The translations under genes and the position numbers were made by a program. Below are positions 1 through 46,807 of a DNA stretch of 46,807 nt, piece by piece (positions within the stretch are counted from its first letter, which is position 1; each line of letters opens with the position of its first letter). The notes below the pieces were generated by a model that saw only the letters and a program-made list of their open reading frames with translations, did not search any database and was not told the DNA's origin. This DNA comes from Planctomycetota bacterium (GTDB taxonomy: Bacteria; Planctomycetota; Planctomycetia; Pirellulales; Pirellulaceae): NCBI GenBank assembly GCA_026692845.1, contig JAPLNM010000116.1, positions 1 through 46,807 on the forward strand, written 5' to 3'.

Positions 1-434
1 ATCCGACAAGCGATATCGACTCCGACCGCATAAGGAATCACGGCGTTTTCGACCGCCAAGACACCGCCGATCGGCAAGCCGTAACCCAGGTGCGCATCGG
101 GCATCAACGCTGCGGCCCGAGCGATCGGCAATTGGCATGCGGTTCGCATCTGCATATGGGCCGCCGGGTCGATCTGAGTCCCCCAGGTCGGATAAGCGAT
201 GGTCTCTGGGGCCAAGGCCTGGACCTGGTTGCGATCCTCCAAAATCGACTCGGCTAAAGATCCCCAGAATTCATCCCCAAGGAATCCTTGCGGATTTTCC
301 ACCACCGAGGCGATTTGCGCTCTGACATCCTTACCCCGATGCCCCTTTTGACCAACCACATTCTGGATCGATCGAATCGCTACCGGAACGCAGGGTATCG
401 GAACACCAAGTTTCTCTAATTGTCGTGCATTCAT
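1..434 (-). CDS. rtcB: RtcB-family RNA ligase, N-terminal part (runs off left edge)
   Basis: Reading leftward from an ATG at 434 gives an open frame of about 144 codons with no stop before the window edge. The protein starts MNARQLEKLG and near its end carries 'MPDAHLGYGLPIGG' followed by 'VGVDIACR'. These match the conserved RtcB core (PD.H.G.G..IG and GVDIGCG), which supplies the Asp and Cys ligands for the active-site manganese ions. RtcB joins RNA 2',3'-cyclic-phosphate or 3'-phosphate ends to 5'-OH ends using GTP, in RNA repair or tRNA splicing. The active-site histidine of the C-terminal part is outside the window. The N-terminal stretch before the core is about 100 residues, as in the shorter bacterial RtcB-like paralogues. 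The family call is firm; the exact substrate is unknown. Confidence 0.85.
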   Translation of the reverse strand, partial: MNARQLEKLGVPIPCVPVAIRSIQNVVGQKGHRGKDVRAQIASVVENPQGFLGDEFWGSLAESILEDRNQVQALAPETIAYPTWGTQIDPAAHMQMRTACQLPIARAAALMPDAHLGYGLPIGGVLAVENAVIPYAVGVDIACR

Positions 435-586
435 GATAGAGATAGGAACCCTGGGACCTCAAAAGGGTTCGCTGGTCGCCCAAGAATCGGAGCAAAAAAA
501 GGTTCGGCCGTGCTAACCGCAACGATGGCTCGCGAGCATGGCGGTCAACGTCGAGCATCGCCGAAGTTCGAACAGCCATCGAGTAC

Positions 587-637
587 GAGTACCGCTTCGC
601 TGAGTACCGCTTCGCTGAGTACCGCTTCGCTGAGTAC
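587..637. repeat. 15-bp tandem repeat, about 3.4 copies
   Basis: The unit GAGTACCGCTTCGCT is repeated at 587-601, 602-616 and 617-631, with a partial fourth copy. It is flanked by GAGTAC-type motifs that lead straight into direct-repeat copy A. A reading frame crosses it (Ser-Thr-Ala-Ser-Leu repeats), but the surroundings look non-coding. The rest of the gene-poor stretch 435-774 shows no convincing gene. Confidence 0.85.
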
Positions 638-723
638 GAGTACGACGAAAAAATCGTTTAACCCGCAGCCAACGGCGAGGAAGTCGCTATTTTGCACTCA
701 TGTCCTGCTCAGCATCGCGACGA
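637..723 (+). repeat. Direct repeat copy A (about 87 bp)
   Basis: This segment, from CGAGTACGACG to CATCGCGACGA, is nearly identical to 1814-1899 in the same orientation. Differences are a one-base length change and an A/C change in the A-run near the start, and one C/G change after CACTCATGTC. It lies just beyond the 3' end of the nitrilase-family gene, while the other copy lies upstream of that gene. Confidence 0.9.
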
Positions 724-774
724 CGCGTATGAAGGAGCTCGTACTCGATCGATACTGCGAACGCATCATCCTTC

Positions 775-1572
775 CTACATCGGCGAGGTCCGGCAGCGCG
801 AAGCGAGTAGTCCGGTGGCCGCGCTGAGGTCTAGATCCGCCACGAGCAAGCCTTCTTGTCCATAGGGTTGAAAGCACTGCAGCGTACCATCCGGGCGTGC
901 GACTGCCGACGTTGTGCCGGAACCTACGCTCGCGCAGTTGACCGATGCGAAGTAACATGTGTTCTCCGCCGCACGACACATCACTGCCTTCTCGTGGAAG
1001 GTGTTTGCGGGGTCGGCGAATGTGGAAGGACGGTAGCTGCCGGGCTCGGCGACATGAGCGTGGGGGTGGAATACGACTTGCGCACCTCGACGCGCGGCCC
1101 AGCGGACCGTCTCCGGATACCGCCACCCTTCGTGGCAGATAACCACTCCGAAGGTCAGCGGCCCGGCGGTGAAGACTCGACGCTCGGTCCCGAGTGCAGG
1201 ATAGATGGTTTCCTCCGACGGGTCGATTTGACCTTTGTCTTGCCACCCCGCGATCGTACCATCGGGATTGATGACACACGCAGTGATCTGCAAGCCGCGT
1301 TCGGTCACGCGTTCCGTGCCTAATATGACCGTGATATGGGCAGCCCTGGCAGCAGCCGCCACATCTGCCCATGCCTGTTCGAGGAAAACCGGATCTGGCG
1401 ATAACGCTGTCGTGCCCGGCCACCGATACCCGGGAACGAAGCATTCCGGAAAGCAGATCACGAGCGCGCCTTGTCGACTTGCCTCAGCGACAGCCGATGT
1501 CGCCAGACGGACAGACTCCTTGGGTGTTGCAGGCACGCGGATGTTCGCAAGGGCGATGCGGACGATGCTCAT
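775..1572 (-). CDS. Carbon-nitrogen hydrolase (nitrilase/amidase superfamily)
   Basis: A 265-residue cytoplasmic protein of the nitrilase superfamily, which hydrolyses non-peptide C-N bonds (amide, nitrile or carbamoyl). The catalytic triad can be placed: Glu43 in 'CFPECFVPGYRW', Lys113 in 'WQDKGQID' and Cys146 in 'VVICHEGWRYPE'. The CHEGWRYPE context with two acidic or basic neighbours is typical of the family. I place the start at ATG 1572 (MSIVRIALAN) rather than the in-frame ATG at 1611. The protein then begins directly with the first beta strand, and GGAG lies about seven bases upstream. The gene stands alone between two 86-bp direct repeats, with no operon partner. The substrate cannot be inferred. 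The last ~10 residues (RCRTSPM) look less conserved and sit next to the repeat. Confidence 0.88.
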   Translation of the reverse strand: MSIVRIALANIRVPATPKESVRLATSAVAEASRQGALVICFPECFVPGYRWPGTTALSPDPVFLEQAWADVAAAARAAHITVILGTERVTERGLQITACVINPDGTIAGWQDKGQIDPSEETIYPALGTERRVFTAGPLTFGVVICHEGWRYPETVRWAARRGAQVVFHPHAHVAEPGSYRPSTFADPANTFHEKAVMCRAAENTCYFASVNCASVGSGTTSAVARPDGTLQCFQPYGQEGLLVADLDLSAATGLLASRCRTSPM

Positions 1573-1813
1573 GCCACCACTCCGCTGCGGCGTCCCGTTA
1601 AGTTCAGGCAAATGTGTTTCATCGATGAGTTTCCCGCGGCCTAATGACGGGCATTACCGCGCACAAGGAGTTGACTCAACGCAAGTCAAAAACGGCCCAA
1701 CGAGTGCTTCGCGATCATGCCATTGGTATCGAATTGTACCATGTGAAGTCGTTGTTTTCGAGGAAGCCGACATGTCACAGGTTTTCTGTATCCTGGTGTT
1801 TGTTGATCTCTGA

Positions 1814-1899
1814 CGAGTACGACGCAAAATCGTTTAACCCGCAGCCAACGGCGAGGAAGTCGCTATTTTGCACTCATGTCGTGCTCAGCATCGCGACGA
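1814..1899 (+). repeat. Direct repeat copy B (about 86 bp)
   Basis: Second copy of the element at 637-723, in the same orientation, about 1.18 kb away. The shared core includes a 48-base run from TTTAACCCGCAG to CACTCATGTC without mismatch. The pair brackets the nitrilase-family gene. The stretch 1573-1813 between gene and repeat shows no gene. Confidence 0.9.
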
Positions 1900-1986
1900 T
1901 CCGCACCAACTGGGGTTTGAGTGCGATAAGAGTCAAGTCGATCTCAACCGAAAAGGTATTCCGTCATGATTGCCTCGATTCGATTA

Positions 1987-2032
1987 CGAGCTCGAGCACC
2001 GTCCGCCAAGGCGGACTGAGCACGAGCACGAT
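1987..2032 (+). repeat. REP-like palindromic element, copy 1
   Basis: A GAGCTCGAGCACC arm, a perfect hairpin GTCCGCC-AA-GGCGGAC (2001-2016), then TGAGCACGAGCACGA. An inverted relative lies at 2366-2403. It sits in a gene-free stretch, 1900-2517. Confidence 0.7.
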
Positions 2033-2057
2033 GGGATCCTGTGGTCGGAATGCCCCA

Positions 2058-2088
2058 GGCCCCCGGTTGGCTTGCCCAACCGGGGGCC
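2058..2088. repeat. Perfect hairpin, 13-bp GC-rich stem, 5-nt loop
   Basis: The arms are GGCCCCCGGTTGG (2058-2070) and CCAACCGGGGGCC (2076-2088) around CTTGC. Nearby 13-bp direct repeats of GCCAAGCTTCGCG follow at about 2086-2098 and 2115-2127. No T-run follows on either strand, so it does not look like a classical intrinsic terminator. It is more likely an extragenic palindromic repeat. Confidence 0.7.
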
Positions 2089-2365
2089 AAGCTTCGCGAG
2101 CTAACCGGAAGCCAAGCTTCGCGCGCTGACGGATCTGCTTTCCCTTCCGCACAAGGTGGCAAGGGTCGTAAATTGGGGTTGGTGGAGATCCGCCAGCTAG
2201 CTGACGAACCTTGGGCTCCGGTGGCTCAAGGCCACCCGGGGGCCGAGATCTTATGATGGTGCGCGTGGCTCTGCTAGCAAGACCGAGTGGCCACCAAAAA
2301 AGTCAACATGTCAAGCGCCGCCAAACGACCACTTCGGTGCATGGTTTTGTTCTGGATGTCTTCCG

Positions 2366-2403
2366 TACTCGTGCTCAGTCCGACAGGACGGTGCTCGAGC
2401 TCG
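2366..2403 (-). repeat. REP-like palindromic element, copy 2 (inverted)
   Basis: Reads TACTCGTGCTCAGTCC, loop GACA, GGAC, then GGTGCTCGAGCTCG. The two blocks CTCGTGCTCAGTCCG and GGACGGTGCTCGAGCTCG are exact reverse complements of blocks in copy 1 (1987-2032). Only the hairpin tip differs. Confidence 0.7.
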
Positions 2404-2517
2404 ATCGTTGTGGTCTTCGATTGTAGCATTCCGCGATGCTCAATTCACGACCGGGTTGGATTTTCGTATCGGGAGGGTGGATAATCGAAACTTGGGTTTA
2501 GGTGAACCCGCCGCAGG

Positions 2518-2676
2518 TTAACGGTACGGTGGGCGGTACGGCAGATCGTCTTCAACGATCCAGTACGGTATCCCGTCTCAACCGTCATCCAGCAATTCGG
2601 ACAATGGGACGCCATCGACAAGTAGTTCAAACGACTTGCCGTTCACATCCGTTACTTTGACCGTCAATTGGTTCAT
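2518..2676 (-). pseudogene. Small hypothetical gene interrupted by an in-frame TGA
   Basis: From ATG 2676 the frame reads MNQLTVKVTDVNGKSFELLV and on to a TGA at 2580-2578 after 32 codons. In the same frame it then continues DGIPYWIVEDDLPYRPPYR to a TAA at 2520-2518. Both halves look like protein: alternating hydrophobic/polar strands, then an acidic tail. AAAAGAAG lies immediately upstream of the start as a possible ribosome-binding site. The simplest reading is a ~52-residue gene broken by one nonsense change. A genuine 32-residue protein or chance are possible. I do not recognise the family. It lies upstream, in transcription order, of nothing else on this strand until 434. Confidence 0.4.
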
Positions 2677-2770
2677 CTTCTTTTATGGCAGAAAGTATCG
2701 ATTCACCCAGCGGCGAGATAAATCATTGATTGGTCAGTGCACCTGATCGCCGCTTGGGTGCAATCGTTGG

Positions 2771-3292
2771 TCACGCCAAATTGGTTTTGCCGAGGTCGTC
2801 GTATTCCGGCCATCCCCAACCCCCATTGAAGTCTTCGATGTCGAGTTGAACGGAGCCGAAGGGTTTTAGTTGCGAGAAGACACCGTCAACTTTCGCAGCC
2901 TTAAGTACTTCAAGAATCATTTCACCGACCGCTTTCACAAACGGATCCTCTGATTCCTCTTCTGGTTCATCCTCATCAAATACGACGTCAAACTTACTCC
3001 CATCATACTTGATGACGGTGAACGCCTCACCCTCGAAACTTGCCTCTATCGCCTCGATCCAATGATCGCACTTGATGAGTTTTTCTTCCTCGATACTTGT
3101 AGTCCATTCGCCGTCACGCTGGTGTGCTGGACGTTCGTCGGGGTGGATAAAAATCCAGCCTGATTGATCGCATGAGTAGCCAATCTCAATCGCGGACAAG
3201 CAAGAAGGCCTTGAAGCGACAATAGAATCTATAGCGGCCTCCAACTCTCGGCGTAATATTTTGGCGTCTTCGCGAAGATCAACTGTTTGCAT
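2771..3292 (-). CDS. Hypothetical acidic protein
   Basis: A 173-residue, strongly acidic cytoplasmic protein with no signal peptide or membrane segment. It begins with a helical stretch (LREDAKILRRELEAAIDSIV), followed by aromatic beta-type segments (GYSCDQSGWIFIHPDE, EWTTSIEEEKLIKCDHW). A Glu/Asp-rich linker (DEDEPEEESED) and a C-terminal helix follow. The architecture resembles small solitary immunity-type or DUF4303-like proteins, but I cannot assign a family with certainty and no toxin gene is adjacent. Base composition is AT-richer than the flanking genes, which fits acquisition by transfer. The start at 3292 lacks a strong ribosome-binding site. Confidence 0.65.
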   Translation of the reverse strand: MQTVDLREDAKILRRELEAAIDSIVASRPSCLSAIEIGYSCDQSGWIFIHPDERPAHQRDGEWTTSIEEEKLIKCDHWIEAIEASFEGEAFTVIKYDGSKFDVVFDEDEPEEESEDPFVKAVGEMILEVLKAAKVDGVFSQLKPFGSVQLDIEDFNGGWGWPEYDDLGKTNLA

Positions 3293-3580
3293 AGATATTT
3301 GTTCTTGCTTTGAAGGGTAACAACGTTACTAATTCCCGGACGTTTGCGTGAGATTACCATAATCCGATGAGCGATCGCACTACGGCCACGTGAAGAATCA
3401 ATTAAGAATCGATTCCTAGAAAGTTTCCCTGCTTGCTATCCCATTCTGTCGAACGTTCAGTCGACCGGATATATTGAATTTTGGCTTACAGGATTATCTT
3501 GAATTTGCCTTTTCCGGGATCTATGGAATTCCATTTTGCTCGGGTTAGAACCAAATCCAACAGCTACTAAGGCTGCACGT

Positions 3581-3641
3581 CGCTCTCCCCCAATATCTTT
3601 CTTCCGCCATCTGGGCGGAAGAAAGATATTGGGGGAGAGCG
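3581..3641. repeat. Perfect inverted repeat, 28-bp stem, 5-nt loop
   Basis: The left arm 3581-3608 begins CGCTCTCCCCCAATATC and the right arm 3614-3641 is its exact reverse complement, around the loop ATCTG. Outside it, CAGCTAC (from ~3571) and GTAGCTG (~3647) form a second, interrupted pair. It lies in the gene-free stretch 3293-3772 between two minus-strand genes. There is no T-run beside it, so it is not a standard intrinsic terminator. It could be a MITE-like remnant, a strong RNA processing site or a cruciform. No gene is supported in the rest of 3293-3772. Confidence 0.92.
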
Positions 3642-3763
3642 AATCTGGTAGCTGAAGAATCTTGGCCCCGCCGGCATCAAGCCGAATGGATTCATCACGT
3701 GCACACACGGCCTCGGAGGGCCATGTTACGGTGGGGGGGCGCTCGGCCTGCGCACTGCCTAGA

Positions 3764-3777
3764 GCTTAACGCTTAAC
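3764..3777. repeat. 7-bp tandem duplication over the dsbD stop codon
   Basis: GCTTAAC occurs twice head to tail (3764-3770, 3771-3777). The stop codon of the minus-strand DsbD gene (3775-3773) is inside one copy, so each copy carries a TAA, in different frames. Confidence 0.85.
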
Positions 3778-6148
3778 GAGTTGCCGACAAGATATTTCCA
3801 AGTCCGCTATTTGCTGTGGCGGCCTTTGCCGTGCCTGCTTGCTCGAGCGCATTGATCACCTGCGACTCGGACAGAAGATCTTCGAGGACGATCGGATTCT
3901 TGCCGTCCCCAGGCTTGTAAATGGCAAGCACCGGAATGGCCACCTTCTTGAGCTCTCGAAGTTTGGCCATCAGGGCAGGTGGGTAGCGTGTCAGATCGGC
4001 GATCATCGGCACCACGTCATTCCTCTTGACCATCTCTTGGACCTTGCGTGTATGGATCGCCAATGCCAAATTCAATTTGCAGTTCTGACACCACTCGGCC
4101 GTAAAGTCGATCAACACCGGCTTGCCCTCGGCGACGGCGGCCTGCAACGCCTGTTCGCTGAACGGAACCCACTCGAGTTCGTACTTCGAGGGCTTGAGGA
4201 AATAAAACGACCCGAGAGTACCTACCAAGGCCGCCATGGTGCCCAATCCCCAGGCTCGCATACGACGTGAGTTGCTCTCCCAAACCGGCACGCGCCCAAT
4301 CATCCAACAGGCAAACCAAATGAAGATCAAGGCCGATAGCATGGGGATTCGTTCTTTCTCCGGGAATCCCGATACGAAAGCAACGACGCTCAAAAGCAAC
4401 GGAAAGGCTAGAAATTCCTTGAACGTCTCCATCCATGGTCCGGGCTTAGGAATCCACTTCATCGAACCCGGGAACATCGCGACCATCAAATAAGGAAACG
4501 CCATTCCGATTCCTACCCCTAGGAAAATCAAGAGGACGACCCAAGCAGGTTGGCTGAGTGAAACCGCAAGCGCACTTCCCAGGAACGGACCGCTGCAGGG
4601 GGTTGCAAGCAATGTCGTGATGACCCCTTTGAAGAACGCTCCGAGATACCCTTTTTTGCTCGAAAGCTCGGTGCTCTTCGCACCGGTGGCAAAGCCCGGG
4701 ATCGGAAACTCCCAGACCCCCAAGAAGCTCAACGCCAAAGTGAACATGAATCCCGTGAAGAGAACTTGGGTCGTCGTGTTCCCAAAAAGAGCGCCCCACT
4801 CCAAAGCTCGACCCGTCATCCAGCGGAGCCCTAGGCTCGTGGTCCCAAATCCCAGCAAGACTGCGATCATCCCAAGCGAGTAAATCAGCGTGAGCATCGA
4901 GGCGGTCCGACGCTCTCCATGGGCTTCGTTGACAAACCCCAAGATCTTTAAGCCGATAACCGGCAAGACACATGGCATAAAATTCAGAATGAATCCGCCG
5001 AGCATCGCCAAGAAAAACTTCGATAAAACTTCCTTGGGCTCAAGCGTCAAGGCATACTTGTCCCCCTCGAACCAATTGGCCCGCTGAGGATGGTTCGCCG
5101 CCTCGTCGTATTTGCTAGCCGCTATTCCCAGCGGAAGCTTATCCGATACAGGTTTCGTCTTGGATACCTGATAGACTCCCTTGAAGAGCAACCCCCGAGG
5201 TCGATCGCAGGCACCTTGGGTACATGCTTGGTAGCCGATCAATCCTTCCAACGGCGTTTCGCCTTCGATGGCCGTCTCGGGGACCTCGATCGGCACGCGG
5301 ATCGTGACCTTGCCATCGTAGTAATCGACGATACCACCGACCCCCAAGTCCTTTCGGATCGATCGCTTGTCGACTTTGGGCTCATAAGCCTTGACCCCAA
5401 ATTTTTGCGTCAGCACCAAATGCGTTCGGTTCTCGAGGACCGGATCCGTCAAATCGAGCTTGTAAATGTGGAAGTCCATGTCGGGCGTCGCTTCGAGAAT
5501 CAACTCGAGTTTCTCCCCAGGCTTGACCGACGACTTCGAAAGATGGATCTTCCACTCGACCATGCTGTCGCGCTCGCGAAACACACCCAGCGCAAGGGCC
5601 TCTTCTTTGGTTTCAACCCAACCTGCAAACTCCGCTGGGACCTTCTCGTCGCGAATCGGAATGCAATTCTTCTCGCACACCTGACCCTCGATTGTAAGTT
5701 CGAGCGGACCGGGCTTGCCCTCGGGAGATTCGGCCCATTGGATCGGAGCCGACCAAGTCACCGTGTTGCTAAACTGCTCGACAGCCAATCCGGGCCATGA
5801 TTCTGAGTCCCGGTCGACCTCCGGAGCCCGGTCGGGCACAAATGGCCCAGACAACTTGGCCTGCTTGCCCAAGAGCTTGATCACCGTAGGACTCGGACCC
5901 CCTGCGGCCTGGGTCGTCGAGAAAATGTGGTACTTGCCCGAAAGCTTGGCAGTCAGTGATACCTTCCCCTTGAGAGTCTTTGGGTTCACCTCGTAGGTCG
6001 CTGAAAACTCGTAAGGGTTGTCGAACAACCCCAAAGAGAAATCCTGCCCAAGCCCCCCGGCCGTTTGGCCAAAAAGCGGATCCTGTCCCATCGAAGCCAA
6101 TGGGATCAAAAGCCAAGCAAAAGCCGTCGTCAAAAGTACTCGAATCAT
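3773..6148 (-). CDS. dsbD: DsbD-type thiol:disulfide interchange protein
   Basis: An inner-membrane protein that moves reducing electrons from cytoplasmic thioredoxin to periplasmic thiols. I start it at the ATG near 6148 (MIRVLLTTAFAWLLIPLASMG, a signal peptide) rather than the upstream in-frame TTG at 6208, giving 791 residues. Two periplasmic beta domains follow, each with a cysteine pair: C-E-K-N-C at about 158-162 and C-T-Q-G-A-C at about 309-314. Next is an eight-helix membrane domain with the two signature cysteines, in 'FMPCVLP' (~393) and 'ATPCSGP' (~518). The C-terminus is a thioredoxin-like domain with 'EWCQNCK'. All electron-relay cysteines of DsbD are therefore present. The N-terminal region is longer than the single-domain E. 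coli form. A likely role is reduction of apocytochrome or copper-protein thiols, which fits the many heme proteins nearby. Confidence 0.93.
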   Translation of the reverse strand: MIRVLLTTAFAWLLIPLASMGQDPLFGQTAGGLGQDFSLGLFDNPYEFSATYEVNPKTLKGKVSLTAKLSGKYHIFSTTQAAGGPSPTVIKLLGKQAKLSGPFVPDRAPEVDRDSESWPGLAVEQFSNTVTWSAPIQWAESPEGKPGPLELTIEGQVCEKNCIPIRDEKVPAEFAGWVETKEEALALGVFRERDSMVEWKIHLSKSSVKPGEKLELILEATPDMDFHIYKLDLTDPVLENRTHLVLTQKFGVKAYEPKVDKRSIRKDLGVGGIVDYYDGKVTIRVPIEVPETAIEGETPLEGLIGYQACTQGACDRPRGLLFKGVYQVSKTKPVSDKLPLGIAASKYDEAANHPQRANWFEGDKYALTLEPKEVLSKFFLAMLGGFILNFMPCVLPVIGLKILGFVNEAHGERRTASMLTLIYSLGMIAVLLGFGTTSLGLRWMTGRALEWGALFGNTTTQVLFTGFMFTLALSFLGVWEFPIPGFATGAKSTELSSKKGYLGAFFKGVITTLLATPCSGPFLGSALAVSLSQPAWVVLLIFLGVGIGMAFPYLMVAMFPGSMKWIPKPGPWMETFKEFLAFPLLLSVVAFVSGFPEKERIPMLSALIFIWFACWMIGRVPVWESNSRRMRAWGLGTMAALVGTLGSFYFLKPSKYELEWVPFSEQALQAAVAEGKPVLIDFTAEWCQNCKLNLALAIHTRKVQEMVKRNDVVPMIADLTRYPPALMAKLRELKKVAIPVLAIYKPGDGKNPIVLEDLLSESQVINALEQAGTAKAATANSGLGNILSATR

Positions 6149-6570
6149 CGATCCCTCTTTGAAATGATAGGTAGTTTCATTGTAGGTTCCCAACAACTCG
6201 CGGGTCAACGGATACTTTAGATCCCCGGGTGTATCCTACCGGACCCGAAATTCTCCCTTGGCTTGGAACCTGACGGTCCCTTTGAGTTCTAACCGCGTAA
6301 TCGCCAGCATAATCCGCCGCAAAGTTACCTTTGGCTCTGAATAGAGGTCTTTCATGGAGGTTAAACATCTGCCGGAAAAACACACTCTAAGATAAGCGAT
6401 TTTACTTCGATCGGCTTGGTTTTGCTATCAAAACCGCCGATAAACAAATTCGAGCCAATAAAAACACCCATGTGGGCGATTTGGGCGAAATGCGAATTCT
6501 GGAGTTGATTCCGACCGGGCAAAAGCTTTATAAGTCCGCTTCGCAATTTAGGGAGGAAGGAATCTCACCG
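6149..6570. other. Divergent intergenic region dsbD / aminotransferase
   Basis: This 420-bp region separates divergent genes and must carry both promoters, but I see no box pair good enough to mark. A small hairpin GGTTTTG-CTAT-CAAAACC lies at 6418-6435. The sequence before 6571 carries GGGAGGAAGG, the ribosome-binding site of the aminotransferase. Confidence 0.5.
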
Positions 6571-7731
6571 ATGGATCATCGCATCAAACGCAGCATTCGG
6601 GTGGCCGAACCGGTGCTTGATGGCAACGAAGCACTCTACGTCATGGACTGCCTTCAGTCGACCTGGATCTCCTCACGGGGGAGCTACATCGATCGCTTTG
6701 AGCAACTGCTGGCCGAGCACTGCCAAGTCCCCTACGCGGTGGTGACCAACAACGGGACGACCTCGTTGCATTTGGCACTGGCTGCTGCAGGCATCGGAGC
6801 CCAGGACGAGGTGATCATGCCGACCCTCTCGTACATCGCTACGGCCAATGCCGCGACGTACTGCCAAGCCAAACCGGTGTTTGTCGATTGCGAACCGAAC
6901 TACCTTTCGATGGACCCCGAGCGGATCGAGCAAGCCATCACGCCTCGAACCAAAGCGATATTGACCGTTCCGCTTTACGGACATCCTGTCGATATGGATC
7001 CGATCCAACAAATCGCTCGGCGCCATGGACTGCTGGTCATCGAAGATTCGGCCGAAGCGATCGGAGCGCTGTACAAAGGTCGACCCGTAGGCTCGCTGGC
7101 CGATGCTTCGTCGTTTAGCTTCTTCGGCAATAAAACCATCACCACCGGCGAAGGGGGAGCGATCACCACCTCCAACAAAGAACTCGCCGACAGGATGCGA
7201 TTCTTGCGCGGCCAAGCAGTCGATCCGAACAAGAACTACTGGCACCCCGAGGTCGGTTTCAATTATCGCATGACCAACATCGCCGCTGCGATCGGGACCG
7301 CACAAGCCGAGCGGCTTGACGTCCACGTGCAACGCCGCAAACAAGTCGCCAGTTGGTATTTCGAGGAACTCGCCGACTGCGAAGACTTTTTTCAACTTCC
7401 CCGATCCGCACCCTGGGCCCAGCACTCCTACTGGATGTACACGATCCTGATGCGACCGGAATTGGCCGTCTCCCGCGACGAATGGATCGGGCGATTGGCC
7501 GAAGCCGGGATCGAAAGCCGCCCGGTCTTCTACCCCATCCACACCATGCCGATGTACTACGAACGATCAGGGAATTACCCCGTCGCTGAGCGTTGCTCGC
7601 GTCTGGGGATCAACCTCCCGACGCACGGCAAATTGACTCGCGACGATGTCCGTTACGTCGCTCAGCACGCCATTGCCGCCTGGAAGTCGCTCTATCGAAG
7701 CCCCTCGCTTAGCGTTCGACGAGCCGCCTAA
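6571..7731 (+). CDS. DegT/DnrJ/EryC1 sugar aminotransferase (perosamine-synthase-like)
   Basis: A PLP-dependent aminotransferase of 386 residues in the nucleotide-sugar family. The start is ATG 6571, preceded by GGAGGAAGG; a longer in-frame start at 6472 would add 33 unconserved residues. The PLP lysine is Lys188 in 'SFSFFGNKTITTGEGG', and the cofactor-binding 'VIEDSAEAIG' and 'NYRMTNIAAAIG' motifs are present. The wording of these motifs, with 'STWISSRGSYIDRFE' near the N-terminus and 'ESRPVFYPIHTMPMY' near the C-terminus, closely follows GDP-perosamine synthases (RfbE/Per). Those enzymes transfer an amino group from glutamate to GDP-4-keto-6-deoxymannose. No dehydratase or other sugar-pathway gene adjoins it, so the sugar substrate is inferred only from resemblance. 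Confidence 0.88.
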   Translation: MDHRIKRSIRVAEPVLDGNEALYVMDCLQSTWISSRGSYIDRFEQLLAEHCQVPYAVVTNNGTTSLHLALAAAGIGAQDEVIMPTLSYIATANAATYCQAKPVFVDCEPNYLSMDPERIEQAITPRTKAILTVPLYGHPVDMDPIQQIARRHGLLVIEDSAEAIGALYKGRPVGSLADASSFSFFGNKTITTGEGGAITTSNKELADRMRFLRGQAVDPNKNYWHPEVGFNYRMTNIAAAIGTAQAERLDVHVQRRKQVASWYFEELADCEDFFQLPRSAPWAQHSYWMYTILMRPELAVSRDEWIGRLAEAGIESRPVFYPIHTMPMYYERSGNYPVAERCSRLGINLPTHGKLTRDDVRYVAQHAIAAWKSLYRSPSLSVRRAA

Positions 7732-7864
7732 ATCCGACCCGCAGCTTCACCAAAGACCATCAGACCTTATACAAGCCAAACCGCTTCGAAACGGGCTCTG
7801 ATCTGCTTGGCGAGACCCTTCTTAATGCGATTTTCAGCCCCTCTAGGGGGAACTTGTGAAAAAG

Positions 7865-7893
7865 TTGACCCCGCTAGCGACTTGAGCTATACT
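7865..7893 (+). promoter_or_regulatory. Sigma-70-type promoter for the cytochrome/DUF1549 unit
   Basis: TTGACC (7865-7870), a spacer of exactly 17 bp, and TATACT (7888-7893) form a near-consensus promoter about 120 bp upstream of the start at 8014. Transcription would begin near 7900, leaving a leader of just over 110 nt. The rest of 7732-7864 shows only a short CCCTCTAGGGGG palindrome that might end the preceding gene's transcript. Confidence 0.7.
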
Positions 7894-8013
7894 CAAGCGA
7901 CCGATAAAGACTCGTATTTCTACAGGATTTATAGGCCTTAACCCACCCACCCCCGAGCCCCCGCTTGCTCGACGAACCTTTCTCACAATCCAACCAGGTC
8001 CATCGGATCTTTT

Positions 8014-11000
8014 ATGCGCATACCAAAACACCTCTTCCTAGCCCTCTGGGCAGTTATGGGTCCCTCTATGGGTCCCTCTATGGGGCCCTCAAGCCTCCTG
8101 GCACCGAAGACCCAGGCCGCGGATCCTCCCCCGGTCTCTTGGTCCAAAGATGTCCTGCCGATCCTGCGCGCCAACTGCTATGCCTGCCACCAAGCCTCCA
8201 AAACCCAAGGTGGCTTTCGAATGACCGATTTCGAAGGCTTGCTCAAAGGGGGTGAGTCCGGCGATGCGGCCATCGTTCCGGGGAACGCCGAAGCGAGCAA
8301 CCTGCTGCGCGAAATCACTCCGGTTGACGGCAAGGCCGAGATGCCCAAGAACCTTGCCCCGCTAAAACCCACCGAAATCGAAATCATCCGAAAATGGATC
8401 GCCGCCGGGGCCGTCCAAGACGTCGTCGATACCGGCCCACGCTTCACCAACGAAAAACCACCGGTCTACTCCCGAGCGCCAGCGATCGTCAGCCTGGACT
8501 TCTCTCCCGATGGCTCGCAACTTGCCCTCAACGGATTCCACGAAGTCCTTGTGCTCGGAACCCAAGACTGGCAACTCAAGCACCGATTGATCGGTGCTAG
8601 CCCCCGCATCGAATCGGTTCGATTCTCTCCGGACAACCAATGGCTCGCCGTGGCCGCCGGAGAACCTGGCGTTTCGGGAGAACTCCAACTTTGGAACAAT
8701 GCGAACAAGCAACTGCACCGAAGCACGTTGCTCGGTGGCGATACCCTCTTTGGTCTGTCCTGGACGCACGATTCGTCCATGCTCGCGCTGGGAATGGCCG
8801 ACAACTCGATCCGTGCGTTGGACCTCGAAGGCAACCAAAAACTCTACCAACGGACCCACGATGATTGGCCACGCTCGACGGTCTTTACCGTCGATGGCAA
8901 ACACTTGCTCTCAGGCGCTCGCGACATGACGGTCAAACTCACCGATGTCGAAACCGAACGGTTCATCGATAACGTCACATCGATCACCCCCGGTGCACTT
9001 CGCGGCGGGGTCCAAGCCCTTGCGCGTCACCCCGAACGCGACGAGATCCTCGTTGGTGGCTCGGATGGCACCCCAAAAATCTATCGCGTTTTCCGACAGA
9101 CGGCTCGCGTCATCGGTGATGATGCCAACCTGATCCGACAACTCGATCCCATGCCAGGCCGCATCTTCTCGGTGGCTGTCAGCCCCGATGGCAAATACCT
9201 CGCGGCTGCCTCAACGATCGATAACCAAAGCGTCATCAAAGTTTGGTCCTACGATGTCGATGGCAAAGTACCGCCGGAAATCAAAGCCATCCAAGCCATA
9301 CGGGCGCCTCAGCGAAAACCCGAAGATCGCAAAAAACTCGAAGTCTACATCACCGAACAACCCCAAGTCCTGGGAACCTACCAAGTCCCCAACGCTGCCG
9401 TCTATGCCCTGGCCATCGACACCCAAGGTCGCATCGCGAGCGGTGCGTCCGATGGGCACGTACGCGTTTGGAATATCGCCGACTCCCAACTCATCGCCGA
9501 TCTGGATGCGACCCCTGCCGGTTCGCTCAACGCCGCCCAAGACAGCTCGCTTGCGACGCTCCGCTCCGATCGACTCAAAGCCATCGGCGAGGCACACCTA
9601 GCCGAACGCACCCCCCAAGCTCCCAAAGCCGAAGCGGAGCTTGTCCACCCGCCGGTCCAAGTCGATCAAATCGCTTCGATCCAAGTCCAACCGCCACAAA
9701 TCGATTTCGGGGCCTGGAATGACTCGGCGCAGATCGTCGTCATGGCCCAACTCCAATCCGGCGAACTGGTCGATGTGACCAGCCAAGCGACCTTCTCGGC
9801 CGAAAACGATTCGGTTTGGTTGTCGCAACGCGGTTGGGTTCAACCCATTCATGCAGGCGATGCCAAGATCAACGTGGCGCTGGGCAACCATCAGCAAGCC
9901 ATTGCCGTCCATTCGACGATCCCATCGACCTTCGATGTCGACTTTATTCGCGACGTCAATCCCGCCCTGTCTCGCCTAGGTTGCAACTCCGGGACCTGCC
10001 ACGGTGCCCAAGCCGGTAAGAACGGCTTCAAGCTCTCGCTGCGAGGCTATGATCCGAACTACGATGTTCGAAGTTTGAGCGATGACCTCGCCGGCAGACG
10101 CATCCATCCGGCCTCTCCGATCGATTCGCTGATGTTGACCAAACCCCTGGGAGTTGTCCCCCACGTCGGCGGAAAAATCATCGAGCCAGGCGACAACCAC
10201 GCCCTGGTCCTTCGTCAGTGGATCGCCGGTGGCGCGACCCTGAATATGGGCGCCCCGAGAGTGACTGCCATCCAAGTCACCCCGACCAACCCGGTCATCC
10301 CTATGCCCGGCGGTATCCAACAACTTCGTGTCGTGGCGACTTATGCCGATGGCAAGTCGCGCGATGTGACCCGCGAAGCCTTCCTCGAATCGGGGAATGC
10401 AGAAGTCGGTGCGGTTCTCGAAGGAGCCCGCGTCCAAGCCCTCCGACGCGGAGAAGTCCCCGTCCTGGCCCGCTTCGAAGGTGCCTATGCGGCCACCACA
10501 CTGACGGTCATGGGGAATCGCGAAGGCTACCAACAGGCACAAATCGCTTCGCAAAACATCATCGATCGACTCGTCGCTTCCAAATGGGATCGACTCAAAA
10601 TCCAACCCTCAGGACTGTGCAACGATGCGGATTTCCTGCGCCGTGTGACGCTCGACCTAACGGGCGTTCCACCGACCCCAGAAGCCGTCCGCGCTTTTCT
10701 GGCCGATACGACCGAAAGCCACCTCAAACGCGATCGGATCGTCGATCAGCTCGTCGGCAGCGATGGGTTCGTCGACCACTGGACCAACAAATGGTCCGAC
10801 CTGCTCCAAGTCAACTCGAAGTTCCTGGGCAAAGAAGGCGCATCGAAATTCAAAGACTGGATCCGCAACAGCTTTGCTACCAACAAACCCTACAACCAAT
10901 TCGCTTACGAAATCCTCACCGCCTCGGGCTCCAATCGCGAGAACCCCGCGGCTTCTTATTACAAGATCCTGCGAACCCCCGAAGAAGCCGTCGAGAACTC

Positions 11001-13173
11001 TACCCACCTGTTCCTGGCCGTTCGCTTCAACTGCAACAAATGCCACGACCACCCCTTCGAACGCTGGACCCAAGACCAATACTACGAGACCGCAGCCTAC
11101 TTTGCCCAAGTCGGCTTGAAGAAAGATGAAGCCTCCGGGAACAACACCATCGGCGGTACGGCCGTCGAAGGTGCAAAACCCCTTTGGGAAGAAGTCTTCG
11201 ACAAAAAAGACGGCGAAGTCAAACACCAAAAGACACAACAACCCATTACGCCGAAGTTCCCGTTTGTGGCCAACAATGCCCCAGGCGAAAACCCCTCGCG
11301 ACGTACCCAGTTTGCTGCCTGGGTCACCAGCAACGAGAATCCCTATTTTGCCAAGAGCTTCGTCAACCGCATGTGGGGATACATGCTAGGCAAAGGACTC
11401 ATCGAACCGATCGATGATATCCGCGCTGGGAACCCTCCGAGCATCCCCGAACTGCTGGCCCACTTGGAAAAAGATTTCATCGAACACAATTACGACATCC
11501 GACATGTCGTGCGCTCGATCTGCAAGTCCGATGTCTACCAGCTCTCGATCGAGACCAACAAGTACAACGCCGACGACGACCGGAACTACTCGCACGCATT
11601 GCCCCGACGATTGCCCGCCGAAGTCCTCTTCGATGCGATCTACCAAGTCACCGGCGCGGTCTCGAAGATCCCTGGTCTGCCCCCTGGAACCCGCGCAGCT
11701 GCCCTGGCCGATGCCGATGCAGGACTGCCCGATGGGTTCCTCAATAACCTAGGCCGACCGGCTCGCGAAAGCGCCTGCGAATGCGAACGCTCCAACGAAC
11801 TCAGACTCGGTTCGGTCATGGCACTCGTCAGCGGTCCGACCCTCGGCGGCGCAATCGCAGACCCCGAAAACGCCATCCGCAAACTCGTCGATTCGACTCC
11901 CGATGATGCCGCCTTGATCGATGAAGTCTTCGTGCGGGTCTTGAACCGACACGCCACAGCCGAAGAGATCCAAGCTGCGTTGTCGACGATCACCTTGATC
12001 CAAAAAGATCACGAGCGCATCGTCACCCAATTGTCCGAACGCGAAGCTTGGTGGGTCGATGAAAAACCCAAACGCCAATCAGCCCTCGATGCCGAACGCG
12101 AATCGACCAAGATGGCTCTGGAAGCTCGCAAAGAACAGATCCGACCCGAGCGCCAAGCCGCCGACAACGCGCGTTTGGAAAGACTCGCAGCAGCTCAAGC
12201 GACCGTCCAAGGCTACGAAGCGACGCTCGATACCAAACTCCAAGAGTTCATCGACGCACGACGCAACGGCGCGACCTGGGAAACCCTCGCGGCTAGCAAA
12301 GCCGAAGCGACCACCGGTGCGAGCCTGGCCCCCCAATCCGATCGCTCCATCCGAGCCTCCGGCGGTGCCAACAAGGGACTCTACACCATCGATACCGTCG
12401 CGACCCAAGGCGCCATTACCGCCGTGCGCCTAGAAGCCCTCACGGCCGCCGACCTGCCCTCCCAAGGTCCTGGACTGCCCCCGAACGGGAACTTCGTCGT
12501 CACCGAAATCGAACTCTTCGCAGGAGCTGCGGATAAACCCGCCGAAATGCGAAAAATCAAGCTAGTCAAAGGACTCACCGACTTCGATCAGCCCTCTTTC
12601 TCGGCCGCTGCGGCCATCGACGGTAAGAACAACGACCAAGGGGGTTGGGCGATCTCCACGGCCACCGGCGTCGAACACTGGGCGGTGTTTGCCCTCGAAG
12701 CCCCGTTGACACTCCAAAATGGTGAGGTCCTCCAATGGCGGATCTACCAAAACCACGACGCACCCGAACACCGATTGGGCCGATTCCGCCTTAGCGCAGG
12801 ACAACACCAAGGCGAACTCGCTCTGGGGCTGCCCGAATCGTTCCGCGCCCTTAGTGCCGTCCCCAAGGCCGCTTGGACACCCGAACTGACCAAAGAGGGA
12901 ATGAACTACCTGAAACTCTCCTCAACGGATCTCAAAGCCCTACAAGCCAACGTCCAGAAGGAAAGCCAAGCGCTCCCTGAAGACGAACCTTCGCTCGTAC
13001 TAGCCAAACGAATCGAACGTTTGGGAACTCCGTTGCCCGAAGATTCCAGATTGATCCGTTTGCGAGCCGACGTCAAAGAGAGCGAAGGGCAATTGGGCAA
13101 CGCCCGATTGACCTCGGCTCAGGATCTTGTTTGGGCCCTGATCAATAGCCCAGCGTTCCTGTTCAACCACTAA
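8014..13173 (+). CDS. Multiheme planctomycete cytochrome / WD40 / DUF1549 / DUF1553 protein
   Basis: A secreted protein of 1719 residues. After a signal peptide (to about 36) comes a planctomycete cytochrome-c domain with CYACH at 55-59, then a WD40-type beta-propeller (about 150-510). Two Ig-like Big_2-type domains (about 550-640 and 750-837) flank a second cytochrome-like domain with a CX4CH motif, C657-NSGT-C662-H663. DUF1549 starts near 847 and contains 'NCNKCHDHPFE' (Cys1007, Cys1010, His1011). DUF1553 starts near 1085. A helical Glu/Arg-rich segment and a beta-rich insert (about 1330-1640) precede the terminal 'LVWALINSPAFLFNH', the usual DUF1553 ending. The family is abundant in planctomycetes and mostly uncharacterised; a role in surface redox chemistry or polymer degradation is inference. 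It is followed by a DUF1501 gene, its standard partner. Confidence 0.95.
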   Translation: MRIPKHLFLALWAVMGPSMGPSMGPSSLLAPKTQAADPPPVSWSKDVLPILRANCYACHQASKTQGGFRMTDFEGLLKGGESGDAAIVPGNAEASNLLREITPVDGKAEMPKNLAPLKPTEIEIIRKWIAAGAVQDVVDTGPRFTNEKPPVYSRAPAIVSLDFSPDGSQLALNGFHEVLVLGTQDWQLKHRLIGASPRIESVRFSPDNQWLAVAAGEPGVSGELQLWNNANKQLHRSTLLGGDTLFGLSWTHDSSMLALGMADNSIRALDLEGNQKLYQRTHDDWPRSTVFTVDGKHLLSGARDMTVKLTDVETERFIDNVTSITPGALRGGVQALARHPERDEILVGGSDGTPKIYRVFRQTARVIGDDANLIRQLDPMPGRIFSVAVSPDGKYLAAASTIDNQSVIKVWSYDVDGKVPPEIKAIQAIRAPQRKPEDRKKLEVYITEQPQVLGTYQVPNAAVYALAIDTQGRIASGASDGHVRVWNIADSQLIADLDATPAGSLNAAQDSSLATLRSDRLKAIGEAHLAERTPQAPKAEAELVHPPVQVDQIASIQVQPPQIDFGAWNDSAQIVVMAQLQSGELVDVTSQATFSAENDSVWLSQRGWVQPIHAGDAKINVALGNHQQAIAVHSTIPSTFDVDFIRDVNPALSRLGCNSGTCHGAQAGKNGFKLSLRGYDPNYDVRSLSDDLAGRRIHPASPIDSLMLTKPLGVVPHVGGKIIEPGDNHALVLRQWIAGGATLNMGAPRVTAIQVTPTNPVIPMPGGIQQLRVVATYADGKSRDVTREAFLESGNAEVGAVLEGARVQALRRGEVPVLARFEGAYAATTLTVMGNREGYQQAQIASQNIIDRLVASKWDRLKIQPSGLCNDADFLRRVTLDLTGVPPTPEAVRAFLADTTESHLKRDRIVDQLVGSDGFVDHWTNKWSDLLQVNSKFLGKEGASKFKDWIRNSFATNKPYNQFAYEILTASGSNRENPAASYYKILRTPEEAVENSTHLFLAVRFNCNKCHDHPFERWTQDQYYETAAYFAQVGLKKDEASGNNTIGGTAVEGAKPLWEEVFDKKDGEVKHQKTQQPITPKFPFVANNAPGENPSRRTQFAAWVTSNENPYFAKSFVNRMWGYMLGKGLIEPIDDIRAGNPPSIPELLAHLEKDFIEHNYDIRHVVRSICKSDVYQLSIETNKYNADDDRNYSHALPRRLPAEVLFDAIYQVTGAVSKIPGLPPGTRAAALADADAGLPDGFLNNLGRPARESACECERSNELRLGSVMALVSGPTLGGAIADPENAIRKLVDSTPDDAALIDEVFVRVLNRHATAEEIQAALSTITLIQKDHERIVTQLSEREAWWVDEKPKRQSALDAERESTKMALEARKEQIRPERQAADNARLERLAAAQATVQGYEATLDTKLQEFIDARRNGATWETLAASKAEATTGASLAPQSDRSIRASGGANKGLYTIDTVATQGAITAVRLEALTAADLPSQGPGLPPNGNFVVTEIELFAGAADKPAEMRKIKLVKGLTDFDQPSFSAAAAIDGKNNDQGGWAISTATGVEHWAVFALEAPLTLQNGEVLQWRIYQNHDAPEHRLGRFRLSAGQHQGELALGLPESFRALSAVPKAAWTPELTKEGMNYLKLSSTDLKALQANVQKESQALPEDEPSLVLAKRIERLGTPLPEDSRLIRLRADVKESEGQLGNARLTSAQDLVWALINSPAFLFNH
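8056..8090. repeat. 12-bp tandem repeat in the signal peptide region
   Basis: ATGGGTCCCTCT at 8056-8067 and 8068-8079, with a third diverged copy to 8090, encodes Met-Gly-Pro-Ser three times near the end of the signal peptide. Each unit begins with an in-frame ATG. Confidence 0.9.
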
Positions 13174-13194
13174 ACCATTCCGTAAACCATTCCG
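13171..13194. repeat. 12-bp perfect tandem duplication starting at a stop codon
   Basis: TAAACCATTCCG occurs twice back to back (13171-13182, 13183-13194). The first TAA is the stop of the 1719-residue gene, and the second TAA is in the same frame, giving a backup stop. Confidence 0.95.
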
Positions 13195-13233
13195 CGTAAA
13201 CTTTTTTGGACACTATTCCATAAGGCACTAATT

Positions 13234-14700
13234 ATGTTGCGATTGCTCGGTTCATCAGGTAAGGATTTGTGCGATTCGAGCCTGGGATTCACACGCCGCG
13301 ACGTGCTTCGCGTCGGCGGCTCCGGACTCTTTGGGCTCTCGCTTGCCAACCTCCTGAAACTCCAGTCGCTCCATGCGGCTCCCTCGGAAGGTTCGCCAGG
13401 TTGGAACAAAGCCAAGCGGATGATCCTCGTGTACCTCCAAGGTGGTCCGTCCCACTTGGACCTCTGGGACCCAAAAGAAAATGCTCCCGATAAGGTCAAG
13501 AGCGTCTTCAAGCCGATCCCGACGAAAATCCCAGGAACCTTCTACACCGAGAACTTGCCCAAGCTCAGTTTGGTCAACGACAAGTTCACCATGATCCGCT
13601 CGATGAGCTACACGCCCAACGGGCTGTTCAATCACACCGCGGCGATCTACCAAATGATGACCGGCTATACGACCGATAAAGTCAGCGCCTCGGGCCAGTT
13701 GGAACCCCCAAGCCCCAAAGACTTCCCTAACTTTGGATCCAACATCATCCGGCTCAGACCAGCCGACGAACCGATGCTCCCGTTCGTCATGCTCCCACGA
13801 CCCTTGCAAGAATCCAACGTCGTAGGCAAAGGGGGAACCGCAGGCTTTCTGGGCAAAGAATACGATCCGTACACGCTGTTCCCAGAAGGGGACGACATGG
13901 ACATGGCCAAAATGGATCGGATCAACGTCAGCGATCTGCAACTGCGCCCCGAAGTCTTCTCGGTTCGCTTGCAACGCCGTGCCGCTCTGCGAGATCTGAT
14001 CAACAAGCAAATGCCAACGATCAACGCCGCAGTCGAAAACCAACAACTCGACGAGTACTTCTCCCAAGCCCTCTCGCTGGTCGTCTCGGGCAAAGCCCGC
14101 GAAGCGTTCGACCTGAGCCAAGAGTCCGAAGTGCTCAAGGATGCCTACGGACGAAATACCTTCGGCCAAAGCTGCTTGCTAGCACGCCGATTGATCGAAG
14201 CCGGTACGCGGGTCGTCGAAGTCGTCTGGCCCAAGGTCGCCAACAGCGATAACCACTCCTGGGACCATCACGTCGATCTGTCCAAACGCATGAAAAACCA
14301 ATCCGGACCGATGCTCGACGCCGGTCTTTCGACCCTGATCGAAGACCTCGATCAACGCGGACTGCTCGAAGACACCCTGCTGGTCGCCGTCGGCGAATTC
14401 GGACGCTCTCCGGAACGTGGCGTGAGCACCAGCGGAAACGGAAATAGCGACGACGGTCGGGATCACTGGCCGTACTGCTATACCTCGGTCATCGCCGGGG
14501 CCGGGATCAAACGCGGATACGTCCACGGCAAGAGCGACAAAACGGCCAGCGCGCCGATCGAGTCCCCGGTCCACCCCGCACAACTCCTGGCGACCATCTA
14601 CCACGCCTTCGGAATCGAACCCGAAACGATCGTCTACAACCACCTGAATCAACCGCGCGAGCTGGTCAAGGCCCAAGCGGTTACCGAACTGTTTTCCTAG
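13234..14700 (+). CDS. DUF1501 protein, Tat-exported
   Basis: A 488-residue DUF1501 protein. The N-terminus carries a twin-arginine motif, '[12 protein letters not shown]' (arginines near 21-22), followed by a hydrophobic stretch, indicating Tat export after folding. The core has the family's '[17 protein letters not shown]' segment and '[11 protein letters not shown]' followed by 'GRDHWPYC'. These recall the metal-binding alkaline-phosphatase/sulfatase fold. DUF1501 genes nearly always follow DUF1549/DUF1553 genes in planctomycetes, as here with a 60-bp gap, so the two products are probably functional partners at the cell surface. Substrate and activity are unproven. The gene probably shares the promoter at 7865. 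Its stop lies inside a 20-bp tandem duplication. Confidence 0.93.
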
Positions 14701-14727
14701 TCAGCACACTGTTTTCCTAGTGAGCAC
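14688..14727. repeat. 20-bp tandem duplication over the DUF1501 stop codon
   Basis: Units 14688-14707 and 14708-14727 differ at one position (TCAGCAC versus TGAGCAC). Each contains TTTTCCTAG; the first TAG is the stop codon, and the second lies in another frame. Confidence 0.95.
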
Positions 14728-14770
14728 CTAGGATCGAACCCTCGCACTCTGGATAGATTTGGAAGTGATC

Positions 14771-17359
14771 ATGCGCAAGTTTTTTTCGTTGACGGTTGCC
14801 ACCGCAGCGGCTCTGGCCGCCGCTTGGGGATCCTCGGCTGGCCAGCATGCCAATGCCCAAGACCCCAAACCCGCAGCGGCCAAAAAGCAAGGCCTAGGAG
14901 CGACTCCTGCCTCTAACTTTCGATTGCCCGAAGGCTTTCAGGCCGAACTGGTTTACGAAGTCCCATCCCAAGAGCAAGGCTCCTGGGTCGCCATGTGCGT
15001 CGACCTTAAAGGTCGCTTGATCGTCTCGGACCAATACGGCAAACTCTACCGGGTTACCCCAAGCTCCACGGGCAACCCCGCCGATACCAAAGTCGATCCG
15101 ATCAACGTCAACCTAGGGATGGCCCAAGGCCTCTTGCACACCAAAGACGGCCTGTACGTGGACGTCAATGGCGAGGGAATCCTCGATAAAGATCAGAAAG
15201 ATGCACCCAGAGGCCCTGGACTTTATCGACTCCAAGACCTCGACGGAGATGAGCAGTTCGAAAAAATCGAACGGATCATTCCCCTCACCGGTGGCGGAGA
15301 ACACGGCCCACATGCGATCATCCCCGGGCCCGATGGACGTCTCTACCTGTGCGCTGGTAACCAAACCGATCTGCCCGAGAAGATCGATCGATCGCGGGTC
15401 CCAAGACACTGGAACGAAGACCACTTGCTCGGACGAATGCCCGATGCTCGGGGCTTCATGGCCAATCGACTCGCACCCGGCGGCTTTATCCTGAGCTTCA
15501 ATGCCGACGGTAGCGACGTCGAGCTGGTCTCAACCGGCTTTCGAAACGAATACGATATCGCCTTCAATCCACTGGGCGATCTGTTCACCTACGACGCCGA
15601 CATGGAATGGGATATCGGCACCCCTTGGTACCGACCCACGCGCGTCAATCACGTGATAAGCGGTGCGGAATTCGGCTGGCGAAACGGGACGGGCAAGTGG
15701 CCCGAATACTTCGCCGATAGCTTCGGAGCCGTCGCCAATATCGGATACGGATCGCCTACCGGGATCACCTTCGGTACCGGAGCCAAGTTCCCAGCGAAGT
15801 TCCAAAACGCACTTTTTGTAAGCGACTGGAGCTATGGCGTAGTCTATGCCGTTCACCTCGAACCCGAAGGAGCCTCCTACAAAAGCACCTTCGAACCCTT
15901 TGTCAGCGCCGCGCCGATGCCCGTGACCGATCTGCTGATCCATCCCGAACAAGGTTGTATGTACATGACCATCGGTGGACGCAAGACCCAGTCGGCCCTC
16001 TACCGGATCCGCTATGCTGGGAACGAAAGCACCCAGCCAGCGGTCTTTCCAGATAACGCGGTGGCGAAGTCTGCTCGCGCCGCACGGCACGAGCTCGAAG
16101 CGATGCACATTCCAGGAGCGAAACTCGATATCACCGCCGCGATGCGAAGCATCGGCAGCCCAGATCGCGCCCTGCGAACCGCCGCTCGGTTGGCCCTCGA
16201 ACACTTCGACTCCAAACAATGGCGTGACCCAGTCCAGCAATCGCTCCCAGCCCAATCGGCTATCACCATGGCCATCGCCTTGGCGCGAAAAGGTACCCCT
16301 GCCGACCAAGCCGACGTGAACAATAGTCTGCTGCGTCTTCAATGGAATAAACTCGACAACAGCCAAAGACTCGAACTCCTGCGAGCCTACCAATTGAGCT
16401 TCTTGAGACTCGGCCCAGCCGATGCGGGGATTCGTGAAAAGATCGTCGCCCAACTGAACGAGCATTTCCCAGCGGCCGATGGCGATTCACTGGTCGATCG
16501 CGAACTGGCCAGGGTTCTGGTCCATCTCGAAGCCCCAAGGATCGTCGATCGCTGCGTCGCTCAGATGAACGCTTCAAACTCCGCTGAACAACAAATCCAT
16601 TATGCCTTCTGCTTGCGCGAAGCCCAGAACGGCTGGACCCCCGAAACACGCAAAGCCTACTTCCAATGGTTCTATGACATCGGAACGGCTCGCGGTGGAG
16701 CATCTTTCGGAGGCTTCTTGGAAAACATTCGCAAGGTCGCCATCGGAAACTTGGAAGACCAAGACAAAGCCGCCCTGGGGGATCTGACCGGGCCGCTTCC
16801 AGCGCCCAAGGATCCGCTTGCAGACCTTGCTCCAAGGACCCAGGTCAAACAATGGTCCGTCGACGATCTAGCCGAGAAGTTCGCTGCCAAAAAAACTGGC
16901 TTCAACTACGAGCGTGGCAAGCAGATGTTCGCTGTGGCCCAGTGCTACAAATGCCATCGCTTTGCTGGTCAAGGGGGAATCCAAGGCCCCGATCTGACCG
17001 CATCGTCGCAGCGGTTTTCGACCAAGGATATGCTTACGGCCATCATTGAGCCGAACAAGGAGATCAGCGATCAATACGAAGCGACGGTCTTCCAGACCGA
17101 AGAAGAGACGGTCATCGGACGCGTCGCGAACCTCAACGGGGACAATCTCATGATCGCCACGAATATGCTCGATCCAGGGAACTTCACCAACCTCAAGCGA
17201 AGCGATATCGTCGACATGAAGCCGAGCAAGGCATCGATGATGCCCAGTGGATTGCTCGATACGCTTACCGAAGACGAGATTTTTGACCTGTTGGTTTATC
17301 TCCAATCAGGCGGGAACCCCAAGAGCGATCGCTACGCCTTTAGCTTGCCCCAAAAGTAA
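14771..17359 (+). CDS. Beta-propeller dehydrogenase-like protein with C-terminal heme-binding domain
   Basis: A secreted protein of about 862 residues. I start it at ATG 14771 (MRKFFSLTVATAAAL, a clear signal peptide) rather than 14759. The N-terminal 430 residues form a beta-propeller of the soluble glucose/sorbosone-dehydrogenase or NHL type common in planctomycete 'membrane-bound dehydrogenase' proteins. A helical, HEAT-like region follows (about 430-690). The C-terminus is the planctomycete heme-binding domain, with 'CYKCHRFAGQGGIQGPDL' (Cys725, Cys728, His729) and the typical 'EPNKEISDQYEA' and 'SGLLDTLTEDEIFDLLVYL'. It is probably a periplasmic oxidoreductase passing electrons to the neighbouring cytochromes. 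The propeller substrate is unknown. It lies 70 bp downstream of the DUF1501 gene and is probably co-transcribed. Confidence 0.92.
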   Translation: MRKFFSLTVATAAALAAAWGSSAGQHANAQDPKPAAAKKQGLGATPASNFRLPEGFQAELVYEVPSQEQGSWVAMCVDLKGRLIVSDQYGKLYRVTPSSTGNPADTKVDPINVNLGMAQGLLHTKDGLYVDVNGEGILDKDQKDAPRGPGLYRLQDLDGDEQFEKIERIIPLTGGGEHGPHAIIPGPDGRLYLCAGNQTDLPEKIDRSRVPRHWNEDHLLGRMPDARGFMANRLAPGGFILSFNADGSDVELVSTGFRNEYDIAFNPLGDLFTYDADMEWDIGTPWYRPTRVNHVISGAEFGWRNGTGKWPEYFADSFGAVANIGYGSPTGITFGTGAKFPAKFQNALFVSDWSYGVVYAVHLEPEGASYKSTFEPFVSAAPMPVTDLLIHPEQGCMYMTIGGRKTQSALYRIRYAGNESTQPAVFPDNAVAKSARAARHELEAMHIPGAKLDITAAMRSIGSPDRALRTAARLALEHFDSKQWRDPVQQSLPAQSAITMAIALARKGTPADQADVNNSLLRLQWNKLDNSQRLELLRAYQLSFLRLGPADAGIREKIVAQLNEHFPAADGDSLVDRELARVLVHLEAPRIVDRCVAQMNASNSAEQQIHYAFCLREAQNGWTPETRKAYFQWFYDIGTARGGASFGGFLENIRKVAIGNLEDQDKAALGDLTGPLPAPKDPLADLAPRTQVKQWSVDDLAEKFAAKKTGFNYERGKQMFAVAQCYKCHRFAGQGGIQGPDLTASSQRFSTKDMLTAIIEPNKEISDQYEATVFQTEEETVIGRVANLNGDNLMIATNMLDPGNFTNLKRSDIVDMKPSKASMMPSGLLDTLTEDEIFDLLVYLQSGGNPKSDRYAFSLPQK

Positions 17360-17375
17360 GCTTGCCCCAAAAGTA
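17342..17375. repeat. 17-bp perfect tandem duplication over a stop codon
   Basis: AGCTTGCCCCAAAAGTA occurs at 17342-17358 and 17359-17375 without mismatch. The stop TAA (17357-17359) is made at the junction of the two copies. Without the duplication the stop would have been TAG. Confidence 0.97.
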
Positions 17376-17420
17376 GCATCCGGTGTTGGTTCAACAAAAA
17401 ATAGCGCAGTGGCTTGGAAT

Positions 17421-17822
17421 CTACAAGCCAAGCGCTTCGACCCGGTAGGACTCCGAGGAATCCTGGCGGACCAACCGGTGGGTAGCCTTGACCGACTCCG
17501 AGCGGGACTGAATCGATTCTAGAACCGTTTCGAATGTCGCGGCTTTCCATTCCGAAGCATCGAAGGCGATCGGATCGAGAATGACGAGTCTCAGGGTCTT
17601 GTCCGCCTGAGCCAGTTGGTCTTGCAGAAAAATCCTTACCAGTGGGTATGGAGTAAGGCCTTCGGTTGAGTCGACCAGAAATCGGTCGTATTCAGGTTTA
17701 TCGGAGAAGCCAAAGATCGCCTTGGCCTCGGCACCGACCTCGCAAATCGCGATCGATGGTTGGTGTACCAATGCCCCATGCTTCAAGACGTAGTGGGGTG
17801 TCTTTTCAAAACCGACGACCAT
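17421..17822 (-). CDS. Hypothetical protein
   Basis: A 133-residue protein with no signal peptide or membrane segment. It opens with beta-type segments (MVVGFEKTPHYVLKHGALVH), has a central acidic region, and ends with alternating strand/helix segments. GGGGG lies 6-10 bases upstream of the ATG at 17822, supporting the start. I do not recognise the family. It is convergent with the propeller/heme gene, 61 bp away. A short stem GGCTTG/CAAGCC (17411-17429) spans its stop codon and might end transcription. Codon use resembles the neighbours, so it is probably a real gene. Confidence 0.6.
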   Translation of the reverse strand: MVVGFEKTPHYVLKHGALVHQPSIAICEVGAEAKAIFGFSDKPEYDRFLVDSTEGLTPYPLVRIFLQDQLAQADKTLRLVILDPIAFDASEWKAATFETVLESIQSRSESVKATHRLVRQDSSESYRVEALGL

Positions 17823-18049
17823 GCAAGCCCCCTTTTAGGGAGTCTCCGTGGGAGACTAAAAGACCTGCTGCGATTTTTCAACCGAAGAGCATCCTCGAAG
17901 AAAGCGATAGCGGATTGCGAATAATCGCCGAATTGCAATAAAACAATCTCGGCTTATTTCGCACAGGCCAACAAATCATCGTAGCATCCCCAGGGCAAAA
18001 GACAACCCGCCGATCGCCTCTGCGATCACGCATACCCCCCAGCAGCCCC

Positions 18050-18500
18050 GGATCTCTGCGCGAGATCCACTACCCTTTGCGTCTTTGCACCCTTTGCATC
18101 TTTGCGTTTATTTCTTCCCAGCAGCCCAGCAGCCGGATCTCTGCGCGAGATCCACTACCCCTTGCGTCTTTGCACCCTTTGCATCTTTGCGTTTATTTCT
18201 TCCCAGCAGCCCAGCAGCCGGATCTCTGCGCGAGATCCACTACCCTTTGCGTCTTTGCACCCTTTGCACCTTTGCGTTTATTTCTTCCCAGCAGCCCAGC
18301 AGCCAAGCAGCCAAGCAGCCCAGCAGCCGGATCTCTGCGCGAGATCCACTACCCTTTGCGTCTTTGCACCCTTGTACCTTTGCGTTTATTTCTTCGCAGC
18401 AGCCAAGCAGCCCAGCAGCCAAGCAGCCGGATCTCTGCGCGAGATCCACTACCCTTTGCGTCTTTGCACCCTTGCATCTTTGCGTTTATTTCTGCCTAGC
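18050..18500. repeat. Five-copy 85-109 bp tandem repeat array
   Basis: Units begin with the palindrome GGATCTC-TGCGC-GAGATCC at about 18050, 18135, 18220, 18329 and 18429, giving periods of 85, 85, 109 and 100 bp. Each continues with CCTTTGCGTCTTTGCACC and TTTGCGTTTATTTCT, then a variable run of AGCAGCC/AAGCAGCC heptads. Length differences come from heptad number. The last unit runs into the glycerate kinase stop codon. Reading frames cross the array in all three frames because 85 is not a multiple of three, so it is not coding. The stretch 17823-18049 upstream holds no gene that I can see. Confidence 0.95.
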
Positions 18501-19926
18501 AACCGCGCAGGACCACACGCAAATCGCAGACGTTCGTGTGCGTCGGCCCTGTCAAAAGCAAATGACCCGTCGCACGAAATACCGTGTTCGAATCGCACCG
18601 CTTTAGTGCCTCTTGGATCACACTTTGTCTCGTTGTGTTGCTATCGATCCACCGATGGTCAATCCATGCACCGGCGGCCTGCGTCGCGCCGTCCTCCCCA
18701 TCCGTTCCCCCAGAAACCAACGCAAAGGACAACGGATGCTCGATTGATGCCCCGACGGATGCACAGGACTGCAACCCCCCCAACAACACACGACCGGCCG
18801 ATAACACCACATGCTGATTTCGCCCACCAACGCCCCGGAGCGATGCATCGGGCAATACCACCGTCGGCTCCCCACCACTGATCCAACCACAGCCTGGCTC
18901 AAGCCCCATAACTCTACCGGCCAACTCCTGTCCGACTCGCTCTGCGGTCCCCGCAGCATGAATCTGCGACTCGCCCTGGACGCGATACCCAAGCCGTCGC
19001 GCTTCGAGCATCGCAGCCTCCACGGCCGTCGCATTGTTCGCTAAAACAAACGTTTGCGCCGAAGCCTCCTTCGGTAGAACTTGCGGCTGCGATCCAAGCG
19101 TCCACCCTTCGTTAAGCTTGGCCACCACCTGGGGGAATTCACCCGGTGCGAATCTTTCAAGCAACCTTGCTGCTAACAATCGATCGGGTGCAGGCTCCAA
19201 AACTGTCGGACCCGATCCGATCATCTCCAACGGATCGCCAAGCACATCGGAAATCACAAGCGTTATCAGATGGCCAGCTTGGCATCGCCTTGCCAAGCCC
19301 CCACCCTTGACCTGACTGATCGCCCTGCGAACCGCATTCAATTCCTGAATCCCAGCACCACGGCTCGATAGCCGACGCGTTATCGATACCTTGGTATCTA
19401 AGCTCATCGACTCGACCGGTGCACAGAGCAACGCCGATCCTCCCCCACTGAGCAAAAAGATAACCACATCCTCCGAGGTCGCTTGATCGATGCGCTTGAG
19501 GATCTCCTGCGTCGCGTCGACTACCTTGGCCGTCGGCTCGTTGACCCCTGCGGGCCTCGCCTCGCAAATCTTTACACCTCCGACACAATAGATGCTCGCA
19601 CCCCGCACCGCGGGATCCAAATCAACCTGGGCCCGCTTTTTGAGTCCCTCGGGTATCGAGCCTTCGGGAAGATTGATCCAACCGCTGATCCTCGGTGACT
19701 CCCCAGTGCCATCGAGCACCTCAAGCAGCCCCTCGAGCATTCCACCTGCGGCTTTGCCAGCCCCGACTACAATCCATCGCTTGGCATGCGATAGATCCCA
19801 CCGCGTCTGCTGGACCTCAAGCATCCGTCCATCCCATCGGACTGCTTGACGCACCACGCGATCGGCCCGTACCGCATCGACTCCCGCTTGCCAAATCTGC
19901 AATGCATCCTGCGTTAGTTGTTCCAT
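18496..19926 (-). CDS. Glycerate 2-kinase (MOFRL family)
   Basis: A 476-residue cytoplasmic kinase that phosphorylates D-glycerate to 2-phosphoglycerate with ATP, feeding glyoxylate or serine carbon into glycolysis. The N-terminal DUF4147 half shows 'WIVVGAGKAAGGM' and 'VVIFLLSGGGSALLCAP', and the C-terminal MOFRL half has 'GGTDGEDGATQAAGAW' and the ending 'TGPTHTNVCDLRVVL'. All are family signatures. I prefer ATG 19926 (MEQLTQDALQIWQAG), since homologues start with this helix; in-frame ATGs at 19968 and 19959 would add 11-14 residues. Its 3' end is unusual: the stop codon lies in the first unit of the tandem array at 18050-18500, so the last residues are in effect specified by the repeat. 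Confidence 0.92.
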   Translation of the reverse strand: MEQLTQDALQIWQAGVDAVRADRVVRQAVRWDGRMLEVQQTRWDLSHAKRWIVVGAGKAAGGMLEGLLEVLDGTGESPRISGWINLPEGSIPEGLKKRAQVDLDPAVRGASIYCVGGVKICEARPAGVNEPTAKVVDATQEILKRIDQATSEDVVIFLLSGGGSALLCAPVESMSLDTKVSITRRLSSRGAGIQELNAVRRAISQVKGGGLARRCQAGHLITLVISDVLGDPLEMIGSGPTVLEPAPDRLLAARLLERFAPGEFPQVVAKLNEGWTLGSQPQVLPKEASAQTFVLANNATAVEAAMLEARRLGYRVQGESQIHAAGTAERVGQELAGRVMGLEPGCGWISGGEPTVVLPDASLRGVGGRNQHVVLSAGRVLLGGLQSCASVGASIEHPLSFALVSGGTDGEDGATQAAGAWIDHRWIDSNTTRQSVIQEALKRCDSNTVFRATGHLLLTGPTHTNVCDLRVVLRGC

Positions 19927-19990
19927 GGCCAATCCGAACCCTATCTCCAAGCGTTCCATCGAGAGCAAGTACTTGAACTACTCGACGGCA

Positions 19991-20024
19991 AGCCGAAACT
20001 GACGACTAGCCGAAACTACAGTGG
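19991..20024. repeat. Tandem duplication at the DUF1080 gene stop codon
   Basis: AGCCGAAACT occurs at 19991-20000 and 20008-20017 (period 17), with the remaining bases diverged. The stop codon of the minus-strand DUF1080 gene (20018-20016) overlaps the second copy. Confidence 0.75.
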
Positions 20025-21305
20025 GCTGATCAACAACGAACGAAACTCGACCTCCGAGCCCGGATCATGGCCCTGAAGCATGATCGTTCCGGCTTCGGTA
20101 CGCAGTCCTTTGCGGGGATTGTCGTTGGGGGCTCGCGTGTCGGTCCATGAAACCACCGGGACCCCTTCGACCCACGTGGCGATCGTTGGCCCGTCGGCCA
20201 CGATCGTGATATGCACCGGCTTGTCCTCGTCGCTCAAAACCGCCTTGGCGTTTTGACGCCGGAAGATCGAACCGGAACCTGCATCGACGGCCCTGCGGCG
20301 ATCCTCTTTGAAGCCGTGATGGATCTGGCACTCGTACCCGTTCATGTCTTCGCCGGGAATGCAGCGAAAGAAGATACCCGAGTTGACGTTTTGGGTCAGC
20401 GTCAACGCGGTCGCTTGCAGGCAAAAGTTCGCATGGGGCTGCAATAACTCGATGTGGCCACGGCCACCCTTGAGCTTGATCGTGCCCTCGTCGGTAAACG
20501 TCGCCTTGATCTCACCTGCTGGCTCGTTCCAATCGCTCTTGTCGGCTTTGGGCAATACGCTGTAACCGATGGGTCGCAAACGGATATTCCGGAACTTGAT
20601 GGGTCCTTCGCGAAATTGAAGACCGATTTTGCCGACGCTCAAGCCTGTGGTGTCTTTGTAGTCGACCGCTTGCTGCCCATTGACCCAGACTTGGATGTGA
20701 TCCTGGTCGACCAGCGCATGCAGGGAATGCCACTCTTGAGGCTCCGGTGCAGTGACTTGTTCGGTAACCTTGGATCTGCCGACCAGAGAGCCGCTCGGGA
20801 ATGGATTGTCTTGCGGGGCGATGTTGATTTCGTAGCAGTCCTTGGCAGGGTCTTTGACCGTTTCGGAGGTTCGGAGGAACAGGCCGCTGTTGGTCTTGTC
20901 CTGGACCAGAAACTCTAACTCGATCTCGTAGTCGCTAAAGCGTACATCGCTCAAGAGAAATCCAGACTCTCCTTGCGTCGCTACAATGGCGCCGTCCTGG
21001 ACCTTCCAGTCAACGTCCGTGGTGGCTTTCCAGCCCAGAAGCGATTGGCCGTCGAAGAGTCGGATCCAGCCCACATCGAGGTCTTCGGTCGAAAGACGAG
21101 ATTCAAGCAGCGCTTCGACGTTGACGGACTCATCGAGTGGGGCTTCGGCTGGCTTGTCGGATTTCGTCGGCTTGGGGTCCTGCACCCAAGAGGCGCCATG
21201 TGCGGCCTGAGGGTTGTAGCCACCGAAGACATAACACATTGCAACACTTGCAGACAACAGCCCTAGCGAGGTTGCCTGGATCAGGGAGCGAATATCTCTA
21301 GCCAT
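20016..21305 (-). CDS. Secreted protein with two DUF1080 (3-keto-disaccharide hydrolase) domains
   Basis: A 429-residue exported protein. The N-terminal hydrophobic segment (about 10-30) acts as a signal peptide or anchor. Two concanavalin-like DUF1080 domains follow. The first (about 55-240) has 'WIRLFDGQSLLGW', 'DWKVQDGAIVA', 'YEIELEFLVQDKTNSGLFLR' and 'CYEINIAP'. The second (about 255-428) repeats the pattern ('GIFFRCIPGEDMNGYECQI'). The fold is a beta-sandwich seen in planctomycete polysaccharide use, and 3-keto-glycoside hydrolase activity is known for some members. The ATG at 21305 overlaps the end of the preceding gene by 25 bp, so translation is probably coupled. It is the last gene of a six-gene overlapping run. 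Confidence 0.88.
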   Translation of the reverse strand: MARDIRSLIQATSLGLLSASVAMCYVFGGYNPQAAHGASWVQDPKPTKSDKPAEAPLDESVNVEALLESRLSTEDLDVGWIRLFDGQSLLGWKATTDVDWKVQDGAIVATQGESGFLLSDVRFSDYEIELEFLVQDKTNSGLFLRTSETVKDPAKDCYEINIAPQDNPFPSGSLVGRSKVTEQVTAPEPQEWHSLHALVDQDHIQVWVNGQQAVDYKDTTGLSVGKIGLQFREGPIKFRNIRLRPIGYSVLPKADKSDWNEPAGEIKATFTDEGTIKLKGGRGHIELLQPHANFCLQATALTLTQNVNSGIFFRCIPGEDMNGYECQIHHGFKEDRRRAVDAGSGSIFRRQNAKAVLSDEDKPVHITIVADGPTIATWVEGVPVVSWTDTRAPNDNPRKGLRTEAGTIMLQGHDPGSEVEFRSLLISPL

Positions 21306-21670
21306 ACTTCAATCTGCGGTTCGGATTCTTGGGTTTTCGGATCGGGGTTCGGCCAACCCAGCACGAGTTCATTGCGCGCTTGGACCGCCGAGGTGATCTC
21401 CCAATCATAACCGAAGCGGAAGGAATTCTCAGCACCTGAATCGCTCGTGTGGCTCGATGCCGGTTCCTGAATTGTCGCCGGTTCCTGGCTTGTCGCGAGG
21501 ATCTGACCGTTGAGCCGGGCTGTTCGCAAGCGACGGTCGCTCTCGATCCGCAATCGCACGACGCTCTGATGGCATAGATTGGTGGGCTTATGAAAAAAAC
21601 GTTGCCAATCCTTGGAATACTTCCAGCCTCTTGCCAGCGAAATCCGGTGTGGCTCGGGCCGGGTACTCAT
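21281..21670 (-). CDS. Small beta-rich protein, sugar-binding-domain-like
   Basis: A 129-residue protein with alternating beta-strand patterns ('SVVRLRIESDRRLRTARLNGQIL', 'RNELVLGWPNP'). These resemble the jelly-roll sugar-binding domain of glycoside hydrolase family 2, but no catalytic domain is attached and no signal peptide is seen. The start is fixed by an ATGA overlap: ATG 21670-21668 shares bases with the stop of the dus gene. An ATG six bases upstream is less likely. Its stop overlaps the next gene by 25 bp. The middle holds a low-complexity duplicated Gln-Glu-Pro-Ala segment, seen in DNA as repeated GTTCCTG. The functional call is weak, but the gene itself is well supported by its context. 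Confidence 0.65.
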   Translation of the reverse strand: MSTRPEPHRISLARGWKYSKDWQRFFHKPTNLCHQSVVRLRIESDRRLRTARLNGQILATSQEPATIQEPASSHTSDSGAENSFRFGYDWEITSAVQARNELVLGWPNPDPKTQESEPQIEVWLEIFAP

Positions 21671-22731
21671 CCGCACTCTTGCTCCTGCTCATAGAGGGTC
21701 CGGCTCGGGAATACCCCCGGACGATCCTCGCTGTACCATCGATCGAGGACGGCTTTCCATTCGTCAAAATTTTTCACTCGGACGAAATGCTCACGAACCT
21801 GTAAGCCTTCCGGGTGCGAGGCGGAGTATTTGATTCCGAATTTCCGCATCGGGACCCCGGCACGCTCGGGGCCATAGAGTTCTTCGGCAAGCCGAAAGTG
21901 CGCGAGCATCACCTCGCGCTGCTGATGGACGCTCGGAGGAACCGGCATGGGCTTGCCATCGAAGATCGCTCGGGTTTGTTCAAAGATCCACGGATTGCCG
22001 ATACAGCCTCGCGCAACCGTCACGCCATCGACTCCGGTTTCGAGCATCATGCGCAAACAGTCTTCGGCCGAGAAGAGATCGCCGCTTCCTAGGATGATTT
22101 TATCTTTGCCGACGTGCGCTTTGACCTCTTTGAGAAACGACCAACGGCTCGGTCCGATGTAGCGTTGCACGACGGTCCGACCGTGGACGGTGATGGCCGC
22201 AATGCCGTATCCAAACGCACCGTCGAGAATCTCGTAGAAGTGATCTCGGCTCTCCTGGGTGTCGTCGATCCCACGACGCATCTTGATCGTCACGGGGATC
22301 TCCGGTGGAACGATATCGCGTGTTCTGCGAACAATATCCAAGGCCACTGGCGGTTGGCTCAGGTGAAAGCCGCCTCGGCATCGTCCTAGAACCTTGCGCA
22401 CCGGACAACCGAAATTGATGTCGATGACGCTAAAGCCCGCTTCGACGAGCTTCTGGGCGCCAAGGGAGAACTGCTCGGGTTCGGCTCCCATCAATTGGCC
22501 AGCTACTGGATGCTCTTCGGGGGTGTTGTAAAGAAAATGCTGGGTCTTTTTGCGGTCCTTGAGGCTCACAAGGAACTGGTCGAGCATGACCTCGCAAAGC
22601 GAATACGAAGCTCCCATTCTCCGAGCGATCAGGCGCATGGCCCAATCGCTGTAGCCGCTCAAGGCGGCTTGGACTACCGGAAAACCGATCGGAACATTGC
22701 CGATCTGTAGCGGGGCAATGCCGTGAATCAT
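21667..22731 (-). CDS. dus: tRNA-dihydrouridine synthase
   Basis: A 354-residue FMN enzyme that reduces uridine to dihydrouridine in the tRNA D-loop using NADPH. Visible features are the TIM-barrel start 'VVQAALSGYSDWAMRLIARRMGA', the catalytic Cys109 in 'DINFGCPVRKVLGR', the FMN phosphate-binding 'ITVHGRTVVQRYIG' and 'IILGSGDLFSAED', and 'ARGCIGNPWIFEQ'. A C-terminal helical tRNA-binding domain follows. The order and wording fit the DusB-like bacterial group. The start ATG at 22731 overlaps the stop of the TPR-glycosyltransferase gene by 4 bp, and its stop overlaps the next start by 4 bp. It is embedded in a run of envelope and redox genes rather than with translation genes. Confidence 0.93.
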   Translation of the reverse strand: MIHGIAPLQIGNVPIGFPVVQAALSGYSDWAMRLIARRMGASYSLCEVMLDQFLVSLKDRKKTQHFLYNTPEEHPVAGQLMGAEPEQFSLGAQKLVEAGFSVIDINFGCPVRKVLGRCRGGFHLSQPPVALDIVRRTRDIVPPEIPVTIKMRRGIDDTQESRDHFYEILDGAFGYGIAAITVHGRTVVQRYIGPSRWSFLKEVKAHVGKDKIILGSGDLFSAEDCLRMMLETGVDGVTVARGCIGNPWIFEQTRAIFDGKPMPVPPSVHQQREVMLAHFRLAEELYGPERAGVPMRKFGIKYSASHPEGLQVREHFVRVKNFDEWKAVLDRWYSEDRPGVFPSRTLYEQEQECG

Positions 22732-24164
22732 GCTGTCGATGCTTCCGAGGAACCAAATTCCGTTGCTAGTAGGTCGGCAGCCTGCCTACCGACACTGTTC
22801 CACTCTCCAATGCGTGTTTGTCGTACGAGTTTGAGCGACGGATACCAAGGGCTATCGTCGCGGTCCAAGAGCCATCGCCAATCGGGTGTGAATCCCAATA
22901 GTACCAGCGTTGGCCGAGCAAGAGCCCCTGCAAGGTGTGCCATCGAGGTATCGCTCGTGACGATCCAGTCGAGATGAAGCAGGATCGCTGCGGTGTCCAT
23001 GAACGCTCCACTGCTTCGATCGATCTGCTCGGGGAGTGTGTGGATGGGTGTTGCCCCCTTCCATTGCTTAATCTGCTCGCTTCCTTTACCGAATTGCAAA
23101 CTGACCAATTGCACATCGTGCAATTGGCTCAAAGGCTCGAGCGACGACAAAGGAAACGAGCGGAACATATCGGCTTGGTGATCGGGATTGCCCTGCCAGA
23201 CCAAGCCGATGCGTCGCTTGGCTGGGGGGAGAAGTTGATCGAGCTGCCGCTTCCAATACCCGACTAGACTCGCCGGAGGATGTAGATAAGGCACTTGGCC
23301 AGGGATATTGCTCAGGTTCGTCCCGAGCATGTCGGCCGCGTCGATCAGCGAACAGTGGTAATCGAACGGCTGGTCGACTTGCCAAGTATTGGGCAACAGG
23401 GTGTTGATCCCATCGCAGCCTTGCAGGAGGGCCATCAAAGGAGCTTGCACATGGACGATCGTTCGCGCACCTTGCGACTGAAGGATCTTAGCGTAGCGAA
23501 TAAAATGAATCGTATCGCCTAGCCCCTGCTCGGCATAAAGCAAAATCGTTTTGCCTTGCAAGTCCTGACCGCTCCATTTGGGTTGCGCATAGCGATGCTG
23601 GACCGACTCGGCGCAGTTCCATCGCTGGCGATATTCTCTCCACCCCTCCTCGAAGTTGCCTTGAAGCAGGCCGATGACCCCTAAATTCCGGTGGAGTTCG
23701 GCGTCCTGAGGATGCAACCGCATCGCATCGGCGTAGTATTTGAGCGCCAAATCGATCCGTCCGGTCCAAGCATGGAGGGTGCCTCGATTGCGATAGGCAT
23801 TGAAGTAATCGGGCTTCAAATCGATCGCTTGCTGAAACCGCTGATCGGATTCCTCGATGCGGCCGAGATAGCGAAGGGAATTGCCCAGATTGTTCAGTGC
23901 GATCGGAAACGCAGGCTGGAGCCTGAGGGCCCGCTCGTAAGCTGCCACCGCATTGGGGTAATCCCGCTGGTCGTGCAGCGCGATACCCAGAAAACACCAT
24001 GCATTGGCGTTGCTAGGCTCTTGCTTGAGTATCTCTTCGTAGGTTTGCCTTGCTGCTGCGGGGTTTCCTTGTTGGTGGATCCGCCAAGCAGCAAGGAGTT
24101 TTTGCTGGCTATCGGGTATTCGATTCGAGGGCATTCGATTCAAGGGCATTCGATTCAAGGGCAT
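22728..24164 (-). CDS. TPR protein with C-terminal GT9/GT41-like glycosyltransferase domain
   Basis: A cytoplasmic protein of roughly 470-480 residues. After a short repeat-encoded head (Met-Pro-Leu-Asn-Arg units) come about four TPR repeats (to about 190), for example 'GIALHDQRDYPNAVAAYERALRLQP' read in part. The rest is a GT-B-like domain with 'LLYAEQGLGDTIHFIRYA' and 'TSDTSMAHLAGALARPTLVLL', typical of the heptosyltransferase-like half of planctomycete TPR fusions. The start is uncertain: in-frame ATGs recur every 15 bp at 24164, 24149 and 24134 inside the tandem repeat, all overlapping the RND gene's 3' end. A start at 24284 would overlap more and adds Cys/Arg-rich sequence unlike the family. 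It probably transfers a sugar to a cell-surface lipid or protein. Confidence 0.85.
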   Translation of the reverse strand: MPLNRMPLNRMPSNRIPDSQQKLLAAWRIHQQGNPAAARQTYEEILKQEPSNANAWCFLGIALHDQRDYPNAVAAYERALRLQPAFPIALNNLGNSLRYLGRIEESDQRFQQAIDLKPDYFNAYRNRGTLHAWTGRIDLALKYYADAMRLHPQDAELHRNLGVIGLLQGNFEEGWREYRQRWNCAESVQHRYAQPKWSGQDLQGKTILLYAEQGLGDTIHFIRYAKILQSQGARTIVHVQAPLMALLQGCDGINTLLPNTWQVDQPFDYHCSLIDAADMLGTNLSNIPGQVPYLHPPASLVGYWKRQLDQLLPPAKRRIGLVWQGNPDHQADMFRSFPLSSLEPLSQLHDVQLVSLQFGKGSEQIKQWKGATPIHTLPEQIDRSSGAFMDTAAILLHLDWIVTSDTSMAHLAGALARPTLVLLGFTPDWRWLLDRDDSPWYPSLKLVRQTRIGEWNSVGRQAADLLATEFGSSEASTA

Positions 24165-26613
24165 TCGATTCAAGGGTCGGGTTTCCGACGGAAGGTACAC
24201 TCGTCGTTTGGCTAGGTTCGGCTTTGGATCGCGCTGGGGCTCGATCGAAATACGCCAGCATCGCCGGCAGCAAGAACATATCACACAACAGGGCAGTGAC
24301 CAAGGTGATCACCCCGAGGGACGCAAAGACCCGGTGGTCCCGAGTGTCGGAGGTCAAGACCGAGCTAAAGCCAGCCACCAAGACGATCGTTGTCATCATC
24401 ATCCCGGTACCGACCTCCCGGAACGAACGCTTGATCACCTCGGCATGCGTCCCGCCATGCTTGAACTCTTCGAGATAACGGGACATGAAGTGAATCGTAT
24501 CGTCGACGGCAATCCCCAAACAAATCGTAAAGCAGCAAACGCTCACGACCTCCAGCGGCTGCTTGGTCATGACCATATAAGCCGCCGAAGCAAGCAGCGG
24601 CAGGATGTTCGGAATGATCGCGATGAGCCCGAGTCGCAGCGAACGATAGGCGATCGCCAGAACGCCGAAAATAATCAATGCGGCGCTCCCTAGACTTGCG
24701 GTTAGGTCCGTGACGATCGTGTAGAGATTTCGCCATCGCCAAATCGCTTCGCCTTGCATCTCCATCGTGAGCCCAGGATTCTTGGCAACGATATCTTGCA
24801 AGGCTCGATCGATCCGCTCATAGGTCGGCTTGTAGGTCGCCGTACCGAGGTCTTTGCATCGGTAAGTCACCGTCGCACTGGATTGCTCTTCGTTGAAGAG
24901 TCGTTGGCGAAGCGGTGGCGGCAAAAGCTCGGCCATCGAGAGCTTGTCCAAAACATTCCCCTCCCCAGGCAACGCGTTTAGCAAGGTGACCAAGGATAAG
25001 GGGTGACCGATCAATGGCTCTTTTTTCAGGATCGATTCGACTTGCTCGATCGCTAAAGCGGCCTGCGAAAGGCTCAGTTGCTGCGGATCCCATTTGACAT
25101 CGATCATGCATACATCCAAACCCTCCATCGCTTGGTCCAAATGCTCCAAGGACACCTGGGCATCGCTCCCGGTCGGAAAAGCACTGGACTTGCGATCGTC
25201 AGGTCGAAGCGCCAGAGCGACGATCCCTAGTCCGACGGTCAGCAAGATTGAAAAATAACTCATCATCCGCCTACGACTTATAATCCAATCGATCGTCGGC
25301 TCGATCCTCTCGACGACATGATGCAACAGATCGCGCTCCGAACCGTTGTTCAGGCGTTTGCTCCATGGTGTCATGCTGATCAAGGGGATAACCAGCATCA
25401 CGGAAATCCACGTCGCAGTCACCCCTAGAACACAGGACCAACCAAACTCGCGGACCACTTGGTGGTTTGCCCAAGCCAGCGATCCCATGCCGATGGCGGT
25501 CGTCAGCGAAGTGAGAAAACAGGCCAGCCCGACGAGTTCCAGCGTCCGTTTGCACGCAACGCGTGCAGGCATCCCCTCGCGCATGCACTTGCGGATGTGG
25601 ATCATGATATGCACCCCATCGGTGAATCCAACGAGGCTCAGAAGAACTGGCAAAATTACAAAACTAAATGGGTTTTCCTGTAGGTTAAAGTACCTGAGAA
25701 ATCCCAATGTCCAAAAGACTCCAATCACCGGCGCTGCGGCGACGACCAATACGACCGACAGGCCCCGAAAAAGGATCACTGCCATCAACAAGATCATGCT
25801 ATAAGCGATGGCTTGGTATCGGATCTCGTTACTGCGGTTGTTCTTGATCAGTACCATCCGCAGCGGAACATTCCCGGTGACGTGAAACTCCATCGGCACA
25901 CTCGGATGCTCTTTGGCGACTTGTCGAGCCGCAGCCAGAATCGGTTCGGTGCACTGGGCGTTCTCCTGGATGTAAAGCCAATCGTATTGGATCTCGACAA
26001 GCGCCGTTTGGGCGTCGCTCGAAAGCATCTGACCGACGACCAAAGGATGCGAGGTGGCTTTTTTCTTGGCCACGTCGAACCGCTGCTGCGAGGCATTGGC
26101 TCGCGGAAGGATCGGTTCGCTCAACCCGAAGATATTTAACGGGGGGGCTTGGTCAAGCGATCGGACCGAAGCGACCTGGTCGAGCCTCTCGACCCGGTCG
26201 ACCACGTCGCGGAAAGCTTGGGAGCCCTCTGGAGTAAAGATCGTCGGCGACTTGACGACCAAGACCGCTTCGGCCCGCCCGCCGGATCCCGAAAAACTAC
26301 CTCGTCGTCCGAATCGCCTCTGTACAGTGGCATTGGCCGAATTGCCTTTATTTGGCTGGAGCGAACTTTCGCTCGAAACCGCTTCGGTCTTCTCGACGCT
26401 CGGATTCCATCGAGCCTGCAGTCGCTGCGGCCAATCCGGATCGAGGTAGCCACCGATAGCCAAGGCGGTCATAAGGATCATCAGCCCTAGGCACCAATAA
26501 GGATGGTCGATGACCGATGCAAAAAGCTTGCCCGTCCAACTGACGCCAGTAGGCTCCGAGCCGTTGGGTTCGTAAGATTCGGAGGAATGGTCTGAGCCGC
26601 CGTGATGCAACAT
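24109..26613 (-). CDS. RND/MMPL-family exporter (HAE3-like)
   Basis: An inner-membrane proton-driven exporter of 834 residues. It has the RND layout in two halves: one helix near 35-55, a large periplasmic loop, five or six helices with a sterol-sensing-like segment ('LVGFTDGVHIMIHIRKCM'), then the same again ('LGIAVDDTIHFMSRYLEE'). The Asp residues in these two motifs are the expected proton-relay sites. The length and the DDTIHF motif place it in the MMPL/HAE3 group (lipid or hopanoid exporters), not the longer drug or metal RND pumps. The first periplasmic region has a Gly/Arg-rich stretch (RRFGRRGSFSGSGG). It begins 3 bp after the redoxin/monooxygenase fusion and ends in the 15-bp repeat. 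The cargo is unknown. Confidence 0.9.
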   Translation of the reverse strand: MLHHGGSDHSSESYEPNGSEPTGVSWTGKLFASVIDHPYWCLGLMILMTALAIGGYLDPDWPQRLQARWNPSVEKTEAVSSESSLQPNKGNSANATVQRRFGRRGSFSGSGGRAEAVLVVKSPTIFTPEGSQAFRDVVDRVERLDQVASVRSLDQAPPLNIFGLSEPILPRANASQQRFDVAKKKATSHPLVVGQMLSSDAQTALVEIQYDWLYIQENAQCTEPILAAARQVAKEHPSVPMEFHVTGNVPLRMVLIKNNRSNEIRYQAIAYSMILLMAVILFRGLSVVLVVAAAPVIGVFWTLGFLRYFNLQENPFSFVILPVLLSLVGFTDGVHIMIHIRKCMREGMPARVACKRTLELVGLACFLTSLTTAIGMGSLAWANHQVVREFGWSCVLGVTATWISVMLVIPLISMTPWSKRLNNGSERDLLHHVVERIEPTIDWIISRRRMMSYFSILLTVGLGIVALALRPDDRKSSAFPTGSDAQVSLEHLDQAMEGLDVCMIDVKWDPQQLSLSQAALAIEQVESILKKEPLIGHPLSLVTLLNALPGEGNVLDKLSMAELLPPPLRQRLFNEEQSSATVTYRCKDLGTATYKPTYERIDRALQDIVAKNPGLTMEMQGEAIWRWRNLYTIVTDLTASLGSAALIIFGVLAIAYRSLRLGLIAIIPNILPLLASAAYMVMTKQPLEVVSVCCFTICLGIAVDDTIHFMSRYLEEFKHGGTHAEVIKRSFREVGTGMMMTTIVLVAGFSSVLTSDTRDHRVFASLGVITLVTALLCDMFLLPAMLAYFDRAPARSKAEPSQTTSVPSVGNPTLESNALESNALESNALESNTR
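24119..24176. repeat. 15-bp tandem repeat translated in two frames
   Basis: TTCGATTCAAGGGCA is repeated about 3.9 times (24119-24133 with one change, 24134-24148, 24149-24163, 24164-24176). On the minus strand it encodes the Leu-Glu-Ser-Asn-Ala tail of the RND exporter. In another frame it encodes the Met-Pro-Leu-Asn-Arg head of the next gene, so each unit also offers a start codon. Confidence 0.95.
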
Positions 26614-26616
26614 GAA

Positions 26617-28800
26617 TTACCGACCGCCCTGCTGCTGGCTCGATCCGCGTCGGCCTGCGCTGCTTCGACCCGCTTGGATCAACTCCTCTCGGCTGATCTG
26701 CCGATCGTTGTCGCGATCGATCCGAGAGAAACCAAAATCGCGAAGGACTTTCGGGGATTCCTCCCATCCGATGATGCCGTCTGCATTGGTGTCCCACTTG
26801 GCAAGGTAATCGTCGGCGTACTCGGTTGCTGCCGAATCGGCGGTTTCTTCAGCCGTTGACATCCCAACACTGGGCGGCTGGCCCTGTGCTTGGGTGCTCC
26901 GAGCGGCGATACTTCTGGCCGAGTTGTTTTGCGATGCGGGGAGACCCGGCGGCGTTCGTGGGCGGGCGACCTCAAAAAACGCGACGGCCATTTCCTCCCA
27001 AGTCTGATCGCCCCACATGATGAACTCACCGGGTGAGGGGTTGGTGGGGTTGGCATCCGAGTTGTCGAACGAGGCGGTGAATTCGAGTGTATCGATATCG
27101 GCAAGCGGAATCCGCTCGGTCCATTCGTAAGTATGTTGCCAATTGAAGTCATAGCGAGGGACCTTCAGGAGTATCTCCGTGCCCTCGGCCCGGCGGGCGC
27201 GGAGCTCAAAAGCCTTACCCCGCACGTGCATATGCGGCGATACGGCTAGCAACTCTCCGTCCTTAGGGAAACGAGGAACCCGCGCCGTGACTTGATGATC
27301 GCTCGCCCCGGGTGGGATTTCAAAGTCCTGGTCGATCCCAAGGACGGTATAGACCTCATGGCTGACGTTCGGCTCATCGACAAAGGTCAAACCGATTTTC
27401 GATAGATCGCTTGTGGCTCGGCCATTGGGCGTATAGTGCATCTGGAATACGAACTTCGAGCCTGCAGGAATCTTTCTGGCATAGCCTGGTGGAAATCGCG
27501 TGGCCATCTGGCCGGGCACATAAGCCGTCAGCCACCCGATCCCGATAAACTCCATGTCGTCCGGAGGTCGAATAAAGACGATCGCATGGTGCACCACCGA
27601 TGGATCCCCAGGGATGACTTGGGCCGCCGAAACCCACCGGTCCTCGGTGATCTTCGGATCGACGACAAAGTACTGATAATCGACGGTCCCCGAGGCTGGA
27701 ATCTTGTAGCCATTGGTGCTCATCGGAACGATCAGGTCCGGATCGCGCTCGAATCGCCAAGGGCTTTCTGAAACGCGCGATGTTGCGGGCTTGCTCACAT
27801 CGCTGAGCTTGCTGACTTCGCCGAGCTTGCTGAGGTCACCCAGGGGAGTACCCTGGCGAACCCACTGGCGAACGGTTTCAATTTCCTGGCGCGAGATCGA
27901 ACGGGTGTTCTTGAAAAGACCGTGCGCCGGGTCAGCGTGCCAAGGTGGCATGCGCCCAGTATCGATCGTCTCGAGGATCATCTCCGACCATCCTTGGAGC
28001 TCGGCCGTATCGTTGATGTCAAACGGCCCGATCTCGCCTGCTCGGTGGCATTCGGTGCAGTGTTTCTTGAAGATCGCCGCGACCGAGTCGGCATAGGTCA
28101 CCGAAGCGGTCTCGGGTTGGTCGCTCGAGGAGGGCTTGCGCACATAAGCGATCTTGCAACCGACCGGCTCGGTCATTGAGATCTCCGGAGTCTTGCCTGC
28201 CAAGACGGATTCCAAGGCGTTTGCAAGATCCTCGCGGGTGGTTTTCGAGCGGGTGATTCCCGGTGCGTATTGATCGTCGACGCGACCTCGATAAACGACT
28301 TGGTCTTGCGGATTGACCACGATGACCTCGGCAGTGCGGGTGACCTTCCAGGTCTGAGCATGGGTCTGCTCGGTGTCCTTGAGAATCGGGAATTGGATCT
28401 TCATCTCTTGGGCGAACTGCTCGATGTCTGCGACGCTATCCTGGGGGTTGCTCATGACACCGACCCACTCGATTCCACGCGACGCAAAGCGCTCGCGGAG
28501 CTCCCCGAGCCTCCTTGCATAGAGCTTGGCCACTGGGCAGTCGCAACCCAAAAATGCATAGACCCGCAGCTTCGAATCGGGATTCCAAGCGATGGGGATC
28601 TTGTCGACGGAGATCGTCTCCGGGGGTGCGGCCAAGGCCCGCGACGTGGGGTTTTCGATGGAGCCCCCGAACGTGCAAATCGCAAAGGCCATCGCGAAAA
28701 ACTTGCCTGTCCAAGCCGCTGAGGGACGAAGAGAATCCCGCATCGGAGGACCGAAAACAGAATCTCGAACCGTCGGCGGGTAGTGCGTAGAGAGTCTCAT
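26617..28800 (-). CDS. Redoxin / cytochrome c / copper monooxygenase (PHM-like) / EF-hand fusion
   Basis: An exported four-part protein of about 727 residues. After a hydrophobic N-terminus comes a thioredoxin/AhpC-like domain with 'FLGCDCPVAKLYA' (Cys86 and Cys88). A cytochrome-like segment follows with 'CTECHRAGEIGPFD' and the usual 'MPPWHADP'. Then comes a copper type II monooxygenase-like domain with all expected histidine ligands: 'VVHHAIVF' (CuA pair), 'FQMHYTPNG' (third CuA His) and 'SPHMHVRG' (CuB His-x-His), with 'EEMAVAFFEV' downstream. The C-terminus has two EF-hand loops, 'DTNADGIIGWEE' and 'DRDNDRQISREE'. The start is uncertain: ATG 28800 (chosen), 28743, or a far upstream ATG at 29031 that would overlap mutL. 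It is probably a secreted copper- and calcium-binding oxidoreductase; the substrate is unknown. Confidence 0.88.
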   Translation of the reverse strand: MRLSTHYPPTVRDSVFGPPMRDSLRPSAAWTGKFFAMAFAICTFGGSIENPTSRALAAPPETISVDKIPIAWNPDSKLRVYAFLGCDCPVAKLYARRLGELRERFASRGIEWVGVMSNPQDSVADIEQFAQEMKIQFPILKDTEQTHAQTWKVTRTAEVIVVNPQDQVVYRGRVDDQYAPGITRSKTTREDLANALESVLAGKTPEISMTEPVGCKIAYVRKPSSSDQPETASVTYADSVAAIFKKHCTECHRAGEIGPFDINDTAELQGWSEMILETIDTGRMPPWHADPAHGLFKNTRSISRQEIETVRQWVRQGTPLGDLSKLGEVSKLSDVSKPATSRVSESPWRFERDPDLIVPMSTNGYKIPASGTVDYQYFVVDPKITEDRWVSAAQVIPGDPSVVHHAIVFIRPPDDMEFIGIGWLTAYVPGQMATRFPPGYARKIPAGSKFVFQMHYTPNGRATSDLSKIGLTFVDEPNVSHEVYTVLGIDQDFEIPPGASDHQVTARVPRFPKDGELLAVSPHMHVRGKAFELRARRAEGTEILLKVPRYDFNWQHTYEWTERIPLADIDTLEFTASFDNSDANPTNPSPGEFIMWGDQTWEEMAVAFFEVARPRTPPGLPASQNNSARSIAARSTQAQGQPPSVGMSTAEETADSAATEYADDYLAKWDTNADGIIGWEESPKVLRDFGFSRIDRDNDRQISREELIQAGRSSAGRRGSSQQQGGR

Positions 28801-28966
28801 ACGGGGCTTGTCCAGGAAAATGCCGTAGTGGAGGTGTTTTAATACTCCTGTTTTATAGGAGAACCGGGGCAAACGGCAACTGTAGAAACCGATGAAGAAA
28901 GGGTAATCCCAATGTTTTTGGGTTTGAGGTCTACTTTCGGGGATCTGGCGATGCACGATCGGAAGA

Positions 28967-30985
28967 TTAGATCCGTTTGAACATTTTATCGAGCTGTTCT
29001 TTAGAGAAGAAAAGAGCCGTAGGGCGACCATGTGGGCAGTACTGTGTGTCGTGATAAAGATGTCGCTGCTCGAGCAATGCCGATATCTCTGGATCGCTTA
29101 AGCGATCCCCGGCCTTGATCGCTGCCTTGCACGCCATCATGTTCATCATCTCATCGAGGACATCCTGCGCGTTGACTTTTTTGCCGCCGGACATCAAGGC
29201 TTCGAGCACCGTCCTGAGCATCTCTTCGGGGGCACGCTTCGAGAGTATCGATGGGTAGGCGCTGAGCAGGACGGTATCGCCACCGAACGACTCGATTTCA
29301 AAGCCGATCTCGGCGAGCATCGCCTTCGACTCGATCGCCATGGCTGCCTCCGACGAGGTCAACTGGACCGTCGCAGGCATGAGCATCCGTTGACGATCCA
29401 ACGACCTTGAGAGCACCTTGGTCTTGATTTGCTCGAATAAGATCCGCTCGTGCAATGCGTGCTGATCGATGATCACCATCCCGGCTTCGTCTTGGGTGAC
29501 CAAGTACCGGTTGTGGATCTGGAAACCGATCGCTGGGGTCGATCCGAACCACTCGTGCGATCCGTCGGACCGGTTCGAAAGGCCAACCGAGGGGCCTTCG
29601 AATGGCATGCTCGATGCAGATCCCTCGGGCACTCGATCCGCCAACGACGATGAGGGAACTTGGGAGTCGCTCAGAGGGATCGCCGATGCGCTACCCGGCA
29701 ATGAAACTCCAGGCAATGACCCGCCCGGCAATGGATTCCCACTGCGGTAGGCCCCACCCGTGGGAAAGCCTGCCGTGGGAAAACCTGCAGGGGAAAAGCC
29801 TGCGGTTGAAAGGCCAGCATTGGGGAATGGCTGAAAGCTCGGCACGTTTTGCTGGGACCGAGCCCAATCCATCAAAGACGTATTGGATTCGAGTTCGACG
29901 GTTCGATTCCCAATGGCTTGACTCCCAATGGCTTGACCCTGCGTCGGGCTCCCTGCTGAATTCGGATCCCCTGCGTTGGGGGCTTTGGCAACCAGGTTCG
30001 AGGTGAGGAATCGGTGACGGATGGTATGGAGCAATCGGCTGTAAATCGCTCCGCTGTCTTCAAAGCGAACTTCGACCTTCGTCGGATGCACATTGACGTC
30101 GACCGTTTTCGGATCGATCTGCATCTGCAAAAAACAGATCGGCAAACGACCGACCATCAACAACCCTCGGTAGGCTTCCGAAAGCGCATGCTGCAAGGCT
30201 CGATCGCGGATGTAGCGACCGTTGAGGAACAGATACTGCATGCGGTTGTTGCTGCGCGAGACGCTCGGATCGGCGACATAGCCGCGTACCTTGACCTTCT
30301 CATCTTCATGCTCGACGCAGATCAAAGCGTCGGCGATCTCATCTCCAAAAAAAGCGCGGATCCGTTCCGACCATCGATTCGTCGGAGGCAAATCGTACTG
30401 GACCCGTTCGTTGCTGCTCAATATCATGTGCACGCTGGGAAAGGCCAAGGCGATCCGCGTGAAGGCTTCTACCACATGGCCCATTTCCGTCGAAGGTGTC
30501 TTCATGAATTTGCGACGGACCGGCGTGTTGAAAAACAGATGCCGCACTTCGATCGTCGTGCCGACATTCATCGCACAAGGCTTAATCGCCTCGCGATCCG
30601 ATCCTTGGGCCCGCAGTTCATAGCCGCTGTCGCTCGATGCAACCCGGCTTCGAAGCGTCATGTGGCTGATCTCGGCAATCGAGGCCAAAGCCTCGCCGCG
30701 GAATCCAAGCGTCCGCACGTCGAAAAGATCCTCCGAGTCGGCAAGCTTACTCGTCGCGTGCGGTGCTAAGGCCAACTCCAACTGCTCGGGCTCGATGCCG
30801 CACCCATTGTCGCTGATTCGCAGCAGCTCAAGGCCTCCGCCCGAGACCATCACCTCGATCAAATTCGAGCCGGCATCGATGCTGTTTTCCAACATCTCTT
30901 TGACCACGCTCGCAGGCCGCTCGATCACCTCGCCTGCTGCGATCTTGTTGACCAGACTTACCGGCAATTGACGTATGATTGGCAT
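28967..30985 (-). CDS. mutL: DNA mismatch repair protein MutL
   Basis: A 672-residue MutL. The N-terminal GHKL ATPase has 'NKIAAGEVIERPASVVKEMLENSIDAG', 'DNGCGI' and 'TLGFRGEALASI' (read in part). The C-terminal domain carries 'DQHALHERILFE', matching the DQHA(X)2E(X)4E metal-binding endonuclease motif, with 'ACKAAIKAGD' and 'CPHGRPTALFF'. It is therefore the nicking type found in bacteria lacking MutH. The linker between the halves (about 350-470) is long and made of tandem Ala-Gly-Phe and Leu-Pro-Gly units. The start ATG at 30985 has only a weak upstream site (GGGAG about 16 bases away). A good promoter lies at 31054-31081. No mutS is nearby. Confidence 0.96.
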   Translation of the reverse strand: MPIIRQLPVSLVNKIAAGEVIERPASVVKEMLENSIDAGSNLIEVMVSGGGLELLRISDNGCGIEPEQLELALAPHATSKLADSEDLFDVRTLGFRGEALASIAEISHMTLRSRVASSDSGYELRAQGSDREAIKPCAMNVGTTIEVRHLFFNTPVRRKFMKTPSTEMGHVVEAFTRIALAFPSVHMILSSNERVQYDLPPTNRWSERIRAFFGDEIADALICVEHEDEKVKVRGYVADPSVSRSNNRMQYLFLNGRYIRDRALQHALSEAYRGLLMVGRLPICFLQMQIDPKTVDVNVHPTKVEVRFEDSGAIYSRLLHTIRHRFLTSNLVAKAPNAGDPNSAGSPTQGQAIGSQAIGNRTVELESNTSLMDWARSQQNVPSFQPFPNAGLSTAGFSPAGFPTAGFPTGGAYRSGNPLPGGSLPGVSLPGSASAIPLSDSQVPSSSLADRVPEGSASSMPFEGPSVGLSNRSDGSHEWFGSTPAIGFQIHNRYLVTQDEAGMVIIDQHALHERILFEQIKTKVLSRSLDRQRMLMPATVQLTSSEAAMAIESKAMLAEIGFEIESFGGDTVLLSAYPSILSKRAPEEMLRTVLEALMSGGKKVNAQDVLDEMMNMMACKAAIKAGDRLSDPEISALLEQRHLYHDTQYCPHGRPTALFFSKEQLDKMFKRI
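29760..29834. repeat. 15-bp tandem repeat in the MutL linker, about 5 copies
   Basis: Units related to GTGGGAAAGCCTGCC start at 29760, 29775, 29790, 29805 and 29820, with increasing divergence. On the minus strand they encode Ala-Gly-Phe-X-X repeats. A separate 15-bp pair, TCCCAATGGCTTGAC, lies at 29907-29921 and 29922-29936 in the same linker. Confidence 0.9.
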
Positions 30986-31053
30986 CCGAGCAGTACTGAC
31001 TCCCTAAAGTTCTTATCCCTGCATGCAGCGTCTGGGGAATGATCTAAGCTGTG

Positions 31054-31081
31054 AGTATAAGCCTAGGTTCTTGCCCGGCAA
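31054..31081 (-). promoter_or_regulatory. Sigma-70-type promoter for mutL
   Basis: On the minus strand TTGCCG (31081-31076), a 16-bp spacer and TATACT (31059-31054) lie about 70 bp upstream of the mutL start. The -35 box is part of a small CCCGGC/GCCGGG palindrome (31074-31094). On the other strand, TATAAT at 31160-31165 is a good -10 box for the esterase gene, but no matching -35 box is visible. Confidence 0.45.
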
Positions 31082-31250
31082 CCCAGAAGCCGGGTTTCCG
31101 CTGAGGTTCCCTTCGCCAAGCTATCCTCGGAACGAATCGCTATCGGACTAATTTTCAGATATAATGGGGCTCCTCAAGGTCTCAATGCGACCTGCACCCA
31201 CCCCGCCATCCTTCGTACTGCTAGCGACTCTCTTGAAGCGAACCTAACGC

Positions 31251-32144
31251 ATGCCAATGAAATTCTCAGGAAACCCAAGCTCTCGATCCTTTGCTGTCGC
31301 CTTTTTTCTCGGGCTGGGAAGTCTCGGTCTGGGAAGTCTCGGGTTAGAGATTGCTAGCAATACGAATGTCGCCCAAGCCCAGGAGGCAACACAGGGGGCA
31401 ACACAGGAGGCAACGGAGCCTAAGCCTGTGGAACTGAGCAAACTCTACGAGCCTCGCGAGTTTGTCGGCAAGAGCGGCAATCCCCTGAAGTATCGGCTGA
31501 TCAAACCCGTCGATTACAAGTTCGGGAAAAAGTACCCGCTGGTCCTGTTCCTTCACGGAGCAGGCGAAAGAGGCGACGACAACGCCGCAACCCTAAGGCA
31601 CGCGGCCAAAGATCTCGCAAATCCACAGACCCGTGCGAAGTACCCGGCCTACGTCGTGATCCCTCAATGCCCGACGGGCAAAAAGTGGTCCGAAGTCGAT
31701 TGGTCCAAAGAGTCCAGCGAGCTACCTCAAGATCCCAGCGACCCGATGCAGTCGATCAAAGAGCTCATCGATGAGATGGTCGAAAACGCAGGCGTTGATC
31801 GGAATCGAATCTACATCACCGGCCTGTCGATGGGCGGCTACGGAACTTGGGATGCGATCGCTCGCTATCCTGGATTCTTCGCCGCTGCGGCTCCGATCTG
31901 CGGCGGAGGCGATCCGAAGACCGTCGAGAAATTCAAGTCGCTTCCCATATGGTGCTTCCACGGTGCGAAAGACCCGGTGGTCAAAGTCGTCCGCAGCCGA
32001 GAGATGATCGAAGCGCTCCAAAAAGTCGGATCCAACGCCAAGTACACCGAGTATCCAGAAGCTCAGCACGACAGTTGGACTCAGACCTATTCCAACCCGG
32101 AACTCTTGGATTGGATGTTCGCCCAACGCCGTGAGAGCAAGTAG
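31251..32144 (+). CDS. Secreted alpha/beta-hydrolase (esterase / predicted peptidase)
   Basis: A 297-residue exported serine hydrolase. The signal peptide (1-43) ends in an Ala-x-Ala type site (VAQAQ). The catalytic triad can be placed: Ser193 in 'TGLSMGGYGTW', Asp241 in 'GAKDPVV' and His273 in 'EAQHDSW', with the oxyanion-hole 'FLHGAGERGDDN'. This is the layout of phospholipase/carboxylesterase and COG4099 'predicted peptidase' proteins, which are common in planctomycete polysaccharide-degradation loci (acetyl or feruloyl esterases). The signal peptide and the adjacent spacer each contain tandem duplications encoding Leu-Gly-Ser-Leu-Gly and Ala-Thr-Gln-Glu repeats. It stands alone, 45 bp before a cytochrome gene. 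The substrate is unknown. Confidence 0.9.
   Translation: MPMKFSGNPSSRSFAVAFFLGLGSLGLGSLGLEIASNTNVAQAQEATQGATQEATEPKPVELSKLYEPREFVGKSGNPLKYRLIKPVDYKFGKKYPLVLFLHGAGERGDDNAATLRHAAKDLANPQTRAKYPAYVVIPQCPTGKKWSEVDWSKESSELPQDPSDPMQSIKELIDEMVENAGVDRNRIYITGLSMGGYGTWDAIARYPGFFAAAAPICGGGDPKTVEKFKSLPIWCFHGAKDPVVKVVRSREMIEALQKVGSNAKYTEYPEAQHDSWTQTYSNPELLDWMFAQRRESK
31314..31343. repeat. 15-bp tandem duplication in the esterase signal peptide
   Basis: CTGGGAAGTCTCGGT/G occurs at 31314-31328 and 31329-31343, extending the hydrophobic core by Leu-Gly-Ser-Leu-Gly. A second, 12-bp duplication (GCAACACAGGGG and GCAACACAGGAG, 31386-31409) follows just after the cleavage site. Confidence 0.9.
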
Positions 32145-32189
32145 CACGCTTCGGTAGGCTTTGGTTCTTCCTCGTAATCTTTAAACAAT

Positions 32190-33212
32190 ATGTTGCACCC
32201 GAGCTCCCGGCTCTTTCGATTCTCTCGACTTGGTCGTCTCGGTCGATTGTCCGTCATCGCGGTCGTCAACTGCATGCTGGCAAGCTTGCTCCTGGGCCTT
32301 ACGATCTGCGAGCAGACCTGGGCCCAAGAAACCTCAGCGCCTGAGAACCCAGTAAAGAACGATCCGGCCAAGTGGGTCGACTTCGCCAAGGACATCGCTC
32401 CAGTGCTACGTGAGCATTGCCTGAAATGCCATCGAGGCCCACAGCCCAAAGGTGGATTCGATATCACCGACCGCAGTGCACTCCTTGGATACATCACCCC
32501 AGGCTCGATCCAGGACAGCTCGCTGTGGAATGATTACCTGACGGCCAAACCGATCGCCCAAGACCCAGAGAGCTTGGTCATGCCACCCGATGGTCCTTTG
32601 TCGAAACCCAAACTCGCTCTGCTGAAATTGTGGATCGAAGAAGGGGCCGCTTGGCCCGATGGCGTTTCGATCGACCAAGACGATGCCGCAGCCAGCACGG
32701 CACTAGCTCCCAACGCCTCGATGGCACGACGCGTCTTTCTAGCCATCGGATACTTCCACCCGGCCATCGTCCACTTCCCGGTCGCTCTGCTAACGCTCAG
32801 CGGTCTATGCATTGCGTTGTCCTGGGTCTTCGGACAAGGCTGCGTGCGATTCGCTTACGCTTGCCTGATCCTCGGTGCGATCGGGGCGCTTGCAGCGTCC
32901 GTCATGGGATGGTCCTTCGCCGAAACCCGAGGGCTTATGGGCTGGACCGAAATGATCACCAGCACCGCCAGTGAGCAAGAGTCCAACGAGTTCTTTCATC
33001 GATGGCTCGGAACCCTCACGGCCCTTGCGAGCCTCGTTGCCGCCTGGATGGCTTACCGAGCCGGTAAGCCCGATGGAACCCGGCCCGGTTGGGGCTGGAA
33101 AACCGCCGCGCTGCTCTTGGCCGCACTGGTAGGACTCGTCGGTCATCAAGGGGGTGAAATGGTCTATGGCGATATCTTTGCCCAAGCCCTCGAGCAGATC
33201 AACCGACCTTAA
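32190..33212 (+). CDS. Cytochrome-c domain fused to DUF2231 membrane domain
   Basis: A 340-residue membrane protein. After an N-terminal signal or anchor (about 20-45) comes a planctomycete-type cytochrome domain with 'CLKCHRGPQPKGGFD' (Cys77, Cys80, His81) and the typical 'LWIEEGAAWPDG' end. The C-terminal half is DUF2231: four transmembrane helices starting with the signature 'HPAIVHFPVALL' (His residues near 195-200). Members are predicted membrane redox proteins, and the conserved histidines may bind heme or metal. The N-terminus has a short Arg-Leu-Gly tandem repeat. It probably takes part in electron transfer between the inner membrane and periplasmic cytochromes. Its stop overlaps nothing; the mutarotase gene starts 34 bp later. 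Confidence 0.88.
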   Translation: MLHPSSRLFRFSRLGRLGRLSVIAVVNCMLASLLLGLTICEQTWAQETSAPENPVKNDPAKWVDFAKDIAPVLREHCLKCHRGPQPKGGFDITDRSALLGYITPGSIQDSSLWNDYLTAKPIAQDPESLVMPPDGPLSKPKLALLKLWIEEGAAWPDGVSIDQDDAAASTALAPNASMARRVFLAIGYFHPAIVHFPVALLTLSGLCIALSWVFGQGCVRFAYACLILGAIGALAASVMGWSFAETRGLMGWTEMITSTASEQESNEFFHRWLGTLTALASLVAAWMAYRAGKPDGTRPGWGWKTAALLLAALVGLVGHQGGEMVYGDIFAQALEQINRP

Positions 33213-33246
33213 GTTTCTTTTTCTCCCAACACACCATCATGCTAAC

Positions 33247-33696
33247 ATGCTAAACAGCCAACTGATCCACCCCGAGATCTCTCGCATCCTGGCCCAAGCC
33301 GGTCATCATGCAACGATCCTAATCGCCGACGGAAACTATCCGGCCTCGAGCAAACGCGGACCCCGTTCGGAAGTCATCAGCCTCAATCTCATGCCCGGAC
33401 TCGTGACCTGCAACCAAGTCCTCCAAGCGATCCTCTCGGCTATACCCGTCGAAGCGATCCGGACCATGCAAACCGAAAAATCAGGACCTTATGCCCTCGA
33501 ATCCGACCCTCCAGTCTGGATCGACTATCGCAAAACCATGCGCGATGCAGGCCTGCAACTCGATATTCTTCCGGTCGACAAATGGGAATTCTACTCGGCA
33601 GTCGCCACCGATGACCACGTCCTGACGGTCCAAACAGGCGATACCCAACGCTACGCAAACATCCTGCTCTCGGTCGGCGTTCGTATGTTCCCCTAA
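33247..33696 (+). CDS. RbsD/FucU-family sugar mutarotase
   Basis: A 149-residue cytoplasmic protein that interconverts pyranose/furanose or alpha/beta forms of ribose or fucose. The start is ATG 33247 (MLNSQLIHPEISRILAQAGHH). A longer in-frame start at 33154 would overlap the preceding gene by 59 bp and adds unrelated sequence. His20 and Asp28 in 'AGHHATILIADGNYP' match the catalytic residues known for RbsD, and the C-terminal 'TGDTQRYANILLSVGV' is the family ending. The length and 'PASSKRGP' segment suggest the FucU side of the family. No ribose or fucose transporter or kinase is adjacent, so the in vivo sugar is unknown. The start codon sits in an 8-bp tandem duplication. Confidence 0.9.
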   Translation: MLNSQLIHPEISRILAQAGHHATILIADGNYPASSKRGPRSEVISLNLMPGLVTCNQVLQAILSAIPVEAIRTMQTEKSGPYALESDPPVWIDYRKTMRDAGLQLDILPVDKWEFYSAVATDDHVLTVQTGDTQRYANILLSVGVRMFP

Positions 33697-33734
33697 TCGA
33701 TCGACTTCCACACCGATTCCAAAGGCCTACTGCC

Positions 33735-35006
33735 ATGCTCCGAAGGATCCGACGGCTCGCTCTTTGTCTCCCTGCGATGGCTATCGCGTCGTGCGGTTTT
33801 TCTGCTTTCGCTCAGGAGTCACCCGCCGATCGTTTTCGGGGCAACCAAGGCTCCGGAGCTTATCGCGAATGCTCGGTTGCGATCCCATGGAAAGACCAAG
33901 AGGTCGTCAAGCTCGATCTGCCCGGGATTGGAAACGGCTCGCCGGTCGTCTGGCAAACCACCGCCGAGACCCCGCGAGCCTACCTGCTGTCGGCCTCTGC
34001 CTCCGATGCGACGCGCCATGTGATCGCAGTCGATTTGGCGAAAAATACGGTTTTGTGGGACAAGTCCTACACGTCGACGATGCATCGCTTGCACCAGTTT
34101 ACCACCTACGCCTCATCGACCCCGGCGGTCGATTCAAACGGTGTCTACATCGCCTGGGGGGAACCCGAACACGTCTATGTCAAACACCTGGGGCATGACG
34201 GCCAAGAGATCTGGTCTCGCGATTTCGGTAGGTATGTCTCTCAACACGGATTTGCCACCTCCCCGATGCTCCTGGACGGAAAACTTTATCTGCTCGATAG
34301 CCAGGACGCTGAGGAACTCGAAGCAGGAGTCGAGCCTGGGCAAGACCGCATGTTGGCATTGGATGCCAAAACCGGTCAAACGGTATGGGAACGCAAACTG
34401 CCGACCAAACGGGTTTGCTATGGGTTACCCAATGTTCGAACACTGCCCGACGGGTCCAAAGAACTCGTCTGCGCGACGACCGCCCTGGGAATCTTCGGGC
34501 TCGATCCGAGCACCGGAGAGATCAAGTGGAATCACGATTGCTTCAAGCAACGGATCTGCGCGTCGACCTTGCTTGTCGGACCCCTGGCAATCGCCTCGCA
34601 CGGCTCTGGAGGAGGAAGGGACAACATGCTTGTAGCCTTTGACATGGATACTCAAGAAGAACGCTTCCGAATCCAACGCGCAGCACCCTATGTGCCTACA
34701 CCGGTGGCCCAAGGCGGTTTGTTGTTCCTCTGGTCCGATTCCGGGATCGTCTCGTGTGTCAAGCTCGAGGATGGCCAAGTCCTCTGGAGCGAACGCATCG
34801 GAGGGAACTTCTTCTCCTCACCGATCCTCCTAGGTGACCGACTTGTAAACGTCTCTGACACCGGCACTGTGACGATCCTGGCTGCGAGCGACAAGTTCCA
34901 AAAGCTCGGCTCGATCAGCACCGATGCGACCGTGCGCGCGACGTTGGTCGCTTCCCAAGACACGCTGCTTCTGAGAACCTACGAGCAGCTTTGGATCATC
35001 CGCTAA
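33735..35006 (+). CDS. Secreted PQQ-like beta-propeller protein
   Basis: A 423-residue exported protein with a signal peptide (1-26, ending in SAFAQ). The rest is an eight-bladed PQQ-type propeller of the BamB-like kind. Blade motifs recur: 'VIAVDLAKNTVLWDKSY', 'GQEIWSRDFG', 'MLALDAKTGQTVWERKL', 'GLDPSTGEIKWNHD' and 'LEDGQVLWSERIGG'. Such propellers are common in planctomycetes, either as scaffolds or as quinone-linked dehydrogenases; there is no obvious catalytic Asp or Glu pair to support the latter. An ATG at 33735 after CCTACTGCC is the only plausible start. The gene lies 15 bp upstream of the region leading into hpt and could be co-transcribed with it. Confidence 0.87.
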   Translation: MLRRIRRLALCLPAMAIASCGFSAFAQESPADRFRGNQGSGAYRECSVAIPWKDQEVVKLDLPGIGNGSPVVWQTTAETPRAYLLSASASDATRHVIAVDLAKNTVLWDKSYTSTMHRLHQFTTYASSTPAVDSNGVYIAWGEPEHVYVKHLGHDGQEIWSRDFGRYVSQHGFATSPMLLDGKLYLLDSQDAEELEAGVEPGQDRMLALDAKTGQTVWERKLPTKRVCYGLPNVRTLPDGSKELVCATTALGIFGLDPSTGEIKWNHDCFKQRICASTLLVGPLAIASHGSGGGRDNMLVAFDMDTQEERFRIQRAAPYVPTPVAQGGLLFLWSDSGIVSCVKLEDGQVLWSERIGGNFFSSPILLGDRLVNVSDTGTVTILAASDKFQKLGSISTDATVRATLVASQDTLLLRTYEQLWIIR

Positions 35007-35032
35007 CGCATTCTTTGTAGTTGGAACACTGC

Positions 35033-35572
35033 ATGAAAGTCCTGATCGACCAAGAGAAAATAAGCCAAGGGATCAGCCAGCTCGGGAGCCAACTCAATGG
35101 CCAGTATGGCCCTGAGCCGATCACCGTCGTGGCCATCATGACCGGCAGCCTCGTGATGCTCGCCGACCTGATCCGCTGTCTTGAAATGCCCCTGCGCATC
35201 AGCTTGATCCGCGCCTCGTCCTACCGAGGCACGATGTCGGCCGGTGACTTGCATGTCGAAGAAATTGAGCGGCTCGATATCCAGGACCGAGACGTGCTGC
35301 TGATCGATGATATCTTCGACACAGGAAAAACCTTGCTCGAAGTCTCCGAGCGATTGAAGATGCTCAAGCCTAGATCCCTCAAGACCGCCGTATTTCTCAA
35401 CAAACAAGGGACGAGTCTGGTGCAGCTCAAGCCCGATCACAGCGTCTTCAATATCCCCAATCAGTTCGTCGTCGGTTACGGTTTAGACTACGATGATTAC
35501 TATCGAAACCTACCCTATGTAGCGGTTCTGGAACCATCGGATCTTGAGCAACATCGCCAAACCAGCAGATGA
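35033..35572 (+). CDS. hpt: Hypoxanthine phosphoribosyltransferase
   Basis: A 179-residue purine-salvage enzyme that makes IMP or GMP from hypoxanthine or guanine and PRPP. The PRPP-binding loop is 'DVLLIDDIFDTGKTL' (about 90-104), the PPi loop is 'VAIMTGSLVMLADLI', and the flexible loop is 'SSYRGTMSAGD'. The C-terminal 'FVVGYGLDYDDYYRNLPYVAVL' is diagnostic of bacterial HPRT. I start it at ATG 35033 (MKVLIDQEKI); ATG 35021 would add four residues. The stop codon overlaps the next gene's ATG by 4 bp, so this housekeeping gene heads a coupled run of glycosyltransferases. Confidence 0.95.
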   Translation: MKVLIDQEKISQGISQLGSQLNGQYGPEPITVVAIMTGSLVMLADLIRCLEMPLRISLIRASSYRGTMSAGDLHVEEIERLDIQDRDVLLIDDIFDTGKTLLEVSERLKMLKPRSLKTAVFLNKQGTSLVQLKPDHSVFNIPNQFVVGYGLDYDDYYRNLPYVAVLEPSDLEQHRQTSR

Positions 35573-36807
35573 TCGGGGTTAGCACTTCTCAAACAAGCCC
35601 GACGACGCACGACCCGCTGAGGGTACAGGTCGTCGCGCGCAGTTATTGGCCAATCGCCGATGAGCCTAGCCTGCGGCTCATGAACACCCTGGATGCTTGG
35701 AACTCCATCGGAATCGTCCCAAAAGTCCTCACCACGCGATGGAATAGCCAATGGCCCGACCAAGCATTCCTGCGGAGTGTCCATGTCGATCGGCTCTTGC
35801 CTGCCCAAACCTCCTCCTGGAACGAAAGCCACTTTCAGCGGAACGTCACGAAATGGCTTGTCAAAAACGCAGACTCCTACGATGCGATCTACGTCGATGC
35901 GGCCGACCCACTGCTGGCTGCCATCGTCGCGAAAACCAAACCCATAGGTAAGCCGATCCTGGCCCGCTTCTGCCTAGATCAAACCCAAGTCACCAAACCC
36001 AGATCCTTGAGCTCCTATCTGCCCTCGGGCCCTCCGATCGCCGACGCGCTTCGCAAATGCAATGCAGTCATCGCCGACCATCGTCGAGCTTACCAAGCCC
36101 TCCTGGATATGGGGGTCAGCAAGGAACGCAGTACCTGGATTCCCGATGCGGTATTCGCGCCTGCCGAGCGATCCGAACCCCTGCGGCGCGCGGCCGCACA
36201 CGCCCTGTTCCAAATCTCCGGCGACTTGGCCATCCCAACCCAAACCGCGCTGATGATGCACTTTGGCGAAACGACCATGAGCCAAATACAAGTCGTACTT
36301 CAGTCGGTTTGCGATCTGCTCGAACGCGGAATTCCCGTTCGAATGTGGTTGATTCACCCCGGACCCGATGCACCGAAGATCTACGAATGGCTTAGACTCC
36401 GTGGCTGGCATCACGATGTCCTGATCTTCGATGGATTCGATGTCCTCGATGATCTGATTTGCGTCGCGGATCTGGCCATCGTCTCGAATCCCGTTTGCTC
36501 TCTCCAATACTCCACACGAATGGTTCTCGAATCGCAACTCCCAATGATCGTGGCGCTCGATCCGGCCGTGTCCGATTGGATGCCCGAGACACCTCTGATG
36601 AAATGGTTCTACTCCCGGGAGTCCTTGGGAAATCAACTCGCCGATTTCCTCACACACCGTGAGCAATGGGAGGTCGAAGCCAAGGCCCTGGAGCGACACT
36701 ACCAACGCCACGAGCCCGCAGCGCATTGGCTCGATCGTTGGCGATGTGTCTTCTCCGATGCGACCCTCGCGAACCTTTCAACCGTCGCTCAAAAGAGGTC
36801 TACGTGA
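35569..36807 (+). CDS. Glycosyltransferase-like protein (GT-B fold, family 4-like)
   Basis: A 412-residue cytoplasmic protein. The N-terminal half has the first-domain pattern of GT4 enzymes ('LRVQVVARSYWPIADEPSLRLM'), followed by a segment where a donor or partner residue set would sit ('AVIADHRRAYQALLDMGV'). The C-terminal half ('MMHFGETTMSQIQVVLQSVCDLLERG', 'DVLIFDGFDVLDDLICVADLAIV', 'QYSTRMVLESQLPMIVALDP') follows the nucleotide-sugar-binding half, but the usual E-x7-E motif is not clear. It may therefore be a diverged or partner subunit of the next enzyme. Start and stop overlap the neighbours by 4 bp (ATGA at 35569, GTGA at 36804). It probably acts in surface polysaccharide synthesis. 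Confidence 0.75.
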   Translation: MIGVSTSQTSPTTHDPLRVQVVARSYWPIADEPSLRLMNTLDAWNSIGIVPKVLTTRWNSQWPDQAFLRSVHVDRLLPAQTSSWNESHFQRNVTKWLVKNADSYDAIYVDAADPLLAAIVAKTKPIGKPILARFCLDQTQVTKPRSLSSYLPSGPPIADALRKCNAVIADHRRAYQALLDMGVSKERSTWIPDAVFAPAERSEPLRRAAAHALFQISGDLAIPTQTALMMHFGETTMSQIQVVLQSVCDLLERGIPVRMWLIHPGPDAPKIYEWLRLRGWHHDVLIFDGFDVLDDLICVADLAIVSNPVCSLQYSTRMVLESQLPMIVALDPAVSDWMPETPLMKWFYSRESLGNQLADFLTHREQWEVEAKALERHYQRHEPAAHWLDRWRCVFSDATLANLSTVAQKRST

Positions 36808-37925
36808 GCCAAACGTCCAGACCGATCAAGGTATGCCTGATCATCCCGACGCTCGACCAAGGGGGTGCGGAGAAACAACTCGCCATGCTTGCTTGCGGAT
36901 TGGATCGCCGATGCTTTGAAACCTCGGTCGTGGTGCTGACCCGAAGCGGACCTCTCGAAGAACAACTTCGAGCCGCCGGTGTGGATGTCCATCTGGTCGG
37001 CAAACATGCCACGGCCGATCCATGGGCCTGGATGAAACTCCTGCGAATCCTAAAGCAGATTAAACCCGACATCGTCCACACCTGGATCTTTGCCGCCAAT
37101 GCTTATGGCCGCTCGGCGGCTCGGTGGGCCAAGGTGCCTGTGGTCGTCGGCTCGGAACGTTCCGTCGACCCCTGGAAAGGGACTTGGCAACTGACCATCG
37201 ATCGGTACCTCGCCAAACGTACCCAGGGGATCTCCACGAATAGTCCAGGGGTCGTCGATTTCTATCACAGCCATCGCATCGATCGATCGAACTTTACCCT
37301 CATCCCGAACGGAATCCCTCCCCGGGATCCAAAGCTTGAAATCTCCCGCGAAGAAGCCTTCGCACGCTTGGGAATCCCGCTCGATCGACGCCTGATCCTC
37401 TCGATCGGACGCTTATGGCAACAAAAAGGGTACAAAGATCTGATTTGGTCGGCCGAGATGCTCCGGGTCCTCCGGCACAACGTCAGCTACGCCGTCTTGG
37501 GCGATGGACCCGAACGCGTCCGCTTGGAGGAATACCGGGATAATGTGCGAGCCGCCGGGTCCGTCGAACTCCTCGGCCATCGCTCCGATGCGATGCAGAT
37601 TCTCCCCCATGCGGATCTGCTCTGGAACGGCAGCCTCTACGAAGGCCAATCGAATGTCATCCTCGAAGCCATGCAAGCCGCAGTGCCTGTCATCGCAACG
37701 GATATCCCAGGAAACCGCGACCTTATCGAAAACGAAAAAACCGGTATCCTGTTCCAAGTCGGCGATGTCGATCGATTGATGCGGGTCTCGAATCAATTGC
37801 TCGATGATACCGACCGACGAAACAATATCATTCAAGCCGCACGCGAACTTGTGTCGCGCGAGCACTCGGCCACAACGATGATCCAACGCCATGAAGACTG
37901 GTACCGCAAGTTATTGCAACGATGA
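36804..37925 (+). CDS. Glycosyltransferase family 4
   Basis: A 373-residue GT-B enzyme transferring a sugar from a nucleotide donor to an acceptor on the inner face of the membrane. I choose GTG 36804, which overlaps the preceding stop as GTGA and follows AAAGAGG at a good distance. Residue 1 is then followed by 'SQTSRPIKVCLIIPTLDQGGAEKQL', the classical GT4 start; an upstream ATG at 36666 would overlap the preceding gene by 140 bp. The donor-binding half has 'LILSIGRLWQQKGYKDLI' and the E-x7-E region 'YEGQSNVILEAMQAAVPVIATDIPGNRDLI'. Its stop overlaps the next start by 4 bp. The donor and acceptor are unknown. Confidence 0.92.
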   Translation: MSQTSRPIKVCLIIPTLDQGGAEKQLAMLACGLDRRCFETSVVVLTRSGPLEEQLRAAGVDVHLVGKHATADPWAWMKLLRILKQIKPDIVHTWIFAANAYGRSAARWAKVPVVVGSERSVDPWKGTWQLTIDRYLAKRTQGISTNSPGVVDFYHSHRIDRSNFTLIPNGIPPRDPKLEISREEAFARLGIPLDRRLILSIGRLWQQKGYKDLIWSAEMLRVLRHNVSYAVLGDGPERVRLEEYRDNVRAAGSVELLGHRSDAMQILPHADLLWNGSLYEGQSNVILEAMQAAVPVIATDIPGNRDLIENEKTGILFQVGDVDRLMRVSNQLLDDTDRRNNIIQAARELVSREHSATTMIQRHEDWYRKLLQR

Positions 37926-39109
37926 AAAATCCCTCTAGCTTTGAATTCGTTCAACTCCGCTGCGCCATCGCTCCAGGCTCGGTGGATATCCCCCAAGCCG
38001 TCGAGCAAGCCCTAGGAAATCCCATCGAATTTCCCTCGGTCGACCTGGCGTTGGTCCCAGGGGATCGCGTCGCGATCGCGGTGCACGAAAGTTTGCCTCA
38101 ACCCGAGCCTGTCGTCATGGCTATCATCGACTGGCTACTGAGCAAACATCCTACAAGCGATCTGGCGATCCGCGTCGTGCTAGCACCCGGAAACGAACCG
38201 CTCGCCCAAAGACTCAACGATTGGATAGCTACCCGGTGTCCTCAATCCGAATCGACCTCCGAATCGACCCCCGAACCAACTCATCGGGTGATGTGCCACG
38301 ATCCAGAGGATCAGCAAAACCTTGAGTACATTGCCGCTACCATGCAATCCGAAGGAATCTACCTGCACCGCGAGCTGGTCGACGCCGATTTCGTGATCCC
38401 CGTCTACCGTTGGCTCGAAACCAAAGACCCGAGAGGGCATGATCCCTACGTCGTGCTACCGGCCTTCGGGGATCGCGCCACCCAAGCCCGCTACGCCAAG
38501 AACTGGCTCAAGCAACAAGACCCCGCACCCCCAACTTCCAAAAAAGCCTCCGAGTCCGGTTGGCTAGCAGGTATCCAATACGCCATCGCCGCTGTGGCCA
38601 ACCAAGAAGGACGCATCGCAATGCTCGTCGGCGGTGCTCCCGAATCGGTCGATCAAGCATGCGCCAACGCGGTCCACTTTGGCTCCAGTCCAAAGGAAGC
38701 GACCAGCCAACAAGGCTTCGAACTGGTCGTCGTCCAACTGGTCGATCCGTCAAGCGTCCCGAGTTGGTCGCAAGTCGCCAGCGCCGCTTGGAGCGCCCAG
38801 CGTTGGCTAAGCCCAGCCGGTCGCATCGTCGTCGTCGCGTCGAATCTGACCGAGGTAAGTCCAGGGATCGGTGCACTAGCCTCCGACGAACCCGACGAGG
38901 AACTTCTACAATTGCTCCTTACAAGCTCCCTGCAGGATGCCAATGCCGCGGCGGTCCTGCGTGATATCCAGTCGCGCCGAAGTGTCTATGTGCAGTCCCA
39001 AGTCGACCCAGAACTCCTCGAGTCGCTCGGGTTCGCATCGATCCGAGACCCAAGCGAACTCGAACGCTTGATGCAAAAATCCAAGCGTGTCGGTGTCATG
39101 GAATACTGA
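37922..39109 (+). CDS. LarA-like (DUF2088) protein, degenerate
   Basis: A 395-residue cytoplasmic protein whose first half resembles the N-terminal domain of nickel-pincer lactate racemase LarA: 'DRVAIAVHESLPQPEPVVMAIIDWLL', 'HDPEDQQNLEYI' and 'GIYLHRELVDADFVIPVYRW' follow its order of strands. The catalytic elements look absent. The usual Gly-x-His-Arg segment reads 'VVLAPGNEPLAQRL', and the Gly-Gly-x-Lys plus following His region is replaced by 'LETKDPRGHDPYVV'. I therefore infer a non-canonical activity or a structural role. The start at 37922 overlaps the glycosyltransferase stop by 4 bp. A short 12-bp tandem repeat encodes Ser-Glu-Ser-Thr. The family assignment is moderate; the loss of the active site is read from motif comparison only. 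Confidence 0.7.
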   Translation: MKNPSSFEFVQLRCAIAPGSVDIPQAVEQALGNPIEFPSVDLALVPGDRVAIAVHESLPQPEPVVMAIIDWLLSKHPTSDLAIRVVLAPGNEPLAQRLNDWIATRCPQSESTSESTPEPTHRVMCHDPEDQQNLEYIAATMQSEGIYLHRELVDADFVIPVYRWLETKDPRGHDPYVVLPAFGDRATQARYAKNWLKQQDPAPPTSKKASESGWLAGIQYAIAAVANQEGRIAMLVGGAPESVDQACANAVHFGSSPKEATSQQGFELVVVQLVDPSSVPSWSQVASAAWSAQRWLSPAGRIVVVASNLTEVSPGIGALASDEPDEELLQLLLTSSLQDANAAAVLRDIQSRRSVYVQSQVDPELLESLGFASIRDPSELERLMQKSKRVGVMEY

Positions 39110-39124
39110 TCGTACGCACGGTCT

Positions 39125-39155
39125 GCTAATCAGTTTGCTAATCGGTTTGCTAATC
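39125..39155. repeat. 12-bp tandem repeat after the LarA-like gene
   Basis: GCTAATCAGTTT, GCTAATCGGTTT and GCTAATC follow each other at 39125-39136, 39137-39148 and 39149-39155, starting 15 bp after the stop codon. They fill much of the short gap to the next gene. Confidence 0.9.
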
Positions 39156-39180
39156 AATAGAATTCGCAAGGTAATTCATC

Positions 39181-40089
39181 ATGGATATCGACCTGGATAT
39201 CGACGGGCTGAATCGCAAGTACGGGCTCGAAAATGACCTCGTCTTTGATCTTCACCCAAACGGTTTGGTGAGGGCCAACGTGCAAACCAACCAATGCGCC
39301 GGGGAGTTTTTCTTGCAAGGCGCCCACGTGACACGCTACCAACCCGCTAGCCAGACCCATCCGGTTTTATTCATGAGCCAGCAAGCTCTCTACATACCCG
39401 GCAAGGCGCTTCGGGGGGGGATCCCCATCTGTTTTCCGTGGTTCAATAGCCACCCGAGCGACCCTAGTCTGCCTGCCCACGGCTGGGCGCGAACCTCGGT
39501 CTGGAATTTGGTGCAAACCCAAAAGGTCGACGGGCAAATCGAGGTGGCCCTAGGGCTTGCCAAAGACGGTTTCGATTTGATCTATCGAATCTCCATGGGC
39601 GAGACGCTCAAGGTCGCCTTGGAGGTTCGAAATGCAGCAGATGTGCCTTTGGACTACGAGATCGCCCTGCACACGTACCTTAGCCTCGGAAGCATCGAGA
39701 ACGTTTCGATCGCTGGTGATTTGGAGAATTGCGAGCATTATGACCAATTGACCCAAAAGCTTCATGAGCCGGAAAAACAGAGGATTCGTTTTGTCCAAGA
39801 AACCGATCGGATCTATTATGGTCAAGCCTCACGAATCGTACTTGATGATCCCGCTTGGCAGCGTTCGATCCAGATCGACTCGTTGGGATCCCAAGCCACG
39901 GTGGTATGGAATCCGTGGATCGATAAATCCAAACGCATGGCCGATTTCGGGGATCTTGAGTATCTGCAGATGTGCTGTATCGAGACGGCGAACGTTCGCC
40001 AAAAGTCCGTTCGCCTAGCACCCGGTCAAACCCATACGACGACCGCAGAATTCCAAGTCCAAAATACGGTAACCACCAATATACGGTAA
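39181..40089 (+). CDS. Hexose-6-phosphate 1-epimerase-like mutarotase (YeaD family)
   Basis: A 302-residue cytoplasmic protein of the aldose-1-epimerase fold. It has 'GAHVTRYQPASQTHPVLFMS', 'ALRGGIPICFPWF' (the family's phosphate-sugar binding segment), the catalytic-type His in 'LPAHGWARTS', and the late Glu in 'CCIETANVRQKSV'. This set matches D-hexose-6-phosphate mutarotases of the YeaD group, which speed alpha/beta exchange of glucose-6-phosphate. The start ATG at 39181 follows AAGGTAATTC. It lies 71 bp after the LarA-like gene, across a tandem repeat, and may be the last gene of that run. Its stop codon sits in a diverged 17-bp tandem duplication and a hairpin. Confidence 0.9.
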   Translation: MDIDLDIDGLNRKYGLENDLVFDLHPNGLVRANVQTNQCAGEFFLQGAHVTRYQPASQTHPVLFMSQQALYIPGKALRGGIPICFPWFNSHPSDPSLPAHGWARTSVWNLVQTQKVDGQIEVALGLAKDGFDLIYRISMGETLKVALEVRNAADVPLDYEIALHTYLSLGSIENVSIAGDLENCEHYDQLTQKLHEPEKQRIRFVQETDRIYYGQASRIVLDDPAWQRSIQIDSLGSQATVVWNPWIDKSKRMADFGDLEYLQMCCIETANVRQKSVRLAPGQTHTTTAEFQVQNTVTTNIR

Positions 40090-40150
40090 CCACGGACCAC
40101 ACGGAAAAAAAGAAGGCTTTCATTCCGTGTGTTCCGTGTGTTCCGTGGTT
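40064..40150. repeat. Tandem duplication and hairpin at a gene end
   Basis: ATACGGTAACCAC occurs at 40064-40076 and 40081-40093 (period 17); the second contains the mutarotase stop codon. From the stop, AACCACGGA (40088-40096) pairs with TCCGTGGTT (40142-40150), and CACACGGA pairs with either of two tandem TTCCGTGTG copies (40123-40131, 40132-40140). It could act as a transcript end structure. The rest of 40151-40344 shows no gene and should carry the promoter of the metal-efflux operon, although no clear boxes stand out. Confidence 0.75.
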
Positions 40151-40344
40151 CGATTCTTAGCTACTAGTTACTCCGGGCAGTCCCAGGTATTTTGGCTCGT
40201 TGAGCACGGCTGGATCTGCCTTGCTAAGGGGTGTCAAGGTGCGAAATTTTCCATCGGTTCATGGGCGTCGAAAGAGATTGCATTGGCAAAAATTTCTCAG
40301 AATTGCTATTCGTCGGCTAAGCTTATTCGGATAGGATCCAAGGG

Positions 40345-40827
40345 ATGCACCGGCTTATAGCGATTTTGCTGATTCCATTCTTTGTTGTGGGCAATTGCCT
40401 TGCTCACGCTCATGGGTCTGGTGCGCATGGATCGACAAGCCAGGGGCGAGCCCATATCCACGTCGCAAGTGCTACACAGCACAAGCATAGCCATGAATCT
40501 CATGGGCACTCGCATCACGATCACGATCACGGGCACGGGCACGGGCACGGGCATCGTCACGGCCAAGAGCATTCCAGTGACGATTCCAAGCCCGCACCGG
40601 TAGAAAAACCAGTCGATCACGAATCAGACGCCGTCTACGTAACAGGTGCAGATTTCATGGTCACCAACTCCGATCGCCTATCGATCGAAGTTGGTTCGCG
40701 CACTTTTGGCGAAACATTTGAAAGCTATTCCTCAGGGAATCGGCTACCTTCGAGGCGCGTTCATCCCCCACTGGATACCACCACGGAGCTACCGCTCTAT
40801 TTGCTCCATGCTGCGCTAAGGCTTTGA
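40345..40827 (+). CDS. Histidine-rich exported protein
   Basis: A 160-residue secreted protein. The signal peptide (1-20, ending CLAHA) is followed by a very histidine-rich segment (about 22-80) with His-Gly-His and His-x-His runs, encoded partly by GGGCAC tandem hexamers. The C-terminal 70 residues are ordinary ('AVYVTGADFMVTNSD'), with 'SRRVHPPLD' near the end. I do not recognise a family. The histidine content and position upstream of an RND metal pump suggest a periplasmic metal-binding buffer or chaperone. Part of the His-rich run could be chance expansion of the hexamer repeat. It is separated from the adaptor gene by 121 bp, which holds an imperfect hairpin around a T-run near 40840. 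Confidence 0.8.
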   Translation: MHRLIAILLIPFFVVGNCLAHAHGSGAHGSTSQGRAHIHVASATQHKHSHESHGHSHHDHDHGHGHGHGHRHGQEHSSDDSKPAPVEKPVDHESDAVYVTGADFMVTNSDRLSIEVGSRTFGETFESYSSGNRLPSRRVHPPLDTTTELPLYLLHAALRL

Positions 40828-40948
40828 TCTGTCTCGACGGATTTTTTCCATCGACGCGTTTTCTTCTTTCAAGCCTTCACCTGCTGCTCAGCTCCTTCAA
40901 GTGGTTACTTGACGCAGTGCAGCTTCATTCAATGAAGTTCCGCCAATC

Positions 40949-42343
40949 ATGCGTTTCCAAAGAGTGTTTGCATCAACGTGCGCCCTTTTGATACTGTTTC
41001 TATCTCAATCGATCGGTTGTAGTTCGCGAGAATCTGCCAAAGGACCTGCCTCTGAGTCCCACCAAGAGGCTGCGGGGAAATCCGAAATGCAGATCCTCGA
41101 GATAGGGGAGAAGGCAAGAAAGAACTTGAACTTAGTGGTCAAGTCAGTTCGACCGACCGACTATTGGCGAACGCTCACGATTCCTGGGGTCGTTGCCGAC
41201 CGACCTGGAGTTTCCGATCGAGGCGTAACCTCACCGGCCGTTGGCGTGGTCGCCGAGATTCATGCATTTCCGGGCGATACGGTCAAGCCTGGGCAACGTT
41301 TGGTAACGCTGCGTCTGTTTAGCGAATACTTGCAAGCCACACAAACACAGCTCTTCAAAGCATCACAGGAATTAAAGTTTGTCCAGGAACAAATCGAACG
41401 GTTCAACGCAGTGGCCAGTTCCGGTGCGGTTTCAGGTTCGCGATTCATCGAACAACGCAATGAACTCCAGCGACAACAGACGTTGATTCAGGCCTCCAAG
41501 CAAGAGCTTCTCAATCGTGGCTTGACCCCCGACCAGATTGCCATGGTTACCGATGGTGCGTTTATCTCGACGATCGAGGTTCATGCACCTCCACCTCGCG
41601 CCCATGAGACGGTGCTCGATGGGCTAGTAAAGCCTGAGACTCAAACCGTTGGATTCGAATCAGCCGGCGACATTGGTTATGAATTGCATTCGCTGGGCGT
41701 GGAGCTTGGGCAAACCGTTCAAGCAGGAGACTTGCTTGCCAACCTGTCCAATCACCAGTCGTTATTCGTCATTGGTCATGCATTCAAACGTGAAGCGGGT
41801 CTACTCGAACAAGCAGCCGAAAACAAAGTCCCACTGGGACTTGAGTTCGCCGAGGACTCCAATGAAATGTGGCCGGCTATCGATCAGCAATTCCAAATTC
41901 GCCATCTCTCAAACACCATCGATACAGCCACGCGAACCTTCGACTTCTTCGTGCCGCTGATCAACCAATCGCGGACTTACCAGAAAGACGACATGACCTT
42001 CTTGGTGTGGCGGTTTCGACCTGGACAACGCACGCGAATTGAAGTGCCTGTTGAGAAGTTTGCCAATGTCTATGTAATGCCTTCCGAAGCCGTGGTACGC
42101 GAGGGAGCAGACGCCTACGTTTATCGGCAAAACGGCGACTTGTTTAATCAAATACCCGTTCACATTCTTCATGAAGATCGTACGAACGTAGTTTTAGCGA
42201 ACGATCAAAGCATCACCCCTGGAACATTTCTAGCTCAGAACGCAGCCGCGTCGCTGCGTCGAGTACTCAAGGCTCAATCGGCGAGCGGCCAGCAACCAGG
42301 TCTTCACGTTCACGCGGACGGCACAGTCCACGCGGCCCACTAA
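40949..42343 (+). CDS. RND efflux periplasmic adaptor (CzcB/CusB type) lipoprotein
   Basis: A 464-residue membrane-fusion protein that links an RND pump to the outer membrane. It has a lipobox with Cys24 ('SQSIGCSS'). The expected order is present: a beta-barrel/lipoyl-like half starting at 'VGVVAEIHAFPGDTVKPGQRLVTL', a coiled-coil hairpin (about 130-190, Gln/Glu-rich), the second lipoyl half ('LHSLGVELGQTVQAGDLLANL'), and a beta-barrel with 'RTRIEVPVEKFANVYVMPSEAVV'. A histidine-bearing tail ends the protein ('LHVHADGTVHAAH'). The permease gene follows after 11 bp with AAGGAG as ribosome-binding site. The metal is not determined by this protein alone. Confidence 0.92.
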   Translation: MRFQRVFASTCALLILFLSQSIGCSSRESAKGPASESHQEAAGKSEMQILEIGEKARKNLNLVVKSVRPTDYWRTLTIPGVVADRPGVSDRGVTSPAVGVVAEIHAFPGDTVKPGQRLVTLRLFSEYLQATQTQLFKASQELKFVQEQIERFNAVASSGAVSGSRFIEQRNELQRQQTLIQASKQELLNRGLTPDQIAMVTDGAFISTIEVHAPPPRAHETVLDGLVKPETQTVGFESAGDIGYELHSLGVELGQTVQAGDLLANLSNHQSLFVIGHAFKREAGLLEQAAENKVPLGLEFAEDSNEMWPAIDQQFQIRHLSNTIDTATRTFDFFVPLINQSRTYQKDDMTFLVWRFRPGQRTRIEVPVEKFANVYVMPSEAVVREGADAYVYRQNGDLFNQIPVHILHEDRTNVVLANDQSITPGTFLAQNAAASLRRVLKAQSASGQQPGLHVHADGTVHAAH

Positions 42344-42354
42344 GGAGAACTGAA

Positions 42355-45300
42355 ATGCTCGATTCGATCATCCGATTGTCGTTGCGCTACCGATCGCTGG
42401 TGCTCCTGTGCTGTCTGGTGGTGCTCGTCTATGGATCGTATTTGACAACTACGATGTCTATCGACGTTTTTCCAGACTTAGATCGGCCGCGAGTCGTTAT
42501 TATCACCGAAGCTCAGGGCCTTGCCACAGAGGAGGTCGAAACACTGGTGACGCAGCCGATCGAGATCGCATTGATGGGGGCCAATGGCGTCCAAGCAGTC
42601 CGCAGCCAAACAACCGCCGGCCTGAATGTTTTGTATGTCGAATTCGGTTGGTCAACCGATATACGCGCCGCGCGTCAAACGGTCAGCGAACGCTTGATAA
42701 CGCTCGAGGGGATCCTGCCTCAGGGTGTCGTACCTCAAATGACTCCGCCTTCGTCCATTATGGGGCAGATCGTTGTCGCTGGTATCTATCGACAGGCTGG
42801 TCCGACCGGAGGAAGGCTCGCTGCCATCGGACAAACCAAGTGGATGGCCGAGTTGCTCATAGGCGATGGCGAGCCATCGATGAAGCTGTGGCGCGTCGTT
42901 GATCGCCGTAAACCTAAATCTTGGGAAATGGTCCCCTTCGAATTTGTGGAACCCCTTGTCCATCTAGGTGACGACCCGCGTCGGCGTTATCACGCCACGG
43001 TCAAGGTCGCCTCGGGTATTCACGAGATTCAATTTGAAACAGAAGCCAAGCAATTGCTTGAGCTACGGACCATTGCCGACTGGGTGATTCGTCCACGACT
43101 GTTAAAAGTCAACGGGGTCGCCGAGGTATTTATGCAAGGCGGTGATCGCAAGCAGTACCAAGTACTACTCGATCCAACGGCTCTGCTTGAGTACGACGTG
43201 ACGGTACAGGACGTTGAGCGAGCACTTAGCGAAAGCAATATCAACGCCAGCGGTGGCTTTGCCATCAAAGGTGAGTCCGAGCGACCGATCCGCATTCTCG
43301 GGAGGCTCGGAACGGGTGGTCGCAGTGTGATCGACGAGTTACTCAAGGTCCCAGTGGCCAAGTCTTCGAAACGAAGCATCCTGCTTGAACAAGTTGCGTC
43401 GGTAATCGAAGGCCCCGAACTCAAGCGCGGAGATGGTAGCGTCAACGGTAGAAGCGGAATTGTCTTTACTGTGGTCAAGCAGCCCCATATCGACACCCGT
43501 AAGTTGACCGATAATGCGGCCACCGCTTTCTCAGAAGTAGAAGCCTCATTGCCAGCGGACATCGTCATCAATTCGGAACTTTTCCGACTGAAGAACTTCA
43601 TCGATCGCGGAGTATTCAATGTCGCTGAGGCGTTGGCCATAGGTGCAACGCTGGTGGTCATCGTCCTGTTCCTGTTCTTGCTCAATTTCCGAACCACCTT
43701 CATCACGCTCACCGCGATTCCCATGGCGTTGGTGATGACTACGCTGGTCTTTCGCTTTATCGGATGGATCAGCGGCAGCGAGTTGTCGATCAATGTCATG
43801 ACGCTTGGCGGAATCGCAGTCGCGATGGGCGAGCTGGTCGATGATGCGATTGTCGATGTCGAAAACATCTTTCGCCGATTAAAAGAGAACCATCAACGCG
43901 AGCAACCACTCCCTGCCCTCGAAGTCGTTTACCTAGCGAGCAAAGAAATTCGCAGTTCGATCTTCTTTGGTACCGTGGTGGTCATCCTTGTCTTCCTGCC
44001 GCTGTTTGCTTTGTCGGGTGTTGAAGGGCGGCTGTTTACGCCACTGGGCTTTGCCTACATCGTCTCTATTCTTTCATCGTTTGTGGTTTCACTGACGGTT
44101 ACACCCGTATTGTCGTACTACTTGTTGCCGACTTCGAAAGCGACTCATGGAGAACATGATGGATTGGTGCTGCGGGCACTCAAGTGGCTCGTGCGTCCGT
44201 TGATTCAATTCAGCATGAGGTTTCCTTCTGTCTTGGTCATCGCGACTTGGTTGATTGTGGCTGTAGCAGCTTGGCAAGTCGCTCAGCTTGGTCGCAACTT
44301 CCTGCCGGCTTTCGACGAAGGTAGCGTTCAGGTGAACGTAACGCTTCCCCCTGGTTCATCGCTGCAAGCCTCGAATCAAGTTTCTGCGAGTATCGATGGC
44401 GTTTTCCAGTCGATGCAAAAAAGCGTAGCGAATCCTGACGGGGCGATACTGAACTTCGTGCGTCGCACGGGACGAGCGCAGATGGACGAACATGCTTCGC
44501 CGGTCAACCTCGGTGAGTACATTCTCAGCATGAATCCAGACGCTGCGCACAATCGCGAAAAGATGATTGCAGATTTGCGAGGGCGGATTGGCAAGGAAGT
44601 CCCCGGAGTCGATATCGAAGTCGAACAGCCCCTAGCGCACTTGATCAGCCATATGGTGTCCGGGGTTTACGCACAAATTGCGATCAAGATCCATGGCGAC
44701 GACCTAGACACGTTGCTAACGCTCGCGGAGAAAGTCAAGTCGTCCATCTCGGACGTCGCTGGCCTGACTCCGCCTATCGTCGAACCCATTCAAATGACGC
44801 CTGAATTGCACATTCAGCTACGCGGCGATGACTTGGCGATGCACGGCCTGACAAGACAGTATGTCGCTTCCGTGCTTCAAACAGCGCTTCAGGGCCAAGT
44901 GGTTTCTGAAGTCCTCGAAGGCCAGCGCAGGTTCGATTTACTGGTCAGACTTGAGGAAGCACACCGCACCGACTACGCGAACTTAGGGCGATTACGCATT
45001 GATCTACCGCACCAAGAAGGTCAGTCGGAACGCGGTCAGATCGAACTGCGGGATGTCGCGACGATCTACGAAGGAGTTGGTCCTAACTCGGTAAATCGTG
45101 AGAACGCCCGCCGCCGCATCGTCATACGCTGCAACACGGAAGGACGCGACTTGGCCAGCGCCGTTGCCGAGATCCAACAACGCGTCAATGCGCAAGCTAC
45201 CATGCCCGTCGGCTACTACGTCGAGTATGGCGGGCAGTTCGAAAGCCAGCAGAACGCAACTCGATTGATCATGATTTTAGCGGGACTCTCCGTAGTTGCC

Positions 45301-45798
45301 ATGTTCGGTGTCTTGATGATCCTGTTCCCATCGGTTCGGATCGTTATGCAAATACTCAATGCGTTGCCAACGGCCTTCATCGGCGGCGTTTTTGCATTGG
45401 TGATCACCCAACAGACGCTGACCGTGGCAAGTCTGGTGGGCTTTATATCGCTCGGCGGTATCGCCGTTCGCAATGGTATTTTGCTGGTCACCCACTACTT
45501 TCACCTTATGAAAGAAGAAGGGGAAGTTTTCTCGCAGGCAATGATCTTGCGGGGCAGCCTTGAGAGACTCGCACCGGTGTTGATGACGGCGCTGACTGCC
45601 GGCATCGGTTTGATTCCGCTGGTCATTGGTGGACAGGAACCTGGGCGAGAAATTCTCTACCCGGTTGCAACGGTCATTCTTGGCGGGCTAATGACTTCGA
45701 CGTTTTGTGAATTCTTGATTCACCCCGGTTTGTTTTGGAAATTCAGCGGTCAGGACGCCAAGCGATTGGTGGACGCTGATAAGTCACCTTCAATTTGA
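42355..45798 (+). CDS. Heavy-metal RND efflux permease (CusA/CzcA type) with extra periplasmic insert
   Basis: An inner-membrane metal/proton antiporter of 1147 residues, longer than the 1030-1080 usual for the family. It has the N-terminal helix, 'DVFPDLDRPRVVIITEAQGLATEEVE', two sets of six helices and two periplasmic loops. The fourth-helix motif is 'GGIAVAMGELVDDAIVDVENIFRRL'. It keeps the VD and VEN residues but lacks the first Asp of the DFG type seen in zinc/cobalt CzcA pumps, so it is nearer the copper/silver CusA type. Residues about 145-233 are an insert between 'SSIMGQIVVAG' and 'LELRTIADWVIRPRLL', which are adjacent in relatives. Start ATG 42355; its stop overlaps a possible upstream TTG of the next gene. 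Confidence 0.95.
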   Translation: MLDSIIRLSLRYRSLVLLCCLVVLVYGSYLTTTMSIDVFPDLDRPRVVIITEAQGLATEEVETLVTQPIEIALMGANGVQAVRSQTTAGLNVLYVEFGWSTDIRAARQTVSERLITLEGILPQGVVPQMTPPSSIMGQIVVAGIYRQAGPTGGRLAAIGQTKWMAELLIGDGEPSMKLWRVVDRRKPKSWEMVPFEFVEPLVHLGDDPRRRYHATVKVASGIHEIQFETEAKQLLELRTIADWVIRPRLLKVNGVAEVFMQGGDRKQYQVLLDPTALLEYDVTVQDVERALSESNINASGGFAIKGESERPIRILGRLGTGGRSVIDELLKVPVAKSSKRSILLEQVASVIEGPELKRGDGSVNGRSGIVFTVVKQPHIDTRKLTDNAATAFSEVEASLPADIVINSELFRLKNFIDRGVFNVAEALAIGATLVVIVLFLFLLNFRTTFITLTAIPMALVMTTLVFRFIGWISGSELSINVMTLGGIAVAMGELVDDAIVDVENIFRRLKENHQREQPLPALEVVYLASKEIRSSIFFGTVVVILVFLPLFALSGVEGRLFTPLGFAYIVSILSSFVVSLTVTPVLSYYLLPTSKATHGEHDGLVLRALKWLVRPLIQFSMRFPSVLVIATWLIVAVAAWQVAQLGRNFLPAFDEGSVQVNVTLPPGSSLQASNQVSASIDGVFQSMQKSVANPDGAILNFVRRTGRAQMDEHASPVNLGEYILSMNPDAAHNREKMIADLRGRIGKEVPGVDIEVEQPLAHLISHMVSGVYAQIAIKIHGDDLDTLLTLAEKVKSSISDVAGLTPPIVEPIQMTPELHIQLRGDDLAMHGLTRQYVASVLQTALQGQVVSEVLEGQRRFDLLVRLEEAHRTDYANLGRLRIDLPHQEGQSERGQIELRDVATIYEGVGPNSVNRENARRRIVIRCNTEGRDLASAVAEIQQRVNAQATMPVGYYVEYGGQFESQQNATRLIMILAGLSVVAMFGVLMILFPSVRIVMQILNALPTAFIGGVFALVITQQTLTVASLVGFISLGGIAVRNGILLVTHYFHLMKEEGEVFSQAMILRGSLERLAPVLMTALTAGIGLIPLVIGGQEPGREILYPVATVILGGLMTSTFCEFLIHPGLFWKFSGQDAKRLVDADKSPSI

Positions 45799-45806
45799 GG
45801 ATGTTT

Positions 45807-46313
45807 ATGATGAAGCGTTTTGGAATTGCATTGGCATGGGTAGCGATCATCGGTTTCGTGGGTTGCAGCAAACCATCCGAACCAACAGCCACAATATCGA
45901 CCAAGGCCGCCGACGACCACGGGCATGACCATGGTTCCGAGGGTCATGAGCACGGCGTTGGTCCACACCAAGGCACTGTTGCCGACTGGGGAGGAGGTAA
46001 GTATCACGTCGAGTTCACAGTAGACCACGATAAGCAACAAGCGACCGTCTATGTTTTTGGCAGCGATGAGAAGACTCCTGTACCGATCGATACAGAATCT
46101 ATCGAATTGAGTATCGGTTCACCCGAGATGCAGGTTGTACTCAAAGCATCACCGCAAGAAAGCGATCCTTCAGGAAAGGCCTCGCGATTTATTGGAACGC
46201 ATGAGAAACTCGGTGTGGTCCAAGAGTACGCCGGTACGATCACCGGAGTCATCGAGGGAACGCCCTTTTCAGGCGACTTCAAGGAAGAAGTCCACGGCGA
46301 GCATGCACACTAG
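45807..46313 (+). CDS. Histidine-rich lipoprotein of the metal-efflux operon
   Basis: A 168-residue lipoprotein. I start it at ATG 45807 (MMKRFGIALAWVAIIGFVGCS), where GAGG lies six bases upstream; ATG 45801 and 45810 are also possible. Cys20 is the lipid-attachment site. A His-rich run (His-Gly-His, His-Glu-His) follows at about 38-55, then a beta-rich domain ('KYHVEFTVDHDKQQATVYVFG'). The C-terminus again has His residues (EVHGEHAH). It begins a few bases after the permease stop, so it belongs to the operon and probably binds metal in the periplasm. No outer-membrane channel (TolC/CzcC) gene or metal-sensing regulator is seen before the window ends. Confidence 0.85.
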   Translation: MMKRFGIALAWVAIIGFVGCSKPSEPTATISTKAADDHGHDHGSEGHEHGVGPHQGTVADWGGGKYHVEFTVDHDKQQATVYVFGSDEKTPVPIDTESIELSIGSPEMQVVLKASPQESDPSGKASRFIGTHEKLGVVQEYAGTITGVIEGTPFSGDFKEEVHGEHAH

Positions 46314-46742
46314 GATTTCGCACGCGATTTAAGCCTCAAGCCTCAAGCTAGTATCTGGTCGATCACAGTACCGTGAGGCCGCCAATACAGCGATGGGTTG
46401 GAAGAACTCGAACCTACGGACCGAGTTGACGCGGTTCTTTCGACGCGCCGGCGTTTCCAGTTGGCCACGATTGTTCCATTCTGTAAAGCTTCAAAGAGGG
46501 GCGGCCAGCAGACAAAGGGAACTCCCGTGGGATAGGCTTCCAGCCAATAGTGTTCGGCACTGTTTTTGCCTTGTCGTCGGACGCGAGATTGGCTGCATGT
46601 TTGCCGGCTGATTTTGCATCAAGAATTTGGCATGTAGCCAAGCCGGTGATGCTCGATGTGCTAGTACACTACGAAAACGGCTCGCAGTGATTGCTGGAGG
46701 CACGCACAATGCCCTAATTCGTTACCTCGGCACGCAGTATCC
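46314..46742. other. Gene-free stretch after the metal-efflux operon
   Basis: No reading frame in these 430 bp looks like a protein. A 7-bp tandem repeat, AAGCCTC, lies at 46331-46344. I see no tRNA or clear terminator. Confidence 0.5.
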
Positions 46743-46807
46743 CTATGCTACCTTGTCGGGGAGCTTTTTGATGTGCTCCTCAAGCTCTTCTCGTGTGGCC
46801 CAGCCTA
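46743..46807 (-). CDS. C-terminal end of an unknown protein (runs off right edge)
   Basis: On the minus strand a frame open at the window edge reads GWATREELEEHIKKLPDKVA and stops at TAG 46745-46743. The charged, amphipathic helix is the kind of ending real proteins have. Only 20-21 residues are visible, so neither the family nor reality is certain. Confidence 0.4.
   Translation of the reverse strand, partial: GWATREELEEHIKKLPDKVA

Follow-up and report, generated by a model that had tools for sequence, protein, structure and literature searches.

Short tandem duplications past gene ends in a duplication-rich planctomycete genome

Do stop codons attract short tandem duplications, do genes need such copies at their ends, or are the copies least harmful there? 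The question was raised by a stretch of 46,807 nucleotides (the window, i.e., the whole stretch of DNA that was analyzed) on a contig that is part of a 5.24-Mb Pirellulaceae-like planctomycete MAG in 182 contigs. A preliminary description of the window had listed head-to-tail duplications at the stops of at least seven genes and had offered slippage promoted by termination or replication conflict, or selection for backup stops, as causes. A literature search on duplications at bacterial stop codons found nothing on the subject.

Results

Repeats in the window. All eight repeat stretches listed previously were confirmed by direct reading of the letters, and TRF at a score of 30 recovered six of the seven arrays assigned to stops as well as the one at 39125, leaving 19991-20024 unreported. 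With 20 order-1 Markov shuffles of the window as the chance baseline, exact 7-bp tandem pairs at lag 7 numbered 3 versus a mean of 3.4 in the shuffles, runs of at least 10 at lags of 7 to 25 numbered 28 versus a mean of 1.5 (maximum 4), and runs of at least 12 at lags of 12 to 25 numbered 14 versus 0.05 (maximum 1), which places the longer repeats beyond chance. The repeats are as follows.

13171-13194, plus strand: 12-bp exact tandem duplication starting on the TAA of gene 8014-13173 (C-terminus FLFNH)
14688-14727, plus strand: 20-bp tandem duplication with 1 mismatch, covering the last 4 codons, the TAG, and downstream bases of the DUF1501 gene 13234-14700
17342-17375, plus strand: 17-bp exact tandem duplication spanning the stop of gene 14759-17359, which has a cytochrome c domain
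40059-40097, plus strand: 17-bp tandem duplication spanning the stop of gene 39181-40089 (aldose-epimerase-like)
39124-39155, plus strand: 12-bp × 2.7 tandem array past gene 37922-39109, in its 3′ flank
24114-24176, minus strand: 15-bp × 4.2 in-frame (5-codon) array in the C-terminal coding part of the MMPL gene 24109-26613 (minus)
3764-3777, minus strand: 7-bp tandem pair at the stop of the DsbD-like gene 3773-6208 (minus), chance level
19991-20024, minus strand: 10-bp match at lag 17 at the stop of gene 20016-21305 (minus), chance level
29908-29937, unstranded: exact 15-bp tandem duplication within a gene, its period a multiple of three
38246-38269, unstranded: exact 12-bp tandem duplication within gene 37922-39109, its period a multiple of three, G017 alignment gapped

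Every stretch read as had been described, and the duplications at 13171, 14688, 17342, and 40064 do overlap stops, but the tally of at least seven stops was only partly upheld: the pair at 3764-3777 is at the chance level given the shuffle counts for 7-bp pairs, the lone 10-bp run at 19991 may be explained by chance, and 24119-24176 lies off the stop. The last array leaves the stop of its gene outside and also takes in the start region of the gene that follows. The array at 39125-39155, which had been placed just after a stop, is indeed in the 3′ flank of gene 37922-39109.

At 17342-17375, the stop codon is formed by TA from the first copy and A from the second, and with one copy only, that codon would be TAG in the same frame; homologues of this gene end 3 to 6 residues beyond the aligned part, and the last residues vary. 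At 40059-40097, the stop in use sits in the second, frame-shifted copy (offset 1.65 units). The last ~7 residues of that gene are unlike those of G017, the nearest relative found (~83 to 88% identical in DNA), whose alignment does not cross the array. For genes 8014-13173 and 13234-14700, the stop has the same position in four relatives (G001, G002, G009, and G020), and none of the four carries the tandem pair at either stop; the G001 alignment spans the 14688-14727 region and is missing the second copy.

Abundance across the genome and the reading-frame filter. The genome sample consisted of the window and 60 further stretches (61 loci, 999,839 bp), chosen by contig number and non-random, with genes called by our own codon-pair model, without a published caller. 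Tandem duplications with a period of 7 to 30 were counted as strict, and TRF arrays with a score of at least 40 formed a looser set. Strict duplications numbered 186, or 18.6 per 100 kb, compared with 18 in 505,513 bp (3.6 per 100 kb) and 3 in 260,000 bp (1.2 per 100 kb) in the two best-sampled genomes of the same genus, G002 and G006, and with 1 in 200,000 bp (0.5 per 100 kb) in E. coli K-12. The density is thus 5-fold that of G002 and 15-fold that of G006; three genomes with small samples (G021, G028, and G032) had 25, 25, and 15 per 100 kb, respectively. Markov DNA built from 20 of the 61 loci (369,976 bp) contained 0 strict duplications.

The preliminary description had overlooked this wealth of duplications, which extends into genes, where the period is a multiple of three in 83 of 84 cases. 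The same holds for 35 of 51 periods in a more broadly defined "far" intergenic class, so part of that class is probably missed coding sequence. The units are mostly 9 to 21 bp and differ in sequence from array to array, as had been claimed along with their varied lengths, which excludes a single mobile repeat. The typical array has two copies and is shorter than 50 nt, and mismatches between copies are common. Among 73 exact two-copy duplications, 30 match for at least 3 bp beyond one unit, versus ~3.7 expected without homology, and 43 match for 0 to 2 bp. Extra junction matches could also post-date the first duplication. The best reading is that the duplications are widespread across the genome, perhaps guided in part by microhomology, and filtered by purifying selection.

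Distribution around gene ends. Strict arrays overlapped 15 of 596 stops versus 4 of 597 starts in the 999,839 bp (Fisher p = 0.011), and 13 versus 2 of 570 each with the window excluded (p = 0.007). The corresponding counts for TRF arrays with a score of at least 40 were 26 of 596 versus 12 of 597 (p = 0.021) and, with the window excluded, 22 versus 9 of 570 each (p = 0.027). The excess at gene ends is genuine, but it is spread over ~60 bp, and the majority of stops are array-free.

With the window excluded, the intergenic density per 100 kb reached 136 in the 60 bp next to stops, compared with 55 close to starts and 29 in mid-gap. These zone counts are small, with uncorrected p values, and leave out predicted-gene gaps under 20 or over 600 bp and genes truncated by a stretch end: 19 duplications in 13,996 bp near stops versus 10 in 18,069 bp near starts (p = 0.023) and versus 9 in 30,837 bp of mid-gap (p = 1e-4). 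The suggested excess near stops was therefore borne out, and an equal density throughout intergenic DNA, which would have spoken against it, was not what we found. Lowering the gene-caller threshold kept the zone order (123, 55, and 37 per 100 kb for stop, start, and mid-gap, window included). By gap orientation, the densities were 112 (convergent), 58 (codirectional), and 44 (divergent) per 100 kb. The lean toward the stop side in codirectional gaps, window excluded, was nonsignificant (strict, 14 of 20, p = 0.12; TRF, 17 of 32, p = 0.86), as was the stop-versus-start difference for TRF arrays by zone (p = 0.19).

Comparison with relatives. Seven arrays were compared with G017. Three are clean insertions here, of 12, 45, and 13 bp, one of them covering a stop (L094 6872-6898); a fourth, at 39124, is missing in G017 (gapped alignment), and the stop at 39109 is in the same place in G017 and G001; none of the remaining three gave a decisive alignment. 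The duplications are thus derived at a few loci. When this genome's duplications were sought in the G002 stretches, one was found. Of 25 insertions of at least 6 nt relative to G017, 2 were scored as tandem, apart from a 45-bp triple that the scoring overlooked; in the opposite direction, 0 of 12 were.

Relative to G017, substitutions were most frequent in the stop zone (0.236), followed by the start zone (0.211), mid-gap (0.159), and coding sequence (0.153), and insertion events per kb followed the same order (42, 14, 5, and 1.1), the mid-gap values resting on 6 gaps. This divergence of the 3′ flanks points to weak constraint there. The zone order was not reproduced against G001, where substitutions were 0.259, 0.375, and 0.321 for the stop, start, and mid-gap zones (3, 3, and 1 gaps, respectively).

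Discussion

We infer that duplications gather past gene ends because a copied stretch is least harmful there, rather than because stops attract or need them, and we consider this combination of short tandem duplication with purifying selection to be probable. Short segments, mostly of 9 to 21 bp, would be copied head to tail through slippage during replication or some comparable local error, perhaps aided in part by a few bases of pre-existing homology, and purifying selection would set which copies survive. Inside genes, nearly all survivors are multiples of three, and around starts copies are fewer; the first ~60 bp past the stop would offer the best tolerance, since the first copy of a stop-spanning unit would keep the ancestral C-terminus and stop, while the second would fall in the 3′ flank. 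A smaller number of copies, with lengths not divisible by three, shift the frame of the last codons and themselves provide the stop. Consistently, the first copy retains the stop in 19 of the 26 stop-overlapping TRF arrays, and in 6 of the remaining 7, the period is not divisible by three. Plain tolerance predicts a mid-gap as rich as the 3′ flanks, so this account holds only if mid-gap DNA is under constraint or in part codes for unannotated genes.

A mutational hotspot, in which slippage just past stops is promoted by transcription termination or by conflict between replication and transcription, would account for a 3′ flank density 4.7-fold over mid-gap and 2.5-fold over starts, an excess beyond simple tolerance if mid-gap is unconstrained. 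The same zone order, although weaker (85, 62, and 42 TRF arrays per 100 kb for stop, start, and mid-gap), was found in 15 other pooled genomes (1,452,798 bp, leaving out 6 genomes with a single 20-kb stretch each and 6 named loci). However, the density is a plateau from 0 to 60 bp without a maximum at the stop codon or immediately behind it, and relative to G017 this zone is enriched in substitutions and other indels as well; we regard such a hotspot, one of the two causes first offered, as unlikely.

It is highly improbable that the repeats are functional 3′ elements, such as terminators or protein- or RNA-binding sites. Their location in flanks would suit such a role, and the available text on Beggiatoaceae (PMC4679880) describes a precedent, i.e., short direct TAACTGA repeats between genes, 13 sets of which overlap the stop of the upstream gene. 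That system has one shared heptamer lying mainly upstream of starts, whereas here the units are unrelated, differ in length, and lie mainly past stops; a single conserved repeat word was not found. The duplications are also missing in relatives at the loci that allowed a comparison, and repeats of the same type are abundant inside genes.

Still less credible is selection for backup stop codons as the force retaining stop-repeating duplications. A second in-frame stop does follow within 30 nt at 13 of 26 duplicated stops, compared with 160 of 570 remaining stops (p = 0.025), and the two alternative frames are both closed at 9 of 26 versus 68 of 570. However, random stop-containing duplications simulated without selection gave 55% and 22%, respectively, which the observed counts match (p = 0.69 and 0.15), although the simulated units hold the whole stop, and 7 of the 26 observed arrays have it in a later unit. 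The surplus is therefore a by-product of copying a stop; many unit periods are, moreover, not divisible by three. An assembly or chance artefact, for which the fragmented MAG and 2 of the 7 listed pairs at chance level might speak, is comparably implausible, being at odds with the reading-frame filter, the mismatches in many copies, and the empty Markov DNA.

This kind of repeat is already known from the tandem repeats of Borg archaeal elements. As described in the available text of PMC9879509, individual Borg genomes are rich in head-to-tail repeats, each array with a unit of its own, a genome-specific richness that may be mirrored here; also in common are lengths divisible by three in open reading frames, partial repeats often flanking, and a recent origin not shared with relatives. 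The Borg arrays studied there are perfect, enriched in A, and at least 50 nt long, and they sit in large extrachromosomal elements that code on one strand, whereas those here have mostly two to four copies, are often mismatched, and belong to a bacterial MAG; long perfect arrays in a giant linear element were not what this contig presented. The repeats likewise resemble bacterial minisatellites, or variable tandem repeats arising by replication slippage, which are named in the available text of PMC9879509 and PMC6749651; in common are head-to-tail units of 7 to 30 bp, in multiples of three in genes and of any length between them. Head-to-tail units beyond chance and frame-keeping coding arrays are both present here, but most arrays are two-copy, resembling first duplications.

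Tentatively, the 5- to 15-fold density over two genomes of the same genus may reflect a lineage with a raised chromosome-wide rate of 9- to 21-bp tandem duplication, i.e., a state of replication or repair that favors duplication, comparable to the one in Borg elements, of which the 3′ flanks would be the natural record. We hold this to be less likely than not.

Candidate causes were also considered and rejected. Fill-in by NHEJ does not fit, as a search for Ku (PF02735) gave 0 hits among 25 genomes from the genus, including this one, and 6 of 40 genomes overall carried it. Nor does loss of the PolA 5′-nuclease domain (PF02739, present in 40 of 40 genomes) or loss of RecJ, which was found in 38 of 40, including this one, the two misses being 77% and 83% complete.

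Tolerance past the stop, as the probable cause of the bias, would make a conspicuous local pattern into a general proposition that can be tested. The ends of genes would preserve short duplications that are purged elsewhere, so that 3′ flanks may be used to read a genome's duplication rate, and a 5-fold or larger difference within one genus offers a comparison for finding what controls the duplication rate in bacteria.

Tandem duplications in the window

The preliminary description reported short tandem duplications at the stops of at least seven genes. All eight stretches that it listed carry duplications in the window sequence, and the tandem repeat caller TRF recovered seven of them, the exception being 19991-20024. 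In a comparison with 20 Markov-shuffled versions of the window, runs of at least 12 bp at lags of 12-25 were beyond chance (14 in the window versus 0.05), and 7-bp tandem pairs were within it (3 versus 3.4). We therefore discarded 3764-3777 as a stop duplication, together with 19991-20024, a lone 10-bp run at chance level. Four of the seven proposed sites do overlap stops, and one lies inside a gene:

13171-13194, tandem duplication overlapping a stop
14688-14727, tandem duplication overlapping a stop
17342-17375, tandem duplication overlapping a stop
40064-40097, tandem duplication overlapping a stop
24119-24176, 5-codon repeat in coding sequence

The window holds other repeats as well. An array at 18038-18493, with a period of 85-100 bp, a GGATCTC...GAGATCC palindrome and the words CTTTGCGTCTTTGC and CCCAGCAG, lies between two genes whose ends are at 17822 and 18496. 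Close to gene ends (~40083-40155 and 3646-3736) are dispersed repeats, words such as TTCCGTGTGTTCCGTG that have dozens of matches in the comparison genomes G017 and G002.

Enrichment near stops

Our sample of the source genome (5,237,937 bases, 182 contigs, completeness 96.2%) comprised the window and 60 stretches, 999,839 bp in all. A strict caller accepted lags of 7-30 with at most 1 mismatch, provided that the run reached 11 and covered one unit or more. In gaps of 20-600 bp outside the window, duplications were denser within 60 bp of a stop (19 in 13,996 bp, 136 per 100 kb) than within 60 bp of a start (10 in 18,069 bp, 55 per 100 kb; p = 0.023) or in mid-gap (9 in 30,837 bp, 29 per 100 kb; p = 1e-4), which upholds the proposed association with stops. 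The TRF densities (score at least 40) were 179, 122, and 52 per 100 kb, respectively, with stops exceeding mid-gap (p = 1.2e-4) but not significantly exceeding starts (p = 0.19). Arrays overlapped 13/570 stops and 2/570 starts outside the window (p = 0.007). Density past the stop formed a plateau, with 127, 136, 155, and 0 per 100 kb at 0-20, 20-40, 40-60, and 60-80 bp. Counting against a stop bias, arrays in codirectional gaps showed no significant lean to the stop (14/20 strict cases, p = 0.12; 17/32 TRF cases, p = 0.86). Fifteen other genomes, pooled, gave the same order by TRF, more weakly (85, 62, and 42 per 100 kb).

Near-stop DNA was also the most freely changing zone relative to G017, the closest relative found (shared DNA 83-88% identical). 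For the stop (11 gaps), start (14 gaps), and mid-gap (6 gaps) zones, substitutions stood at 0.236, 0.211, and 0.159 and insertion events at 42, 14, and 5 per kb, respectively; the values for coding DNA were 0.153 and 1.1. This zone order was not reproduced against another relative, G001 (3 stop, 3 start, and 1 mid gaps). Part of the mid-gap DNA may be unannotated coding sequence, because 35/51 periods in a wider far-intergenic class were multiples of three.

Reading frames and stop codons

Inside genes (midpoint at least 30 bp within a predicted gene), 83/84 periods were divisible by three (78/79 without the window; 50/51 in the first 670 kb of the sample). The rule therefore reflects selection on reading frames and is not something that assembly errors could produce. 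Sampled stretches L045, L049, L084, L058, and L095 carry long arrays in or near genes, with 15-, 21-, and 30-bp units and up to ~11 copies; those in frame encode short peptide repeats.

Genes 8014-13173 and 13234-14700 have the same stop position in G001, G002, G009, and G020, and none of these four relatives has a tandem pair at that position. Copy 1 thus preserves the ancestral terminus, and copy 2 falls in the 3′ flank. The stop used fell in the first unit in 19/26 stop-overlapping TRF arrays, and 6 of the other 7 had a period not divisible by three. The gene ending at 40089, for instance, takes its stop from a shifted second copy, and its last ~7 residues are unlike those in G017. Among seven arrays compared with G017, three were clean insertions in the source genome (12, 45, and 13 bp, the 12-bp one over a stop), three were undecided, and array 39124 was missing in G017.

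The suggested backup stops were indeed in surplus, an extra in-frame stop following 13/26 duplicated and 160/570 other stops. Selection for them is not needed, since simulated random duplications containing a stop gave an extra in-frame stop in 55% and stops in both other frames in 22%, compared with the observed 50% (p = 0.69) and 35% (p = 0.15).

Abundance and origin of the duplications

In the sampled source genome the strict caller found 186 cases, a density of 18.6 per 100 kb; 15 of them lie in the window and 171 elsewhere. In the best-sampled same-genus pair, G002 had 18 in 505,513 bp (3.6 per 100 kb; p ~1e-16 against the source genome) and G006 had 3 in 260,000 bp (1.2 per 100 kb); E. 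coli K-12 had 1 in 200,000 bp. Small samples gave 0-8.8 per 100 kb in ten genomes of the genus (G001, G009, G010, G015, G016, G017, G019, G022, G023, and G024) and 0-3.3 at order level, apart from G028 (10 in 40 kb, 25 per 100 kb) and G032 (6 in 40 kb, 15 per 100 kb); G021, of the genus, reached 25 (5 in 20 kb). The source genome is therefore rich in duplications, but not alone. Among stretches L152-L181, those of G028 (L176, L177), G032 (L178, L179), and G021 (L180) equaled the window's genome in richness, in small samples. One window protein had relatives, in named records, in planctomycete MAGs, Rubripirellula, Stieleria, Roseiconus, and Rhodopirellula. The segment 40213-46333 is ~90% identical to G002 (JAIYDN010000073.1), versus a ~75% average for other DNA shared with sampled G002, and possibly stems from a recent exchange; a heptamer tandem repeat (46331-46348) abuts the segment on its right side.

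Our search of open-licence papers found no report of short tandem duplications clustering at bacterial stops. Borg tandem repeats resemble those of the source genome in their frame rule, in arrays starting in ORF ends, and possibly in genome specificity (PMC9879509); TAACTGA repeats (PMC4679880) and prokaryotic satellites (PMC6749651) are other related kinds.

Ku was found in 0/25 genomes of the genus; the PolA 5′-nuclease domain and RecJ are both present in the source genome. Among 73 exact two-copy duplications with a period of at least 12, the match extended at least 3 bases past one unit in 30, versus ~3.7 expected without homology, and 0-2 bases in 43. Microhomology-guided slippage is thus compatible with a good part of the duplications; the others may arise by a process independent of homology.
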